From NCBI RefSeq assembly GCF_006716645.1, contig NZ_VFPL01000001.1:124001-188000 (forward strand): a stretch of DNA of 64,000 bases, written 5' to 3'. Origin of the DNA: Arcticibacter tournemirensis (GTDB lineage: Bacteria > Bacteroidota > Bacteroidia > Sphingobacteriales > Sphingobacteriaceae). The translations under genes and the position numbers were made by a program. Below the pieces are notes generated by a model, which did not search any database, was not told the DNA's origin, and saw nothing but the letters and a program-made list of their open reading frames with translations. Of this stretch, positions 1 through 64,000 are shown one piece after another; within the stretch, counting starts at the first letter, position 1; each line of letters starts with the position of its first letter.

Positions 1-663
1 ATGCTTGCGCCTGAAAGGACCGGCATCATTGCCGAGTTTAAACGGGCCTCACCATCGAAGGGCATTATTAACAATAAGGTAGAAGCGTCAATGATAACCA
101 AGCAATACGCTGATGCGGGAGCCTCGGCCCTATCCGTGCTGACGGACCAAAAGTTCTTCGGCGGCAGTATCAGAGACCTGGTAGAGGCAAGGGCGGTGAA
201 CACCATTCCTATCCTGCGAAAAGAATTTATTCTTGATGAACATCAGATCATCGAAGCAAAGGCCATTGGCGCAGACATCATTTTACTCATTGCCTCCATC
301 CTGAAGCCCCAAACTGTTGTTAAGTTTGCCCGGCTGGCAAAAAGTATTGGATTGAACGTATTGCTTGAAGTACATAATCTGCGGGAACTGGAAGAGAGTA
401 TTTGCGACGACTTGGATGCTATAGGGGTAAACAACAGAAATCTGAGTGATTTTTCGGTTTCTGTTCAGCATTCTTTTGATCTGGCAGATAAAATTCCCGA
501 CCGCTTTTTAAAGGTGTCAGAGAGTGGTATTAGCAACCCTGAAACAATTGCTGAACTAAAGAAAGCAGGTTTTAATGGATTTCTCATTGGAGAGAATTTC
601 ATGAAAGAGGTCAATCCGGGCGAAGCTATGAGAAATTTCGCAGGTAAAATCCCAGGGGTATAA
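1..663 (+). CDS. trpC: Indole-3-glycerol phosphate synthase, 5' end cut by window
   Basis: Closes the indole ring in tryptophan synthesis, converting CdRP to indole-3-glycerol phosphate in the cytoplasm. The visible 220 residues carry the TIM-barrel signature EFKRASPSKG (residues 12-21, catalytic Lys), LRKEFI (second catalytic Lys), GVNNRNL and ESGIS at the phosphate site. Family members are about 255-265 residues with some 40 residues before the EFKR motif, so the Met at base 1 is very probably internal and the true start lies upstream of the window. The next gene is hflX rather than trpF, so the rest of any trp operon must be upstream or elsewhere. Identity is secure; completeness is not. 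Confidence 0.95.
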   Translation: MLAPERTGIIAEFKRASPSKGIINNKVEASMITKQYADAGASALSVLTDQKFFGGSIRDLVEARAVNTIPILRKEFILDEHQIIEAKAIGADIILLIASILKPQTVVKFARLAKSIGLNVLLEVHNLRELEESICDDLDAIGVNNRNLSDFSVSVQHSFDLADKIPDRFLKVSESGISNPETIAELKKAGFNGFLIGENFMKEVNPGEAMRNFAGKIPGV

Positions 664-771
664 GTTAAACGTTCGGGTATTTAACCTCCTGAACATAAAA
701 AAATATAAATTGTTATTGAGAGAAAGCCGGAGAAGTACAATCTTCGAACTCTTGATTCTTGAAATAGATAA

Positions 772-1947
772 ATGGCGAGACAAAAATTTTATGATACGGC
801 GATAAAGCCGGAGCGGGCAGTCCTGGTTGGTATCATTACTCCTGATGAGACCGAAGAACTGGAACGTGAGTACCTTGAAGAACTAGAGTTTCTGGTTGAC
901 ACCGCTGGAGGAATAACAGAGAAAACCTTTACGCAAAAAATGCTAAGGGCCGACAGGGCCACGTTTGTGGGAAAAGGAAAGCTTGAAGAGATAGATGCAT
1001 ATGTAAAATCGGAAGAGATAGATCTTGTTGTTTTTGATGATGAGCTTTCACCTTCGCAACTTAGAAATATAGAGCGGGAACTACAGGTAAAAGTACTCGA
1101 CAGAAGCAACCTCATTCTCGACATTTTTGCACGGCGCGCACAAACAGCCCAGGCGAAAACGCAGGTTGAACTGGCTCAGTTGCAATACTTGTTACCACGG
1201 TTAACACGCATGTGGACCCACCTTGAACGGCAAAAAGGAGGGATCGGGATGCGTGGTCCGGGAGAATCGCAGATAGAAAGTGACCGCCGGATGATCCAGA
1301 ATAAAATAGCCCTATTGAAGGAAAAGCTCAAGCTAATTGACAAGCAGAATGAGACACAGAGAAAGAACCGGGGAGAACTAGTAAGGGCCGCTTTGGTTGG
1401 CTATACTAATGTAGGCAAATCAACTATCATGAACATGATCTCCAAATCGGATGTCTTTGCGGAAAACAAGCTATTTGCTACCCTCGACACCACGGTGCGT
1501 AAAGTGGTGATAGAGAATCTTCCGTTCCTTCTGTCGGATACCGTCGGCTTTATCCGAAAGCTGCCCCATCACCTTGTAGAATGTTTCAAATCAACACTTG
1601 ACGAAGTGCGTGAGGCAGATATCCTGATTCATGTGGTAGATATATCACACCCTAACTTTGAAGATCAGATACGGACAGTGAATGAGACGTTAAAGGACTT
1701 AGGCGCTGCAGATAAGAATACTATTACAGTATTCAACAAGATAGACGCGTATACCCATGAAGGATCTGAGGAGAGCGGCACATTGACTCTTGACGAATTC
1801 AAAAACAGCTGGATGAGCCGTCATGTCAGTCCGGCAGTGTTTATCTCTGCATTAAATAAGGAAAATGTAGAGGAATTCAGACAACTGATATACGAGAAGG
1901 TGAAAGACCTGCACTTACAGAGATATCCCTATGCTCCTTTAACCTAA
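772..1947 (+). CDS. hflX: GTPase HflX
   Basis: Ribosome-associated GTPase that splits stalled 70S ribosomes under stress. The 391 residues show the HflX N-terminal domain, the glycine-rich linker GGIGMRGPGESQ, then a G domain with P-loop GYTNVGKST (about 209-217), G3 DTVGF (about 255) and G4 NKID (about 321). Length is normal. A C-terminal stretch of about 45 residues follows the G domain. Its stop codon overlaps the stop of the oppositely oriented universal stress gene (bases 1944-1947), so the two are convergent with no spacer. Confidence 0.97.
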   Translation: MARQKFYDTAIKPERAVLVGIITPDETEELEREYLEELEFLVDTAGGITEKTFTQKMLRADRATFVGKGKLEEIDAYVKSEEIDLVVFDDELSPSQLRNIERELQVKVLDRSNLILDIFARRAQTAQAKTQVELAQLQYLLPRLTRMWTHLERQKGGIGMRGPGESQIESDRRMIQNKIALLKEKLKLIDKQNETQRKNRGELVRAALVGYTNVGKSTIMNMISKSDVFAENKLFATLDTTVRKVVIENLPFLLSDTVGFIRKLPHHLVECFKSTLDEVREADILIHVVDISHPNFEDQIRTVNETLKDLGAADKNTITVFNKIDAYTHEGSEESGTLTLDEFKNSWMSRHVSPAVFISALNKENVEEFRQLIYEKVKDLHLQRYPYAPLT

Positions 1948-2792
1948 TAAGCTCTTAAAAGTAACACTGGCTTGTCAGAGCGAAAGGTTAATTTAGTAGA
2001 TATGCTATCGTGAAGTATAGATTCAAAAAAGCTATACTTCCGGGGCAGGGAAATAATAATCTGTGCCTTGCTATCATGTGCATATTCCAAAATACCTTCA
2101 GCTACATTCCGGTTGCTGGTGAACTGATACTCGTGATCCAAATCATTTAGCATCTGATCAAGCAAGGCCTGCTCCCGAAGCAGATCTTCCTTCAGCTGCT
2201 CGCCTTTAGGGTTAACATTCAAAACCTCGAGCTTTGCACCAAAGGTTTTAACTATCGTCTTAAGGCTGTCAACCGGGATGAGTTCGGTGATCTTCCTGAA
2301 ATCGCATGCTAAAACCACTTTTTCAACAGGCTTAAACATGGCATTTGGAGGAACAACTAAAACAGGCTTGGTTGATGTTTTTGCAATCCGTATAGTATTT
2401 GTTCCAAGCACTCTATCATTCAAATCGCTGCTTCCATTACTTCCAATGATCACAAGGAACGGCTTTTCGTGTGCATTAATTTCGTTAATGATGGCTAAAA
2501 GGCTCCCTTCTTCAATACTAATATCAATTGGGAGGTTCTTTCCGCAGAGTGACGACAAACGATCTTTCAGATTATTTAACTTCTTAAGGAAAGAGCGGTG
2601 CATTCTTTGAATATCTTCATCACCGTACTGTGTGTAATCAACGGAGGGAAGAATAGTTTCATAATATCCAACACGCACTGTATGAAGAAGCAAAAGCCGG
2701 CAATTACCAATTTGTTGCGCTATTCGTAAAGCATATTTAGCAGCGTGGTCCGATGTTTTCGAAAAATCAACAGGAACAAGAATAGTTTCCAT
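1944..2792 (-). CDS. Universal stress protein with two Usp domains
   Basis: A 282-residue cytoplasmic protein made of two Usp folds (about 1-142 and 153-282). The first begins ILVPVDFSKTSDHAAKYAL and carries an ATP-binding-type G-x2-G-x9-G pattern in VIIGSNGSSDLNDRVLGTN. The second (VEKVVLACDFRKITE) lacks a clear glycine loop, so nucleotide binding is expected only in the first. Tandem Usp proteins of this size are common in Bacteroidota; the role is a general stress response, with no specific partner visible. Transcribed towards hflX, with overlapping stops. Confidence 0.9.
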   Translation of the reverse strand: METILVPVDFSKTSDHAAKYALRIAQQIGNCRLLLLHTVRVGYYETILPSVDYTQYGDEDIQRMHRSFLKKLNNLKDRLSSLCGKNLPIDISIEEGSLLAIINEINAHEKPFLVIIGSNGSSDLNDRVLGTNTIRIAKTSTKPVLVVPPNAMFKPVEKVVLACDFRKITELIPVDSLKTIVKTFGAKLEVLNVNPKGEQLKEDLLREQALLDQMLNDLDHEYQFTSNRNVAEGILEYAHDSKAQIIISLPRKYSFFESILHDSISTKLTFRSDKPVLLLRAY

Positions 2793-2840
2793 ATATGATG
2801 ATTTTATAAGTCAAAAATTAGGTTTTCAAATCAGTTTTCA

Positions 2841-2855
2841 TCCGGCATCGCCGGA
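2841..2855. repeat. Short perfect hairpin in the usp/rbfA divergent spacer
   Basis: TCCGGC and GCCGGA form a 6-bp stem around ATC. It lies about 50 bases upstream of the universal stress gene, in its probable 5' leader. It is not followed by a T run on either strand, so it does not look like a terminator. Function unknown; it could stabilise the leader or be chance. Confidence 0.4.
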
Positions 2856-2999
2856 AATAAAATAAAACGTATTTTATTCTGATTGATGTAAAGTTACAAA
2901 AATCAGCTTTGCCGCGAAATGATGGATGTCACAGTATGCCGATCTGATAAAATTGGCCAGGGTGCTCCCCCAACCCGGCTAACTGCAAACTAATTTCCT

Positions 3000-3007
3000 T
3001 ACCTTTG
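3000..3007 (+). promoter_or_regulatory. Probable -7 box for rbfA
   Basis: TACCTTTG matches the Bacteroidota -7 consensus TAnnTTTG, 56 bases upstream of the rbfA ATG. No convincing -33 TTTG was seen. The 271-base spacer to the divergent stress gene otherwise holds only the small hairpin at 2841-2855. Confidence 0.5.
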
Positions 3008-3063
3008 GATTGAAAGGAATTGGATTTTCTCCAACTTTCGGTTACAGGTAACGTTATAATAAG

Positions 3064-3438
3064 ATGGAAAGCAAACGACAGCAAAAATTTGCAGGAGTAA
3101 TTCAGAAGGATCTTGCGGAGATCTTTCAGCGTGAAGGGATGAGCTTCTTGCCTAATACACTGGTTACTATTACTAAAGTGAGAGTGACTCCTGATCTTGC
3201 TATTGCACGTATATTTTTAAGCTTCTTTAACAATCAGAATACCTCCCTTGCGTTGAATACCGTTAAAGCTCATGCGAACGAAATCCGGTATAAGCTCGGA
3301 AGCCGGATTAAAAATCAGGTGCGCATCGTCCCGCAACTCGAGTTCTTTGTAGACGACACGAACGAATACGTGGAACGTATGGATAAGATCTTCGATAAGA
3401 TTAGCAAGGAACCCAGACAGCCTGATACAGAGGAGTAA
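3064..3438 (+). CDS. rbfA: 30S ribosome-binding factor A
   Basis: Cold-shock and ribosome maturation factor that binds the 30S subunit near the 5' end of 16S rRNA. 124 residues, the normal size, a single KH-like domain starting RQQKFAGVIQKDLAEIFQRE and including TITKVRVTPDLAIARIFLSF, typical of RbfA. The acidic tail (DTEE) is common in the family. The ATG chosen is the only one giving the full N-terminal helix. Confidence 0.95.
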   Translation: MESKRQQKFAGVIQKDLAEIFQREGMSFLPNTLVTITKVRVTPDLAIARIFLSFFNNQNTSLALNTVKAHANEIRYKLGSRIKNQVRIVPQLEFFVDDTNEYVERMDKIFDKISKEPRQPDTEE

Positions 3439-3510
3439 GGCTTGCCCATTCTTGGTCACACCTTTCAATAAATCGGTTGTTATTTCGTTATATAAATTAT
3501 ATATAAGGAT

Positions 3511-4179
3511 ATGATACTGACGTGGATATTGTTATTGTGGACTTCCTTTTTTGCTTCATTTAAACAGGGGGAAGGCCCAGTTTTTAAAGGAGGCAGAAAA
3601 GATATGGCAAAGTTTATTTCTGAGAACCTTATTTATCCCGGCTTTTCAAAACAAAATTGTATTCAGGGCACAATAGAAGTTAGCTTTAAACTCACACGTG
3701 AAGGTAAAGTATTTGGCTCTAAAGTTCAGAAAGGTATGGGGATTGACCTTGACGAAGAAGCGTTAAGAATTGTACGTTTAACATCAGGAAAGTGGAATAT
3801 GCCGGCTTCTTTTGACACCACCACGGTGTTGGTCATGCCAGTTAGTTTTTCACTCAGCGATTCTAATTGTGCAACCCGCTCACCTGCCGAAATAAGAGAC
3901 GCCATTAACGCCTATCGGGCACAGGAAGAGTTAACGGGTGCCATCACTAATTTCTATGCCAAAAGAGAGCAGAATAATTTCAGTGCCGAAGACGAGCAAA
4001 AGATCCTCCGGTTGAAGGAACAACTTGGTTATGACGATGAGTTTATCGACGACCTTATCGAGCAAGCCCGTAAGAAACTGAAGCAAGGTGATAAAGACGG
4101 GTCCTGTGAGGACCTTCAGTTTGTCAGGAAGATAGGGAGTAACAAGGCAGACCGTTTGATTGAAGCTTCCTGCAAATAG
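3511..4179 (+). CDS. Secreted TonB C-terminal domain protein
   Basis: 222 residues. A hydrophobic N-terminus (about 3-17) is followed almost at once by a TonB C-terminal fold (about 28-112; QGTIEVSFKLTREGKV and DEEALRIV are typical). The remaining 110 residues are charged and helical and end in DKDGSCEDLQFVRKIGSNKA...C, resembling the capping repeat found at the end of other Bacteroidota TonB/TPR proteins. There is no proline-rich spacer, so it is unlikely to reach the outer membrane like classical TonB; a periplasmic binding role is more likely. A purine-rich AAGGA lies directly before the ATG. It follows rbfA by 72 bases. Confidence 0.75.
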   Translation: MILTWILLLWTSFFASFKQGEGPVFKGGRKDMAKFISENLIYPGFSKQNCIQGTIEVSFKLTREGKVFGSKVQKGMGIDLDEEALRIVRLTSGKWNMPASFDTTTVLVMPVSFSLSDSNCATRSPAEIRDAINAYRAQEELTGAITNFYAKREQNNFSAEDEQKILRLKEQLGYDDEFIDDLIEQARKKLKQGDKDGSCEDLQFVRKIGSNKADRLIEASCK

Positions 4180-4180
4180 T

Positions 4181-5377
4181 TTATATAAAATCCAGTCCCG
4201 AAAATTGCCTGTTTAAAATATTGCTATTATTAACATCCAGCCATTTATCGAGTACGGTTGCATATACTTGTCTGAAGTCGATCTTATATTTTAAATCGCC
4301 ATTATCAAGATTATTCAGATCTGGGGCATCGTTATAGATTCCTGGCTTTTTCAACTTTCCGCTAAAAACAAAAACATTATTAGCAGTCCCGTGGTCAGTC
4401 CCGTTACTCGCATTCTGCTCCACCCGTCGGCCAAATTCAGAGAAAGTGAGCACCAGCGTATCATTTAGCTTTCCAGTGCTTTTCAGCTCATTCAAAAAAG
4501 CAGCCATGCCTTCGCTGTACTGTTTCAATAAGCGTCCCTGCTGGTCTTTTTGCCCTGTATGAGTGTCAAACCCACTTAACGACACATAATAGACCCGTGT
4601 TTTCAACCCGCTGTTAATAAAGCGGGACACGGTTTTTAGCTGATTTGCAAAACCGGTTTGAGGATAATCGCCCTTACTTTCGTACGTTTTCGACGTCTTC
4701 TGAATATACCCTGCAGACGAATATGTCTCGATCATCGTCTTATAAAGATATCCCAGGTTATCCTCGTTCAGGTGCTTATCGTGGTTCTCTATTACTTCCC
4801 TAAAAAAAGGTTCTCTGGTGTTATTGTATAATTTCGCCGGGTCCTTCACCGCAATTCCCTTGCTGGATTTACCTTTAAGCGCAAGGGAAAGAGTATCGTC
4901 AACCTCAATAGCAGCATATGGATCCTTGCAGCTCTGACAATTAGAATCGAGATACCGGCCTATCCAACCCGTAGTAAGATATTCATCAGAATTGCTGGCC
5001 GTTTGCCAGATGTCCATAGAACGAAAATGCGACCGATCGGGATTGGGATAGCCCACACTATTTACCACCGTCATCCATCCCTGGTCATAAATTTCTCTTA
5101 ACGCTCCCATATTCGGATTCAGGCCCTGAAGGTCATCCAGTCTGATCAATTCACTCTGCGGCAGGGCAATACTCCTTCGTTTCTGATAATAAACATCCAT
5201 GCCATAAGGAACCACGGTATTAAGTCCGTCGTTCCCTCCAGAAAGCTGAACAATAACGAGGTTCTTATAGCCTGACAGCTCATCCAAAGCAAGTGACTCA
5301 AAAGGTTTAAGGAAAGACGGAATCAGAAATACCCCCGACGCCAATGTTGTACTTTTTAAAAAATCTCTTCTTTTCAT
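4181..5377 (-). CDS. DUF1501 family protein, Tat-exported
   Basis: 398 residues beginning MKRRDFLKST, a good twin-arginine export signal, then a hydrophobic stretch to about residue 30. The body has family features: QLSGGNDGLNTVVPYG, the serial segment NSVGYPNPDRSHFRSMD, and FSEFGRRVEQNASNGTDHG, resembling the alkaline-phosphatase/sulfatase-like fold proposed for DUF1501. Biochemical role unknown. It lies 66 bases downstream of a DUF1800 gene on the same strand, a pairing found across Bacteroidota and Planctomycetes, so the two probably work together in the periplasm. Confidence 0.9.
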   Translation of the reverse strand: MKRRDFLKSTTLASGVFLIPSFLKPFESLALDELSGYKNLVIVQLSGGNDGLNTVVPYGMDVYYQKRRSIALPQSELIRLDDLQGLNPNMGALREIYDQGWMTVVNSVGYPNPDRSHFRSMDIWQTASNSDEYLTTGWIGRYLDSNCQSCKDPYAAIEVDDTLSLALKGKSSKGIAVKDPAKLYNNTREPFFREVIENHDKHLNEDNLGYLYKTMIETYSSAGYIQKTSKTYESKGDYPQTGFANQLKTVSRFINSGLKTRVYYVSLSGFDTHTGQKDQQGRLLKQYSEGMAAFLNELKSTGKLNDTLVLTFSEFGRRVEQNASNGTDHGTANNVFVFSGKLKKPGIYNDAPDLNNLDNGDLKYKIDFRQVYATVLDKWLDVNNSNILNRQFSGLDFI

Positions 5378-5408
5378 AATTGTTAATTAATATGAAACAC
5401 CTTTTCTC

Positions 5409-5436
5409 TTGATACTTGATACTATATACCTGATAC
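5409..5436. repeat. Four heptamer units in the DUF1800-DUF1501 gap
   Basis: The spacer holds TTGATAC, TTGATAC, TATATAC, CTGATAC in register, four 7-base units, two of them identical. Seen directly. It could be a slipped-strand tract or a chance AT-rich repeat; it sits about 35 bases upstream of the DUF1501 start, between two co-directional genes. Confidence 0.55.
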
Positions 5437-5442
5437 TAGAAT

Positions 5443-6834
5443 TCAGCAGAGCTGATATTCAGGAGTGCTCAGCAACTGTATCACCATATTCTTAATGTTC
5501 CCCGTATCGATTCTGTTCAAGGCCTCCTGATTAAGATCTCCTGCGATCAGAAGATAAGCGAGGTCCTCTCTGGTAATTTCTTCGGGGATCTCTTTAAGAA
5601 ACAATTCCCAGCCGGGCTGTGCTCTAACTCGCTTTTCGATATTTAACCTTTGTCTTTTCGCAGCAGATATAAAAGCCTCGTCTTCAGGATCGGCTTTCCC
5701 ATCCGATTCAATAATGCCTCCATTGAGCAGGACGGAAGGCAGTTTCATACGTGTAAGAAGAGAAGAACTGTCTATCCAATTCTGACCACCGGCCCAGCCT
5801 GCTACATTTGGAGGATAGAACACAGCCTGTCCCATTGAACGTTGCAATTGCAGCAGCACCTTCGTGCTCTCATATTGAATATTAAACTGCCTGTTTAAAC
5901 CGGCAAGGAACTCTACCGGAGACTTAATCTTATTTCCGACATTTTTCGTATCGTAAAACCATGCACTCGTAAAGATCTTTTCGACGAGAGGCCTTATTTC
6001 ATATCCCGACGAATAAAAAGCTTCACTTAACTCTTTCACATGCTGAGGGTTAGGAATGTCATTCACAAAGAACTTATATAGTTTTTCTGAAATAAAATAA
6101 GCCGTTTTCTTTTTTTCAAGGATCATATCAATAATGTCCTCACCCGAAAAGTTTCCGGTTTTACCGAAGAAGGTCTTGCTGCCGTCATCATGCTGCTTCT
6201 GATTAAAGAAGAAGTCGCCGGTCGCGCCTTTATACTGCCAGCCAGTAAATGCTCTTGCCGACTGTTTTACATCGTTCTCTGTATAGTTCCCTCGTCCCAG
6301 CGTGAAAAGCTCCATCAGCTCACGGGCAAAGTTCTCGTTGGGCCGTCCCTTCCTGTTTTGCTGGTTGTTTAGAAATGAGAGCATAGCAGGCGCCTTAGCG
6401 ACCTCTGTCAACAAGGTTTTGAAATTACCCAATGCATTTCGGCGATGCACATTATTTAACTGCTGTAAATAATAACCATCGTTCATGCGGCAAGCAAAAT
6501 GTCCGTGCCAGAAGAGAGTCATCTTCTCTAGAAGCGGAGCTTCAGTCTGAGCAAAGCGCTTTGTCCACGCGATGTTTATGGCTGTCTCCTGTTCGTTCCT
6601 CTTCCTCAAATATTCTTTTATCACTTCTTCAGACGGGTTTTCAGCCCGTGGCGGCCGCTGAAGGCGCTCGGATACTTCATTCAGCGGCTCTACATTTTCA
6701 GCTTGCTTTAATAATCTCCTGACCGCTTTCGCGGGAGATATGCCCGAAAGTTTTTCTAGTTCAGCGTAACGGATCCCAAAGGAAGCCCTCGAATACAAAT
6801 GTTTAATCTGATCTGTGTTCTTTGATCTTTTCAT
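5443..6834 (-). CDS. DUF1800 family protein
   Basis: 463 residues without a clear signal peptide. Family hallmarks are HLYSRASFGIRYAELEKL near the start, LFWHGHFACRM, NFARELMELFTLG, ARAFTGWQYKG and NVAGWAGGQNWIDS. Length is normal. Catalytic role is unknown in the family. It is upstream of and co-directional with the DUF1501 gene, probably one operon. The divergent 174-base spacer towards the DUF3857 pseudogene would hold both promoters. Confidence 0.9.
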   Translation of the reverse strand: MKRSKNTDQIKHLYSRASFGIRYAELEKLSGISPAKAVRRLLKQAENVEPLNEVSERLQRPPRAENPSEEVIKEYLRKRNEQETAINIAWTKRFAQTEAPLLEKMTLFWHGHFACRMNDGYYLQQLNNVHRRNALGNFKTLLTEVAKAPAMLSFLNNQQNRKGRPNENFARELMELFTLGRGNYTENDVKQSARAFTGWQYKGATGDFFFNQKQHDDGSKTFFGKTGNFSGEDIIDMILEKKKTAYFISEKLYKFFVNDIPNPQHVKELSEAFYSSGYEIRPLVEKIFTSAWFYDTKNVGNKIKSPVEFLAGLNRQFNIQYESTKVLLQLQRSMGQAVFYPPNVAGWAGGQNWIDSSSLLTRMKLPSVLLNGGIIESDGKADPEDEAFISAAKRQRLNIEKRVRAQPGWELFLKEIPEEITREDLAYLLIAGDLNQEALNRIDTGNIKNMVIQLLSTPEYQLC

Positions 6835-6979
6835 CGGGTATTGGTTATAAGCGGCAGATATTGTTATTATTCTTTGACCCCATAAATGCTGTTTGGTTTA
6901 ATTACAGGAACTTTTCAAAATACCAGCGAGATAGAGAAAAAATAATTCAAAAATGAATTGTCATTTAAAATTCATTTAA

Positions 6980-6987
6980 TAACTTTA
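6980..6987 (+). promoter_or_regulatory. Probable -7 box of the broken DUF3857 gene
   Basis: TAACTTTA, one mismatch from TAnnTTTG, 21 bases before the ATG at 7009. It suggests the disrupted gene still has its own promoter. Confidence 0.35.
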
Positions 6988-7166
6988 TGCTGACCTTTCA
7001 CTTTAAACATGAAAAAAACCTTCTTTCTGATCCTGCCTTTTCAGATGCTGCTTTTCATAGCGTATGCACAAACTGAAACGATGCCTTTCGGCAAAATTGA
7101 CCCCTCCGACTTCACCTTAAGCGAAGCGTCTTTTGAAAAGGACGCCAATGCAATGGTATTATTCGA

Positions 7167-7174
7167 CAAAGCCG
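7167..7174. repeat. Target site duplication, left copy
   Basis: CAAAGCCG immediately before the left inverted repeat; identical copy at 8618-8625. Eight bases is the usual duplication for the ISL3 family. Confidence 0.92.
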
Positions 7175-7200
7175 GGATCAAGCGGAATACTTGGGGGATA
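7175..7200 (+). repeat. Left terminal inverted repeat of the insertion sequence
   Basis: Begins GGATCAAGCGGAAT, then a G5 run; pairs with 8592-8617. Confidence 0.9.
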
Positions 7201-7254
7201 CAATGAAAAGTTGTTTTTTTGCGGAGAGTTAATAACACGTAAAAAGAGTAACCC

Positions 7255-7608
7255 TTGCAAGATCCATACCTACAGTTAGCGAGCATATTATTACCGAAAG
7301 GCATCTTAGAATTTTTTGAATTAACACAGGTGCTTCAAAGTGCAGCAGGCCTGCATATATATCTTGAAGAGAAGAATATCCTTCCCCAGGAATATCACAA
7401 CCAAAAGCTGGAATCCAAGGGGTTCATGCCCGAAATCACCATTCAGGACTTTCCTATCCGGGGCCAGAAGGTAAACTTGTGTATAAAACGGCGCAGATGG
7501 GAAGTAGCAGATAAAGGGACTATAGTAACCAGAGACTGGGATTTAGTACAGAAAGGAGCGCGGATGACCACAGAATTCGCCGCTTTTTTAAAAGGAATAT
7601 TTGGATAA
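7255..7608 (+). CDS. Insertion-sequence transposase N-terminal region protein
   Basis: 117 residues from a TTG start (no ATG available), ending in AAFLKGIFG. Begins with hydrophobic helical sequence (LASILLPKGILEFFELTQV), then a basic segment RGQKVNLCIKRRRWEV likely to bind DNA. In related elements this protein is encoded separately just upstream of the catalytic protein. Its stop overlaps the next gene by 8 bases, so translation of the transposase is probably by termination-reinitiation; a +1 frameshift would also join the frames. Confidence 0.8.
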   Translation: MQDPYLQLASILLPKGILEFFELTQVLQSAAGLHIYLEEKNILPQEYHNQKLESKGFMPEITIQDFPIRGQKVNLCIKRRRWEVADKGTIVTRDWDLVQKGARMTTEFAAFLKGIFG

Positions 7609-8584
7609 TTATCCGGTAAGCTGTCATCAACTGGGACACTATTTTAGGATTGACGGTAAACAGTTACAGGAACAATATAAAGATCATATCAGTACATTCC
7701 ATCAGTGGGAACAGAAAGATCATGCTGCCGAATGGATGATATTCCCGGCCAACATGGGAGAATACCTCAGTATAGATGAAACGGCCCTCTCTGGCGGAGA
7801 ATTGTATACTATAATCACTAATAAGGCTGCAAGAGGGAGAAAAGGGAGCATTGTAGCCATGCTGAAAGGCACTCAGGCCGATCAGATCATTGCAGTTTTA
7901 GAGCGTATATCATTCCGCCTGAGAAAAAAAGTAAAAGAAGTAACCCTGGATATGGCTGCAAATATGGCCAAAGCTATCCGAAGATGCTTTCCATCTGCCC
8001 GCCGGGTCATTGACCGGTTCCATGTACAAAAGCTTGCCAGCGATGCTGTTCAGGAGCTCAGGATCAGATACCGGTGGGAAGCTTTGGAAGAGGAGAACGG
8101 ACGGATTGCCCAGGCCAGGAAAACCAAACAAAGCTATCAGCCTGAGGTGCTTCCTAATGGCGATACCCTCAAGCAGCTCCTGGCCCGAAGCAGATATCTG
8201 CTCTTTAAACACGAAAGCAAATGGACTCCATCACAAAAAGAACGTGCAGACATCCTATTTCCCCGCTATCCCCTGTTACATAAAGCCTATCAGTTAGCCC
8301 TCAGGTTAAGTAACATCTTTACCATCTGTAAGAGCAAGACACAGGCTTTTAAAAGACTGGCCATGTGGTATAATGATGTGGAAACTTCTGCTATTGATTC
8401 TTTCAGCACAGTAGCCAGATCGGTACAAAGCCATTACGAATATATCCTGAACTTCTTTGACAACAGAAGTACCAACGCCGCTGCTGAATCTTTCAATGCC
8501 AAGATCAAGGCTTTCAGAGCTACCTCCAGAGGTGTTAGAGATACTGCTTTCTTCTTATTCCGTCTTGCTAATATTTATGCTTAA
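7601..8584 (+). CDS. ISL3-type DDE transposase
   Basis: 327 residues from a TTG inside the end of the preceding gene. Catalytic triad candidates are the Asp in SIDETALSGGELYT (about residue 60), the Asp in RRVIDRFHVQKLA (about 140) and the Glu in NAAAESFNAKIKAFRA (about 296). The phrase VIDRFHVQKLA is characteristic of the DDE_Tnp_ISL3 fold. Length is somewhat shorter than one-piece ISL3 transposases because the N-terminal DNA-binding part is the separate upstream gene. No internal stops; likely functional. Confidence 0.9.
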   Translation: MDNYPVSCHQLGHYFRIDGKQLQEQYKDHISTFHQWEQKDHAAEWMIFPANMGEYLSIDETALSGGELYTIITNKAARGRKGSIVAMLKGTQADQIIAVLERISFRLRKKVKEVTLDMAANMAKAIRRCFPSARRVIDRFHVQKLASDAVQELRIRYRWEALEEENGRIAQARKTKQSYQPEVLPNGDTLKQLLARSRYLLFKHESKWTPSQKERADILFPRYPLLHKAYQLALRLSNIFTICKSKTQAFKRLAMWYNDVETSAIDSFSTVARSVQSHYEYILNFFDNRSTNAAAESFNAKIKAFRATSRGVRDTAFFLFRLANIYA

Positions 8585-8591
8585 TAAAGCC

Positions 8592-8617
8592 TTCCCCCCA
8601 GGAATTCCGCTTGATCC
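8592..8617 (-). repeat. Right terminal inverted repeat of the insertion sequence
   Basis: Ends CCGCTTGATCC, the reverse complement of the left end GGATCAAGCGG. It begins eight bases after the transposase stop. Confidence 0.9.
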
Positions 8618-8625
8618 CAAAGCCG
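8618..8625. repeat. Target site duplication, right copy
   Basis: CAAAGCCG directly after the right inverted repeat, identical to 7167-7174. Confidence 0.92.
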
Positions 8626-10424
8626 ACGTTTACTTTGATCAGAACTTCGATATCATCATGGAGCGGCATAAGCGAATTAAGATCTTCAATGAAAAAGGAA
8701 AAGACGAAGCAAACGTAAGGCTTGAGTATTATTCAGGCGGCCATTATGAAGACCTCTTTAGCTTACAGGCTCAGACAATTAATAACAGAGACGGGAAACC
8801 CATGATAACCAAGCTTGAGCGAAAACAAATTTTCACAGAAATCATCGATAAAAACCGTACGGCTCTGGTTTTCACGTTCCCGGATGTCCAACCGGGATCG
8901 ATAGTAGAGTTTAAATATCAATGGAAAACGCCGTCTTATGGCAACTTTCCGTCCTGGGTCTTTCAATCTAAAATACCAGTGAGATATAGCGAACTGCGGA
9001 CTTCTGTTCCTGACATGCTGTATTACAAAATACAACAACGGGTACACCAGCCTTTTTGTAAAAACAAATCGATGTCCGAATCAAAATCTATTCCTAATGG
9101 GGCTAATTCTTTGGGATATAACGTTAATATAAGATTGCTAGCATTACAGAATGTTCCGTCGTTAAGTGATGAGCCATTCATGACTTCGAGAAATGACAAT
9201 CTTCAGTCCGTTTCTTTCCAGCTTACCGAAATTAAACCTATTGGCGGCTTCACTCAAACATATATCGATACCTGGCAAAAGGTGGCAGGGATGCTTGCTG
9301 ACGACGAAGACTTCGGCGCTCAGTTCAAAAAGATTACAGGAAGAGGACGTTATCGTTGCCAAAGCAAAAGCATTGAAATCAAATGACGAGAAAATTGCAT
9401 TTCTGTTTAACGAAGTGAGAAATAGCATGAAATGGAACGATGTAGACGTATGGTATACAAATGATGGCGTATCTAAGGCATGGCAAAAGAAAACAGGTAA
9501 CTCGACCGAAATAAACCTCATATTATACCGGCTTTTAAAACTAGCCGAAGTAGGAAACGTTTATCCTATGATAGTAAGCACCCGCTCCAACGGCAGAGTG
9601 AACATCGCCTTCCCATGGCTTCGTCAATTCAACAGGACCGTCGTTTATATTCCTGTCGACAGCACCAGAAAGTATATCCTTGACGCTAGTAATAAATACC
9701 AGCTGTATAATTCTATCCCCGACAATCTTCTAAATTCTTACGGATTAAGCTTAAATAAAGACAATAAAACGTATAATTTGATAAATATCTCGTGCCCCAA
9801 TACTTCAAGGAAAAATATATTTATCACTGCGGATATCAAGCCTGACGGAAAAATAAACGGCAATGCAAAAATTTACGACTTCGACTATCATAAAATGAAT
9901 TCTGTCCGGCTCTACAAAACAGAGGGAGAAGAAAAGTTCAAAGAATGGCTCACTGAAAAGGACAATAGTATAAAAATAAAAAACATGAAAATAGAGGGCG
10001 TTGATGTTGATTCCCTTCCTCTACAGGAACTCTTGGATTTTGAAATGGAGCTGAAGGGAGTAGATGGCGACTATATTTACTTTAATCCGAATCTGTTTAC
10101 TTCTCTTCGAACTAATCCTTTTTTAACAGAAAACCGCTCAACAGTGGTAGATTTTGGTCACAAAAAAAAATATACATTAACTGCTTCTTATGGAATACCC
10201 CCAAACTACTTAGCAGATGCTCTTCCTAAAAGCCTCAACCTAGTGATGCCCGACAAAAGCATCAGCTTTCAGAGGATCGTAAGCAACAGTGAGGGACAAA
10301 TTATTGTGAGGTATGTGATCGATTTTAAGAAAGCTCTATATGTGCAAGATGAATATCCACTGTTAAGGCAGTTTTATAAACAAATGTTTGAAATGCTGAA
10401 CGAGCAAATTGTACTTAAGAAGTC

Positions 10425-12362
10425 ATGATGGTATCGGTATTAAAAAAAAGTCTGGCAGCCCTGACTTTATTGTTATCCACTGCCACATATACCTATTCGC
10501 AAAAAACAGGCATTGCTGCAGACCTATATAATTCTTCAGGAATTCCCGACTCGCTTAAGAAAGATGCAAATTCGGTAGTACGATATTACTCAATGGAAAT
10601 GACGGTCAAGGGACCGGCCAGGGCGACCCTAAGACAGCATTCCGTTGAGACCATCCTCAATGAAAAAGCCGAGGAGAAAGCATTAATGGTAATCGGTTAT
10701 AATAAGAAATTTTCGTCTGTGAATGGTGCGGAGATGATCGTATACGACGCCAGTGGGAAATTGATCAAACGCTATAAGAAAAGCGATATGTATGACCGAT
10801 CCGCGGTTGACAACATTTCGATCATTACAGACGGAAGAGTGCTTGTGACAAAGCACAATATTGTTAGTTATCCCATTACTATTGAAAAAATATACGAGAA
10901 GAGCCTGAACAGCTTCCTCGACCTGGGAGACTGGAACGTCCAGGAGGAGGAAGAAGCTGTTCAGAACGCTTCTTTCAAAGTTTCTGTTAATCCGGGTGTC
11001 GGCTTCAGATACAAAGTTAAAAACATAAAGCTTCAGCCGCGAAAAAGCACTGAAGACGGCATGGATGTGTTTTCCTGGGAAGTAAAAAATCTGAAAGCCA
11101 TCAAACCGGAGGAAGACTCAAAACCTTGGAAAGTACTCCCGCACATCTCTTTCGCAACAAACAATATAGAATTCGACGGATTACCCGGCGACATGAGTAC
11201 ATGGAAGGGCTTTGGAATCTGGCAGCAGACGTTAAATAAAGACGTATCCTCTTTGAGCCCTCAACGAGAGGAAGAAATTAAAAAGATGGTAGCTGGCTTC
11301 GCTAATGATAAAGAAAAAGCCAGGTTCTTATATGAGTACATGCAGAAAAATACTCGCTATGTAAGCATCCAGCTCGGAATAGGCGGATTAAAGCCCTTCT
11401 CCGCAGCCTTTGTAGATGAGAAGAAATACGGCGACTGCAAAGCGCTCACCAACTATATGTATACACTGCTTAAAATCGCTGGTATTAAGTCATACTATAC
11501 GCTTATCAGAGCAGGAGAGAATGAAGAACCAGCAGATGAAGATTTTGTCAACGACTCCTTTAATCATATTGTTCTTTGCGTTCCCTTTAAGAACGACACA
11601 ACCTGGCTGGAGTGCACAAGTACAACCAATCCGTTTGGCAAGCTCGGCACGTTTACTGAGAACAGGAATGCTTTAATAGTGACGGAGGAAGGTGGCAAAC
11701 TGGTGAATACTCCGGCAAGTAAGCTGGATGATAATGTTTTTGACAGCCAAACGACGATCACTGTAGGAGACGATGGCATAGCCAGGACAAAAATTGCTAT
11801 TAAAGCAACCGGTGAATATCGCGACATGTACATCCATATGTCGACCCTTAAAGCGGATGAGCAAAAGAAATTTCTTATCAATGCGCTTAATCTGCGGCAA
11901 CCCGATCTATTTGAACTTTCGCACCAGAACGACAAAGACGGCATAAAGGAAATACTGCTTGATCTTGCGTACACAGACCTCAGCGACATGAAAGCCGGAA
12001 ATAAATATTTCTACAAACCACGGGTTTTCGATATATATCATGCCACATTTCCTCCAACAGAGAATAGGAAAACAGACTTCTATTTCCCTCATCCGATGCT
12101 TAAGAAGAATACCACTTCTATCGTCATTCCGGGCGATTTTGAAGTTGAATCGCTGCCTGCCGATGTCGACATGAATTTTAGTTATGGAAGCTATAAGGTT
12201 AAATACTTATACGATGCCGGGAAACATGAGATAAATAGCACCACTATCTTCACTTTAAAAAACCACGTTATCCCCGCCGCCAAATACAGTGAGATGCAGA
12301 AGTTCATGGATGACATTTCTAAATCGATGAGTAAAAAGCTTGTAATCAAAAAGAAAGCATGA
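10425..12362 (+). CDS. DUF3857 and transglutaminase-like secreted protein
   Basis: 645 residues with a signal peptide ending near TYTYSQ (about 25). A DUF3857 beta domain (about 50-240) is followed by a transglutaminase-like core (about 265-410) with Cys in KYGDCKAL, His in DSFNHIVLC and an acidic/polar third position in WLECTS, then a C-terminal beta domain. The Cys and His suggest protease or amidase-type chemistry, but no substrate is known for these Bacteroidota proteins. The ATG overlaps the end of its broken paralogue by 4 bases, so the two were a translationally coupled pair. This copy is intact and may compensate. Confidence 0.88.
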   Translation: MMVSVLKKSLAALTLLLSTATYTYSQKTGIAADLYNSSGIPDSLKKDANSVVRYYSMEMTVKGPARATLRQHSVETILNEKAEEKALMVIGYNKKFSSVNGAEMIVYDASGKLIKRYKKSDMYDRSAVDNISIITDGRVLVTKHNIVSYPITIEKIYEKSLNSFLDLGDWNVQEEEEAVQNASFKVSVNPGVGFRYKVKNIKLQPRKSTEDGMDVFSWEVKNLKAIKPEEDSKPWKVLPHISFATNNIEFDGLPGDMSTWKGFGIWQQTLNKDVSSLSPQREEEIKKMVAGFANDKEKARFLYEYMQKNTRYVSIQLGIGGLKPFSAAFVDEKKYGDCKALTNYMYTLLKIAGIKSYYTLIRAGENEEPADEDFVNDSFNHIVLCVPFKNDTTWLECTSTTNPFGKLGTFTENRNALIVTEEGGKLVNTPASKLDDNVFDSQTTITVGDDGIARTKIAIKATGEYRDMYIHMSTLKADEQKKFLINALNLRQPDLFELSHQNDKDGIKEILLDLAYTDLSDMKAGNKYFYKPRVFDIYHATFPPTENRKTDFYFPHPMLKKNTTSIVIPGDFEVESLPADVDMNFSYGSYKVKYLYDAGKHEINSTTIFTLKNHVIPAAKYSEMQKFMDDISKSMSKKLVIKKKA

Positions 12363-12434
12363 CCAATTATGTCTATCGAGGAGTATTTTCTTGATAGTTC
12401 GATTATGCAGATATGCAGGTTCACGGGATTCTGT

Positions 12435-12442
12435 TATTTTTG
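12435..12442 (+). promoter_or_regulatory. Probable -7 box for aat
   Basis: TATTTTTG matches TAnnTTTG exactly, 20 bases before the ATG at 12463. It supports that internal ATG over the upstream in-frame ATG at 12391. Confidence 0.55.
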
Positions 12443-12462
12443 TCAAAAGCATCCCCGTCAGT

Positions 12463-13101
12463 ATGATCTTCCAGTTGGAGAACCACAACATCTCTTTTCC
12501 CCCTCCCGAACTTGCAGAAGACGACGGTTTACTTGCAGTAGGAGGCGACTTATCACCCCAGCGCTTGTTGCTTGCTTATCGTTCGGGCATTTTCCCCTGG
12601 TATTCTGATGAAACGCCAATTCTATGGTATTCTCCCCACGAACGTTTTGTTCTTGTTCCTGAAAAGGTAACAATATCAAAAAGCATGCGACAGCTAATAA
12701 AAGCCGACAAATTTGTTGTCACCGAAAATACCGCCTTCTCCGACGTGATTCGGGCCTGCGCTTCTTCGCCAAGAAAAGATCAGGACGGTACCTGGATTAC
12801 TTCAGAAATGAAAAAGGCATATACCAAACTTCACCAAATAGGCTTTGCTCATTCTGTAGAGGTATGGTACAAAGGAACTCTTGCGGGCGGCTTGTATGGA
12901 ATTTCAATGGGTCCCGTGTTTTGCGGCGAAAGCATGTTCAGCTTCATCAGTAATGCGTCTAAAGTTGCCCTTATATGGCTTTGCCAAAATAGGAATTACC
13001 GTTTGATCGACTGCCAGATATACAGCGGGCACCTTGAACGCATGGGAGCGGAGCTCATTTCAAGAGAAGAATACATGATGGAATTGACAAGGGACAGTTG
13101 A
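12463..13101 (+). CDS. aat: Leucyl/phenylalanyl-tRNA--protein transferase
   Basis: N-end-rule enzyme that adds Leu or Phe to proteins with N-terminal Arg or Lys, marking them for ClpAP. Starting at MIFQLENHNISFPPPE gives 212 residues, the usual size; an in-frame ATG 72 bases earlier adds 24 residues unlike the family and precedes the promoter box. Signature segments: DGLLAVGGDLSPQRLLLAYRSGIFPWY, split here as GLLAVGGDLS and GIFPWY, plus ILWYSPHERFVL, GLYGISMGPVFCGESMFS and IDCQIYSGHLERMGAE. Cytoplasmic. The stop lies inside an inverted repeat shared with the convergent helicase gene. Confidence 0.95.
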   Translation: MIFQLENHNISFPPPELAEDDGLLAVGGDLSPQRLLLAYRSGIFPWYSDETPILWYSPHERFVLVPEKVTISKSMRQLIKADKFVVTENTAFSDVIRACASSPRKDQDGTWITSEMKKAYTKLHQIGFAHSVEVWYKGTLAGGLYGISMGPVFCGESMFSFISNASKVALIWLCQNRNYRLIDCQIYSGHLERMGAELISREEYMMELTRDS

Positions 13102-13186
13102 CAATGGAGAATGAGAAAATGAACAAATTGTATACTGGTTAAGTTATCTGTTTACTGAAGCTACGAAATCTCATTGTCAACTGTCC
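13092..13186. terminator. Inverted repeat between convergent aat and SNF2 gene ends
   Basis: Arms GGACAGTTGACAATG (13092-13106) and CATTGTCAACTGTCC (13172-13186) are perfect 15-base reverse complements with 65 bases between. The left arm covers the aat stop codon and the right arm ends one base before the helicase stop. No T run follows closely, so it may be a bidirectional terminator or a dispersed intergenic repeat. Confidence 0.55.
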
Positions 13187-13187
13187 A

Positions 13188-16082
13188 TTAATTAAGTATT
13201 TCCCTGATATCATCTGCGCTTAAAGATTTCACGAAACTTTCCTCTGTTGTGATTAATGAATCAGCAACCGCACGTTTCCTGATTTGCAGGGCCAGTATTT
13301 TCTCTTCTACGCTGTCTTTGGTGATAAACTTATAGATGAAGACATTTTTTGTTTGACCTATACGGTGAGTGCGGTCTACCGCCTGCTGCTCTACTGCCGG
13401 GTTCCACCAGGGATCCAGCATAAATACATAATCTGCTTCCGTAAGGTTCAGCCCAACTCCCCCGGCCTTAAGCGAAATCAGGAATAACTTTATATCACTG
13501 TTCTTTTGGAATTCCTCTACCACTTCACCCCGGTTTTTCGTCGCTCCATCCAGATAAGCGTAAGGAACCCGCTCGTTGTCGAGGTATTTTCGATAAATGT
13601 CCAGCTGCTTCACAAATTGTGAGAAAACCAGTACTTTATGTCCTTCAGCTAAAACGTTCTCGAGGGTATGAATAACATTTTCAAACTTACCCGACTCGCC
13701 CTCATAACTGTTGTCCACCATAAAAGGATGATTGGCTATTTGTCTTAATTTAGTCAACCCCTGGAGCACCTGTATCTGCGATCGGGCAAAAGTACCGTCT
13801 TCGAGCGTTTTCAAAAGCTCGTTACGATATTCAGATTTAACCTTTTCGTAGTATTCTGCCTGCTCCTCACACATACTGCAATAGAAAAGCTGTTCTGTTT
13901 TTTCGGGGAGTTCTTTAGCGACCTGGGTTTTTGTGCGACGCAAAACAAATGGCTTAATAATAGCCTGCAGCTTCCTCGCCTTGTCTTCTTCTTTCTTTTT
14001 TTCTATTGGAGTAACGAAGTTGTTCTGAAAGAAATGCTGGTTTCCCAGCAAACCGGGATTAATAAACGACATCTGTGTCCATAGATCATTAACGGAATTT
14101 TCAACAGGGGTGCCGCTTAATATAAGCTTGTGTTTCGACTTTAACGTTTTTACCGACTTATAAGCCTTAGAATCCGGGTTCTTAATATTCTGGCTCTCAT
14201 CAAGAATGATGTAATGAAAATACAAGTGCTCCATGAGCTCGGCATCCACGCGTGTAATCCCATAAGTAGTAAGAACTACATCATACTGAAGAAATCGTTC
14301 CACGTCTTTATTTCTGAAACTTCCTGTATGTACCAGTATCTTCAATCCGGGCGCAAATTTCCCCGCCTCGTTCAGCCAGTTATAGATAAGAGACGTGGGC
14401 ATAATGATAAGAGAGGTAGAACTTGTTCCGTCCGTATCGCCTTCTTCCTTAATTTTCTGAAGTAAGGCAAGTGTCTGAACTGTTTTACCGAGCCCCATAT
14501 CATCGGCAAGACAGCCACCAAAATTGTATTTTCTTAAGAAATGAAACCAGTTATAACCAGCTTTCTGATAAGAGCGTAGAGTCCCTTTAAAGTTCACCGG
14601 AATAGGTGCATCTTCAATTTCATGAAAGTCAGAAAGCTTCTGAAGTTTCCTGTCTATTGTTACAGTCGCCAGTTCACTGTCGGCGAAATCAGCTATTAGT
14701 CCTATATGGTGCTTCTTCAACCGCAGGTCGCCATGGCCTTTTTCCGTAAAGCTAAGCAGGTTACTATACTGCGAAAACCATTCCTCAGGAATGATAGCCA
14801 CTTCTCCTGAAGGCAAAACAAATTCACGGATCTTATTTAAAATATGATGTTTAAGTTCAAGGAAGGGAATAGAATAAGGTCCAAAACGAACAAAGGCCTT
14901 CAGATCAAACCAATCATTATTCTCTTGAATTTCAAGATTGATAGAACTTTGCCCGAAAAGGAATCGCTTATTTCCGTCAGGCTGTTCAATTATAAAGCCT
15001 CCTGCACTTAATTCCTCATGGTGCGTATTCAGCCAGTTAATTACAGAGAAAGCAGGATCTTCGTCGGTCTTTTGTTCAGTTTCCAGGTAAACAAACATTC
15101 CACCGGTAGTTTTGAGTCCCAGTGATAACAGCTCCTGTAACTTTGTCTTTTCCCTGTCAATCGACCGTTTAATGCGATGGAAGATATAATTATCTTTCTC
15201 CTTCTCCATCTTTACAGAAACTTTCCTATCGCTACCGGCGGAAAATACATAATCGCCATACCTAAAGTAAAGCTGTAACTGAGATGTTCCACTGGGTATA
15301 AATATGACCTTTAGAACTGGTATCGCTTCGAATCGTTCTGTATTGATGGAAAATCCCTCAGCATAAACATGGTGTTTTTCAATCAGGGGCGCAACGAACC
15401 GTTCAAAATATGTTTTCTCTGCCGATTTAGGAATCGATATATACCGCTTATTAAGAAAGGGCTGAAGCTTTTTTCCTTCGATATCGCCTTCAAAAAAATA
15501 CAGTACATTTTCAAGAAGAAGCCAGGCAGGATCATTACAGATGACCTGTGCATCTTTAAACATAAACTCTATCCTGATTCCCTGGTATTTTATCGTAGGA
15601 AAATAACGGGTCTCTTCTTCATTCTTCCTGAAGTGAAACAACACGGTGGCAGGCTCTTCTGCAATAGAAAGCGGGCGCTCCACCGGCCAACCCTCCTTAC
15701 TCATCAGATATATTTCTTTGCTCTGAAGCAATGAAAGAGCCTCGACAATCCTCTTTTCTATTTTTGGCCTGATCGTGTTATGGAGCTTCTCGTCGTATAT
15801 CTTACTGAAAAATTCCATCGGACGAATGGCTTTTTTATAATAGCGTTTTATAATATGTCCTTGCTCTGTCTCTTCGAGAAGTTTAACGAGCTTGAAATCA
15901 CTTTCATCAAAGCCGGCAGAAAATTCCTTAGCGGTATTTGTGAACAGCCTTTGATGGGTAAGAGAAAAATCGCCGTCCGGATTTAATTGAACAACGTGCG
16001 GTTCAATTAAGAATCCCAGATACTCATGCCTGCATAAGGAATATACTACTTTATATGGTTTTGTACTTTCAACCCTTAACAT
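13188..16082 (-). CDS. SNF2-family DEAD/DEAH-box helicase
   Basis: 964-residue ATP-driven DNA translocase of the RapA/SNF2 class. The C-terminal half holds motif I DDMGLGKTVQT (about 525-535), motif Ia, DESQ box (DESQNIKN, about 628), LSGTPVENSVNDLW, and the helicase C domain with QFVKQLDIYRKYL, LISLKAGGVGLNL and DRTHRIGQ. The first 480 residues are a poorly conserved region of repeated beta sequence, usual in Bacteroidota members. No SWIM zinc motif was seen. Probable role in remodelling transcription or repair complexes. Transcribed away from the thiamine region. Confidence 0.9.
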   Translation of the reverse strand: MLRVESTKPYKVVYSLCRHEYLGFLIEPHVVQLNPDGDFSLTHQRLFTNTAKEFSAGFDESDFKLVKLLEETEQGHIIKRYYKKAIRPMEFFSKIYDEKLHNTIRPKIEKRIVEALSLLQSKEIYLMSKEGWPVERPLSIAEEPATVLFHFRKNEEETRYFPTIKYQGIRIEFMFKDAQVICNDPAWLLLENVLYFFEGDIEGKKLQPFLNKRYISIPKSAEKTYFERFVAPLIEKHHVYAEGFSINTERFEAIPVLKVIFIPSGTSQLQLYFRYGDYVFSAGSDRKVSVKMEKEKDNYIFHRIKRSIDREKTKLQELLSLGLKTTGGMFVYLETEQKTDEDPAFSVINWLNTHHEELSAGGFIIEQPDGNKRFLFGQSSINLEIQENNDWFDLKAFVRFGPYSIPFLELKHHILNKIREFVLPSGEVAIIPEEWFSQYSNLLSFTEKGHGDLRLKKHHIGLIADFADSELATVTIDRKLQKLSDFHEIEDAPIPVNFKGTLRSYQKAGYNWFHFLRKYNFGGCLADDMGLGKTVQTLALLQKIKEEGDTDGTSSTSLIIMPTSLIYNWLNEAGKFAPGLKILVHTGSFRNKDVERFLQYDVVLTTYGITRVDAELMEHLYFHYIILDESQNIKNPDSKAYKSVKTLKSKHKLILSGTPVENSVNDLWTQMSFINPGLLGNQHFFQNNFVTPIEKKKEEDKARKLQAIIKPFVLRRTKTQVAKELPEKTEQLFYCSMCEEQAEYYEKVKSEYRNELLKTLEDGTFARSQIQVLQGLTKLRQIANHPFMVDNSYEGESGKFENVIHTLENVLAEGHKVLVFSQFVKQLDIYRKYLDNERVPYAYLDGATKNRGEVVEEFQKNSDIKLFLISLKAGGVGLNLTEADYVFMLDPWWNPAVEQQAVDRTHRIGQTKNVFIYKFITKDSVEEKILALQIRKRAVADSLITTEESFVKSLSADDIREILN

Positions 16083-16166
16083 TGGTAAACGACTCAGTAA
16101 AGCTATTAAGCTGTAAGCTAAAAGGGGATAAACATAAGGAGAATTATGGCGAATTCAAAAATTTAC

Positions 16167-16174
16167 TATCTTTA
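16167..16174 (+). promoter_or_regulatory. Probable -7 box of the riboswitch transcript
   Basis: TATCTTTA (TAnnTTTG with one mismatch) ends just before the start of the TPP aptamer, placing transcription start close to base 16180 so the RNA begins with the aptamer. Confidence 0.55.
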
Positions 16175-16179
16175 CGCCG

Positions 16180-16317
16180 TCTTAAGGGGTGCCTTGTTGA
16201 GGAAAAAACATATAGCGTTTTTCTCCGACACAAACAAAGGCTGAGATTATACCCACCGATAGTAGCACAGCTACTTCGGGCACCTGATCCGGATAATGCC
16301 GGCGTAGGGAATGGTAA
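16180..16317 (+). ncRNA. TPP (thiamine pyrophosphate) riboswitch aptamer
   Basis: Contains the conserved THI-box parts in order: AAGGGGTGCC at the 5' side (16184-16193), GGCTGAGATTATACCC (16239-16254), ACCTGATCCGGATAATGCC (16282-16300) and GGCGTAGGGAA (16301-16311). The variable arm GGAAAAAACA...GTTTTTCTCC forms a stem, as does GTAGCACAGCTAC. All core residues that bind the pyrimidine and the pyrophosphate are present. Known TPP riboswitches repress thiamine synthesis or uptake genes when TPP is high; here the downstream gene is a TonB-dependent receptor. Confidence 0.95.
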
Positions 16318-16366
16318 AGTTAAAAAAGGTACGTGACCCTTGCGTACTGAATGTTTAACTGTTTTT
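16318..16366 (+). terminator. Attenuator hairpin of the riboswitch
   Basis: Outer stem AGTTAAA (16318-16324) with TTTAACT (16354-16360), inner stem GTACG (16329-16333) with CGTAC (16343-16347), then TTTTT (16362-16366). This is the layout of an intrinsic terminator immediately after the aptamer and 10 bases before the GTG start, so TPP binding probably causes premature termination. The A/T-rich outer stem is weak, so the mechanism is inferred. Confidence 0.65.
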
Positions 16367-16376
16367 AAAAATAAAA

Positions 16377-18782
16377 GTGAGAAAAAATCATCTTATCGCC
16401 TTACTGGCGATGCTGCTGCCATGTGTTGCATCAGCCCAGTTCTCTATCAAAGGAAAAATTACCGACCGCAGCTCTCATCAGCCGCTGCCAGGAGCAAGTA
16501 TCAGTATTGGCAACCGCTCTTCAACCAGCAACTCCAATGGCGACTTCAGCATCACCTTTCTGGAGGAGGCATCGTATCAGGTTCGAATACGCTATATCGG
16601 TTACAAAGAATATAGCAGAACCATCCGTATCAGCGGCGATCAGACCTTAGACGCTGCTCTGGAGAGAAACAGCTTCATAACAGATGAGGTTATAGTTAAA
16701 GCTACCAGAGCTGGCGAAAATTCAGCCACTACTTATCGTAACATGAACCGGCAGGAAATAGAGAAGAATAACATCGGTCAGGATCTTCCCTATCTATTAA
16801 ATCAAACGCCTTCTGTAGTAGTAAGCTCCGACGCCGGCACGGGAATCGGATATACGGGAATCAGAATCCGTGGGAGTGATGGAACCCGCATAAATGTCAC
16901 ACTGAACGGTATTCCGCTAAACGATGCAGAGAGCCAGGGCGCATTTTTTGTAAACCTGCCTGACCTGGCTTCTTCCGTCGACAATATCCAGATTCAGAGA
17001 GGTGTAGGCACTTCCACCAACGGGGCTGCCGCCTTTGGCGGGAGCCTTAATGTTCAGACAACTACCCGACGTGACTCAGCATATGCTGAAATTAACAATA
17101 CATATGGATCATTCGAAACCTGGAAAAATACGGTAAGTGTAGGTACCGGCCTGATTAACGACAAATTTACGTTCGATGCCCGGGTATCTCGGATTAAATC
17201 AGACGGTTACATTGACCGGGCATCTTCCGATCTAAAATCCTTCTTCCTTACCGGTGCTTTTTACGGCAAAAAGGACTTGATTAGGGCGAATGTTTTCTCA
17301 GGTAAGGAGAAAACGTATCAGGCATGGAACGGAGTACCCGAATCAATACTCGACACTAATCGCCGGTATAATGAGTTTACTTACGAAGACCAAACAGATA
17401 ACTACCAGCAGGATCATTACCAGCTCCTTTATACTCATACTTTTAATGATAAATTATCTCTCAATACAGCTTTGCACTACACCTACGGAAGGGGTTATTA
17501 CGAAGAGTTCAAAGATGCTGATTCGCTTAAAAATTATAATATATCGCCTGTAGTTATCGGCGGTACCAAAATAGAAACAAGTAATCTTATCAGAAGAAGA
17601 TGGCTCGACAATGATTTCTATGGTCTTACTTATTCGTTGAACTACAAACCACAAAACACACTGGAACTTATACTCGGTGGCGCTTATAACGAATACAGAG
17701 GTGATCATTTTGGAGAGGTGATATGGGCAGAAGTTCCTTACGTCGATCCGGCTAGCAACTACACCAGCGCCAAAAGGAGATATTATGAAGATAATGCAGT
17801 AAAAACGGATTTCAACAGTTACTTAAGGGCCAACTATCAGAGCGGTAAACTCAACGCTTTTTTCGATCTTCAATACAGAAGAATCGGGTATTCTTTCCTT
17901 GGTTTCGACCGGAATCAAAGGAATGTTCAGCAAAAAGATAATCTCAATTTCTTTAATCCTAAGATTGGTCTTACCTGGCTTATTGATTCAAGAAGCAATG
18001 TTTACGCTTCCTTTGCAGTGGCCAATAAAGAGCCTAATCGCGACGACTATACTGAATCTACTCCCGAAAGCAGGCCTGAAGCAGAAAACCTAAAAGATAT
18101 AGAAGCAGGATACCGTATCAGAGGGGAAAACTTTCAGGCAGGGATCAATGCTTACGGAATGTTCTATAAAGACCAGCTGATCCTTACCGGAAGGATCAAC
18201 GATGTCGGGGAATACACACGCCGGAATGTACCAAGCAGTTATCGTACTGGTATAGAGCTCGATGGACAATGGAGGATTTTACCACAGTTAACCTGGGCGG
18301 CTACCGCAAGCCTGAGCCGTAATAAGATCAGGAACTTCACTGAATACGTTGATGATGATAACGAACAGCGAACGTTTGAGTATAAAAACACGGATATCGC
18401 ATTTTCGCCGTCATTCATCGGCTCCAGCGAAATCAGCTTTCGTCCGGTATCCAACACTGAAATAGCTTTTTTAAGTAAATATGTTGGTAAACAGTACCTT
18501 GATAATACATCTAACAGGAGCACAGTCATCGACGACCCTCTTAACCGGGACAGGGTACTGAGCGCTTTCTTCGTTAATGATCTGCGACTCCGATACAACA
18601 CAGGAGTGGGAAGCATCAAAGACATCGGTATCGCCTTTCAGGTCAACAACATATTTAGCGAGCTGTATGAAAACAACGGATATACCTTTAAATACATTTA
18701 TGAAGGCGCTCTTTATTCAGGCAACGGCTTTTACCCACAAGCCACAAGGAATTTCCTGCTATCTCTAAATGTAAAATTTTAG
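16377..18782 (+). CDS. TonB-dependent receptor, probable thiamine (precursor) importer
   Basis: 801-residue outer-membrane beta-barrel receptor. Signal peptide ends near CVASAQ (about 20); CarboxypepD_reg-like domain about 24-100 (GKITDRSSHQPLPGASISIG); plug domain about 120-230 (GIRIRGSDGTRINVTLNGIPLNDAES); barrel to the C-terminal Phe (LLSLNVKF). The start is GTG at 16377, since no ATG precedes the signal peptide. The TPP riboswitch directly upstream is the main evidence for thiamine or a thiamine precursor as ligand; riboswitch-led receptors of this kind are described in Bacteroidota thiamine salvage. No PnuT-type inner-membrane carrier is adjacent. Confidence 0.88.
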   Translation: MRKNHLIALLAMLLPCVASAQFSIKGKITDRSSHQPLPGASISIGNRSSTSNSNGDFSITFLEEASYQVRIRYIGYKEYSRTIRISGDQTLDAALERNSFITDEVIVKATRAGENSATTYRNMNRQEIEKNNIGQDLPYLLNQTPSVVVSSDAGTGIGYTGIRIRGSDGTRINVTLNGIPLNDAESQGAFFVNLPDLASSVDNIQIQRGVGTSTNGAAAFGGSLNVQTTTRRDSAYAEINNTYGSFETWKNTVSVGTGLINDKFTFDARVSRIKSDGYIDRASSDLKSFFLTGAFYGKKDLIRANVFSGKEKTYQAWNGVPESILDTNRRYNEFTYEDQTDNYQQDHYQLLYTHTFNDKLSLNTALHYTYGRGYYEEFKDADSLKNYNISPVVIGGTKIETSNLIRRRWLDNDFYGLTYSLNYKPQNTLELILGGAYNEYRGDHFGEVIWAEVPYVDPASNYTSAKRRYYEDNAVKTDFNSYLRANYQSGKLNAFFDLQYRRIGYSFLGFDRNQRNVQQKDNLNFFNPKIGLTWLIDSRSNVYASFAVANKEPNRDDYTESTPESRPEAENLKDIEAGYRIRGENFQAGINAYGMFYKDQLILTGRINDVGEYTRRNVPSSYRTGIELDGQWRILPQLTWAATASLSRNKIRNFTEYVDDDNEQRTFEYKNTDIAFSPSFIGSSEISFRPVSNTEIAFLSKYVGKQYLDNTSNRSTVIDDPLNRDRVLSAFFVNDLRLRYNTGVGSIKDIGIAFQVNNIFSELYENNGYTFKYIYEGALYSGNGFYPQATRNFLLSLNVKF

Positions 18783-18785
18783 TTA

Positions 18786-18821
18786 TTCAGCCTGCTGACA
18801 CTAACAGCAGGCTGAAGTTTT
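18786..18821 (+). terminator. Intrinsic terminator after the receptor gene
   Basis: TTCAGCCTGCTG and CAGCAGGCTGAA form a perfect 12-bp stem with a 7-base loop, followed by GTTTT. Strong hairpin 3 bases after the stop codon. It implies that the phosphatase downstream is mainly expressed separately from the riboswitch transcript. Confidence 0.85.
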
Positions 18822-18855
18822 CAGGCTACAGAATTTTATTTTTATAGAATGTCCT

Positions 18856-18863
18856 TATCTTTA
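18856..18863 (+). promoter_or_regulatory. Probable -7 box of the phosphatase gene
   Basis: TATCTTTA, 7 bases before the ATG at 18871; the transcript would be nearly leaderless. Confidence 0.45.
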
Positions 18864-18870
18864 TCCAACC

Positions 18871-20520
18871 ATGAAGATTAAACACACATTCCTTATTGCT
18901 TTAGTATTAGCAATAGTCAGCAATTTATCGCTTGCCCAAAAAAAACCAATTCAAAACACATCTGTTCCCAGACCCAAATTAGTTGTGGGTATAGTAGTGG
19001 ACCAAATGAGATGGGATTATCTTTACCGCTATTATGACCGATACAGCAACGGTGGCTTGAAACGTCTGCTGAAAGACGGTTTTAGCTGCGAGAATACCAA
19101 TATTGATTATATCCCTACCGTTACCGCTATTGGCCATTCGTCGATATACACGGGATCAGTCCCGGCGATTCACGGCATAGCCGGGAATGATTTCATCAAT
19201 CAGAAAACCGGAAAAACAATGTACTGCGCCGGAGACACCGCTGTTCAAACCGTTGGAAGTACCAGCACTGCCGGACAGATGTCGCCCCGTAACCTGCTAG
19301 TAAGCACTGTAACAGATGAACTTAGACTAGCTACCAACTTCCGTTCAAAAGTAATTGGCATAGCGCTAAAAGACCGTGGTGGAATTTTACCCGCAGGACA
19401 TTCTGCCAATGCGGCTTACTGGTTTGATGACCAAACTGGAAACTGGATCAGCAGCACTTATTACATGCAACAGCTCCCCGACTGGGTTAAAAACCTGAAT
19501 GCCCAAAGACTCCCGGAAAAATACCTTAAACAAGACTGGAATACTCTATATCCAATGAACACATACGCTCAGAGTACCAAAGACGATAACAGGTATGAGG
19601 GGAAATTTAGCGGCACTTCTGCGCCTGTATTTCCTATTAAGACGTCGTCGATGTTTGAAAAGGATTTCGGCATCCTAAGAACGACACCCTATGGCAACAC
19701 TTTTACATTTGATTGCGCAAAGGCTGCGATAGAAAACGAAAAACTTGGGCAGAATACAGTTACCGATTTCCTTGCGGTAAGTTTCTCGTCAACGGATTAC
19801 ATGGGGCATCGCTTTGGGCCTAATTCTATTGAAGTTGAGGACACCTATCTACGTTTCGACCGAGATTTGTCGAGCTTTCTCAGCTACCTGGATAACAAAA
19901 TTGGCACAGGAAATTATACCGTATTTCTTACTGCGGACCACGGCGGAGCACACAACCCGAATTTCTTGATAGATCAAAAGATTCCTGCAGGTATTTTGCC
20001 TACCTCAAAAATTCAAAAAGAGCTGAATGAAGCTCTGTCCAAAGAATTTAAAGAATCTAACATTGTAGTGAGTATTGGAAGTTATCAGGTGAGTCTCAAT
20101 AACTCCCTTATTGCAAAAAACAACCTCGACGAAGCAGCCATAAGAACTGCATGTGTCGAGTTTTTGAAAAAGAGAGACGATATATTGTTTGCGGTCGATG
20201 TAGATAAAGCATCAGAGGCAGCTATTCCTGAAGTATTAAAAAAAAGAATCATTAATGGCTACAACAAGGAGCGCAGCGGGGTTATTCAGATCATTCCGAA
20301 GCCGGGATATTTCAGCGGCTCACCGCTGGGAACAAATCATGGCGTATGGAACCCTTATGACGCCCATATCCCGTTTGTCTTAATGGGTTGGGGCATCAAA
20401 CAGGGCAGTACCAGCCGCATGGTAAAAATGACGGACATCTCACCAACTATTGCCGCCCTGCTGCATATTCAGGCCCCTAACGGAAACATAGGTGAGCCGG
20501 TTGTTGAAGCACTAAAGTAA
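18871..20520 (+). CDS. PafA-like alkaline phosphatase family protein
   Basis: 549-residue secreted metal-dependent phosphomonoesterase-type enzyme. Signal peptide to about residue 22 (ends SLAQ). Metal site and nucleophile features: VVDQMRWDYL (Asp), PTVTAIGHSS (nucleophile Thr, about 82-84), DYMGHRFGPNS and TADHGG (Asp/His ligands), then TNHGVWNPYDAHIPF (His). These fit PafA of Elizabethkingia and relatives. Lying between a thiamine-type receptor and thiE it could dephosphorylate thiamine phosphates in the periplasm before uptake, but PafA enzymes are broad and a strong terminator separates it from the receptor. Confidence 0.85.
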   Translation: MKIKHTFLIALVLAIVSNLSLAQKKPIQNTSVPRPKLVVGIVVDQMRWDYLYRYYDRYSNGGLKRLLKDGFSCENTNIDYIPTVTAIGHSSIYTGSVPAIHGIAGNDFINQKTGKTMYCAGDTAVQTVGSTSTAGQMSPRNLLVSTVTDELRLATNFRSKVIGIALKDRGGILPAGHSANAAYWFDDQTGNWISSTYYMQQLPDWVKNLNAQRLPEKYLKQDWNTLYPMNTYAQSTKDDNRYEGKFSGTSAPVFPIKTSSMFEKDFGILRTTPYGNTFTFDCAKAAIENEKLGQNTVTDFLAVSFSSTDYMGHRFGPNSIEVEDTYLRFDRDLSSFLSYLDNKIGTGNYTVFLTADHGGAHNPNFLIDQKIPAGILPTSKIQKELNEALSKEFKESNIVVSIGSYQVSLNNSLIAKNNLDEAAIRTACVEFLKKRDDILFAVDVDKASEAAIPEVLKKRIINGYNKERSGVIQIIPKPGYFSGSPLGTNHGVWNPYDAHIPFVLMGWGIKQGSTSRMVKMTDISPTIAALLHIQAPNGNIGEPVVEALK

Positions 20521-20532
20521 ATTGAGAGTAGT

Positions 20533-20589
20533 AAGTGTAAAGTTGAAAGTATCCGATTGAAATTTCGAACCGCCTTCAACTTTACACTT
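20533..20589. terminator. Inverted repeat between phosphatase and thiE-like genes
   Basis: AAGTGTAAAGTTGAA (20533-20547) and TTCAACTTTACACTT (20575-20589) are perfect 15-base reverse complements with 27 bases between, beginning 13 bases after the phosphatase stop. A short T-rich stretch (CTTCTTC) follows. Resembles the inverted repeat at 13092-13186 in arm length and placement. Confidence 0.6.
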
Positions 20590-20647
20590 CTTCAAAATAT
20601 TCCCGCTCTCCCGGCATAAATATCCACCGGGATTACCCCAGAATGAT

Positions 20648-21283
20648 ATGAAAAAGTATATCTCCAGATTTCACTATCTCACCCAGGATCTGCCCGACAG
20701 AAGCCATATACAACAGGCGCAGACAGCCTGCGAAGCCGGCGCTAACTGGATTCAATACCGTTGTTTTTCAAAAGGAGATGACGAGCTTTTGGAAGAAGTT
20801 AATCAGATTGCTGCAATCTGCGACGACTGGGGAGCTACTCTGATTATAACCGACCATTTACATCTTCTTGATAAGGCAGATATACAGGGTGTGCATATAG
20901 AAGATATGCAGGCTGACTTCAAAGTTATTCGTCAAAAGATAGGACAAGATAAGACATTGGGGGCGTCGGCCAACACCATCGGAGATATTATCCGTATAGC
21001 TGAAAGTAATTCAGTAGACTATATAGGGTGCGGCCCCTTCGCTTTAACGCTGACAAAACCTAATGATTACCCTCTGTTAGGAATGGACGGATACAAAGCC
21101 ATAACCGACAGCATGGTTCAAAAAGGCATTGCCATTCCTCTTTTGGCCGTTGGAGGAATAACAATAGATGATGTTGAGGATTTGCTTAAAACGGGGATAT
21201 ATGGCGTTGCGGCTTCGTCTGCAATCAACCTCGCTCCTGATCCTGCAAAAGCATTTAAAGAGATTTATCGAAAGGTACTGTAA
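20648..21283 (+). CDS. Thiamine phosphate synthase (ThiE/TenI family)
   Basis: 211 residues, TIM-barrel that couples HMP-PP and HET-P to thiamine phosphate. Key segments: GANWIQYRCFSKGDDELLEE (QYR at the phosphate site), LIITDHLHLLDKADIQGVHIE (D-H-x-x-L-L and GVHI), GASANT and VDYIGCGPFALTLTKPN, then LLAVGGI and GVAASSAI. All are ThiE-like. Usual ThiE has R-x-K-x-x-x at the QYR site, reading QYRCFSKG here, and GPF-x-T(x)TK is kept. TenI, an aromatase with the same fold, cannot be fully excluded. Follows the phosphatase by 127 bases. Confidence 0.85.
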   Translation: MKKYISRFHYLTQDLPDRSHIQQAQTACEAGANWIQYRCFSKGDDELLEEVNQIAAICDDWGATLIITDHLHLLDKADIQGVHIEDMQADFKVIRQKIGQDKTLGASANTIGDIIRIAESNSVDYIGCGPFALTLTKPNDYPLLGMDGYKAITDSMVQKGIAIPLLAVGGITIDDVEDLLKTGIYGVAASSAINLAPDPAKAFKEIYRKVL

Positions 21284-21336
21284 GATAAAAGGTTAAAGGA
21301 TAGAGTCAAAAGCTTTTTCTTTTAGCATTCGTTACT

Positions 21337-21344
21337 TATCTTTA
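21337..21344 (+). promoter_or_regulatory. Possible -7 box of the kinase-like gene
   Basis: TATCTTTA, 33 bases before the ATG at 21378. It overlaps a region with weak inverted repeats (GGTTAAAG at 21291 and CTTTAACC at 21347). Confidence 0.35.
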
Positions 21345-21377
21345 TGCTTTAACCTCTATAGCTCTTACCAAAAAATC

Positions 21378-21944
21378 ATGTCATCTCACCACATTGTACG
21401 CGAAAAACAGGAACCCGCCTTACTCATAATGGATTTGAACGGCTTTAACGATGAACACCTGGGCCAGCTACTCGAATGGAACCCCACAGTACTTGTTAAT
21501 GAACCGGTTTATGAAGCAGCAGATTCTCTCGGAATAAAGATAGACGGAGTGATAAGCAGTTCGATATCTTCTCCGCTGCAGCACAAGACCTTTGTGATCC
21601 ATACCGGGAACTCACCTTTGCTTGACGCTCTTAAATATCTTGCAGGAGAACAGTATCACGCTGTGAATATAATCACCACAAGTTTCAAGCTAAAAGATTA
21701 CGCCTTATTCGCCGATAGTATCACCCTTGTTATCCTTACTCCGCAAAAAAGGATTTTCACAGCAAAGCCGGGATTTAGTAAGTGGAAGGTTGCCGGCGAG
21801 CAAATTGAAATCCTTTCTGAAGTTAAGAACCTACATACAATGGGACTTCATAAAATATCGGGACATACTTATAAAACCGAGAAAGAAGGATTCTATACAC
21901 TGACTTTTGAACAGCCATTTATATTCATTGCCGAAGAACTTTAA
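21378..21944 (+). CDS. Thiamine pyrophosphokinase-like protein with altered active site
   Basis: 188 residues. The opening MSSHHIVREKQEPALLIMD, the LGQLLEWNPTVLV stretch and the C-terminal half (KRIFTAKPGFSKWKVAGEQI, ending in a beta sandwich) resemble Bacteroidota thiamine pyrophosphokinases, which transfer diphosphate from ATP to thiamine. However, where active enzymes carry a GDFDS-type acidic motif this protein reads GVISSSISS, so the metal-binding Asp residues are missing. It may be a non-catalytic TPP sensor or a decayed enzyme. Position after the thiE-like gene supports the thiamine link. The family assignment is from memory and moderate. Confidence 0.5.
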   Translation: MSSHHIVREKQEPALLIMDLNGFNDEHLGQLLEWNPTVLVNEPVYEAADSLGIKIDGVISSSISSPLQHKTFVIHTGNSPLLDALKYLAGEQYHAVNIITTSFKLKDYALFADSITLVILTPQKRIFTAKPGFSKWKVAGEQIEILSEVKNLHTMGLHKISGHTYKTEKEGFYTLTFEQPFIFIAEEL

Positions 21945-22003
21945 ATCACAAGCACCCTGTATGTCCTATCAGATTGTTTTTTTAAAACTCTAAGTTGTGA
22001 TGT

Positions 22004-22011
22004 TATTTTTG
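22004..22011 (+). promoter_or_regulatory. Probable -7 box of the GNAT gene
   Basis: TATTTTTG, exact TAnnTTTG, 23 bases before the ATG at 22035. Confidence 0.5.
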
Positions 22012-22034
22012 CAATGTAAATCCATATACCAGAT

Positions 22035-22520
22035 ATGACAATCAGAGTTGCAACCGAAGAAGATATCCCGGCAATACGTAAACTGGCGCACGATACGTGG
22101 TGGCCAACGTACCAAAGTATCCTTTCACCGGAGCAAATCAGTTTCATGCTTGACACGATGTATTCCGAACCAGCTCTAAAGACTCAGCTTCAAAAGGAGA
22201 CTTTCTTAATCACAGAAAGAGACCTTGAGCCTGTAGCTTTCGCCTCGTTCTCATGCTCAGATCCGGAGAGACGCATTTTCAAGCTTCATAAAATTTACAT
22301 CCTGCCCTCGGAACAAGGAAATGGTACCGGCCGGAAACTTATTTCAGCTATAGAAGAAGAGGCCAGAAAAGAAAAAGGCGAACTACTCGAACTCAATGTA
22401 AACAGACAAAATCCCGCTTTCCATTTTTATAAAAAGCAGGGGTTTGAGGTTTACCAGGAAGCTGACATTCCGTATTATAATTATTATATGAACGACTATA
22501 TCATGCGGAAGAACGTGTAG
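22035..22520 (+). CDS. GNAT-family N-acetyltransferase
   Basis: 161 residues, one GNAT domain. Starts TIRVATEEDIPAIRKLAHDTW; the acetyl-CoA loop is QGNGTGRKL (about 95-103) after the KIYILPSE strand; the C-terminal NPAFHFYKKQGFEV is typical of small-molecule or ribosomal-protein-like acetyltransferases. Substrate unknown. Convergent with the DUF4407 gene, 22 bases between stops. Confidence 0.9.
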   Translation: MTIRVATEEDIPAIRKLAHDTWWPTYQSILSPEQISFMLDTMYSEPALKTQLQKETFLITERDLEPVAFASFSCSDPERRIFKLHKIYILPSEQGNGTGRKLISAIEEEARKEKGELLELNVNRQNPAFHFYKKQGFEVYQEADIPYYNYYMNDYIMRKNV

Positions 22521-22542
22521 TTTACGCTCAAGAACAAGCCGT

Positions 22543-23664
22543 TTAGCTCAAATCAAAATCCTCAATTTCACGTAAAGACCTGGCACGGATAATCTTTTTC
22601 TGCTTATCTATTTCGGTTTCAACCCTGGTATCATGTACGCCGTCGGTTACAGCGATGTCATAATCTTTATTCTTATAAGAACCATAAATCGCCGCTTCCT
22701 CTATATTTTGAAGGGCGATATCATACGGACCCTTGTCGCTCATCAGCTTTACAAACACCGGGAGGCATTCAAACAAAATAAACAGAAGCCCGATGAACAT
22801 AATGGCAAGATATGTCCCAATATCACGGCTCCCGTCGGCATTAAAACTCAGCTGGCCAAGAGCCCAGTTCCGGTCTGCAAAACCCGCCACATTCGAAAGG
22901 CTGTCAAGCTGTCTTCCGCTGAACAACTTTTCGCTCGTTATACCATCGATATCTTTTCTTCGATTAACGTAATTCTCAAGAACATTTATTTCTGATCGTA
23001 CCGATTCAAGTCGGGACGCCTTTTCATTTAATACTGCCTCTTTCTGCTTAGCATAAGTACCAAAACCCACTTTCCCTGAAGTTTGATTAGTTTTGTCACC
23101 GAAGATCTCCTGATTAAGAACGTACCTGGATCTGTTGATATCCCTCTCCAGCGAATCCTTCTCGCTATTAAGGTCCTTCAGTTTATTGATCTGTGCTCCG
23201 TATTTATTCTCAAATGTATGATTTAATGTATCAATTTTGGAACGCTGCCCATTGAGGTAAGTAGTCTTAAGCTTTTGCCTGATCTCCTTATCGAAGATCT
23301 TCAACTCCAAAGGTCTCGAAATGACAATACCAATCATTATAGCGAGCAGGATACGGGGTGTAGCCTGCAATATTTGCCGGTTCGCAGATCCGTTCTTATT
23401 AATACTCGACACGATATACCGGTCCATATTAAAAATAGCGAGGCCCCACAGCAAACCAAACAGGAAAGCAAAAAACACAGCAGCGCTACTACCAGCAAAA
23501 ACAAAATACATGGCATATCCTCCCGAGAGAGCTGCAAACAGGGCTGTAAAGAATATAGTGGCCCCAATACCTACATACTTATTATGCTCAGTTGGAAAAT
23601 TCCTCAAAGTTCCGGCATGCGCACCTGAACAAAACCAGAAAAAACCGTTAACTTTCTTCATCAA
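22543..23664 (-). CDS. DUF4407 membrane protein
   Basis: 373 residues. Three or four membrane segments: about 28-50 and 55-80 (FFTALFAALSGGYAMYFVFA and AFLFGLLWGLAIF), about 100-118 (ILLAIMIGIVIS), and about 288-308 (LAIMFIGLLFILFECLPVFV). Between the third and last lies a long charged, coiled-coil-like region (about 125-250) with KLKDLNSEKDSLERDINRS. The N-terminal FFWFCSGAHAGTL is typical of DUF4407. Function is unknown in the family. Confidence 0.88.
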   Translation of the reverse strand: MMKKVNGFFWFCSGAHAGTLRNFPTEHNKYVGIGATIFFTALFAALSGGYAMYFVFAGSSAAVFFAFLFGLLWGLAIFNMDRYIVSSINKNGSANRQILQATPRILLAIMIGIVISRPLELKIFDKEIRQKLKTTYLNGQRSKIDTLNHTFENKYGAQINKLKDLNSEKDSLERDINRSRYVLNQEIFGDKTNQTSGKVGFGTYAKQKEAVLNEKASRLESVRSEINVLENYVNRRKDIDGITSEKLFSGRQLDSLSNVAGFADRNWALGQLSFNADGSRDIGTYLAIMFIGLLFILFECLPVFVKLMSDKGPYDIALQNIEEAAIYGSYKNKDYDIAVTDGVHDTRVETEIDKQKKIIRARSLREIEDFDLS

Positions 23665-23804
23665 ATCACAATTGATCTCTTATAAAACGAGTAGTGAGGC
23701 AAGTTGTTACAGATTAGCCACAAATAAAGGGATCAGAAGCGAATTTTCTTTCGTATTTTACATAATCCTGATTTCAAAAACCAAAAGCTGACCGTTATAT
23801 TTCC

Positions 23805-23812
23805 TATCTTTG
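23805..23812 (+). promoter_or_regulatory. Probable -7 box of the rhodanese gene
   Basis: TATCTTTG, exact TAnnTTTG, 17 bases before the ATG at 23830. Confidence 0.6.
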
Positions 23813-23829
23813 ATTTTAAATCCCGCGTT

Positions 23830-24147
23830 ATGAAAGAAATTACAGTTGAAGAATTAAAACAAAAAATAGATAAAGGCGAAGATTTTCAGCTTATAGATGT
23901 TCGTGAACCTTTTGAATATGAAGTATCCAATCTTGGCGGCGAAAATATCCCTCTTGCCGGAGTGCTGATAGAGTCAGATAAGATTGCCACAGACAAACCT
24001 GTTATAGTTCAATGTCGCAGCGGGAAACGCAGTGCCGCCGCTATCATGCAGCTCGAACAACAATTAGGATATGAGAATCTTTATAACCTGGAAGGTGGAA
24101 TCCTTGCATGGAAAGAGAAGTTCGATCCTGATATGCAGATATATTAA
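23830..24147 (+). CDS. Single-domain rhodanese-like protein
   Basis: 105 residues, one rhodanese domain and no signal peptide. Active-site loop VQCRSGKRSAAA holds the persulfide-forming Cys (about residue 61), with LIDVREPFEYEV and LEGGILAWKEKFD as flanking hallmarks. Likely a cytoplasmic sulfurtransferase or sulfur carrier partner. Followed after 25 bases by a small membrane protein on the same strand. Confidence 0.95.
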   Translation: MKEITVEELKQKIDKGEDFQLIDVREPFEYEVSNLGGENIPLAGVLIESDKIATDKPVIVQCRSGKRSAAAIMQLEQQLGYENLYNLEGGILAWKEKFDPDMQIY

Positions 24148-24172
24148 GTCAGTAGCGATAATGTAATCATAG

Positions 24173-24358
24173 ATGGTAAAGAAAGTATTGCTCAATGTCA
24201 TATATAACCTTGCGATAATAATCCTGATATTCTGCCTTTTCTGGAGTATAAATCGCAGTTTCTATATGCTTTCTGCTGCTGTTGTCTTTCTGATTGCATT
24301 AATCGCCTTCCTTAAAATCCGACTTATAAAAGAAGTGAAAAAGGCAGGCAGGAAATAA
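24173..24358 (+). CDS. Small two-helix membrane protein
   Basis: 61 residues. Two hydrophobic helices (about 6-25, NVIYNLAIIILIFCLFW, and 32-47, MLSAAVVFLIALIAFL) with a basic C-terminus (KIRLIKEVKKAGRK) predicted to be cytoplasmic. It resembles a small family I associate with Sphingobacteriaceae (DUF6358-like, from memory). The composition, 25-base spacing after the rhodanese gene and same strand support a real gene. No function known. Confidence 0.7.
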   Translation: MVKKVLLNVIYNLAIIILIFCLFWSINRSFYMLSAAVVFLIALIAFLKIRLIKEVKKAGRK

Positions 24359-24373
24359 GGTACTAAAGGATGG

Positions 24374-25108
24374 CTACTTCTTATTATCCAGTGCCTGTCT
24401 GCTTTTCTTAAAATCCTGGAACGACGTTTTAATATACACCACAAGATCGTAGTCGTTCCATCTCCTTATTTGCTCAAGGCCAGGCATATACTCTGCCCGA
24501 AATTCCGGCAATTCCTCGGGTGTTATAGGAACGGCATTTTTGATTACAAGGTCATTGAAACGACGACTTACTTCCTGGTACTCCAGTTCACGTTCAGCAT
24601 ATTCGCTAAATCTGCGGGCTCTTTTAGCATTCTTTCCGAAGAGCTCATTAATGGCAGTCAGCGGATGAAATACTGAAGCAAGAAGAGGCGGTTTTCCGTT
24701 ATAGTAAACTCCTTTACTTCGATAACCATCCTGAACCTCCTTAAGCTCGTTTTCCAACGATTTACCTTTTACGATCACTTCACTTAGTTCGGTTATCGGA
24801 ATAAGATAAATAAGTGCATCTTTGAAATCAGAAACCACAATTACCTGCGGTGTATATCCGGTAGCCAGGACTTCAATGGTGTCGCCTGGTGCTGCCAGTA
24901 TACTGAAAAAACCAAATTGGTTAGTAGAAACAGAAAAATTACTTCGCTTATTTTGTACCACCGCTCCGCTAATCCTCACTCCGCCACCTCTCTTTAATAC
25001 AGCCCCCTGCTGCGGCTTGATACTCTGTGCAGAAACACTATTAAGTGATAGCACAAGAAAAGCAAATGTTATTGCGACAGATATGCGTTTTAAATAAAAC
25101 ATAATCAT
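24374..25108 (-). CDS. Secreted carboxypeptidase-regulatory-like domain protein
   Basis: 244 residues. Signal peptide about 1-27 (ends SVSAQ). A CarboxypepD_reg-like beta-sandwich about 40-115 (VRISGAVVQNKRSNFSVSTN, GDTIEVLATGYTPQVIVV), then a helical, charged region (about 120-244) with ELEYQEVSRRFNDLVI and IRRWNDYDLVVYIKTSF. There is no barrel, so it is not a truncated receptor. Similar short proteins are common in Bacteroidota, with no known role. Divergent from the YicC operon. Confidence 0.75.
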   Translation of the reverse strand: MIMFYLKRISVAITFAFLVLSLNSVSAQSIKPQQGAVLKRGGGVRISGAVVQNKRSNFSVSTNQFGFFSILAAPGDTIEVLATGYTPQVIVVSDFKDALIYLIPITELSEVIVKGKSLENELKEVQDGYRSKGVYYNGKPPLLASVFHPLTAINELFGKNAKRARRFSEYAERELEYQEVSRRFNDLVIKNAVPITPEELPEFRAEYMPGLEQIRRWNDYDLVVYIKTSFQDFKKSRQALDNKK

Positions 25109-25244
25109 TGCTAAGCTAAAAGATATTTACTCATACCTGCGGTATTTAACCAATTTTAACATAAACCAAGCCAAAAGAGTTATTTTTCCAGTAAAAAAAC
25201 ATACTGCTTGTGAATATCCAAACAGTTCGAATCTGAATAAATAG

Positions 25245-25252
25245 TATCTTTG
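25245..25252 (+). promoter_or_regulatory. -7 box abutting the yicC start codon
   Basis: TATCTTTG, exact consensus, ending 3 bases before the ATG at 25256. Transcription would start at about the ATG, so the mRNA should be leaderless. Confidence 0.6.
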
Positions 25253-25255
25253 CCC

Positions 25256-26131
25256 ATGATTAAATCCATGACTGGTTACGGTATAGCCTCTAAAGATCAT
25301 GCGAATGCAAAATATACCGTAGAGATAAAATCACTTAATAGCAAATTTCTGGAACTTGCATTAAAGCTTCCTAAAGCTTTTTCCGATAAAGAACTGATTC
25401 TTAGGAATGATTGCAGTAAGCAGATAGAGCGTGGAAAAGTAAATATTGCTTTCACTATCGAGTATCCGGAAAATGAAAAAAAGACTGCTTCGATTGACAG
25501 CACACTTTTGAAGCTTTATTACCAGCAACTAAAAGCCTCAGCTGAAGAATTGAACGACAATGGCAACAATTTACTGCAACTAGCCCTCAACTTTCCGGAG
25601 GTTATCAAATACGACGAAGACATCGTATCTGAAGAGGAATGGCAGCAACTTTATAGTACTTTCTCTTTGGCACTGGCGAATTTCCAAACCTTTAGAGCTG
25701 ATGAAGGGAATGTTCTGCAAAGAGACCTTATCCTCCGGATAAATAATATTCTGGAGGCGCTTAAACAGGTTGAAGAGCAGGACCCAAAACGTCTGCCTGT
25801 TATACGGGAACGGCTCATGCAACTTCTGGATGAATATGTAGGCAAGGAAAACACCGATCAGAACCGCCTCGAGCAGGAGTTAATATTCTATATTGATAAA
25901 CTCGATATCACGGAAGAGAAGATCAGACTTAAAAGCCACTGTGACTATTTCCTACAAGCCCTCAAATCATCTGATGCAAACGGTAAAAAACTGGGATTCA
26001 TTTCTCAAGAGATCGGACGGGAGATAAATACCATGGGTTCTAAAGCAAATGACGCCCGCATCCAACAGATCGTAGTCGGAATGAAGGAGGAGCTTGAAAA
26101 AGTGAAAGAGCAGCTGCTAAACGTGCTTTAA
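25256..26131 (+). CDS. YicC family endoribonuclease
   Basis: 291 residues from the ATG (MIKSMTGYGIASKDH); a TTG two codons earlier would also fit but overlaps the promoter box. YicC_N signature MTGYG and EIKSLNSKFLELALKLP at the start, and the DUF1732 C-terminal signature KKLGFISQEIGREINTMGSKAND near 243-265. YicC-type proteins are recently characterised endoribonucleases acting on small RNA and mRNA. First gene of a yicC-gmk-nadD run on the same strand, with spacers of 39 and 36 bases. Confidence 0.93.
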   Translation: MIKSMTGYGIASKDHANAKYTVEIKSLNSKFLELALKLPKAFSDKELILRNDCSKQIERGKVNIAFTIEYPENEKKTASIDSTLLKLYYQQLKASAEELNDNGNNLLQLALNFPEVIKYDEDIVSEEEWQQLYSTFSLALANFQTFRADEGNVLQRDLILRINNILEALKQVEEQDPKRLPVIRERLMQLLDEYVGKENTDQNRLEQELIFYIDKLDITEEKIRLKSHCDYFLQALKSSDANGKKLGFISQEIGREINTMGSKANDARIQQIVVGMKEELEKVKEQLLNVL

Positions 26132-26170
26132 CAGTTTTAACACACATACTTTCAGATACACAATTTTTAT

Positions 26171-26740
26171 ATGACTCAAGGCAAGCTTATTATATTCTCA
26201 GCACCTTCCGGGGCTGGGAAAACTACAATTGTTCACTACCTGCTAAAAAAAATACCCGAACTTTCATTCTCTATATCTGCAACAACCCGTGAATCCAGAG
26301 GCATCGAAATGAATGAAAAGGACTATTATTTTATCAGTAAGGAAGAGTTCCTTCATAAGATTGCCAAGCACGAATTTGTAGAATTTGAAGAAGTATACTC
26401 GGGTACCTTTTACGGAACCCTTCGCTCCGAAATACAACGTATATGGAATGAAGGGAAACACGTTGTATTTGATATCGATGTTCAAGGGGGCATGCGTTTG
26501 AAAAAGAAATTCGGAGATCAGGCGCTCTCTATATTTGTCCAGCCGCCATCCCCGGAGGTTCTTGTCCAAAGGCTCGCAGGCCGGGGCACCGACAGCGCCG
26601 AAAAGCTAAAGGAGAGGATTGCCAAGGCAGATAAAGAACTGACATTTGCAAGTCACTTTGATGTGATACTTCCTAATTTTGATTTGCAGACCGCCTGTAG
26701 CCAGGCTGAAAAAATCGTAAGAGAGTTTATCGGAAAATAA
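26171..26740 (+). CDS. gmk: Guanylate kinase
   Basis: 189 residues, normal length. P-loop FSAPSGAGKTT (about 9-19), the GMP-binding segment SISATTRESRGIEMNEKDYYF and the substrate motif EFVEFEEVYSGTFYGT are present; FDIDVQGG is the Walker B-like strand. Phosphorylates GMP to GDP in the cytoplasm. The operon with yicC is widespread in bacteria. Confidence 0.97.
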   Translation: MTQGKLIIFSAPSGAGKTTIVHYLLKKIPELSFSISATTRESRGIEMNEKDYYFISKEEFLHKIAKHEFVEFEEVYSGTFYGTLRSEIQRIWNEGKHVVFDIDVQGGMRLKKKFGDQALSIFVQPPSPEVLVQRLAGRGTDSAEKLKERIAKADKELTFASHFDVILPNFDLQTACSQAEKIVREFIGK

Positions 26741-26776
26741 AGACAGCTTCAAACTGAGCAAAAGACAGTGTAATCT

Positions 26777-27349
26777 ATGAAAATAGGACTTTTCTTCGGC
26801 TCCTTTAATCCCGTTCATACGGGACATCTGATCATAGCCAATTATATGGCTCATTATACCGATATGGATAAAGTGTGGCTTGTTGTATCGCCACACAATC
26901 CCTTAAAGGATAAAAAAGCGCTTATTAATATGTACGACAGGCTGGAAATGGCCAAACTCGCTACAGAACATGCCTCTGGCATTTTTGTGAGTGATGCCGA
27001 ATTTAAGCTTCCTAAACCTTCTTATACGATTGACACCCTCACTCATCTGCACGAACGGTACCCCGGGCACCAGTTTTCCCTAATTATGGGAGCTGATAAC
27101 CTCGTATCACTAAAGAAGTGGAAAAACTATGAGCTCATCCTGCGCGACTATCACGTTTATGTATACCCAAGGCCTGGATTTGAAGATTGCGATCTGAACG
27201 GCCATCCTTCAGTGACGATAACCGAAACTCCCGTTATGGAAATCTCATCTACGTTTATCAGGAAAGCCCTTAAAGAAGGAAAAAATGTGCAATACTTCGT
27301 TCCCGATACCGTACTGGACTTTATAGAGGCGAAAAACCTATACAGATAA
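26777..27349 (+). CDS. nadD: Nicotinate-nucleotide adenylyltransferase
   Basis: 190 residues. Nucleotidyl transferase motif GLFFGSFNPVHTGHLIIAN (H-x-G-H) near the N-terminus, IMGADNLVSLKKWKNY in the middle, and the C-terminal ISSTFIRKAL motif. Makes deamido-NAD from nicotinate mononucleotide and ATP. Third gene of the yicC-gmk-nadD run; convergent with the monooxygenase. Confidence 0.97.
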   Translation: MKIGLFFGSFNPVHTGHLIIANYMAHYTDMDKVWLVVSPHNPLKDKKALINMYDRLEMAKLATEHASGIFVSDAEFKLPKPSYTIDTLTHLHERYPGHQFSLIMGADNLVSLKKWKNYELILRDYHVYVYPRPGFEDCDLNGHPSVTITETPVMEISSTFIRKALKEGKNVQYFVPDTVLDFIEAKNLYR

Positions 27350-27357
27350 AACCTGTG

Positions 27358-28953
27358 TTATTTCCTCCATCCAACAGTCTCTTTCAGATAGATATCCAGG
27401 AGTTCTATATCAACAATATCATTCATATAACCGATATGCATGTCGGGTCGTATGATTAACGCCTTGTTTCTATCCTCTTTTATTTCAAGGAAATCAAATA
27501 TATGCTGATTAGGCTTCGAAGGCGGGAGATAGTAAAAATTCAAATCCAACGGATAAGCAGACTTAATCCATTTTGCGAGCAGATGAACGTCCCGCTGGCT
27601 GAGAAACCCAATAACCAGGAGAGTGAAGCCAGGTTTTGAACACCATGAATGAAGATCACTATCTTCCTTCAGCTTTTCATCAAAAAGGCGCAGAAAAGGG
27701 AGGCGATCACCCGCTTTCACCCGGCCCGACTGGCTGTGATGGACAGACAGGGGACTACTCCTGTATTGAATTCCCGTCTGCGAAATCCGTGCAAACAGCT
27801 TAACCGGAATATTTCTGTCTCTCCAGAACATCTGAAGGATCTTCGGCAGAAGCCAGTTTCTGATCCTGCTAATAAGCCAGTTCTGTGTGGCTGCGATTGT
27901 AAACAGGCGGTCAGTAGTCTTTAACAGCGCTCTTGCAACAGGCATCCGCTCGGCGGCGTATGTATCCAGTATCCCTTCGTTATATTCCTTCTTCAGCACT
28001 CCACTTAGCTTCCAGGCAAGATTATAGGCATCCTGCAACCCTGTATTCATCCCTTGCCCTCCGGCTGGTGAATGAATATGAGCGGCATCGCCAATTAAAA
28101 AGCAGCGCCGGTTACGAAAGCGTTCAGCCATCCTGTGATGAAGCTGATAGGTCGAAAACCAATAACATGACTCTTCCTCAAGGGGGATTCCAGAAGCGTA
28201 GGTTATATAAGGCTTGATATCCTCGAAAGTAACACTCTCCCGGCGCCTTAAGGTTCGTGGCAGGATCCCAATAAACCGGTAATTATTACGCTGCATAGGA
28301 AAAATACCGGTAAAGCCTTTATCTTCAAGAAATACACGCACGTCACCACCATCCGGCTGGCCTTTAAGATTTATATCTGCGAGATAAAACTTGTTCAGAT
28401 ACGTGCCGCCGGTAAAGGCAATACCCTGGCTTTTCCTTACACTGCTGGATGCTCCATCAGCCCCGATAAGCCAGTCGCATGTCAGCGTTTCATCAACATC
28501 CCCCCGTCTCAGTCGCACAGCGACACGGCGCTCCGTGGAAGAAACACCTTTAAGCTCTGTATCCCAGTATACGGGGCAGGTGTTGGAGGTAAGATAATCA
28601 AGAAGTAATTTCTCAGTCTTATTCTGTTCCAGGATGAGCACATAAGGGAAAGGACTAATCCCTTCGCCGACAGAAGTGAGATCAAGATGAGCCACCTCTT
28701 CTGTATCTTCATGAATAGCAAGCCCCTTAACAGCGTTTCCTTCCTCCAATACAGCGGCATCTACACCCAGCTGCCTCATAATCTCAAGTGACCGGGCCTG
28801 AACCGCTAAGGCCCGTGAGTTACTTGTCAACCCTGTCTTACTGTCTATGATCACCGGATAGACACCAAAGCGCAGTAACTGGGCGGCCATCATCAAACCT
28901 GACGGTCCGGCGCCCACTATTAGAACAGAACAATGTGAGGGTAGAGAATTCAT
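27358..28953 (-). CDS. FAD-dependent aromatic hydroxylase-type monooxygenase
   Basis: 531 residues of the PheA/TfdB/UbiH class. FAD-binding VGAGPSGLMMAAQLLRFG (about 13-30), DWLIGADGASSSVRK (about 150), and GDAAHIHSPAGGQGMNTGLQ (about 288-307). A thioredoxin-like C-terminal domain (about 430-531) is typical of phenol hydroxylases. Substrate unknown; candidates are phenolic or polyketide compounds. Its start overlaps the end of the upstream RsmI-like methylase by 4 bases, suggesting translational coupling. Confidence 0.85.
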   Translation of the reverse strand: MNSLPSHCSVLIVGAGPSGLMMAAQLLRFGVYPVIIDSKTGLTSNSRALAVQARSLEIMRQLGVDAAVLEEGNAVKGLAIHEDTEEVAHLDLTSVGEGISPFPYVLILEQNKTEKLLLDYLTSNTCPVYWDTELKGVSSTERRVAVRLRRGDVDETLTCDWLIGADGASSSVRKSQGIAFTGGTYLNKFYLADINLKGQPDGGDVRVFLEDKGFTGIFPMQRNNYRFIGILPRTLRRRESVTFEDIKPYITYASGIPLEEESCYWFSTYQLHHRMAERFRNRRCFLIGDAAHIHSPAGGQGMNTGLQDAYNLAWKLSGVLKKEYNEGILDTYAAERMPVARALLKTTDRLFTIAATQNWLISRIRNWLLPKILQMFWRDRNIPVKLFARISQTGIQYRSSPLSVHHSQSGRVKAGDRLPFLRLFDEKLKEDSDLHSWCSKPGFTLLVIGFLSQRDVHLLAKWIKSAYPLDLNFYYLPPSKPNQHIFDFLEIKEDRNKALIIRPDMHIGYMNDIVDIELLDIYLKETVGWRK

Positions 28954-29657
28954 TTATAAAGCAGGAAGATGGTCGGCTTCTTATGAAAATCATACGACCG
29001 TTTCCGCCATTGTTCAACAGGTAAGGAGATAATTTGTTCGTCATCTGAGGTAAGGTTGCAGGCAACACATACCCGAGTTTGGCTTTGACAGCTTCTCAGG
29101 ATCTCTTCCAAAAGCTGATTATTCCTGAAAGGCGTTTCTATGAATATCTGTGTTTGCTTGTGCCTCTCCGATATGTTCTCAAGCTCTTTTATCCTCTTAG
29201 ACCGCTGTACCTTATCAATCGGCAGGTAACCATGAAATGTAAAACTTTGGCCGTTAAAGCCGGAGGCCATCAGGGCAAGCAGTATCGAACTCGGCCCAAC
29301 CATGGGTACCACTTTGATGTTCCTTCTGTGTGCTTCGGCAACAATCTCTGAACCCGGATCGGCAATCGCAGGACAACCCGCCTCACTCATCAGTCCCACA
29401 TCCGTTCCGGTCTCCAGCGCCTTAAAGTAATGTGCAATATCCGTTTTCTCCGAATGTTTCCCATACACATGGATCACCAACTCACTCTGAGGCGTCTTGA
29501 GTCCCATATTTCTGAGCCAGTAACGGGCGGTCTTTTCGTTCTCAACAATATAGGTATTTATGTTGTTTATTAGCTGGCCTTGCCAGGCTGTGAGCGTCCG
29601 TTCAGCTGAATTCTCAGCTAAGGGCACCGGAAGAAGAAAGATTGTTCCTTTAGGCAT
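28950..29657 (-). CDS. RsmI-like SAM-dependent methyltransferase
   Basis: 235 residues, tetrapyrrole (corrin/porphyrin) methylase fold of the RsmI/YraL group, which 2'-O-methylates 16S rRNA C1402. Visible: GTIFLLPVPL, the long helical region, GLMSEAGCPAIADPGSE and VVPMVGPSSILLALMASG, then FIETPFRNNQLL. Shorter than full RsmI (about 275-285 residues), matching a Bacteroidota paralogue rather than the classical rsmI. It could methylate rRNA or, given the coupling with an FAD monooxygenase, a small molecule; this is inference. Confidence 0.8.
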   Translation of the reverse strand: MPKGTIFLLPVPLAENSAERTLTAWQGQLINNINTYIVENEKTARYWLRNMGLKTPQSELVIHVYGKHSEKTDIAHYFKALETGTDVGLMSEAGCPAIADPGSEIVAEAHRRNIKVVPMVGPSSILLALMASGFNGQSFTFHGYLPIDKVQRSKRIKELENISERHKQTQIFIETPFRNNQLLEEILRSCQSQTRVCVACNLTSDDEQIISLPVEQWRKRSYDFHKKPTIFLLYK

Positions 29658-29711
29658 TGTTGCAAATTTGATCTTTTTTCTGTATTTATTGTATATGTAA
29701 AAGGAGGATTT

Positions 29712-30431
29712 ATGACGACATTAAGTGTAAACTGGTTTATCGAAGGATCTCTCGACTTTGAATATAAGAAATATCAGCTTCTCGCCTATTTACAACACAT
29801 CAATAAACGTTTTAATAAAACCAAACTATATCCAGACCTCAACGACCTTATTTTCCATTACAACAATCTGCTTAAATTTAAAGAAAGTAAAACAGTGCTT
29901 CAGAAGTCATTTCCCGAGCGTTTAACAAATGCCGATATAGAAGCCGTAAAACTCACCTACGAGAAGATGGTTCAGGATGACTCACTGATGCAGGAAATAG
30001 AACACATTATTAATTACTCGTTAAAAAAGATTGATCCTGCGATAAAGGCCGGTAAGGAAATATACGATTTTGTTGAAAGTCAGCTGCATATAGAAACCAT
30101 AGGGGTTATACCTCTGTATCCTTACCATGGCTATCTTCTGCTACGTAACGGAGACACGAAAGAGACAAACGTTTATGAGTTTAAGGTTACAATTTTCCAG
30201 AGCCGCGATGAGAAATATCGCGGCATTAATACTCAATACGTTACAAGCTATGAAAGAAACTTCGTCTATGGAACCCCAGAGGCGATCAGGAAAGACCTGA
30301 TCCATACCCGTAGGGAGTTCCCCAACCCGGCAGTATACCATATAGAAACGGATATCACATTCCCGCTGGAACAAACACTACTGCCTTTGGCTAAAAAGAA
30401 TCTCGTAAGACATATTTCAACGACAACCTGA
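29712..30431 (+). CDS. Conserved unknown protein
   Basis: 239 residues, not recognised. Strong ribosome site AAGGAGGA 4 bases before the ATG. No signal peptide or membrane segment. The first half is helical and charged (FEYKKYQLLAYLQHINKRF, LIFHYNNLLKFKESK), followed by IDPAIKAGKEIYDFVESQL and a beta-rich second half (IGVIPLYPYHGYLLLRNGD, FKVTIFQSRDEKYRGI). Start is 54 bases from the divergent methylase, so the two share a short promoter region. Codon use looks like its neighbours. Confidence 0.75.
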   Translation: MTTLSVNWFIEGSLDFEYKKYQLLAYLQHINKRFNKTKLYPDLNDLIFHYNNLLKFKESKTVLQKSFPERLTNADIEAVKLTYEKMVQDDSLMQEIEHIINYSLKKIDPAIKAGKEIYDFVESQLHIETIGVIPLYPYHGYLLLRNGDTKETNVYEFKVTIFQSRDEKYRGINTQYVTSYERNFVYGTPEAIRKDLIHTRREFPNPAVYHIETDITFPLEQTLLPLAKKNLVRHISTTT

Positions 30432-30573
30432 AAGAATAAGCTTATGTTTCTACCTCTTTCGGCTGATATAAACTCCCGGTTTTCTAACGCATACCAAAAT
30501 CGCGCAACAATTTTAGTTGTATTATACAATAAAACTCTTTTAATTGCAGGCACTGCTGCTTAAATTAGTGGTT

Positions 30574-31167
30574 ATGCCGGGGAAAGAAACACAGTTGTGG
30601 ACTGATACAAAACTTCTTGAGCTTGTTAAGGAAAATAACCTGACAGCTTTTGAAATGATATACAATAAATACTGGTCCAGGCTCTATCTCTCGGCCTATA
30701 ACATTTTGCGTGATCAACAAGCCGCAGAAGACATTGTTCAGGAGATTATGACAGACCTGTGGGCAAGGCGTACCACTAAACAAATAGAATCTCTCAATTC
30801 ATATCTGTACGCGTCAATTCGGTATAAAGTGTTTAAGGCAATAAAATCAGGAAAGATCAGGGATGGCCTTTACGAAGAGATTGAACGGATGTCGGTTGCA
30901 AATCAAACAGAGGATTTGCTTGCAGAGAAAGACATAAACAAGCTGCTTGAACTTGCCCTCTCGCAATTACCACCCAAATGCAGGGAGATATTCTTATTAA
31001 GCAGAAAAGAACACTTATCTACAAAAGAGATTGCAGAGCGCCTCGGCATTTCGCCTAAAACAGTGGAGAGCCAGATCACCATAGCAATACGCCGACTCCG
31101 TCCCGTTTTAGGTGAAGTGATATTTCTGGCAATGTTTGTATTCTCCTCTCACTTTTTGAAAAACTAA
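30574..31167 (+). CDS. ECF sigma-70 factor
   Basis: 197 residues from the ATG; a TTG 30 bases earlier is less likely. Region 2: IYNKYWSRLYLSAYNILRD and AAEDIVQEIMTDLW; region 4: LPPKCREIFLLSRKEHLS and EIAERLGISPKTVESQI. The C-terminus ends in a hydrophobic stretch (VIFLAMFVFSSHFLKN) often seen in this Bacteroidota ECF group. Immediately followed by a FecR anti-sigma factor and an STN-bearing SusC, so it is expected to activate this locus when the receptor is occupied. Confidence 0.92.
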   Translation: MPGKETQLWTDTKLLELVKENNLTAFEMIYNKYWSRLYLSAYNILRDQQAAEDIVQEIMTDLWARRTTKQIESLNSYLYASIRYKVFKAIKSGKIRDGLYEEIERMSVANQTEDLLAEKDINKLLELALSQLPPKCREIFLLSRKEHLSTKEIAERLGISPKTVESQITIAIRRLRPVLGEVIFLAMFVFSSHFLKN

Positions 31168-31272
31168 AAGGATTCAGATCGGACATCTCCCTGCCATAAT
31201 ACCTTTTTTTAAAAAAAATCATTCGCCTTTCGGGGTACTTATCCTTTTTTGACACATACAGTAAACATTCTT

Positions 31273-32439
31273 GTGAAAAGAGAAGACTTTCAGGAGTTAA
31301 TAGAGAAATATCTTGATGGATCCATCGATGAAAAGGGGAAACAAATCCTCTTTTTATATTACGATGAGTTGCAGAAGAATAAAGAAACATGGGACGAAGA
31401 AGTATTGGGCAGTCGCGAAACGGTACGATTAAGATTGTTAAACAAGATACTCACGGATATAAAAAGTCACAAAAAGAATACCTGGTCAAAGAAAAGGAAA
31501 TGGCTTTCTGTTGCCGCCATGTTTCTTATGGTCATGGCGGGAACTACTTTTCTTTCCCGTTACTATTACAATAACCACAGATCTGCAAATTCCAAAAAAA
31601 ACGATATTCTACCCGTCGGCAACCAGGCTGTACTAATCTTGTCAAATGGCTCTAAAATTATACTTAAGGATAGAGAATCAGGAACGCTGGCCAGGCGAGG
31701 CAATACGATTATCAGCCAGTCCCGGCCAGGACAACTGATTTACGCCATAACAAGCAATATTGATAATAAAAAGGAGCCTGAATACAATACGCTTACCACT
31801 CCAAGGGGAGAAGGATATCAATTGGTATTGTCTGATGGCACCAGGGTATGGCTTAATGCCGAATCTTCTATTACTTTTCCTTCTTTTTTTACAGGCAAGG
31901 ATAGGATAGTAAGTACAACCGGCGAAGCTTACTTCGAAGTAAACACAATTGCAAAAAGATCTGGATTAGAAAAAATACCCTTTATAGTTAAAACGCGCGG
32001 ACAGGAGGTAAAGGTACTTGGAACTCACTTTAACATTAATGCATACCCCGAAGAAGGGTCTAACAAAACCACGCTTCTTGAAGGCAGCGTTCAGGTACTG
32101 GGAAACGGTGCCTCTGAATCAAGAGTGCTCAGACCTGGCCAGCAAGCTTCACTAAAACCAGGGAGCGGATATATTTCAGTCGAAAATGTTTCACTGGACA
32201 AAGTAGTTGCGTGGAAAGACGGACTATTTATTCTTGACGAAACAAACATTACCGACATTATGAAGCAGCTCGAAAGGCTATATGATGTAAAAGTAGAATA
32301 CGAAGGTAAAGTACCTTCCGTTCGTTATACCGGAAGCATTCCCAGGAAGAGTGCATTGAGTAAGGTACTTCGTATGCTGGAAAGAACCGGCTCTGCCCGG
32401 TTTAAAATGGAAAATAACGTAATTATTGTTTTAAAATAA
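31273..32439 (+). CDS. FecR-family anti-sigma factor
   Basis: About 388 residues from GTG at 31273 (VKREDFQELIEKYLDG), the form usual for the family; a TTG at 31249 adds eight residues. N-terminal cytoplasmic region, one membrane helix (about 76-97, WLSVAAMFLMVMAGTTFLS), a periplasmic FecR domain with YNTLTTPRGEGYQLVLSDGT and KVLGTHFNINAYPEEG, and a C-terminal DUF4974 (LERLYDVKVEYEGK). It holds the ECF sigma inactive and passes the signal from the STN domain of the SusC receptor encoded next. Confidence 0.92.
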   Translation: MKREDFQELIEKYLDGSIDEKGKQILFLYYDELQKNKETWDEEVLGSRETVRLRLLNKILTDIKSHKKNTWSKKRKWLSVAAMFLMVMAGTTFLSRYYYNNHRSANSKKNDILPVGNQAVLILSNGSKIILKDRESGTLARRGNTIISQSRPGQLIYAITSNIDNKKEPEYNTLTTPRGEGYQLVLSDGTRVWLNAESSITFPSFFTGKDRIVSTTGEAYFEVNTIAKRSGLEKIPFIVKTRGQEVKVLGTHFNINAYPEEGSNKTTLLEGSVQVLGNGASESRVLRPGQQASLKPGSGYISVENVSLDKVVAWKDGLFILDETNITDIMKQLERLYDVKVEYEGKVPSVRYTGSIPRKSALSKVLRMLERTGSARFKMENNVIIVLK

Positions 32440-32449
32440 TCATAAATAA

Positions 32450-32548
32450 GGAGGACGAAAATGAAAAAAAATTGACCTGTCTGAATTGCATTACCCGGTA
32501 AAAAAAGCCGGAAACGGTGAGAGGTTTCCGGCAATTAGAAAGGGTTAG
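32450..32548 (+). other. Cryptic 25-28 residue reading frame in the SusC leader
   Basis: A strong ribosome site AAGGAGGA precedes ATG at 32461, but that frame stops after four codons (MKKN) because of an A8 run. With one A fewer (or two more) translation would read through as IDLSELHYPVKKAG then NGERFPAIRKG and stop at 32548. The coherent, basic sequence and the ribosome site suggest a real small peptide interrupted by homopolymer length, whether by mutation, sequencing error or transcript slippage. No homologue is recalled. Confidence 0.4.
32507..32532. terminator. Hairpin in the SusC leader
   Basis: GCCGGAAAC (32507-32515) and GTTTCCGGC (32524-32532), perfect 9-bp stem with an 8-base loop. 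On the + strand no T run follows, but on the - strand the arm is followed by a T run. It lies within the cryptic reading frame, 73 bases before the SusC start; a possible attenuator or mRNA-stability element. Confidence 0.6.
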
Positions 32549-32604
32549 CTCTAAAATAGAAATTAAGAACTCCAATTAACTTTTAACCCAATCCCTGCAA
32601 AGGT

Positions 32605-35600
32605 ATGAAACATCTTGTACTTTCCCTGAATTCCTGTGGACTGTTCTGTACGCCCTTAAAAAGGCAAACGACTCACCTGCAGAAACTTAAAAAATTAATA
32701 CTGATTATGAAATTAGTGGCAGTTTTACTTCTTGTTACATGTATACAAGTAAGTGCTTCTGTTTACTCGCAATCATTATCCCTTTCAAAAAAGAATGCTT
32801 CTCTGAGAGAGCTGTTTAATGAGATACAGAAGCAAACAGGATATAACTTTTTATACAGTAACGAAACTATTAACGATACTAAAACATTTACGGTAAACTT
32901 TAAAAAGGCCAAAATTGACTACGTATTAAATAGCTTGCTAGCCGATCTTCCGTTAGAGTACAGCATTGAAGAGGGAATTATTCTTATTGTAAATAAAGAA
33001 GTCAAATCGCCCGTAACGCCTGCAAAGGCGGATCCGATTATTATCACCGGTAAGATTACAGACGAAAAAGACGAACCTCTGCCCGGTGTAACTGTACGTC
33101 TTAAAGGAACCAGCATTGGAACCAGCGCAAACGCCGATGGGGTATACTTCTTAAAGATCCCCGAGATGAAGGGGACGCTTGTGTTTAACTTCGTCGGTTA
33201 CCTGACTGAAGAACGGGCTATTCGGTCGGAAAAAACCATAGACGTAAAGCTACGGCCCGATTCAACTGCATTGCAAGATGTAGTGATCGTTGGATATGGC
33301 GTGCAGAAAAAAATCACAACCATAGGAGCACAGTCTTCAATAAACGTGGAATCCCTTAAGCAGCCTGTTGCGAACTTAAGTAACGCTATCGCAGGCCGGG
33401 TAGCAGGAGTAATAGGGGTACAAAGGAGCGGTGAACCCGGTTACGACGGATCACAGATATATATAAGGGGAATATCTACCTTCACCAGCAGCAGCCCCCT
33501 TGTGCTGGTTGATGGAGTAGAACGCGCCTTTAGCAATATTGACCCTGAAGATATTGCGAATTTCACCGTATTAAAAGATGCCTCCGCTACTGCAGTGTAT
33601 GGAGTTCGCGGTGCAAACGGCGTTATCCTGATCGAAACTAAAAAGGGCCGCGCAGGTAAACCCAAAGTAAACCTGCAGATTAATCAAGGTGTCACTCAAT
33701 TCACCAAGATACCCGAATTTGCAGATGGAGTAACCTATTTGCAGATCGCAAACGAAGCTTATCATAATAGTAATCCCACAGCAATGCCTTTATACTCCGA
33801 AGAGAAAATTCTGGCCACTGCTAGCGGTTCAGATCCCGATCTTCATCCAAATGTAAACTGGATGAAAGAGATGTTTAACGATTTCGGTCAGAACAGACGC
33901 GTTAATCTAAATGCAAATGGCGGATCGGATCGTGCCACATATTATCTTTCGGTCGGATATTATGATGAAAACGGGTTATATAAGACGGATGAGCTGGCCC
34001 AGTATAATTCTGCAATCAAGTTTACCCGGTATAACTTTACGAGCAATCTCACCCTGAAATTATTCAGAGATACAAAGGTGGATTTTGGCGCGTCCGGGTG
34101 GATATCAGATGGCAATTATCCGGGCAGAAGCGCCAGTTCAATCTGGAACGCAGCTTATATCATGCCACCCACAGTTATTCCTGTGAAATATTCAAACGGA
34201 TCTATACCTCAGCCCCGGGGAGAGGAGTCAAACCCATACGATATGTTAACACAAAGCGGTTATGTTAACAATGTAACCAGCCAGCTTTGGTCAAATATAA
34301 AAATCACCCAGGATCTAAGCCCCTGGCTAAAGGGACTTTCGGCCTATGGTATGTTTTCATTTGACAATAACAATTATCATCAGATCTCAAGAACCAAGAC
34401 TGTAGACACCTATTTCGCTTCTAATCGCGATGAAAACGGCAATCTGGTATTCGACCAAACCCGGGTAGGTTCCAGCTATTTAGGATACGAACGGTCAAAT
34501 GGGGGGAGCCGGCAATTCTATACAGAGGCTGCGCTTAATTACAGCAATAGTTTCGGCGATAAAAAGCATGATGTGAGCGCTATGCTGCTCTATAACCAGA
34601 GCGACCGCACAGACGCCTTCTCAAATGATTTTATCAATGCCATACCTTATCGATATCAGGGCATTGCCGCCCGTACGACATACGCCTACGACAACCGGTA
34701 TCTGGCAGAGTTCAACCTGGGCTACAACGGCTCAGAAACTTTTAACACAGGGAAGAGATTTGGATTTTTTCCCTCCTACGGTATAGGATGGGTAGCTTCC
34801 AACGAAAAATTTTTCAAGGCTCTTTCAGGAACCATTCAGTTTCTTAAGTTCCGGGGTTCATATGGCATTGTGGGTAACAGCAATATCGGAGGACGTCGGT
34901 TTGCCTATATCTCCACTGTAGCATCCAGAACGGGATATTCTTTTGGAAGAAATACCGACAATAATTTCGGAGGGCTTGATATTGGTGAGTACGCCGTAGA
35001 CGTTACGTGGGAACAGGCAAAAAAAGCAAACGCAGGACTGGAACTACGCACTTTGAAAGAATCACTATCGCTCACTCTCGATCTGTTTATGGAAAAAAGA
35101 GAGGGTATTTTCAAGCCGCGGGGCGACGTACCAAACTACGCAGGAATTCAGGCTACGCCTTATGGAAACCTGGGAGCGGTTCACAACAAGGGATTTGACG
35201 GAACTGTAGTATTCAACAAACAGCTAAGCAATGACTTTTCATTAGAACTCAGAGGCAACGTAGTCTGGAACCGGGCCATTATTAAGGAAGATGCCAATGC
35301 GATCTGGCCATATCCCTGGCAACAGGTGATTGGCCGGAAACTCGGCCAGCGGTTTGGCAAAACAGCCATAGGGCTTTTTCGATCAGAAGAAGAAATTGCA
35401 AACAGTCCTACCCAAACCGGCAGTATCAAGCCCGGGGATATAAAATACAAAGATCTGAATGGAGATGGCAAAATAGATAATTACGATGAGGGTCCTGTGG
35501 GTTACGGATCTATACCTGAGATAGTGTATGGCTTTGGGCCTTCTTTTACTTATAAGGGCTGGTCGCTGGGTGCATGGTTCAAAGGAATCAGCAATGTAGA

Positions 35601-36006
35601 TATTTCGCTTAACGGCGAGGGCTTGCAACCCTTTCAGAAAGAAGGCACACGCGGCAACCTGTTTAGCAATATTACCGACAGATGGACACCGGACGGTTCG
35701 AATCCCGACCCCTGGTATCCGAGACTTACCTATCCATCGACATCAAACTCAAATTACGACAACAGTACATGGTGGATCAAGAACGGCGCTTTTATGCGGC
35801 TGCAAAACGTCGAACTTAGCTATGCATTTCCTAAAAAGAGCTGGCTCGAAAAATTCGGAATGTCCAACTTCAGAGTGTATGCAGTTGGATACAACCTCCT
35901 CACATTCAGCAGCTTTAAACTATGGGATGTAGAACTCGGTGATGGTAAAGGAGCCCAATACCCATTAATGAAAACGTATAGCGTTGGCATTGATTGCCGG
36001 TTTTAA
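32605..36006 (+). CDS. SusC-like TonB-dependent receptor with STN domain
   Basis: 1133-residue outer-membrane glycan importer. Long N-terminus with the hydrophobic export helix at about 34-52 (LVAVLLLVTCIQVSASVYSQ), STN domain about 58-127 (LSLSKKNASLRELFNEIQKQ), CarboxypepD_reg domain about 147-225, then plug and barrel. The plug holds VDGVERAFSNIDPEDIANF and the SusC signature DASATAVYGVRGANGVILIE. It ends in a Phe (IDCRF). The STN domain is the partner for the FecR periplasmic part, fitting the upstream sigma/anti-sigma genes. Paired with the SusD gene 17 bases downstream. Confidence 0.95.
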   Translation: MKHLVLSLNSCGLFCTPLKRQTTHLQKLKKLILIMKLVAVLLLVTCIQVSASVYSQSLSLSKKNASLRELFNEIQKQTGYNFLYSNETINDTKTFTVNFKKAKIDYVLNSLLADLPLEYSIEEGIILIVNKEVKSPVTPAKADPIIITGKITDEKDEPLPGVTVRLKGTSIGTSANADGVYFLKIPEMKGTLVFNFVGYLTEERAIRSEKTIDVKLRPDSTALQDVVIVGYGVQKKITTIGAQSSINVESLKQPVANLSNAIAGRVAGVIGVQRSGEPGYDGSQIYIRGISTFTSSSPLVLVDGVERAFSNIDPEDIANFTVLKDASATAVYGVRGANGVILIETKKGRAGKPKVNLQINQGVTQFTKIPEFADGVTYLQIANEAYHNSNPTAMPLYSEEKILATASGSDPDLHPNVNWMKEMFNDFGQNRRVNLNANGGSDRATYYLSVGYYDENGLYKTDELAQYNSAIKFTRYNFTSNLTLKLFRDTKVDFGASGWISDGNYPGRSASSIWNAAYIMPPTVIPVKYSNGSIPQPRGEESNPYDMLTQSGYVNNVTSQLWSNIKITQDLSPWLKGLSAYGMFSFDNNNYHQISRTKTVDTYFASNRDENGNLVFDQTRVGSSYLGYERSNGGSRQFYTEAALNYSNSFGDKKHDVSAMLLYNQSDRTDAFSNDFINAIPYRYQGIAARTTYAYDNRYLAEFNLGYNGSETFNTGKRFGFFPSYGIGWVASNEKFFKALSGTIQFLKFRGSYGIVGNSNIGGRRFAYISTVASRTGYSFGRNTDNNFGGLDIGEYAVDVTWEQAKKANAGLELRTLKESLSLTLDLFMEKREGIFKPRGDVPNYAGIQATPYGNLGAVHNKGFDGTVVFNKQLSNDFSLELRGNVVWNRAIIKEDANAIWPYPWQQVIGRKLGQRFGKTAIGLFRSEEEIANSPTQTGSIKPGDIKYKDLNGDGKIDNYDEGPVGYGSIPEIVYGFGPSFTYKGWSLGAWFKGISNVDISLNGEGLQPFQKEGTRGNLFSNITDRWTPDGSNPDPWYPRLTYPSTSNSNYDNSTWWIKNGAFMRLQNVELSYAFPKKSWLEKFGMSNFRVYAVGYNLLTFSSFKLWDVELGDGKGAQYPLMKTYSVGIDCRF

Positions 36007-36023
36007 AAATAACCCCTAATCAA

Positions 36024-37772
36024 ATGAAAAAGAACAAACTATCTCTTCATATAATTTTAGTACTGTTTGTAACAGTGCTTTATTCCTGTAACAATTATTT
36101 AGATCAGGTACCCAACGACCGTCAAACTATAGAAGAAGTATTTCAAAAGAAACGCCCTTCTGAAGAATACCTCGCCAATGTATACAATTTCGTCAGAGAC
36201 GAAAGCGACCAGTGGAATGGCAATCCCTGGACCGGCAACGTAGATGAAATAAATGTGTCCTGGGCAAAGTGGACGATTTACCAGTTAAATGTTGGTAACT
36301 GGAGCCCGGGGACTTCCCCGTTTTATACCTGGCAGTCATATTACAACGGAATACGGTCGGCTACATATTTCATGAATCACATAGACGGCAATCAGGAAAT
36401 TCTAAACCTCAACGGCCAGGAGCTTATCGACCAATATAAAGCAGAGGCACGCTTTCTGCGTGCTTATTTCTATTTTATGATTCTCCGTCAGTATGGGCCT
36501 GTCGTCCTCATTGGCGAACAGGAATTGCCGCCCGATGCAACTGCCACCGACATGCAACTGCCCAGAAGCTCCTATGATGCATGTGTTGACTACATCTCTT
36601 CCGAGCTTGATAAAGCAGCCGAAATACTTCCTGTCGTTCCGGCAACCGACCGCGAATATGGCAGAGCAACGAAAGGGGCAGCGCTTGCTCTCAAATCACG
36701 TCTGCTATTATATGCTGCCAGTCCCGAATTTAATGGAAATAGCGATTTCGCAAGTTTTGTCAATCTCGACGGCACGCCGTTTATATCTCAAACGGCGGAT
36801 CGCGAAAAATGGAAAAAAGCGGCCGATGCGGCGAAAGCAGTTATTGATCTGAATGTCTATCAGCTGTATGAGGACCCGTCAGGCAATCCCGTTAAATCCT
36901 ACCGTGGAATACATCTGGTACCATGGAACAACGAGTGCATTTTTGTCCGTAAGAGTAATGGGTTATGGAACTGGGACTATAACTGTTCATTGCGTTCGGC
37001 GGGAGGGTGGAACGGCATATCTCCTGTACAGGAAATGGTTGACTCCTATTTCATGAAAGACGGAAAGCCCATTTCTCAATCAGAACTGTATTCAGAAACC
37101 GGTTTTACCAACAATGTATACAACATGTATCTCAATCGCGAACCGCGTTTCTATGCCTCCATACTATATAACGGTGCCCGCTACAAAGGAGGAGCTATAA
37201 CCCAGGATTCTATTACGGTTGATATGACCTACTCCGGACGTGATGGTAAAAAGAACGGAGGAGAGGACTACTCCCATACCGGTTATCTCGTTATTAAAAA
37301 CGTCTCTCAAGAAACAAACCGCATCGCCGGTATCAGCAATAGTCGACCCTATATACTAATTCGTCTGGGCGAGATTTACCTCAATTATGCAGAGGCTATG
37401 GCTGAATATGGTGGTAATGATGCTGAAGCACTTAAGTATCTCAATCTGATCAGAAAAAGAGCGGGGATCCCTCAATATGGTTCAGCCGGTCTGCCTGCAG
37501 TTTCAGGAGCCGAGCTTATCCAGAAAATACGCGATGAGCGACGAATAGAACTGGCTTTCGAAAGCCACAGATGGTTCGATGTCAGAAGATGGAAGATTGT
37601 AAAATCTGTAATGGGAAATCTGCATGGGATGAATATCGACAAAGACGGTACTGAATTCTATAAGCGTGTAGTGGCCGATAATCATTTGTGGAAAGAGGCG
37701 TACTACTGGTTCCCTCTTTCGCAATACGAAATGGACCGTGGCCTTAAACTGGTACAAAACCCTGGTTGGTAA
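36024..37772 (+). CDS. RagB/SusD family lipoprotein
   Basis: 582 residues from the ATG at 36024 (MKKNKLSLHI); the reading frame extends a further 10 codons upstream but that overlaps the SusC end. Lipoprotein signal with Cys in LYSCNNYLDQV (about residue 22). TPR-like SusD body with YNGIRSATYFMNHID, QYKAEARFLRAYFYF and the C-terminal RDERRIELAFESHRWFDVRRW. Surface glycan-binding lid for the SusC pore upstream. Confidence 0.95.
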   Translation: MKKNKLSLHIILVLFVTVLYSCNNYLDQVPNDRQTIEEVFQKKRPSEEYLANVYNFVRDESDQWNGNPWTGNVDEINVSWAKWTIYQLNVGNWSPGTSPFYTWQSYYNGIRSATYFMNHIDGNQEILNLNGQELIDQYKAEARFLRAYFYFMILRQYGPVVLIGEQELPPDATATDMQLPRSSYDACVDYISSELDKAAEILPVVPATDREYGRATKGAALALKSRLLLYAASPEFNGNSDFASFVNLDGTPFISQTADREKWKKAADAAKAVIDLNVYQLYEDPSGNPVKSYRGIHLVPWNNECIFVRKSNGLWNWDYNCSLRSAGGWNGISPVQEMVDSYFMKDGKPISQSELYSETGFTNNVYNMYLNREPRFYASILYNGARYKGGAITQDSITVDMTYSGRDGKKNGGEDYSHTGYLVIKNVSQETNRIAGISNSRPYILIRLGEIYLNYAEAMAEYGGNDAEALKYLNLIRKRAGIPQYGSAGLPAVSGAELIQKIRDERRIELAFESHRWFDVRRWKIVKSVMGNLHGMNIDKDGTEFYKRVVADNHLWKEAYYWFPLSQYEMDRGLKLVQNPGW

Positions 37773-37799
37773 CTGGATTAACAAGCAAAGAAAAAGAAT

Positions 37800-38771
37800 A
37801 TGAATACTAAAATAATAATCAAATATCTGTTCATTGCTCTGGCTATAGTAACTTCAAGCGGCTGCGAACAAATTGATATACCCAAAGAAGATCTAACCCC
37901 CGGTTATGATAGGATATACATGGCGGCGGCAGCGAGAAACCCCAATGCCGTTAAAATCAAGATGGCCGATTCTGTATACCACATCACCTACGGCGCTAGC
38001 TTTGGCGGTTACGGAAAAGCAAATCAGGATATTGAGGTGACTTTTGAAATAGACCCTTCAAAGGCTGATCTCTTCAATGTCAAAAATGGCACCAGCTATC
38101 CCCTCTTACCTCAAGATTCATACGAATTTAGTCAAACATCAGCCCTGATAAAAAAGGGAACGATCAGTACAGAGCCGTTAAATGTTAAAGTCAACCCTTT
38201 TGAAAAGCTGGAACTATTTAAACAATACATCCTGCCAATAACTATTAAAAGCGTTAGCAGTGGGATAGCATTAAATGAATCTTTAACAACCGCCTATTAC
38301 CTCGTCCAGCCTTCCCTTGACTTTGCCGATTTCCCGGATTTCAATCGCAGTAAATGGAGTGTTGTTGATGTCTCTACTGAAGAACCTGCAGAAGGAGAAG
38401 TTAACGGAGGCTTAGGCATCCACATCATTGATAATAAAACCAGTACCTTCTGGCATTCAAAATGGGACGGAGGAGAGGCACCGCTACCCCACTGGTTTAT
38501 TGTAGATATGGGTGAAAGCCATCTTTTGCGGGGACTTTCATTTATCGGGCGACAGTCATCTAACAATGGAAAACCGGCTTCAGTGAAGGTGGAAACAAGC
38601 ATTGACAGAACAAGCTGGAAAGAGGCCGGAGTGCTTAATCTCCAGAACACAAATAGCCAGCAGAAATTCTTTTTGTCGTCCTTTAACGAGAGCAGATATA
38701 TCAGAATAACAATCCTTTCTACCCATGGAAACACCCGGTACAGCCACCTGGCAGAACTGGGTGCATTTTAA
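37800..38771 (+). CDS. DUF1735 and discoidin-type domain lipoprotein
   Basis: 323 residues. Lipoprotein signal with Cys in SSGCEQIDIP (about residue 22). DUF1735-like beta domain about 40-165 (EVTFEIDPSKADLFN, SYEFSQTSALIKKG) followed by an F5/8-type C (discoidin) domain about 185-323 (STFWHSKWDGGEAPLPHW, SFIGRQSSNNGKPASVKV, RYIRITILS). Likely a surface glycan-binding protein of the same locus, 28 bases after SusD. Its substrate is unknown. Confidence 0.88.
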   Translation: MNTKIIIKYLFIALAIVTSSGCEQIDIPKEDLTPGYDRIYMAAAARNPNAVKIKMADSVYHITYGASFGGYGKANQDIEVTFEIDPSKADLFNVKNGTSYPLLPQDSYEFSQTSALIKKGTISTEPLNVKVNPFEKLELFKQYILPITIKSVSSGIALNESLTTAYYLVQPSLDFADFPDFNRSKWSVVDVSTEEPAEGEVNGGLGIHIIDNKTSTFWHSKWDGGEAPLPHWFIVDMGESHLLRGLSFIGRQSSNNGKPASVKVETSIDRTSWKEAGVLNLQNTNSQQKFFLSSFNESRYIRITILSTHGNTRYSHLAELGAF

Positions 38772-38798
38772 TACCAGGCACTTAAACATTACATTCAA

Positions 38799-42511
<3,713 letters not shown>

Positions 42512-42525
42512 AAGTCACTTAAATA

Positions 42526-42566
42526 ATGTCGGGAGGTTTGTCGTTTAATGATTGATCTCCCGGCAT
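42526..42566. terminator. Bidirectional terminator between GH2 and alkB
   Basis: ATGTCGGGAGGT (42526-42537) pairs with ATCTCCCGGCAT (42555-42566) using two G-U pairs, with a 17-base loop. The genes are convergent, 62 bases apart. Confidence 0.6.
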
Positions 42567-42573
42567 TTGCGCC

Positions 42574-43200
42574 TTACAGAACGCTTGTTGCCCTTACAAT
42601 CGTTCGGAAAGTAAGATTCACTCTCGGAGCTGAAACAAGCTTTGTGGGAGGAAGCCTGTGCAGCCAGTGATCTTGCGTAGCATCTTTCATTACCAGCATA
42701 CTGCCATGCTCCAGTATCAAAGAAACAGTCTCTTTGCTCTTCTTGTGCTTAAACATAAACTTTCGCTCGGCGCCAAAGCTCATAGATCCTATCGCGCCAT
42801 GTTTCTTTAGGTCTTTCTCTCCGTCGCTATGCCAGGCCATCCCTTCATCTCCCGCATGGTAGAGGTTCAGCAGACAGGAGTTAAACTGCTCTCCTGTTAC
42901 ACGTTCGGCAATTTCTTTCAATTCCAGCAATTCCGGCGACCACGGCAATGCCCTCTTTGTAATATTTGAATAAGTATATTCAAATTCCTCATCACCATAC
43001 CACGCTACCTTCCTCTTTGTTGTGATCCGTTTTCCAAAGATTACAGCCTCATCATGTTTCCATTCAATCCTATGAATAAGCGTGTTGAAATATGCATCTG
43101 CTTCCGGCAATTGTATAATACGACCGTAGTAATTTACAGTGCCTTCATAGGGCAACAAGTTTACACTCCCGTCATACTCCCTTTCAAACAATTCATTCAT
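42574..43200 (-). CDS. alkB: AlkB-type 2-oxoglutarate/Fe(II) dioxygenase
   Basis: 208 residues. Iron and cosubstrate residues visible: H-x-D in MAWHSDGEKDL (about 122-124), the distal His in QDHWLHRLPP, and R-x6-R in SAPRVNLTFR near the C-terminus. Repairs 1-methyladenine and 3-methylcytosine in DNA or RNA by oxidative demethylation. Lies 15 bases downstream of the ada-like gene on the same strand, making an alkylation-repair operon. Confidence 0.9.
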   Translation of the reverse strand: MNELFEREYDGSVNLLPYEGTVNYYGRIIQLPEADAYFNTLIHRIEWKHDEAVIFGKRITTKRKVAWYGDEEFEYTYSNITKRALPWSPELLELKEIAERVTGEQFNSCLLNLYHAGDEGMAWHSDGEKDLKKHGAIGSMSFGAERKFMFKHKKSKETVSLILEHGSMLVMKDATQDHWLHRLPPTKLVSAPRVNLTFRTIVRATSVL

Positions 43201-43215
43201 TTTCCCGGCTGCATT

Positions 43216-44070
43216 TTATGATATACTTTCAACATTTACTTTTGCACCTTCCCAGCCAATAATCGCTGTTTTACGGGTGCTACCCCACATATAACCTCCA
43301 AAGATTCCGGTTGACTGTATAACACGGTGACAGGGGATCAAAAATGCAACGGGGTTACTTCCTATTGCTGTTCCCACCGCCCTCGAGGCCGTCGGAGCCT
43401 CTATCTTTTGAGCAATTGAACCGTATGTACTAAGCCGCCCCATCGGGATTTTCAATAATGCTTCCCACACTTTTAACTGAAAGTCTGTGCCTTTCAGATG
43501 GAGTTTAATCTGCGGTAAACTGCTCCAGTCGTTTTTAAAGATACACAGGGCATTTTGTTGCAGTATATCGGTCTTCTTATCAAAATGTGCACTGGGGAAT
43601 TTCAGTGTCAGTTTTTCGAACGCAATTTGTTCATCATCCTCAAACGCCATATAACAGATCCCCTTTCTAGTTGACGCAACTATTACGCGGCCAAACGGAC
43701 TATCAGCAAAGCTATAATTTATGGAAAGGTCTTGTCCTCCATTCTTGTATTCTGCCGGTGTCATACCTTCAATATTAACAAACAGATCATGCAGCCGGCT
43801 TGTTCCCGAAAGGCCGGTTTCAAATGCAGTTTCAAAAAGTGTGGCACGGCTTTCCTTGAGCAATCTCTTGGCGTATTCAACACTTACAAATTGCAGAAAC
43901 TTCTTTGGTGTAGTTCCAGCCCATTCGCTAAAGAGCTTCTGAAAATGGAAAGAACTTAAATGTACTTTCTCAGCCACCTCGTTAAGGTTCGGCTGATCCC
44001 TGAAATTCTGCCTGATATAGTCTATCGCGTTGGCTACGCGACTATAATTCATCTTCTCCTGCTCATTCAT
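43216..44070 (-). CDS. AraC-type regulator fused to O6-alkylguanine-DNA alkyltransferase (Ada-like)
   Basis: 284 residues from the ATG at 44070. An AraC-type helix-turn-helix at the N-terminus (about 12-100: LNEVAEKVHLSSFHFQKLF, TPKKFLQFVSVEYAKRLL) precedes the methyltransferase domain (about 115-284) with acceptor Cys in IPCHRVIQ (about 248) and the GSNPVAFLIPC context. It lacks the Zn-binding Ada N-terminal domain with its phosphotriester-accepting cysteines, so methylphosphotriester sensing by that route is not available; activation probably follows alkylation of the C-terminal Cys. Operon with alkB. Confidence 0.88.
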   Translation of the reverse strand: MNEQEKMNYSRVANAIDYIRQNFRDQPNLNEVAEKVHLSSFHFQKLFSEWAGTTPKKFLQFVSVEYAKRLLKESRATLFETAFETGLSGTSRLHDLFVNIEGMTPAEYKNGGQDLSINYSFADSPFGRVIVASTRKGICYMAFEDDEQIAFEKLTLKFPSAHFDKKTDILQQNALCIFKNDWSSLPQIKLHLKGTDFQLKVWEALLKIPMGRLSTYGSIAQKIEAPTASRAVGTAIGSNPVAFLIPCHRVIQSTGIFGGYMWGSTRKTAIIGWEGAKVNVESIS

Positions 44071-44143
44071 TTTAATCAATTAAACCACAAATATCCGCAG
44101 TATTCCCGCATTATAAAATCCGAAACTTGCTGTTTTCGTCCCA

Positions 44144-45250
44144 TCAGGATCCTGTCGAAGATCCCGGGAAAGAGCTTATATCCGTTTTTGCTTTCAGCAT
44201 AGCGCCAATCATTTCAGTCAACTCCAGATGCGAAGAAGCCGACCGCTCGGTAACATTGAACTCCGACATGTTCAACAGGAAAGATTTATCAGGGTACATT
44301 ACAGAAAAAAGCCCTCTCACCTCCATAAGCCTTTCTGTTACCATCGGCAGCTGATTAGGACTAAAATACCAGTGTACAATGATCATATCTGCATTATTAC
44401 CACATCTCTCTGCCAATGTCCGCCACCACTTGGCATCGCCCGTGGTTACAGGCAGAACTGTATTGGCTTTCACAAATTCCTCATATTTGCGATGATCTTC
44501 CCGACTGTTGATGTTACTTCGCAAATGCATCATCTGAGCGTATGAACCGGTTTTAATACGTTCCTTTGTACCTACAAAATCAACGCTCCAATGCCCGTTG
44601 ATACCGAGTATAACAGAAGGATCAATACGTTTGAGGGTATCGGCATATACATTTACTAAGTCTGCATATTCTTCCGCCGACATAATCGGATGCCAGTACG
44701 TTTCATTTCCTATCTCCCAGTATTTCACTTTATATCCCTTGCTTCTGCAATATCGTAACCAGTTTGCTGCTTCGTGAGCTCCACCGGCAATATCCTTCTT
44801 TACAAACCACGTCTCCGTATTTAAAACGCAGGAAGGCTCTGCTCCAATTTTACGGCATGCCGCCATGAACTCGTCAAAATCCGTTTCTGCGGCTCCGCTT
44901 TCGTAAGGAAACATGTTAATGTTATCAAGCGTACTGCTCTTCCAATGAAAATTGTCGGCAATAGTACCACCCGGATATCTTAACAGCTTGATATTCGCTC
45001 TATTCAAATGCGACACGATTTTACCATTGGCTAATGACGCATCATCGTCTATCCAGTATAAAAAATTAGTTCCCCAAAAAGAGGGGTTCACCCGATGAAG
45101 CGCTTTATCAGTATGCAGGATAATCTCAGTCTCACTCGTAAGATCCACTAATCCGGGTTTCTCCAATTCCGTAAATGCAGACGTTTGCGCCTTAACCGTA
45201 AAACCTGCGAACAGAGCCGCAGATATTAACACTATCAGGTTTTTTCTCAT
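44144..45250 (-). CDS. Arabinofuranosidase-like glycoside hydrolase, C-terminally truncated
   Basis: 368 residues. Signal peptide about 1-21 (ends VKAQ), then a TIM-barrel resembling GH51/GH39-type enzymes: GTNFLYWIDDDAS, LLRYPGGTIADNFHWK, YWEIGNETYWHP (acid/base Glu, about 179) and SEFNVTERSASSHL (probable nucleophile Glu in MSEFNV, about 329). It ends abruptly after KAKTDISSFPGSS. Full enzymes continue for about 90 or more residues with a beta domain, missing here. One frame shifted, the next bases read GIFDRILMGRKQQVSDFI, which looks like the continuation, so a frameshift and/or deletion seems to have removed the end. Both catalytic Glu remain. Family number uncertain. Confidence 0.6.
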   Translation of the reverse strand: MRKNLIVLISAALFAGFTVKAQTSAFTELEKPGLVDLTSETEIILHTDKALHRVNPSFWGTNFLYWIDDDASLANGKIVSHLNRANIKLLRYPGGTIADNFHWKSSTLDNINMFPYESGAAETDFDEFMAACRKIGAEPSCVLNTETWFVKKDIAGGAHEAANWLRYCRSKGYKVKYWEIGNETYWHPIMSAEEYADLVNVYADTLKRIDPSVILGINGHWSVDFVGTKERIKTGSYAQMMHLRSNINSREDHRKYEEFVKANTVLPVTTGDAKWWRTLAERCGNNADMIIVHWYFSPNQLPMVTERLMEVRGLFSVMYPDKSFLLNMSEFNVTERSASSHLELTEMIGAMLKAKTDISSFPGSSTGS

Positions 45251-45290
45251 TTATATCAGACTGACTGGATATTCCGATGCCGGGATAACA

Positions 45291-46745
45291 CTATTCCTCA
45301 ACTTCCCGTTTCTTCTTTTGAGAAGGACTAGCTTTACTACCGTACAAAGGATTCTGCTGTTGAGGTATTATTGCTCCGGTTTCTTTAACTTTTTTGAATA
45401 ATTCATTGAGTAGCTCATCCCGTTTAGCCGTATTAATAGTTGCGAGATTTCTTTTTTCCCCAATATCATCTTTCAGATTATATAATTCTATGGCATTATT
45501 CGTACTCGCCTTATCCTTTCCGCCGTCGAGCACCCATTCTTCATGGTAGAGCAGGAGCTTCCAATCACCTTTTCTGATTGTTGTAACAGGCCTCGTCCGA
45601 AAATCCTGATCCCGTGATCCAGGATTAGCATTATCCAGATATCCGGGGAAGTGCCAGAATATAGTTTGCCTTCTCAGGGCATTATTGCCCTTAAATAATT
45701 TCACCAAACTTTCGCCGTCCAGTATTTTATCCTGAGGTTTCTCAATGCCGCCAGCCTCCAGGAAAGTAGGAAAAAGATCGACATTAATTACTGGTGTGTT
45801 ATTAACAGTTGCAGGCTTTATTACCCCAGGCCACCGCGCAATAAAAGGAACACGGATTCCACCTTCATAGTACATCCCTTTAAACCCACGTAGCGGATTC
45901 TGGGGAGACTGCGGCAAACCGCCATTATCCGTAGTAAAAATCACCAGCGTATTACTTTCAATACCCAGGTCTTTTATTTTTTTAAGAAGAATACCCACGC
46001 CATCGTCCATCTGAGCGTTCATTGCAGCATACCTTACATTCCTCTGGTATTGACCAGACTTTCCCCTAAACTTAGCATACATATCATCATTAGCCTGTAT
46101 TGCCATATGCGTGGCATGATGCGAAACGCAGAGAAAAAATGGCCGGTCTTTGTTTTCTTCCATAAATTTGGCCGCACCATCGGTAATACGATAAATTCCC
46201 TTAGGATCTTTAGTCGATGAAAATTCCGCTTCGGATGGAGGGCTAAAAGACCCGTCAACATCAAAACCCTGGCTCTTAGGGATGACGTACGCTTTGGTTC
46301 CCAAATGCCACTTGCCGAACATCCCGGTCTTATACCCGCCGTCCCGCAGTGCTTCCGCCACTGTGTAAATCGCAGGATTCAGTTCTTCCGTGTTTGGTAC
46401 AGGCTTAAGACGCATTTTATTTTGAGGCCCTCTGTTCGTGCTTCCAACTGCATAGATCCCATGTCGGGGAGTATACTGCCCCGATATCAGGCAAGCCCTG
46501 CTCGGGGCGCAATTACCCGCAGCGGCGTAGGCATTGGTAAAAACCATCCCTTGTTTCGCCAATGCATCGATGTTGGGAGTTTGATAAAAATCGCTGCCGG
46601 TAAAACCGGCATCTTTCCAACCCATATCATCAATAAAGATCAATACGATATTAGGCTTTTGTGATTGTGCCTTGAGAAGATCTGCCTGTACCAGCAGGAA
46701 CAGAAACAGCAGAAGCTTATTCACAGTTGAAAGTATTCCTTTCAT
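45291..46745 (-). CDS. Type I sulfatase
   Basis: 484-residue secreted arylsulfatase-type enzyme. Signal peptide to about 25. Metal-binding PNIVLIFIDDMGWKD (two Asp) at about 31-44 and the formylglycine motif NCAPSRACLISGQ (C-x-P-S-R, Cys about 78), with GKWHLGTKAY and TDNGGLPQSPQNPLRG as further hallmarks. It needs an FGE-type or AtsB-type maturase, not present in this window. Lies in the carbohydrate region between the truncated hydrolase and the sensor on the same strand, suggesting removal of sulfate from the glycan imported by locus 2. Confidence 0.93.
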   Translation of the reverse strand: MKGILSTVNKLLLFLFLLVQADLLKAQSQKPNIVLIFIDDMGWKDAGFTGSDFYQTPNIDALAKQGMVFTNAYAAAGNCAPSRACLISGQYTPRHGIYAVGSTNRGPQNKMRLKPVPNTEELNPAIYTVAEALRDGGYKTGMFGKWHLGTKAYVIPKSQGFDVDGSFSPPSEAEFSSTKDPKGIYRITDGAAKFMEENKDRPFFLCVSHHATHMAIQANDDMYAKFRGKSGQYQRNVRYAAMNAQMDDGVGILLKKIKDLGIESNTLVIFTTDNGGLPQSPQNPLRGFKGMYYEGGIRVPFIARWPGVIKPATVNNTPVINVDLFPTFLEAGGIEKPQDKILDGESLVKLFKGNNALRRQTIFWHFPGYLDNANPGSRDQDFRTRPVTTIRKGDWKLLLYHEEWVLDGGKDKASTNNAIELYNLKDDIGEKRNLATINTAKRDELLNELFKKVKETGAIIPQQQNPLYGSKASPSQKKKREVEE

Positions 46746-47169
46746 GACGGTTTATGATTAATTAACATCACTAAATTATCCGTTGCCGGCGTTCTAAAAT
46801 CCGAGTAGGTTTCATCCTTTCACAAATACAATTCCCTTATTTGTTACTGCCTGTCGTCCTCCATTAACACAGCAAACGCATTTCCTTAAAACCATCAAGC
46901 GCCTGTCGGCTTACCTTGCTAATGTTAACCGTTGGACAATCCTACTTCTTCTAATCAAACATAAGAGTTTAATTAAAACGTTTTGAACGCAAAGACAAAA
47001 GTTACAATGTCTTCTACAATAGTTAACACGAATGCCCGGGTTGAGCAAAATCCTGTTTCTTTTTGTTTCAGAAAGCGTGGCCGGATATTCTTTCAGGTAA
47101 TTTTCTCTGGGTATTCAACGTGTACATATTGCGTCAGCTTCATCTTCCGAATGCCCCTCACGCAAATAA
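46746..47169. other. 424-base intergenic stretch upstream of the sulfatase
   Basis: No gene supported: the longest frame (46983-47225, 80 residues, +) is Cys- and Ser-rich, has no ribosome site and runs into the sensor's end. It holds the palindrome AAAACGTTTT at 46975-46984 about 230 bases upstream of the sulfatase ATG, beside a possible - strand promoter (TGTCTTTG next to it). Nothing else seen. Confidence 0.5.
46975..46984. promoter_or_regulatory. Palindrome, possible LacI-type operator
   Basis: AAAACGTTTT, perfect 10-base palindrome with central CG, the core of LacI/PurR-type operators, within TTAATTAAAACGTTTTG. It overlaps where a sulfatase transcript on the - strand would begin. No LacI-family gene is in the window. 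Confidence 0.3.
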
Positions 47170-50100
47170 TTATAACGGAGTTTTGGATGCATATTCTGAA
47201 GGGGTCATGTGATAGTACTTTTTAAATTCCCTACTGAAATACTTGCTACTGTCGTAACCAACAATATAGGAGATTTCGTACACGGTATACTTGTTTTCCC
47301 GCAACAACCCGGCAGCCTTTTTTAATCTCAGGGACTTAACAAATTCATTGGCAGACAATCCTGTAATAGCCTTTATTTTTTTAAACAACACAGGCTGGCT
47401 CATCGCTGCCATTTTTGATAACATAGCAATTCCAAATTCCGGATCATCCAGCTTTTCTTCTACCATCCGGATCATTTTGTTAATGAAAGCTTCATCCAGA
47501 GGATGAATGGAAAGATGCGTAGTTTCTGGCTGGAGATCTACCCGCGGAAGATCGGGCTTTATCTGCCTGTCGAACTGTTTCCACAAAGCTTCCCTTGCCT
47601 TAAGCAGGTTAAAGATATGCAACGAGAGGATCTCGACACTGAAAGGTTTCGTAAGGTAGATATCTGCACCCGTTTGCAATCCGCTTATCTGACTGGCAAC
47701 CGCATTCCTGGCAGTCAACAGGATCACGGGAATATGACTGGTCCGTTCATCAGATTTAACTCTCCTGCACAACTCGAGGCCGTCCATTTCAGGCATCATG
47801 ACGTCGCTTATAATCAGATCAGGAATCTGATCAGCTGCTGCCAGCCAGCCTTCAAGCCCGTTTGTGCTTTCAATGATCTTATACCTGCCCTGAAGCGCTT
47901 CTTTTATAAATCCCCTGATTGCCTTATTATCCTCCACGAGCAGCAATGTATGCTTTATACCTAAAGCCTGATAGCCTGCCGGAGATTCATTGGAGGCTTC
48001 CGCCATACCGGCATCAGCTTGCTCAGCAGGTTCAGCCTCTTCCTCAATTATTTGGCTTTCAGAAAAGTGTCCCCGACCTTTCTGCAGCCTTACAGTAAAA
48101 CAGGTATAGTTTGGTTCTGACTCACTGGTTACCGTAAGTTCGCCTCCATGAAGTTCAACAATACTCTTCGAAAGCGCTAAGCCAATGCCATATCCAGTGT
48201 TATTCTTCCCGTAGTCGTCCTCTTGGAAATAATTGTCAAACAACTTCCCCATATTCTCTCTGGAAATAGCCTTACCTTTATTGATAACGCTTATATATGC
48301 ACCGGATGATCTTTCTTCAATCCTGACTGAAATATAGCTACCGTCGGGGGTAAACTTATAAGCGTTGGACAGGAGGTTGTAAAACACCTTTTTTAACTGT
48401 TCGGGATCAAAATATAACTTTATATCATCTGAAGAACTTATGAAATCCGTTTGTATATGCCTGGAAGCCGATAATGAATGAAAAGAAGCGTAAATAGACT
48501 CAATAAAAGGCACAATATTCATGGATAAGATGCGCAGTGACAGATGACCTGTTTCAGCTTTACGGAAGTCCATCAGTTCATTCACCAACTGCAGCAGGCT
48601 CTCTGAATTATTTTTTATAGTTACTAATTGCTGATTATCCTCAGGTGCCTGTTTTTTACCTGTTATCAATTTATCCACTGGTCCTATTATCAGAGACAAG
48701 TGCGTTCTTATTTCATGAGAAATATTTGTGAAAAAATTCAATTTAAGCTGAGTGAGCTCCTGGTTCTTTTTGTAAAGCGCCCTCAAAAAGAAATATCTTG
48801 AAATCAAAAAGATTAACCCGGCTACCAACAACACATACAGTGTATAGGCCCACCATGTTTTCCAGAAAGGGGGAGAGATGACTATGTTTAAAGTTGCAGG
48901 TTTGCCCCAAATATTATCGTTATTAGATCCCTGCACAATAAACTGGTAATTACCGGGGGGGACATTCGAATAAACCGCCGAAGGAACACCTGTCGTATTC
49001 CATCCTTTATCATAGCCCTTCAGCAGGTATTTATAAGTGTTTTTTGAAGCCTTTATATAGTTGAGCGCGGCAAAGTCAATGGTAAAAAGATTTTGATCAT
49101 AACGGAGTTTGACTTCTCTTCCGGCGGTTTCAGATTTTAATCTTCTCTCTTCTTCATCCGTTAAGCCTTTATCGTCATTAAACTTCAGTTTTGTAATATA
49201 TACAGGTGGCGGTGCCTGGTTAATCTCTATATTCTCTGGAAAAAAACTGATAAAACCATTATAACCGCCGAAGAACATCGCTCCGCCTTTACTTTTATAA
49301 TAGGAGTTATGATTGAAAATGTTCCCCTCCAGTCCGTCTGCTTCCGTATAACTGGTAAAAGTATTATTGCTGATATTAAAGCGGCATAAGCCATTCCCAG
49401 TACTTATCCAGAGCGTATTTCTATCGTCCTGGAGTATCCCCACCACATTGTTGTCTGAAAGACCGTCAGCTTCACTGTAAGCATGTATTAATTTCCCCTG
49501 CTTACTGTATTTCCGGAGGCCATTATTGTTAACACCGACCCAAACATCTCCCCGGGCGTCTTCAAACAAGCAATTTGCTTTTACCGCCGATACATCACCC
49601 GATTGCCGACCGGCAACCGAAATTTTATCCTTGCCAATAATATACAGGCCACGTACAGTGCCAAGCCATATGTTGTTACCGGTAGTCTCCAGTATCGAAA
49701 GTATAGCTGCATTTTTTGTCATCCGGTTTACCGGTACTATGTTGACGGGAATAATATCCGTACCGCTTTTCTTGAAGGTTCTTATTCCGGCCGTCTCTGT
49801 GCCCACCCAAAACACACCACGGCTGTCCTCCAGCATGCACGTGATCTCAGAACCTAAAGTTTCATTGTTTTCATACATGAATCTTCTGAAGGTCTTTCTG
49901 TCTTTATTGAGCAGGTTGAGCCCGCCTCCATGTGTCCCTATCCAGATATTTTTGTCTTTGTCTTTATAAATAATTTTCACCAGGTTTGAGCCAAGGCTTA
50001 ACGTGTCGTCGGGATTGTGAGTATAGTATACCACCCGCCCAGTGGACATATCCAGGTAGTTAACACCGCCGCCCTCTGTTCCCACCCAAAGATTTGAATG

Positions 50101-51210
50101 ATCATCTTCAATAATTGAACTAATGACGTTATTATTGAGCCTGTTCCGTGGTGAGCGGTTATTATATAATTTAAATGCAGTTTTGTACGAAAAAAAGCTG
50201 TTCACTCCGCCAAAAAATGTTCCTATCCAGATTGTTCCCGTTCTATCCCTATAGAAACTATGGATAGAATTTTGGCTCAGGCTTAATCTGTCCCAGGGAT
50301 CATTCCTGTAGTTTCTGAACGTTTTAGTTTTGATATCCAGTATCGAAAGCCCATCCTGAGTACCAATCCATAGGTTTCCTTTAGTATCAGTGAGCAACTT
50401 TCTGATATTATTATTTATCAAACTTCCCTCATTAGCATTGTTATGAATAAAATGGATGAACGAGCCCGATAACCGGTTATAAAGATTCAGGCCACCCGCC
50501 GATGTTCCAACCCAGATATTCCCCTGAGTATCTTCAACGATACTTGTCACGTGATTACTGCTTAGCCCGCCTTTGCTCTCTTTATTTTGAAGCGTATCTA
50601 AAAGTACAAAACCGTTTTTACCATCTCTCAGCCTGATCACCCCATTGGAAGTACCAATCCAGAAAACGTTCTCCCGATCCTGATAGATGCACCGTACGAT
50701 CAGCTTCTTTTTAAACAAAGGAACAGTACTAACCTTGATTTTAGCGCCGGCGCGATTCAAGATCTTTACTGTAAAATCTGTACCAATCCAGATCTGGCCT
50801 CTCCGGTCCTGGTAAATACAATTTATAGATTTATTGACCTCATCAGAAGAGGTCCCGGTTGCGAGCGATATCCTGGTAAAACTATCACTGTCAGCATCGT
50901 ACCTGTTTAATCCCTGATGTGTCCCCGCCCATATTGTATTCTGTTTGTCGCACAGCAACGCAGTGATATAGTTATCTGAAATACTACCTTTCTTTAACGG
51001 CGAATTTTTATAAACAGTAAAGCGGTATGAATCGTACTTATTGAGGCCGTTACGCGTTCCGAACCATAAAAAGCCGTTGCTATCCTGGGTTATCGATAAT
51101 ACGGAATTTTGCGACAGGCCATTTTCAATACTGAGATGGCTGAATTCGATTTCCTGCGATATACCAGCCAAAGTAAAAAGCAATAAACAGTAACTGAAGA
51201 TGTACTTCAT
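47170..51210 (-). CDS. Hybrid two-component system sensor/regulator (HTCS)
   Basis: 1346 residues in one polypeptide. Signal peptide (ends near GISQ, about 18); about 14 two-component propeller repeats making two beta-propellers (about 20-660; GLSQNSVLSITQDSNGFLWF, repeated WIGT blades); Y_Y_Y domain (about 700-770); membrane helix (about 785-806, YTLYVLLVAGLIFLISRYFF); HisKA with SHEIRTHLSLI (about 832); HATPase (about 940-1050, GIGLALSKSIVELHGG); receiver with LLVEDNKAIRGF and SDVMMPEMDG (Asp about 1133); AraC output (about 1245-1346). It detects a released oligosaccharide in the periplasm and activates the divergent SusC-led locus. Confidence 0.95.
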   Translation of the reverse strand: MKYIFSYCLLLFTLAGISQEIEFSHLSIENGLSQNSVLSITQDSNGFLWFGTRNGLNKYDSYRFTVYKNSPLKKGSISDNYITALLCDKQNTIWAGTHQGLNRYDADSDSFTRISLATGTSSDEVNKSINCIYQDRRGQIWIGTDFTVKILNRAGAKIKVSTVPLFKKKLIVRCIYQDRENVFWIGTSNGVIRLRDGKNGFVLLDTLQNKESKGGLSSNHVTSIVEDTQGNIWVGTSAGGLNLYNRLSGSFIHFIHNNANEGSLINNNIRKLLTDTKGNLWIGTQDGLSILDIKTKTFRNYRNDPWDRLSLSQNSIHSFYRDRTGTIWIGTFFGGVNSFFSYKTAFKLYNNRSPRNRLNNNVISSIIEDDHSNLWVGTEGGGVNYLDMSTGRVVYYTHNPDDTLSLGSNLVKIIYKDKDKNIWIGTHGGGLNLLNKDRKTFRRFMYENNETLGSEITCMLEDSRGVFWVGTETAGIRTFKKSGTDIIPVNIVPVNRMTKNAAILSILETTGNNIWLGTVRGLYIIGKDKISVAGRQSGDVSAVKANCLFEDARGDVWVGVNNNGLRKYSKQGKLIHAYSEADGLSDNNVVGILQDDRNTLWISTGNGLCRFNISNNTFTSYTEADGLEGNIFNHNSYYKSKGGAMFFGGYNGFISFFPENIEINQAPPPVYITKLKFNDDKGLTDEEERRLKSETAGREVKLRYDQNLFTIDFAALNYIKASKNTYKYLLKGYDKGWNTTGVPSAVYSNVPPGNYQFIVQGSNNDNIWGKPATLNIVISPPFWKTWWAYTLYVLLVAGLIFLISRYFFLRALYKKNQELTQLKLNFFTNISHEIRTHLSLIIGPVDKLITGKKQAPEDNQQLVTIKNNSESLLQLVNELMDFRKAETGHLSLRILSMNIVPFIESIYASFHSLSASRHIQTDFISSSDDIKLYFDPEQLKKVFYNLLSNAYKFTPDGSYISVRIEERSSGAYISVINKGKAISRENMGKLFDNYFQEDDYGKNNTGYGIGLALSKSIVELHGGELTVTSESEPNYTCFTVRLQKGRGHFSESQIIEEEAEPAEQADAGMAEASNESPAGYQALGIKHTLLLVEDNKAIRGFIKEALQGRYKIIESTNGLEGWLAAADQIPDLIISDVMMPEMDGLELCRRVKSDERTSHIPVILLTARNAVASQISGLQTGADIYLTKPFSVEILSLHIFNLLKAREALWKQFDRQIKPDLPRVDLQPETTHLSIHPLDEAFINKMIRMVEEKLDDPEFGIAMLSKMAAMSQPVLFKKIKAITGLSANEFVKSLRLKKAAGLLRENKYTVYEISYIVGYDSSKYFSREFKKYYHMTPSEYASKTPL

Positions 51211-51544
51211 ATAGAGTGTTGAATACTGTTTTAACGATTAAAAGTAAATTAGCCAGAATCTGATCGCCCGGTAATCAAATTTATAAAAAAGATTATCATA
51301 ACCGAAAACTGCAATAGCGCCTTGCATCACCGTCGCTATTTTGCACGTTCTTTGTACTGTCTGCTATTTTTGATTTTCTGCCCTGAGAGGCATGAAAAAG
51401 ACCAAATTTTAAAAATTGCCCCCAAATGCTCGATTTTTTGACCCACGACTATAATGAACATTTTCCAGTTTTGTCTTGACCAAATGGAGTGCACGACGTG
51501 GTCTGCCTTCAGATAAATAAACTATTAAACTAATATTAAACGAG
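51211..51544. other. 334-base divergent regulatory region between HTCS and SusC 2
   Basis: No gene supported. Holds the SusC 2 promoter (51340-51372) and must also hold the HTCS promoter. TTTTGTCTTGACC at about 51471 lies 70 bases before the SusC ATG and may include an activator site. No ribosome site precedes the SusC start strongly (GAGTTGCGG). Confidence 0.5.
51340..51372 (+). promoter_or_regulatory. Promoter of the SusC 2 operon
   Basis: TTTG (51340-51343) and TATTTTTG (51365-51372), 21 bases apart, match the Bacteroidota -33 and -7 elements. About 172 bases upstream of the SusC ATG, leaving a long leader. Confidence 0.55.
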
Positions 51545-51550
51545 TTGCGG

Positions 51551-54500
51551 ATGACACTATTATTTTACCATGAAGCGGGTAAAGGAAAGGTCTTTTTTTT
51601 AAAACCCTTTCTTGCCTTGTCTGCCTTCCTGTTCTTTTCATTAAACGCCTTCTCTCAAAAGAATATCTCAGGATATGTAAGAGATACAGAAGGACCAATA
51701 CCAGGCATTAATGTAACCGTTAAAGGAAAGGCAGGCGGCACCCAAACCAATGCCGGAGGCAGGTTTAAGATCAACGCCGGTTTAAACGACATAATTGTTA
51801 TTTCAGGTGTGGGATACGAGTCTGTAGAGCTAAGGGTCGATTCAAGAAATGAGTATACCATAACTTTGAGAAATAAGGTAAACGACCTGAGTGAAGTGGT
51901 CGTCATTGGTTATGGCACAGTTTCAAAGCGCGATCTAACCGGAGCTGTCGAAAAGGCTGATATAAAAGAAATGCAAAAAGCGCCAGTGCTGGGTTTCGAT
52001 CAGAGCCTGGCCGGAAGGGTCGCTGGCGTAAACGTAGTTTCGGCCGAAGGCCGCCCGGGTGCCGAAGCTGACATTGTAATCAGAGGAGCCAATTCTCTAA
52101 CCCAAAATAACAACCCCCTATATGTTATAGACGGTTTTCCCCTAGAAACTTCTATGAGCAATGCCATAGATCCTAAAGACATAGAGTCTATTGAGATCCT
52201 CAAAGATGCCTCAGCTACCGCGATTTACGGTGCCAGAGGAGCCAATGGGGTCATTATGATCACAACGAAGGCAGGTAAAGGGACGAAGCCGACCATAGCT
52301 TACGACGGTTTCTTTGGAACACAATCAGTAACCAGGAAGATGGATCTAATGGATGGTTACGAGTTTGTAAAACTTCAGAGCGAAGTTTTCAATGAAGAGA
52401 CTATGAACAAGTATTACTTTTTCGATGGACGGACGTTAGAAGACTATCGCGGGACCGGTATTGATTTTCAGGATCAGTTGTTCCGTACGGCGCCCATGCA
52501 AAAACATGGTTTGTCGTTAATGTCCGGAGCCGGCACCACTAAGTACAATCTATCTCTTTCGTATACCGGGCAGGATGGAGTTGTAATAAATACCGGATTC
52601 GACCGGCTGCAGGGGCGTTTTTCACTAGACCAGGAATATAGGAAATGGTTAAAAGTGGGCACCAAACTTTCCTATTCGCACACAAAATACAGCGGAACCT
52701 TTCTTTCTGAGGGGACAAGTACTTACAGTTTAATGCAAAATACATGGTCTTACAGGCCTGTTACCGGCTCAAGTGATTTTGATCTGGAAAATGATCTCTT
52801 TGATCCGATACTTAATTCTAACGACAACTACCGCATCAATCCGATCATCGCAGTTAACAACGAGCTGAACGACAATAACTACACTTTTTTCACTGGTAAT
52901 GGATATGTGGAGATCGATCTCATGCGGAATTTAAAATTCAGAAGCACCGTGGGCTACTCTAAAAACAGTACAAGGAACGATGTTTTTAATAATTCAAAAA
53001 GCCGCAGCGGAAATCCTCTTACCAGCTCGCTTGGCGTAAATGGAGCACTCGGATTTAACGAGAGGTCTAACTGGCTTACAGAAAACACCCTTACTTATAC
53101 CAGAAAGAAAGGCAGTCATAATCTTGATGTATTGGGTGGCTTATCTATGCAGCACGAAAATTATCTGTACAACTATACAAGAATGCAACAGGTTCCATAC
53201 GAAACCCTGGGCATGAGCGGATTAGACCAGGGTAGTTTTTATTCAATGAGCACCTATCGGAATGAATGGTCGTTGATGTCATTCTACGGACGACTGAATT
53301 ACAACTATAAGTGGAGGTATTACCTTACCGCTACCATGCGCGGAGATGGATCTTCTAAATTTTCCGACCGTAACCGCTGGGGCTATTTCCCTTCAGCTTC
53401 ATTAATGTGGCGTTTTACAGGTGAGAACTTCATGAAGAAGTTAACGTTCATTAATGACGGAAAGCTACGTGCCAGCTGGGGTATGACCGGAAATAACAGA
53501 GTCGGCGAATACGCCTCGTTAGCGCAGATAACTGCCGAACGGCCTGATAAATATTACTTTGGAGGAGTGCCGGTTATCGGAACAGCAAAAACGACCATGG
53601 GCAATCCCGACCTTAAATGGGAAACAACCATACAAAGCAATATAGGTCTGGATCTTACGATGTTTAATAAACGCGTAAACCTGACCGTGGATGCTTATCA
53701 AAAACGAACCAAAGACTTACTGTTGAATGCTCAGCTCCCCGGTTCGTCTGGTTATATGGCTTCCTTCAAAAACATCGGTGAAGTCGAAAACAAGGGCCTT
53801 GAATTTACCCTGAACACGCGAAACATTAGTAAACCAGCTTTTTCGTGGCAAACTAACTTCAATATATCTTTCAATAAAAACAAGGTCCTGGGGCTTACCG
53901 AAAATCAGCAAACGCTGGTAAGCACAGTTTTCTGGGAATTCAGTCGCGACACCCAACCAGCATACATTGCCCGGATTGGTGAGCCAATGGGTCTGATGTT
54001 CGGTTATGTCTATGAAGGAACCTACAAACCCGATGAGTTTACCCAAACAGCGGGCGATTTCTACCTGAGGGATAATGTTGCTTACCCCGGAACCAGGAGA
54101 AATGTGAGGCCTGGCGACATGAAGTACAGCGACATTAATGATGACGGCATTATCGACGGAAACGACCGCACCATCATTGGCAACGGCGTTCCGGTGCATA
54201 CGGGCGGTATTACCAATACGTTCACCTATAAGAATTTCGATTTAAGCGTATTCTTTCAATGGTCGTACGGCAATGATATTCTCAATGCAAATAAATACAT
54301 GTTCGAGCGCTATTTTATGCAGAATTCTAACATGTACGCTTCTTATAGTAACAGGTGGACGCCTGAAAACCCCTACAGTGACATTCCACGGGTGAACGAG
54401 GGGTCGGGAAGTTACTATTCGTCTTATGGCATAGAAGATGGTTCATATTTGCGGCTCAAAACCCTTTCACTCGGGTATGCCATCCCACAGAAAAGCCTCG

Positions 54501-54685
54501 CAAAATCCTTTCTGCAAAATTTACGGCTATACCTGTCGGCGCAGAACCTCTGGACATTAACCAACTACTCTGGCATGGACCCTGAAGTGTCTACCCGCAA
54601 TAGCGCTTTAACACCCGGTTTTGATTTTTCAGCCTATCCCCGCGCCGCAACAATTACAATAGGACTTAATATGAGCTTAAAATAA
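51551..54685 (+). CDS. SusC-like TonB-dependent receptor without STN domain
   Basis: About 1044 residues if started at ATG 51551 (MTLLFYHEAG); a start two codons earlier at 51545 (TTG-type) is also open. Signal helix about 22-40 (FLALSAFLFFSLNAFSQ), CarboxypepD_reg domain about 40-115 (ISGYVRDTEGPIPGINVTVK), plug with VIGYGTVSKRDLTGAVE and the SusC signature DASATAIYGARGANGVIMITT, and barrel to LNMSLK. Without STN domain it cannot use the FecR route, fitting control by the divergent HTCS. First gene of locus 2. Confidence 0.93.
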   Translation: MTLLFYHEAGKGKVFFLKPFLALSAFLFFSLNAFSQKNISGYVRDTEGPIPGINVTVKGKAGGTQTNAGGRFKINAGLNDIIVISGVGYESVELRVDSRNEYTITLRNKVNDLSEVVVIGYGTVSKRDLTGAVEKADIKEMQKAPVLGFDQSLAGRVAGVNVVSAEGRPGAEADIVIRGANSLTQNNNPLYVIDGFPLETSMSNAIDPKDIESIEILKDASATAIYGARGANGVIMITTKAGKGTKPTIAYDGFFGTQSVTRKMDLMDGYEFVKLQSEVFNEETMNKYYFFDGRTLEDYRGTGIDFQDQLFRTAPMQKHGLSLMSGAGTTKYNLSLSYTGQDGVVINTGFDRLQGRFSLDQEYRKWLKVGTKLSYSHTKYSGTFLSEGTSTYSLMQNTWSYRPVTGSSDFDLENDLFDPILNSNDNYRINPIIAVNNELNDNNYTFFTGNGYVEIDLMRNLKFRSTVGYSKNSTRNDVFNNSKSRSGNPLTSSLGVNGALGFNERSNWLTENTLTYTRKKGSHNLDVLGGLSMQHENYLYNYTRMQQVPYETLGMSGLDQGSFYSMSTYRNEWSLMSFYGRLNYNYKWRYYLTATMRGDGSSKFSDRNRWGYFPSASLMWRFTGENFMKKLTFINDGKLRASWGMTGNNRVGEYASLAQITAERPDKYYFGGVPVIGTAKTTMGNPDLKWETTIQSNIGLDLTMFNKRVNLTVDAYQKRTKDLLLNAQLPGSSGYMASFKNIGEVENKGLEFTLNTRNISKPAFSWQTNFNISFNKNKVLGLTENQQTLVSTVFWEFSRDTQPAYIARIGEPMGLMFGYVYEGTYKPDEFTQTAGDFYLRDNVAYPGTRRNVRPGDMKYSDINDDGIIDGNDRTIIGNGVPVHTGGITNTFTYKNFDLSVFFQWSYGNDILNANKYMFERYFMQNSNMYASYSNRWTPENPYSDIPRVNEGSGSYYSSYGIEDGSYLRLKTLSLGYAIPQKSLAKSFLQNLRLYLSAQNLWTLTNYSGMDPEVSTRNSALTPGFDFSAYPRAATITIGLNMSLK

Positions 54686-54695
54686 AAGAAACAAG

Positions 54696-56327
54696 ATGAG
54701 AAACAGATTTTTATTCGTTTACGTTTTTTGCCTGTCAACTTGTTTAACCGCATGCGATAAGTTCCTCGAAACAACACCCAAAGATTTTCTGTCCCCCGAA
54801 AACTATTACAATACAGAAGATGATATCGTAAATGCTCTCGGAGCAGTATACGTTACTTTAGGCAGTAATTACACGTACGGCCGGTATATGGTGATCGATG
54901 GCGCCATGGACGATCTTGGGTACTGGAACCAGACAGAAGTTAACCTGATCGACAGGCTTTCGGGCTGGAATTACACAGCAGCCCAGCCTCAGATCGCGAT
55001 GATGTGGCAGCGACTTTATGAAGGTATCGAAAGGGCGAATGTCCTGCTTGAAAATATTGACGATGCGGAAATGAGTGATGCCGCAAGTGAGAGGTACCGG
55101 GGCGAGGCTATTTTCTTAAGGGCCTATTACCATTATTTATTGGCCGACCTCTGGGGAGACGTACCTATGCGCCTTACTTCCAATCAGGCTGTAACCGATG
55201 TGAATATTGAACCGACACCAGCCCTGGCCGTTATTGAACACTCAGCAGCAGACATCGAAGAGGTGATCGGAAAAGGGATGCTGCAAGCAGCTGCCGCCTA
55301 TCCGCATAGCAGCAGGGTTACGATAACAGTAGCGCAAGGCATCCTGGCCAGAATATACCTTAAAATGGCCGGTGAGCCTTTTAAGATTCAGGGAATGTAC
55401 GAAAAAGCACTCCATTGGGCAAGCCTGGTAAAATCAAGCGGACAACATTCCCTGAATCCTGATTATGACAGGATATTTATCAACCATTCACAGGATTTAT
55501 ATGATACGCAATACCGGGAAAGTATGTGGGAAGCTGAGTTTAACGGCAATTCGACTACAGATCCCGGCAAATCTGACAAATACAGCTGGGTGGGCGTTAC
55601 CAACGGTATTATTTGTTACGATCCTTCCGACGCACTGGGTTATTCATATGGATATATCCGCACAAGGTTAAAGCTGTGGGACCTGTTCGAAGCCGCTGAC
55701 AAGCGTAAGAGCCGGAGCATTGCTTCGTATAGGTATAACACTACCGACAACACGAAATACAATGAAAGACTTACGACCTTTAGCTCTGTAGCCGAACGGT
55801 GCTCAGCAAAGTGGCGAAGAGAAGAAGAGACATTAAAACCTAAAGACAAAAACTTCAATGCTACCAATTTTCCTATACTTCGCTATTCAGACGTATTGCT
55901 GATGATTGCAGAAGCTGAAAATGAATTAAACGGACCAACAGCCACGGCATTAAACGCAATCAACGAAGTAAGGCAAAGAGCAGGTGTAAAGAGCTACAGC
56001 ACAGCGTCCGGGCCCGATGTAATTACTATTTCGGGGAAAGATGATCTTCGCGAAGCAGTGAGAGACGAACGAGCAAGAGAGCTGTGCTGGGAGGGGATCA
56101 GGCGCCATGACCTGATACGTTGGGGCATTTTTGAAGAGGCTATGCAGCAAGCGGCTGCCGAGCCATTCATTGCAGCGAATGTTGGTAACGGGCGCACCGC
56201 GAACGCGTCTCAACGCACCATAATGGCAGCAATAGCGGGTAAAATGTCTGAAAAATACCGGCTATACCCCGTTCCCCAAAAAGAATTAAATCTGAATAAT
56301 AAAATGAGACAAAACAGATTCTGGTAG
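54696..56327 (+). CDS. RagB/SusD family lipoprotein
   Basis: 543 residues; lipoprotein Cys in CLTACDKFLETTPKD (about residue 20). SusD fold with WQRLYEGIERANVLLENID, GEAIFLRAYYHYLLADLWGD and AVRDERARELCWEGIRRHDLIRWG at the C-terminus. Glycan-binding lid of the SusC pore encoded 10 bases upstream; followed after 5 bases by the DUF5017 gene. Confidence 0.95.
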   Translation: MRNRFLFVYVFCLSTCLTACDKFLETTPKDFLSPENYYNTEDDIVNALGAVYVTLGSNYTYGRYMVIDGAMDDLGYWNQTEVNLIDRLSGWNYTAAQPQIAMMWQRLYEGIERANVLLENIDDAEMSDAASERYRGEAIFLRAYYHYLLADLWGDVPMRLTSNQAVTDVNIEPTPALAVIEHSAADIEEVIGKGMLQAAAAYPHSSRVTITVAQGILARIYLKMAGEPFKIQGMYEKALHWASLVKSSGQHSLNPDYDRIFINHSQDLYDTQYRESMWEAEFNGNSTTDPGKSDKYSWVGVTNGIICYDPSDALGYSYGYIRTRLKLWDLFEAADKRKSRSIASYRYNTTDNTKYNERLTTFSSVAERCSAKWRREEETLKPKDKNFNATNFPILRYSDVLLMIAEAENELNGPTATALNAINEVRQRAGVKSYSTASGPDVITISGKDDLREAVRDERARELCWEGIRRHDLIRWGIFEEAMQQAAAEPFIAANVGNGRTANASQRTIMAAIAGKMSEKYRLYPVPQKELNLNNKMRQNRFW

Positions 56328-56332
56328 TTACA

Positions 56333-57310
56333 ATGAAAAAGAGCATTTTAATACTAATATTTGCCGGGATCCTCGCCTGTGTATCTTGCGAGGACAACAG
56401 GCTAGATGTCCCCCAGTTTAGCGTTACCGTAGATACCGGGAACGCTGTAGGGTTCGATGATGCCGGAACACCAGTGTTTAAAAAGGGCAGCAGCGTTAAG
56501 TTCATGTTCGATGGTCAGGCCGATATGATCACATTCTACTCGGGAGAACCGGGAATGATGTATCAGCATAAAGACCGCACAAAGCTTCAGGGATTTCCCT
56601 TTATGCAATTTAATACTCAAATGGAAAATGGGAATATGCCTCCCGGATTCCTATCGGTATTGCTTTCTTCCGATTTTGCAGGGTTTACAAAGAACAGGGA
56701 AACTGATGTCCGGAATATCTCAGACGCCACCTGGACTGACGTCACAGAGCAATGTAATATTCCCCTCACACAGACCACTCAATTATCTCCACGCATAGAC
56801 TTGTCTGCTTATGCCGGCAAACCCCTATACGTAGCTTTTAGATATAACAGGCCTGCAAATACGGATTTCCCAAGATACCAGATCAAGAACTTCAGAATCC
56901 AAAATGAGGCAGATGGAACAGCATACGAAATAATGACGACCAGAAACGCCGGATGGACTGCTTTTGATTTCAATGCACCTGCCAATACCGACCCGTACGC
57001 TTCTACCGGTGGCGGAACGGCAAACAGGATATGGGATTTACGAAATGCCACATCGGATGACCGGATCGCCATAGGTTATAACAGCCAGATTAACAATAAC
57101 GACTGGGCAATCACGGCTGCAATCGACCTTACATCGGTTTCACCGGATCTCGGGCAAGGCATCAAGGCCTATAACGACGACCGATTAAAAGAATATCGCT
57201 ATATATTCAATACCGCCGGAACCTTTACGGTTAGTTTCCTTACTACCAATTCAAGATATTCAGAAACAAAAACCTCTTTAAAAGAAGTGACCATCACAGT
57301 CGAAGAATAA
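56333..57310 (+). CDS. DUF5017 lipoprotein
   Basis: 325 residues with lipoprotein signal and Cys in ACVSCEDNRLDVP (about residue 20). Domain typical of DUF5017: VKFMFDGQADMITFYSGEPG, ADGTAYEIMTTRNAGWTAFD, then a beta-rich C-terminus (FTVSFLTTNSRYSETKTSLK). Position after SusD suggests a surface glycan-binding protein of the locus. Function is inferred from context. Confidence 0.85.
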   Translation: MKKSILILIFAGILACVSCEDNRLDVPQFSVTVDTGNAVGFDDAGTPVFKKGSSVKFMFDGQADMITFYSGEPGMMYQHKDRTKLQGFPFMQFNTQMENGNMPPGFLSVLLSSDFAGFTKNRETDVRNISDATWTDVTEQCNIPLTQTTQLSPRIDLSAYAGKPLYVAFRYNRPANTDFPRYQIKNFRIQNEADGTAYEIMTTRNAGWTAFDFNAPANTDPYASTGGGTANRIWDLRNATSDDRIAIGYNSQINNNDWAITAAIDLTSVSPDLGQGIKAYNDDRLKEYRYIFNTAGTFTVSFLTTNSRYSETKTSLKEVTITVEE

Positions 57311-57344
57311 ACATCACAGCTTAAATAACATCAAAATTTTTGAA

Positions 57345-58583
57345 ATGAAATACTATATTCCAGCGTTTTTAATACTTGCCTTCTTTACAATAGCATTTAC
57401 CGGCGACCCATCGGAAGAACGTTTTATACAGGAGAACTTCCATTTTTCGGGCAAGCAGTTAAGTTCTTTGTTGAATGAGGCCAACAAGGCAGATACATTA
57501 TATCCCAGAACCCTTGACGAAAACGGGAAAGTTAAGCTGACCAATAAATACGAGTGGACATCTGGTTTTTTTGCGGGTACTTTATGGTATGCTTTTGAAG
57601 GATCAAAAGATTTAAATTTAAAGAAGGAAGCAATCAAATGGACAGAGAAACTCGAGCCACTCAAAAACTTCACGAGGCATCATGATCTGGGCTTCATGAT
57701 GTATTGCAGCTATGGTAATGCCTACCGGTTAACCGGAAATAAAAAATATAAAGACATTCTGATACAGGCAGCGACTTCGTTAAGCAGCAGGTACAGTGCG
57801 AAAACAGGCAGCATAAAATCATGGGATGTATTTGGTTCATGGCGTGGCAAAACCCGTTACAACTTCCCGGTCATTATTGATAATATGATGAACCTTGAAC
57901 TGCTTTTTTTCGCATCGAAAGAAACGGGAAATCCATACTTCAAAAATATTGCAGTGAGACATGCAGAGAATGCAATGAAAAACCAGGTACGACCAGATTA
58001 CAGCTGTTACCACGTGGTTTGTTACGACCCCGAAACCGGAAACGTTCTTTCGAGAGAGACAGCACAGGGATATGCCGATAATTCTACCTGGTCGAGAGGG
58101 CAGGCCTGGGGAATATACGGGTTTACCATGACCTACCGGGAAACCGGTGATAAAAGATTTCTTCAAACTGCTGTTAAAATGGCGGATTATTATCTTAATC
58201 ACGCAAATCTGCCCTCTGATAAAGTCCCTTACTGGGACTTCAACGCAAATCAGGAAGGATATACACCTTCCGTACGATCGCGTGCCCCAGAAACTCCGGT
58301 AAACTATCGCGACGTTTCGGCTGCAGCCATAACGGCTTCGGCGTTGTTTGAATTAAGTACGCTTAAAGGAGTCGACGGCAATAAATACCGCGACGCAGCT
58401 GTAACGATCCTGCATTCTTTAGGCAGCCCTGCTTATAAAGCAAAAACAGGCGAAAATGGTGGCTTCATTTTAAAACATAGCGTAGGAAGCATTGCCCATC
58501 ACTCAGAAATTGATGTTCCATTGATTTATGCCGACTACTATTACCTTGAAGCCTTAAACAGGTATAATAAAATGATCAACTAA
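57345..58583 (+). CDS. GH88 unsaturated glucuronyl hydrolase
   Basis: 412-residue (alpha/alpha)6-barrel enzyme. Signal peptide about 1-18. Catalytic Asp in RHHDLGFMMYCSYGNAYRL (about 114) and the second acidic region YADNSTWSRGQAWGIYGF (about 241-256), typical of family 88. These hydrolases remove the 4,5-unsaturated uronate left by a polysaccharide lyase, releasing it as an open keto sugar. The next gene is such a lyase candidate, making a functional pair. GH105 is the main alternative, but RGQAW plus HDLGF favours GH88. Confidence 0.9.
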   Translation: MKYYIPAFLILAFFTIAFTGDPSEERFIQENFHFSGKQLSSLLNEANKADTLYPRTLDENGKVKLTNKYEWTSGFFAGTLWYAFEGSKDLNLKKEAIKWTEKLEPLKNFTRHHDLGFMMYCSYGNAYRLTGNKKYKDILIQAATSLSSRYSAKTGSIKSWDVFGSWRGKTRYNFPVIIDNMMNLELLFFASKETGNPYFKNIAVRHAENAMKNQVRPDYSCYHVVCYDPETGNVLSRETAQGYADNSTWSRGQAWGIYGFTMTYRETGDKRFLQTAVKMADYYLNHANLPSDKVPYWDFNANQEGYTPSVRSRAPETPVNYRDVSAAAITASALFELSTLKGVDGNKYRDAAVTILHSLGSPAYKAKTGENGGFILKHSVGSIAHHSEIDVPLIYADYYYLEALNRYNKMIN

Positions 58584-58594
58584 AGTCTCAGATA

Positions 58595-60487
58595 ATGTTA
58601 AACCGATATTATTCAGAATTCAGCCTGACGTCAGTTGCGATCTGTTTATTTTTCGTGCTTATCTCTCAGGGGATATACGCACAATCACTTCCGGAAACTG
58701 TTTCAAAAATCACAGAGCACCCTCGCTTATTACTTTTAAAAGGGGAAGAAAATGCCATCAGGCAGGAGCTTCAGAAAGATACTGTGCGGGGACGTGTAAA
58801 CAGAGCAATCCTAACCGAGTGCGATCTTATCCTAACGCAGCCCCCTGTCGAACGGAAGATGATCGGCAGGCGGCTGCTCCAGGCTTCAAGGGAAAGTTTA
58901 AGGCGCATCTTTTTTCTGTCGTATGCATGGCGGATCACCGGAAAAGAACAATATTTCCAAAAATGCGAAAAGGAATTACTGGCCGCTGCTGCTTTTGAGG
59001 ACTGGAATCCCACCCATTTCCTGGACGTTGCCGAAATGACCCTGGCATTATCAATCGGTTACGATTGGCTGTATAATGGTCTCTCTGCTAATTCACGTGA
59101 CATCATCAGTAAGGCAATCATACAAAAGGGGCTGAATCCGTCTTTTGACCCCAAATACAACGGCTGGCTACGAGGATCGAATAACTGGAACCAGGTATGC
59201 AATGCCGGAATTACTTTCGGCGCGCTGGCAGTTTACGAACAGCAACCCGAATTATCTGGAAAACTAATAAACAGGGCAATAGAGAGTGTGCTTATTCCTA
59301 TGAAAAAATATGCTCCCGACGGTAACTACATGGAAGGATACAGCTACTGGGCCTATGGCACCTCCTTCAATGTTTTCCTCATCAGCGCACTTGAGAAAAT
59401 TTTTAAATCCGACTTTGGACTGAGCAAACAACCGGGCTTTCTGAAAACAGCATCTTTCTACGAACAGCTCACCGGAACGTCGGATATGCCGTTCAATTAT
59501 GGCGACGGAGGCGGACCAGAAGGTCTGCAGCCAGCCATGTTCTGGTTTGCAGAAAAGCTGCAGGATCCATCGATACTTTACATTGAAAAAGAGAACCTGT
59601 TATCGTCTCGGTTTCATGTAAAATCAAACCGCTTACTGCCTGCGGTAATGTTATGGGGCCGGGCCATTCCGGTTGACAAAATAACGGTGCCCACTACTCT
59701 GTTCTGGGCTGGTGTAGGGGAAAACGAAGTCGCCATTCTACGGACCGGCTGGGATAAGAACGGCATTTATGTAGGTTTTAAGGCCGGCACCCCATCACTC
59801 AGCCACGCCCATATGGACATAGGTTCTTTTGTTATGGATGCCGAAGGGGTAAGATGGTCTGCTGATTTAGGTATGCAGCAGTATAATTCACTTGAATCTG
59901 CAGGTTTAGATATTTGGAATATGGCACAGAACTCACAACGCTGGCAGGTCTTCCGGTATTCAAATCCCTCGCATAGCACCTTGACCGTTAACGGGCACCA
60001 CCAGAGTGTTAAGGGCAGGGCAAAAATCATCGCCAGGTCTTCTGATCCGCAGCATACAAGAGCCGTTATAGACATGTCGGAGATTTATAACGAAGATCTC
60101 GTGACGGCAAAAAGGGGAGTTGCGATTACTGGCAGAAAGTATGTGAACGTTAGAGATGAAATAGAAACCGGCGACAGCGAATGCACCATAAGATGGGCAA
60201 TGCTTACACCAGCGAAAGTTAAATCGATCGAAGGCGCTCAAATCCACCTGGTCAATAAGGGAAAACACCTCAAAATGTACATCGCCGGCATAGAAGGCGC
60301 TGTGTTTAAAACCTGGAGTACCGACCCCCCGAATAATTACGATGCACCCAATCCCGGCACCACCCTGGTTGGTTTCGAGCTGAAGGTACCCGCGCATACA
60401 AAAAAGTCCTTCAATGTTATTTTGGCACCGGGAAATGAGAAAATGGAGGTTAAAAATATTAACTTAACGGCTTTAAACGAATGGTAA
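58595..60487 (+). CDS. Heparinase II/III family polysaccharide lyase-like protein
   Basis: 630 residues. Signal peptide about 1-29 (ends GIYAQ). N-terminal alpha-barrel domain (about 40-330) with SNNWNQVCNAGITFGALAVY (about 196-215), YMEGYSYWAYGTSFNVF and FNYGDGGGPEGLQPAMFW; C-terminal heparinase II/III beta domain (about 370-600) beginning LRTGWDKNGIYVGF with SHAHMDIGSFVMDAEGVRW (His about 404-406). Known relatives cleave uronate-containing polysaccharides by elimination. The exact lyase family and substrate are not determined. Overlaps the next gene by 7 bases. Confidence 0.88.
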   Translation: MLNRYYSEFSLTSVAICLFFVLISQGIYAQSLPETVSKITEHPRLLLLKGEENAIRQELQKDTVRGRVNRAILTECDLILTQPPVERKMIGRRLLQASRESLRRIFFLSYAWRITGKEQYFQKCEKELLAAAAFEDWNPTHFLDVAEMTLALSIGYDWLYNGLSANSRDIISKAIIQKGLNPSFDPKYNGWLRGSNNWNQVCNAGITFGALAVYEQQPELSGKLINRAIESVLIPMKKYAPDGNYMEGYSYWAYGTSFNVFLISALEKIFKSDFGLSKQPGFLKTASFYEQLTGTSDMPFNYGDGGGPEGLQPAMFWFAEKLQDPSILYIEKENLLSSRFHVKSNRLLPAVMLWGRAIPVDKITVPTTLFWAGVGENEVAILRTGWDKNGIYVGFKAGTPSLSHAHMDIGSFVMDAEGVRWSADLGMQQYNSLESAGLDIWNMAQNSQRWQVFRYSNPSHSTLTVNGHHQSVKGRAKIIARSSDPQHTRAVIDMSEIYNEDLVTAKRGVAITGRKYVNVRDEIETGDSECTIRWAMLTPAKVKSIEGAQIHLVNKGKHLKMYIAGIEGAVFKTWSTDPPNNYDAPNPGTTLVGFELKVPAHTKKSFNVILAPGNEKMEVKNINLTALNEW

Positions 60488-62421
60488 AGCAAATAAAGTA
60501 TTATACAATCCTCCTGTGGATATTTATACCCGCAATCGTAAAATCGCAAATAAAACTTCCCAGGCTTATCAGCAACGGAATGGTATTGCAACGCGATCAA
60601 AAAGTAAATATATGGGGATGGGCCTCACCCGGAGAAAAGATCACAATCAGCTTTAATAATCATATAGTACATACAACCTGTTCTGAGAATAAAAAATGGC
60701 TGGTTACTCTACCTCCGATGAAAGCAGGAGGTCCTTTTGATATGATTATTAAGGGCAAGAACAGCGTTGTGGTCAAAGACATCCTGTTAGGTGATGTATG
60801 GCTTTGTTCAGGCCAATCCAATATGAATTTCGAGCTATACAAAGCCCGCGAGCTGTACACTAAGGAGATCGAAGCTGCTGGAAATAACCAGATCAGGGAA
60901 TTTTCGGTAAAACTGCCTTCTAGTTTTGCAAAACGGGATGATGTAGAAGGAACGTGGAAACCAGCTAATCCGGGCAACGTTCTGAATTTTAGTGCAGTGG
61001 GCTATTTCTTTGCATTGAGCCTTCATAAAAAACATAAAGTTCCCGTCGGAATCATTCATTCCAGTTATTCGGGAACACCTGCAGAGGCCTGGATAAGCGA
61101 AGAAGGGCTGAAAAACTTTCCTCATTACCTTGAAAAAGCTGCCACATTTAAGGATACAGCATACGCCAATGCTGCCGTTTCGAAAGATAAACAAACCACC
61201 AGTGAATGGTTTGCAGCAATAGAACAGCATGATAAGGGACTAAAAGGCAAGGAAGCGTTGTGGGCGCAACCCTTTGCCGATACTTCAGGCTGGAGACCAA
61301 TCGTCTTTCCCGGCTACTGGGAAGACCAGGGTATTGATGGTATCGATGGCGCAGTATGGGTCAAAAAAACAGTAAATGTGCCGGCGTCAATGATCGGGCA
61401 GCCGGTTTATCTGGAGCTCGGATTAATAGACGACATAGATATCACATACGTCAACGGGCAAAAAGTAGGTTCTAAAGACAATAAGTACCTGGCACGTCGT
61501 TATGAAATACCATCCCATTTGCTAAAGGAAGGAAGAAACACCCTCACCATCAGGATCATTGATAAAGAGGGCCGGGGAGGTATTGTTCCCGGCAAGAAAT
61601 ACAGATTTACAAATGGAAAAACAAGCATTGATCTTTCCGGAACATGGTACTATAAAACAGGTTATGCATTACCGGAACTTCCGGTATCCCGTTTCGTACG
61701 GATGGATTATATGCCAACGATCATGTACCATAGTAGGATAGAACCGATCATTGGATACACGATAAAAGGAGTAGCCTGGTACCAGGGTGAAGGAAATTCA
61801 GGTAAAGCCATTGAATACAGAAGCCTGCTGCCAGCGTTGATCGCCGACTGGCGAAAGAGATGGGGACAAGGCGATTTTCCATTCCTTATCGTTCAGCTGG
61901 CAAATTACATGGACCCTCCGCAGGTACCCCAGGAAAGCAGGTGGGCAATGCTGAGAGAATCGCAGGCAAAAGTAGCAGACTCGATACCAAACTGCGGACT
62001 GGCAGTTGCTATCGACATTGGCGATGCAAACGACCTTCACCCTTTAAACAAGAAAGAGGTTGGAAACCGGCTCGCCCTTATCGCGCAAAAAGTGGCTTAC
62101 CGCGACCTGAAAGCCGTGTATCCGGTGCCCCAATACGAATCTGCCACTTTCAATGGGAGCAAGGTTATTATCTCTTTCAAACATACAGGCAGCGGTTTGA
62201 CAGCAAAAAACGGGGCGCTGAAGCACTTTGCTATAGCCGGCGAAGATCGTAAATTCCGTTGGGCCGAAGCAGAGATCAAAAATGGAAAGGTAGTAGTTTG
62301 GAGTAAAGACATTGCAAAACCAGTAGCCGTAAGATATGCATGGGCCGACAACCCCGCCGGTTGTAACCTGTATACTAAAGAGGGTTTACCGGCAGCACCT
62401 TTCAGAACAGACAAATGGTGA
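60481..62421 (+). CDS. Sialate O-acetylesterase-like carbohydrate esterase
   Basis: 646 residues, SGNH-type esterase (SASA/CE20-like). Signal peptide about 1-22. Catalytic Ser in LCSGQSNMNFEL (about 111-115), GVAWYQGEGNSG (about 434) and the Asp/His pair in ANDLHPLNKKE (about 518). A beta-sandwich insert of about 235-385 (GAVWVKKTVNVPASMI, YVNGQKVGS) sits within the esterase, resembling a galactose-binding-like domain. It removes O-acetyl groups from the glycan so the lyase and GH88 can act. Last gene of the operon. Confidence 0.9.
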   Translation: MVKQIKYYTILLWIFIPAIVKSQIKLPRLISNGMVLQRDQKVNIWGWASPGEKITISFNNHIVHTTCSENKKWLVTLPPMKAGGPFDMIIKGKNSVVVKDILLGDVWLCSGQSNMNFELYKARELYTKEIEAAGNNQIREFSVKLPSSFAKRDDVEGTWKPANPGNVLNFSAVGYFFALSLHKKHKVPVGIIHSSYSGTPAEAWISEEGLKNFPHYLEKAATFKDTAYANAAVSKDKQTTSEWFAAIEQHDKGLKGKEALWAQPFADTSGWRPIVFPGYWEDQGIDGIDGAVWVKKTVNVPASMIGQPVYLELGLIDDIDITYVNGQKVGSKDNKYLARRYEIPSHLLKEGRNTLTIRIIDKEGRGGIVPGKKYRFTNGKTSIDLSGTWYYKTGYALPELPVSRFVRMDYMPTIMYHSRIEPIIGYTIKGVAWYQGEGNSGKAIEYRSLLPALIADWRKRWGQGDFPFLIVQLANYMDPPQVPQESRWAMLRESQAKVADSIPNCGLAVAIDIGDANDLHPLNKKEVGNRLALIAQKVAYRDLKAVYPVPQYESATFNGSKVIISFKHTGSGLTAKNGALKHFAIAGEDRKFRWAEAEIKNGKVVVWSKDIAKPVAVRYAWADNPAGCNLYTKEGLPAAPFRTDKW

Positions 62422-62453
62422 GCTCAATCACATCTTTTTAAACAGCATTTTCG

Positions 62454-62461
62454 TAGTTTTG
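62454..62461 (+). promoter_or_regulatory. Probable -7 box of purT
   Basis: TAGTTTTG, exact TAnnTTTG, 22 bases before the purT ATG at 62484. Confidence 0.55.
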
Positions 62462-62483
62462 AAGCTTCAATATTTTAGCTTTT

Positions 62484-63659
62484 ATGCAGAAAAAGATCAT
62501 GCTTTTGGGCTCTGGAGAGCTGGGTAAAGAATTCGTAATAGCAGCCCAAAGGCTCGGCCAACACATCATAGCAGTAGATTCTTACGACGATGCCCCTGCA
62601 CAACAGGTGGCCGACGAAAGGGAGGTGATCAATATGCTGGATGGCGCCGAACTGGATCGCATCGTAGCTAAGCACAAACCCGACATCATTGTGCCCGAGA
62701 TAGAGGCCATAAGAACGGAGCGTTTTTATGATTACGAAAAACAGGGCATCCGCGTCGTACCAAGTGCTAAAGCAGCCAATTTTACAATGAACCGGAAGGC
62801 CATCAGGGATCTCGCAGCAAAAGAGCTCGGCCTGCGTACAGCCGACTATCGCTACGCAAACAACCTCGAAGAGCTTCAGGCAGCAGTAAAAGCCGTAGGC
62901 ATGCCTTGCGTGGTAAAGCCACTTATGTCTTCTTCCGGCAAGGGACAGTCGGTAATCAGGAATGAAGCCGACATTGAAAAAGCATGGGAGTATGCACAAC
63001 ATGGCAAGCGCGGCGACCAGACCGAAGTAATCGCAGAGGCTTTTGTGAAGTTCAACTCTGAGATAACCTTACTTACAGTAACCCAGGATAGCGGTATTAC
63101 CCTATTTTGCCTGCCTATAGGCCACCGGCAGGAGAATGGCGACTACAGGGAAAGCTGGCAACCCGCAGCTATAAGTCCCGAACATTTAACGGAGGCGCAG
63201 GATATGGCCGCCAAAGTAACCCGCGCACTTACGGGAGCAGGTATTTGGGGCGTTGAATTCTTCCTCGCCGATGAAGGAGTATATTTCTCAGAACTGTCGC
63301 CAAGGCCGCACGATACCGGCATGGTAACCCTGGCAGGCACACAAAACCTGTCGGAATTTGAACTGCATGCCCGTGCCGTATTAGGCTTGCCGATTGCTGA
63401 AATAACACACGAGCGAAATGGCGCAAGCGCCGTAATTCTGGCCGATACCGAAGGCAGCGAGCCGGTGTTTACCGGCGTGGAACAAGTGTTGGCGCAACCA
63501 AAAGCCGACATCCGCCTGTTCGGCAAACCTATAGCCAGGCCTCAACGCCGTATGGGGGTGGTGCTTACTTATGATGGCACCGGCACCAATGTAGATTCAA
63601 TAAAAGATCGTGCAGCAGAACTCGCACAACTGGTAAAGGTAGTAACCCAGGTTCATTAA
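62484..63659 (+). CDS. purT: Formate-dependent phosphoribosylglycinamide formyltransferase
   Basis: 391-residue ATP-grasp enzyme that makes formyl-GAR from GAR, formate and ATP in purine synthesis. Signature: [20 protein letters not shown] (N-terminal), [12 protein letters not shown], the ATP-grasp core [35 protein letters not shown] and [20 protein letters not shown]. Length is normal. Convergent with the following unknown gene, 4 bases between stops. Confidence 0.98.
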
Positions 63660-63663
63660 GTTT

Positions 63664-64000
63664 CTATTTTCCGCCATTCATGCTTGGGAACAGGGAAGTG
63701 GAAATCAAAATCTGCAGCGCCTGTTCCTTTGAAAATCCAACTTCAATGAGTGCATCGTAGTAATCTTTGTTTATTTGAGCCAGTTCCTTTAATTTTTTTG
63801 GCTGTTTCAAATAGTTCAGGTAAGAATCAATCGTGGCTTTATACATCTCCGCAAATCCCCTTACCATATCACCAGGAGGAGGGGGCGGAGTTAGAACAAC
63901 CTCCGTCTCTATTCTTCTTTCTGTGAAGTGCGGTTTTTGGCTATCAGAAGTTCTTTTTTTATTCAAATTTACCCCGTAAAAGTTGAAATCATATTGTCCA
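63664..64000 (-). CDS. Small unknown protein, 5' end beyond window
   Basis: At least 100 visible residues from the TTG at 63966; the frame stays open to the window edge (reading GQYDFNFYGVNLNKKRTSD), so the real start is probably outside. Not recognised. It contains ETEVVLTPPPPPGDMVRGF, a proline stretch, then a helical region (YKATIDSYLNYLKQPKKLKE, NKDYYDALIEVGFSKEQAL) ending ILISTSLFPSMNGGK. No membrane segment seen. Confidence 0.55.
   Translation of the reverse strand, partial: GQYDFNFYGVNLNKKRTSDSQKPHFTERRIETEVVLTPPPPPGDMVRGFAEMYKATIDSYLNYLKQPKKLKELAQINKDYYDALIEVGFSKEQALQILISTSLFPSMNGGK

Follow-up and report, generated by a model that had tools for sequence, protein, structure and literature searches.

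The DNA analysed here (the window) is a stretch of 64 kb from Arcticibacter tournemirensis, a bacterium related to Pedobacter, and it contains a polysaccharide utilization locus. A sulfatase, a hybrid two-component sensor/regulator (HTCS), SusC and SusD, a DUF5017 protein, a heparinase II/III-like lyase, a GH88 enzyme and a SASA-type esterase lie together at positions 45291–62421, as described in an earlier note on this DNA; the open reading frames and Pfam agree with this set, and all these genes are complete open frames in the list obtained for the window (Table 1). The weak Pfam assignments (GH88, lyase and esterase) were settled by phmmer searches against the PDB. The six plus-strand genes (51545–62421) are separated by gaps of no more than 34 bp, with one overlap, so that those for SusC, SusD, DUF5017, GH88, PL35 and CE20 likely form a single operon, divergent from the HTCS gene. 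Promoter-like and terminator-like sites in the region showed no excess over shuffled sequence. The GC content was 0.41–0.48 across the window in 2-kb steps, and a sharp island was absent. A four-copy repeat falls within the HTCS propeller, and none of the repeats bears on the substrate.

Table 1. Features of the locus, with positions in the window.
Feature	Position	Strand	Evidence
SusC/RagA TonB-dependent importer	51545..54685	+	TIGR04056, 912 bits (NCBIfam); start codon uncertain, TTG listed
SusD-like surface lipoprotein	54696..56327	+	PF07980, 140 bits (Pfam); lipobox pattern
DUF5017 lipoprotein, presumed surface glycan-binding protein	56333..57310	+	PF16409, 129 bits (Pfam); Cys in lipobox pattern
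GH88 unsaturated glucuronyl hydrolase	57345..58583	+	GH88, 40 bits (Pfam); 3wiw, 356 bits, 53% identity
PL35 lyase	58595..60487	+	Hepar_II_III_C, 60 bits (Pfam); 8khv, 740 bits
CE20 carbohydrate esterase with inserted ancillary domain	60481..62421	+	SASA, 61 bits, GH2N-like insert; 9h4u, 612 bits; 9ega, 611 bits
HTCS	47170..51210	-	Reg_prop, Y_Y_Y, HisKA, HATPase_c, Response_reg, HTH_18 (Pfam)
Divergent intergenic region, presumed HTCS-controlled promoter	51211..51544	.	Position only
S1 sulfatase of the Cys type (Cys79), uncertain member	45291..46745	-	PF00884, 188 bits (Pfam)
Truncated clan GH-A-like glycosidase, probable remnant	44144..45250	-	GH51-like PDB matches

The heparinase II/III-like lyase is now classified as PL35. 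It was 55% identical to GAGase II and matched the solved PL35 structures 8khv (E 2e-221), 8khw (1e-167) and 9o3q (4e-77), with over 540 residues covered in each case. Textbook heparin and heparan loci encode heparinases of families PL12, PL13, PL15 or PL21. Structures of PL12, PL15 and PL21 were matched only weakly (17–36 bits), and a heparin locus was rejected. In an alignment, 22 of the 23 residues named in PMC12088678 were identical in the lyase. Tyr251, His404 and Asn197 are the conserved catalytic residues, and the metal site consists of His406, Asp408, Asp424 and His460. The N-terminal DUF4962 module is reported in most PL35s, whereas only Hepar_II_III_C was detected in this lyase (Pfam, E ≤ 0.001); GAGase VI likewise has no DUF4962. 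Alginate is an unlikely substrate, the lyase having Asn196 where GAGase III needs His. A profile search found one further Hepar_II_III_C match in the genome, and a PL8 search gave no match there or in any control genome.

The GH88 protein was matched best by 3wiw, named in the PDB match only as GH88, which we take to be a heparin enzyme of Pedobacter heparinus. Matches to the Bacillus and streptococcal enzymes reached 190–199 bits (1vd5, 199 bits). Similarity to the relatives is full-length, and the motifs HDxGF and IDNxM, the Asp residues of which are catalytic, align with theirs. That the lyase makes unsaturated ends and GH88 removes them, as the earlier note proposed, agrees with the PL35 and GH88 pair, predicted to act on a 4-linked uronate. 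A KduI-family match was found elsewhere in the genome; KduI and IolB fall in one Pfam family.

The SASA-type esterase belongs to CE20. Like the xylan esterases Fl8CE20_II (9H4U) and PpCE20_II (9EGA) described in PMC12313940, to which it is similar over the full length, it has an ancillary insert (the GH2N-like domain splitting the SASA domain) and the Ser/Asp/His motifs (GQSNM at 111 and DLHP at 518). It differs from them in its operon setting beside a lyase and GH88 and in the loop of the ancillary domain, where only two of the five conserved cluster II (xylan-cluster) residues taken from PMC12313940 are kept and Leu replaces Arg313 (alignment by eye). Xylan, the substrate of the nearest CE20s, is thus not indicated. 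The CE20s in print are linked to xylan, xyloglucan, pectin and N-glycan loci and none to uronate polymers; PL35, GH88 and GH53 appear nowhere in the text of that paper (PMC12313940).

The sulfatase gene lies on the regulator side, 424 bp behind HTCS and outside the operon, which makes it a less certain member of the locus than the rest. The best solved relative of its product in the PDB search was 9fo1, an S1_16 enzyme. Assignment as an S1_16 4S-Gal/GalNAc sulfatase was rejected, both marker residues (AMOR numbering) not being kept: in a gapped region, Trp79 corresponds to Ala99 and, by eye, His149 to Pro. Since a Trp79-type residue occurs in only 37% of S1_16 (PMC10154612), the protein may still belong to that subfamily. 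Since its active site is of the Cys type and the genome encodes an anSME maturase, the sulfatase can be matured. A further 40 bp behind it lies a truncated glycosidase-like gene, absent from the earlier note, the product of which is 69% identical to residues 41–359 of a 487-aa homologue; the remainder is missing. A structure model of the homologue (mean pLDDT 54) was set aside.

The order SusC-SusD-DUF5017-GH88-PL35 was found in the window and in 12 further genomes, including named Pedobacter and Sphingobacterium strains; in one cassette (L103) two extra genes stand between DUF5017 and GH88. Pedobacter ureilyticus and Sphingobacterium chuzhouense each carry the cassette together with GH53. The earlier note missed the best clue to the glycan, which comes from relatives and not from the window: a GH53 endo-β-1,4-galactanase, apparently surface-bound, stands beside the same operon in their genomes. 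The added neighbours in the related cassettes were GH53 (10 of 12) and CE20 (7 of 12); five of these cassettes are closely related to one another, their GH53s being 83–100% identical. Among the best 80 PL35 loci of one scan, comprising 13 members of the cassette clade and 67 others, GH53 adjoined eight clade members, CE20 seven and DUF5017 ten, and none of the three adjoined any of the 67 others. Neither a GH53 gene nor a remnant was detected in the window (tblastn, E ≤ 1), nor was GH53 found in the Arcticibacter genome, controls giving matches; the galactose inference therefore depends on the relatives. In L103 the GH53 position is taken by a GH16 nearest to β-1,3-glucanases. Other hints of galactose were proteins nearest to β-agarases in two cassettes (L104 and L158) and a GH2 in a third (L096). 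The window itself has a GH2 β-galactosidase operon at 32605–42511, which was also counted as a galactose hint. In literature searches, neither PL35 nor GH53 occurred in the titles or abstracts of the papers found for the pair, DUF5017 and "polysaccharide utilization" did not occur together in any of the first papers listed, and a query on galactan or glucuronate lyases yielded one sulfatase review.

The cassettes comprise two importer and two sensor types. The window SusC is 70–74% identical to those of type A and 46–49% to those of type B, whereas its HTCS is 47–50% identical to type B sensors and 25–29% to those of type A. Since a type B sensor is here joined to a type A importer, both types of cassette probably serve one glycan class. 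For the DUF5017 model (pLDDT 72.5) no similar fold in the PDB reached E ≤ 0.001, and the protein is presumed to bind glycan at the surface.

In the phylogenetic tree the cassette PL35s formed a clade apart from GAGases II (Spirosoma fluviale, 8KHV) and VII (Bacteroides intestinalis, 8KHW), with SH-aLRT 100. The window lyase belongs to the same family as these two over its full length, with the triad and metal ligands kept, and differs from them in this separate clade and in its surroundings of GH88, DUF5017 and CE20 (GH53 in relatives). Of the characterised PL35s the tree covers GAGases II and VII; one of the others (GAGases I, III–VI and VIII and the Bacteroides caccae and Roseihalotalea enzymes) could belong inside the cassette clade.

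Three published loci resemble that of the window in part. PUL25 of B. caccae (PL35-GH88-GH109-dehydratase, chondroitin; PMC12269599) has the same PL35/GH88 tandem and no sulfatase; it contains GH109, a GH154-type dehydratase and M60-like proteins and no CE20, whereas the window operon is without GH109 and GH154. The GAG locus of Roseihalotalea indica, raised during growth on a GAG, similarly unites SusC/D, PL35 and an esterase, and differs, in the available part of the report, in having two more lyases (PL8 and PL38) and an esterase of another family, CE19 (PMC13027841). The B. thetaiotaomicron locus for CS/DS/HA shares SusC/D, HTCS, lyase, GH88 and sulfatase functions with the window; its lyases are PL8, PL29 and PL33 and its sulfatases S1_27 and S1_15, and CE20 is not mentioned in the available part of that source (PMC6994673). 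The contrast with a heparin locus drawn in the earlier note holds through PL35, but a wider contrast with GAG loci by their lack of an esterase is weak in view of the CE19 of R. indica.

From the genes, families, residues and recurrence described above we infer cell location, order of action and substrate as follows. HTCS would sense a periplasmic oligosaccharide and switch on the operon; on the cell surface, SusD and DUF5017 would capture the glycan for import through SusC. CE20 would take off O-acetyl groups, and PL35 would cleave by β-elimination next to 4-linked glucuronate, with Tyr251/His404 as base and acid, Asn197 as neutraliser and the metal site in place, leaving 4,5-unsaturated ends. 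These would be freed by GH88 as 5-keto-4-deoxyuronate, with which the KduI-family isomerase could continue. The substrate would most likely be an O-acetylated glycan with 4-linked glucuronate and β-galactose, the latter in view of the surface-looking GH53 that accompanies this operon in relatives; we hold this reading at a little under even probability. The window strain, having no GH53, would live as a scavenger on pre-cut or short chains.

A GAG locus, in which PL35 would cut hyaluronan, chondroitin or heparan sulfate, GH88 clear the unsaturated disaccharides, the sulfatase desulfate and CE20 be incidental, is a serious possibility, though well short of even. The lyase retains all catalytic residues, most characterised PL35s lie outside the tree, the nearest solved GH88 is 3wiw, PL35 and GH88 act on chondroitin in B. 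caccae, and, in the parts of the reports available, the PL35s of PMC11262172, PMC12088678, PMC12269599 and PMC13027841 each act on at least one GAG. The lyase falls in a family known from GAGs, but its clade stands apart from GAGases II and VII, in keeping with the suggestion of a less-studied glycan in the earlier note. Moreover, GH53 and CE20 were specific to the clade in the scan, and the genome has one further Hepar_II_III_C match. To our knowledge neither GH53 nor CE20 has a role in GAG breakdown. A similar sulfatase was found in none of the 80 PL35 neighbourhoods, 20 of which are shortened by contig ends.

The last result also bears on the single sulfated and acetylated uronate polymer of the earlier note, desulfated by the locus sulfatase, which we regard as improbable. 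The sulfatase gene adjoins the sensor and its product can be matured, but it lies in a transcription unit of its own next to a truncated gene, its close homologues sit in unrelated contexts, and no similar gene lies beyond the sensor in any of eight related cassettes. Among the genomes compared it is peculiar to that of Arcticibacter, and with the truncated glycosidase it would be a strain-specific addition. Of that proposal an acetylated uronate glycan is supported, CE20 being of a family known for deacetylation; sulfation of the substrate, which rests on this one gene, is not supported. A galactose-free acetylated glucuronate polymer, for example bacterial glucuronan or a glucuronomannan, is equally improbable: the window operon minimally needs 4-linked glucuronate and O-acetyl groups and retains its other genes without GH53, but in relatives GH53, which would then serve a side branch, is the commoner added neighbour and occurs only with this PL35 clade in the best 80 loci.

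Within the preferred reading, an O-acetylated glucuronate glycan probably with β-galactose, a bolder and rather doubtful proposal is that the cassette PL35s have a new specificity, being not GAG lyases but lyases for a glucuronogalactan-type O-acetylated glycan working with surface GH53, GH88 and CE20, the window strain being a scavenger that has no surface galactanase and pairs one cassette type's importer with the other type's sensor. Heparinase II/III-like lyases are readily annotated as heparin or GAG enzymes, and these annotations would have to be revised should the clade prove to act on an acetylated galactose/glucuronate glycan. One polysaccharide would then have its lyase, GH88 and deacetylase in hand; by the galactose hints of the related gene sets, it may differ from the animal polysaccharides to which enzymes of this kind are usually assigned. 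Since the cassette recurs in named Pedobacter and Sphingobacterium strains, the substrate can be sought by induction.

The window contains a complete polysaccharide utilization locus, in which every gene of the set described by the earlier note was located. The six plus-strand genes from SusC to the esterase are separated by gaps of at most 34 bp, and the genome as a whole comprises 5.66 Mb in two contigs.

Features of the PL35 locus, its surroundings and related stretches (window positions unless preceded by a genome or stretch label; G000, window genome; L-numbers, stretches around homologues in other genomes)
Feature	Position	Strand	Remarks
SusC	51545-54685	+	
SusD	54696-56327	+	
DUF5017 lipoprotein	56333-57310	+	
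GH88	57345-58583	+	
Heparinase II/III-like lyase, PL35	58595-60487	+	match to GAGase II and others
SASA-type esterase, CE20	60481-62421	+	
PurT-like gene	62484-63659		next after esterase
Hybrid two-component sensor	47170-51210		divergent from the six plus-strand genes
Sulfatase	45291-46745	-	behind sensor
Glycosidase-like gene	44144-45250	-	40 bp beyond sulfatase
DNA-alkylation repair pair	42574-44079		beside truncated glycosidase; AlkB-type 2OG-Fe(II) oxygenase and AraC-type regulator fused to O6-methylguanine methyltransferase
Second SusC/D operon	32605-42511		1.6 kb past truncated glycosidase gene
Broken-looking sulfatase gene	G000:C1:2111597-2112569		outside window; in two neighbouring pieces, two TGA stops in one of them
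Distant relative (28%) of truncated glycosidase	L200:8616-16803		amid three sulfatase-like genes
~545-residue protein family (50-74% identity)	L096:13922-15559; L207:3904-5538; L208:260-1900; L210:11049-12695		beside four cassettes; no member in window; L096 member with T9SS sorting tail
180-residue secreted protein	L043:4938-5483		after GH53 in type A cassettes (counterparts in the others); no Pfam match

The lyase gave 740 bits with the solved GAGase II (8khv; 55% identity over 580 aligned residues), 563 with GAGase VII (8khw) and 264 with a PL35 chondroitinase (9o3q), and 22 of the 23 active-site and metal residues of the GAGase structure paper were identical in it (PMC12088678). A histidine of GAGase III is needed for alginate; its position is occupied by Asn196 in the window lyase. 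The GH88 protein and 3wiw shared 53% identity across 337 residues. Alignment to solved CE20 enzymes identified the esterase as a CE20 with the Ser, Asp and His motifs kept and with an inserted ancillary domain, which it shares with the xylan-cluster CE20s, but the loop residues mostly differ, two of the five being kept and Arg313 being replaced by Leu in an alignment judged by eye (PMC12313940). No lipobox was found by pattern in the lyase, GH88 or CE20 of the window; among the relatives, the pattern matched the PL35 of L108, and a Cys lies in the leader of the L096 GH88.

The PL35 search gave a match at E ≤ 1e-60 in 8 of 296 genomes of the phylum, and a match in 58 of 399 genomes of the family, the window genome being counted each time; a scan of the GTDB species collection gave at least 565 relatives, from which the best 80 were taken. 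The order SusC, SusD, DUF5017, GH88, PL35 was found in 12 distinct other genomes. Type A cassettes belong to Pedobacter chitinilyticus, P. ureilyticus, P. helvus, P. nanyangensis, Sphingobacterium chuzhouense and Flavobacteriaceae PS02338, and type B cassettes to Desertivirga xinjiangensis, Niastella sp. OAS944, Terrimonas ferruginea, a Chitinophagales MAG (with two extra genes ahead of GH88) and two further genomes. Within the genus of the window, two of the five other genomes examined have a PL35 (49% and 40% identity), neither within the cassette operon.

In a lyase tree made by a quick method without bootstrap, the window's PL35 clade has 16 rows (SH-aLRT 100) and includes 13 of the best 80 loci (of at least 565), with 67 outside. 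Among these loci, with neighbours called by best blastp match at E ≤ 1e-8, GH53 accompanied 8/13 clade lyases against 0/67 outside, CE20 7/13 against 0/67, DUF5017 10/13 against 0/67 and GH88 10/13 against 9/67. Fisher values on these counts are too small, since kin were treated as independent; five cassettes are close kin (GH53 83-100% identical). Contig ends account for some of the absences, because 20 of the 80 loci have less than the full flanking sequence. Two loci, L100 (on a short contig) and L102, have a clade lyase without the cassette.

By identity, the window importer is of type A: SusC is 70-74% identical to type A versus 46-49% to type B, SusD 71-73% versus 38-39%, and DUF5017 63-69% versus 28-34%. 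The sensor is, on the same kind of evidence, of type B, with 47-50% identity over 1224-1366 residues (three compared) versus 25-29% over 837-1280 residues for type A (five compared); comparison of the propellers agrees, those of type A being incomplete at locus ends. GH88 and PL35 show similar identity to both types, and the lyase tree groups the window PL35 with type A (SH-aLRT 96). As judged from sequence, importer and sensor types have been swapped while the catalytic pair stayed constant, consistent with both types handling a single class of glycan.

Of the 12 related cassettes, 10 extend the operon by a gene for a GH53 protein. Four of these proteins were scanned against Pfam (253-287 bits) and the rest were assigned by 70-100% identity to those four; the closest solved relatives are endo-beta-1,4-galactanases. 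These proteins are likely surface enzymes, since they carry a lipobox (8/10 by pattern, the remaining two by eye). GH53 was absent from the window genome, where controls gave matches. Exceptions to the galactose clue are L096, whose cassette lacks GH53, and L103, with a GH16 protein closest to beta-1,3-glucanases. L104 has a lyase of the same clade and CE20, but a different SusC/D and no GH88; its protein closest to beta-agarases, presumably a GH50, has a 42% homologue in L158. The second SusC/D operon of the window, which encodes a GH2 beta-galactosidase, may be tied to the PL35 locus, by proximity only. It also encodes a BT_3987-like/F5-F8C protein, and the beta-galactosidase carries a ricin-type lectin domain. 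At the level of titles and abstracts, no publication linking PL35 with GH53 was found.

The sulfatase belongs to the cysteine-type S1 enzymes, and an anSME maturase is encoded in the genome (518 bits). Among solved structures the best relative of the sulfatase is an S1_16 enzyme (9fo1), yet two marker residues of S1_16 are missing from it (PMC11760155). A similar sulfatase (blastp E ≤ 1e-8) occurred in 0/80 of the best PL35 loci, some of them shortened by contig ends. Because more than 10 kb separate the window sulfatase from the lyase, eight of the 12 cassettes were also examined past the sensor, over 16 kb or, in one, over 4.5 kb to the contig end, again with none (0/8). Homologues of the window sulfatase, 52-72% identical where complete, have other surroundings, which in some cases include several sulfatases (12 stretches, one of which was chosen for the glycosidase and contains no sulfatase homologue). 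The window genome has 16 sulfatase matches, of which two are below the cut-off and two are pieces of one apparently broken gene. The adjacent glycosidase-like gene is 69% identical to a 487-residue homologue up to residue 359, where it ends; both presumed catalytic glutamates (183, 330) are retained, and it is probably a remnant, because the barrel end is missing. In L200, the relative of this glycosidase has a sub-threshold GH79 N-terminal match, and one of the three sulfatase-like genes is 53% identical to that of the window, an arrangement that hints at a sulfatase/glycosidase pairing. The window sulfatase may still be in use; it is unable to define the substrate of the PL35 operon.

The locus had been read as serving a sulfated, acetylated uronate polysaccharide. 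An acetylated uronate glycan is likely, and the sulfated part of that reading is not supported by the PL35 loci and cassettes compared. A glycosaminoglycan (GAG) is a possible substrate: PL35 loci for GAGs are described for Bacteroides caccae (PUL25, PMC12269599) and Roseihalotalea indica (PMC13027841), and in assays of GAGases I-VIII on GAGs and alginate I-V were broad and VI-VIII weak (PMC11262172). GAGase II belongs to the same family as the window lyase but falls outside its clade, as does GAGase VII, on a long branch of unsure position; these two are the characterised PL35s in the tree. The GAG locus of B. thetaiotaomicron has functions in common with the window locus, but the families are different (PMC6994673).

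For the acetylated uronate glycan, we infer cellular location, order of steps and substrate from the enzyme families. SusD and DUF5017 would capture the glycan for uptake through SusC, CE20 would deacetylate it, PL35 would cleave it by beta-elimination, and GH88 would release 5-keto-4-deoxyuronate for the Kdu pathway, of which a KduI-family match (111 bits) is present in the genome. The window strain, without a surface endo-enzyme, would be reliant on small or pre-cut chains. What is new is that a PL35-GH88-CE20-GH53 cassette recurs, and with it the question of the substrate can be put to the test in named strains.
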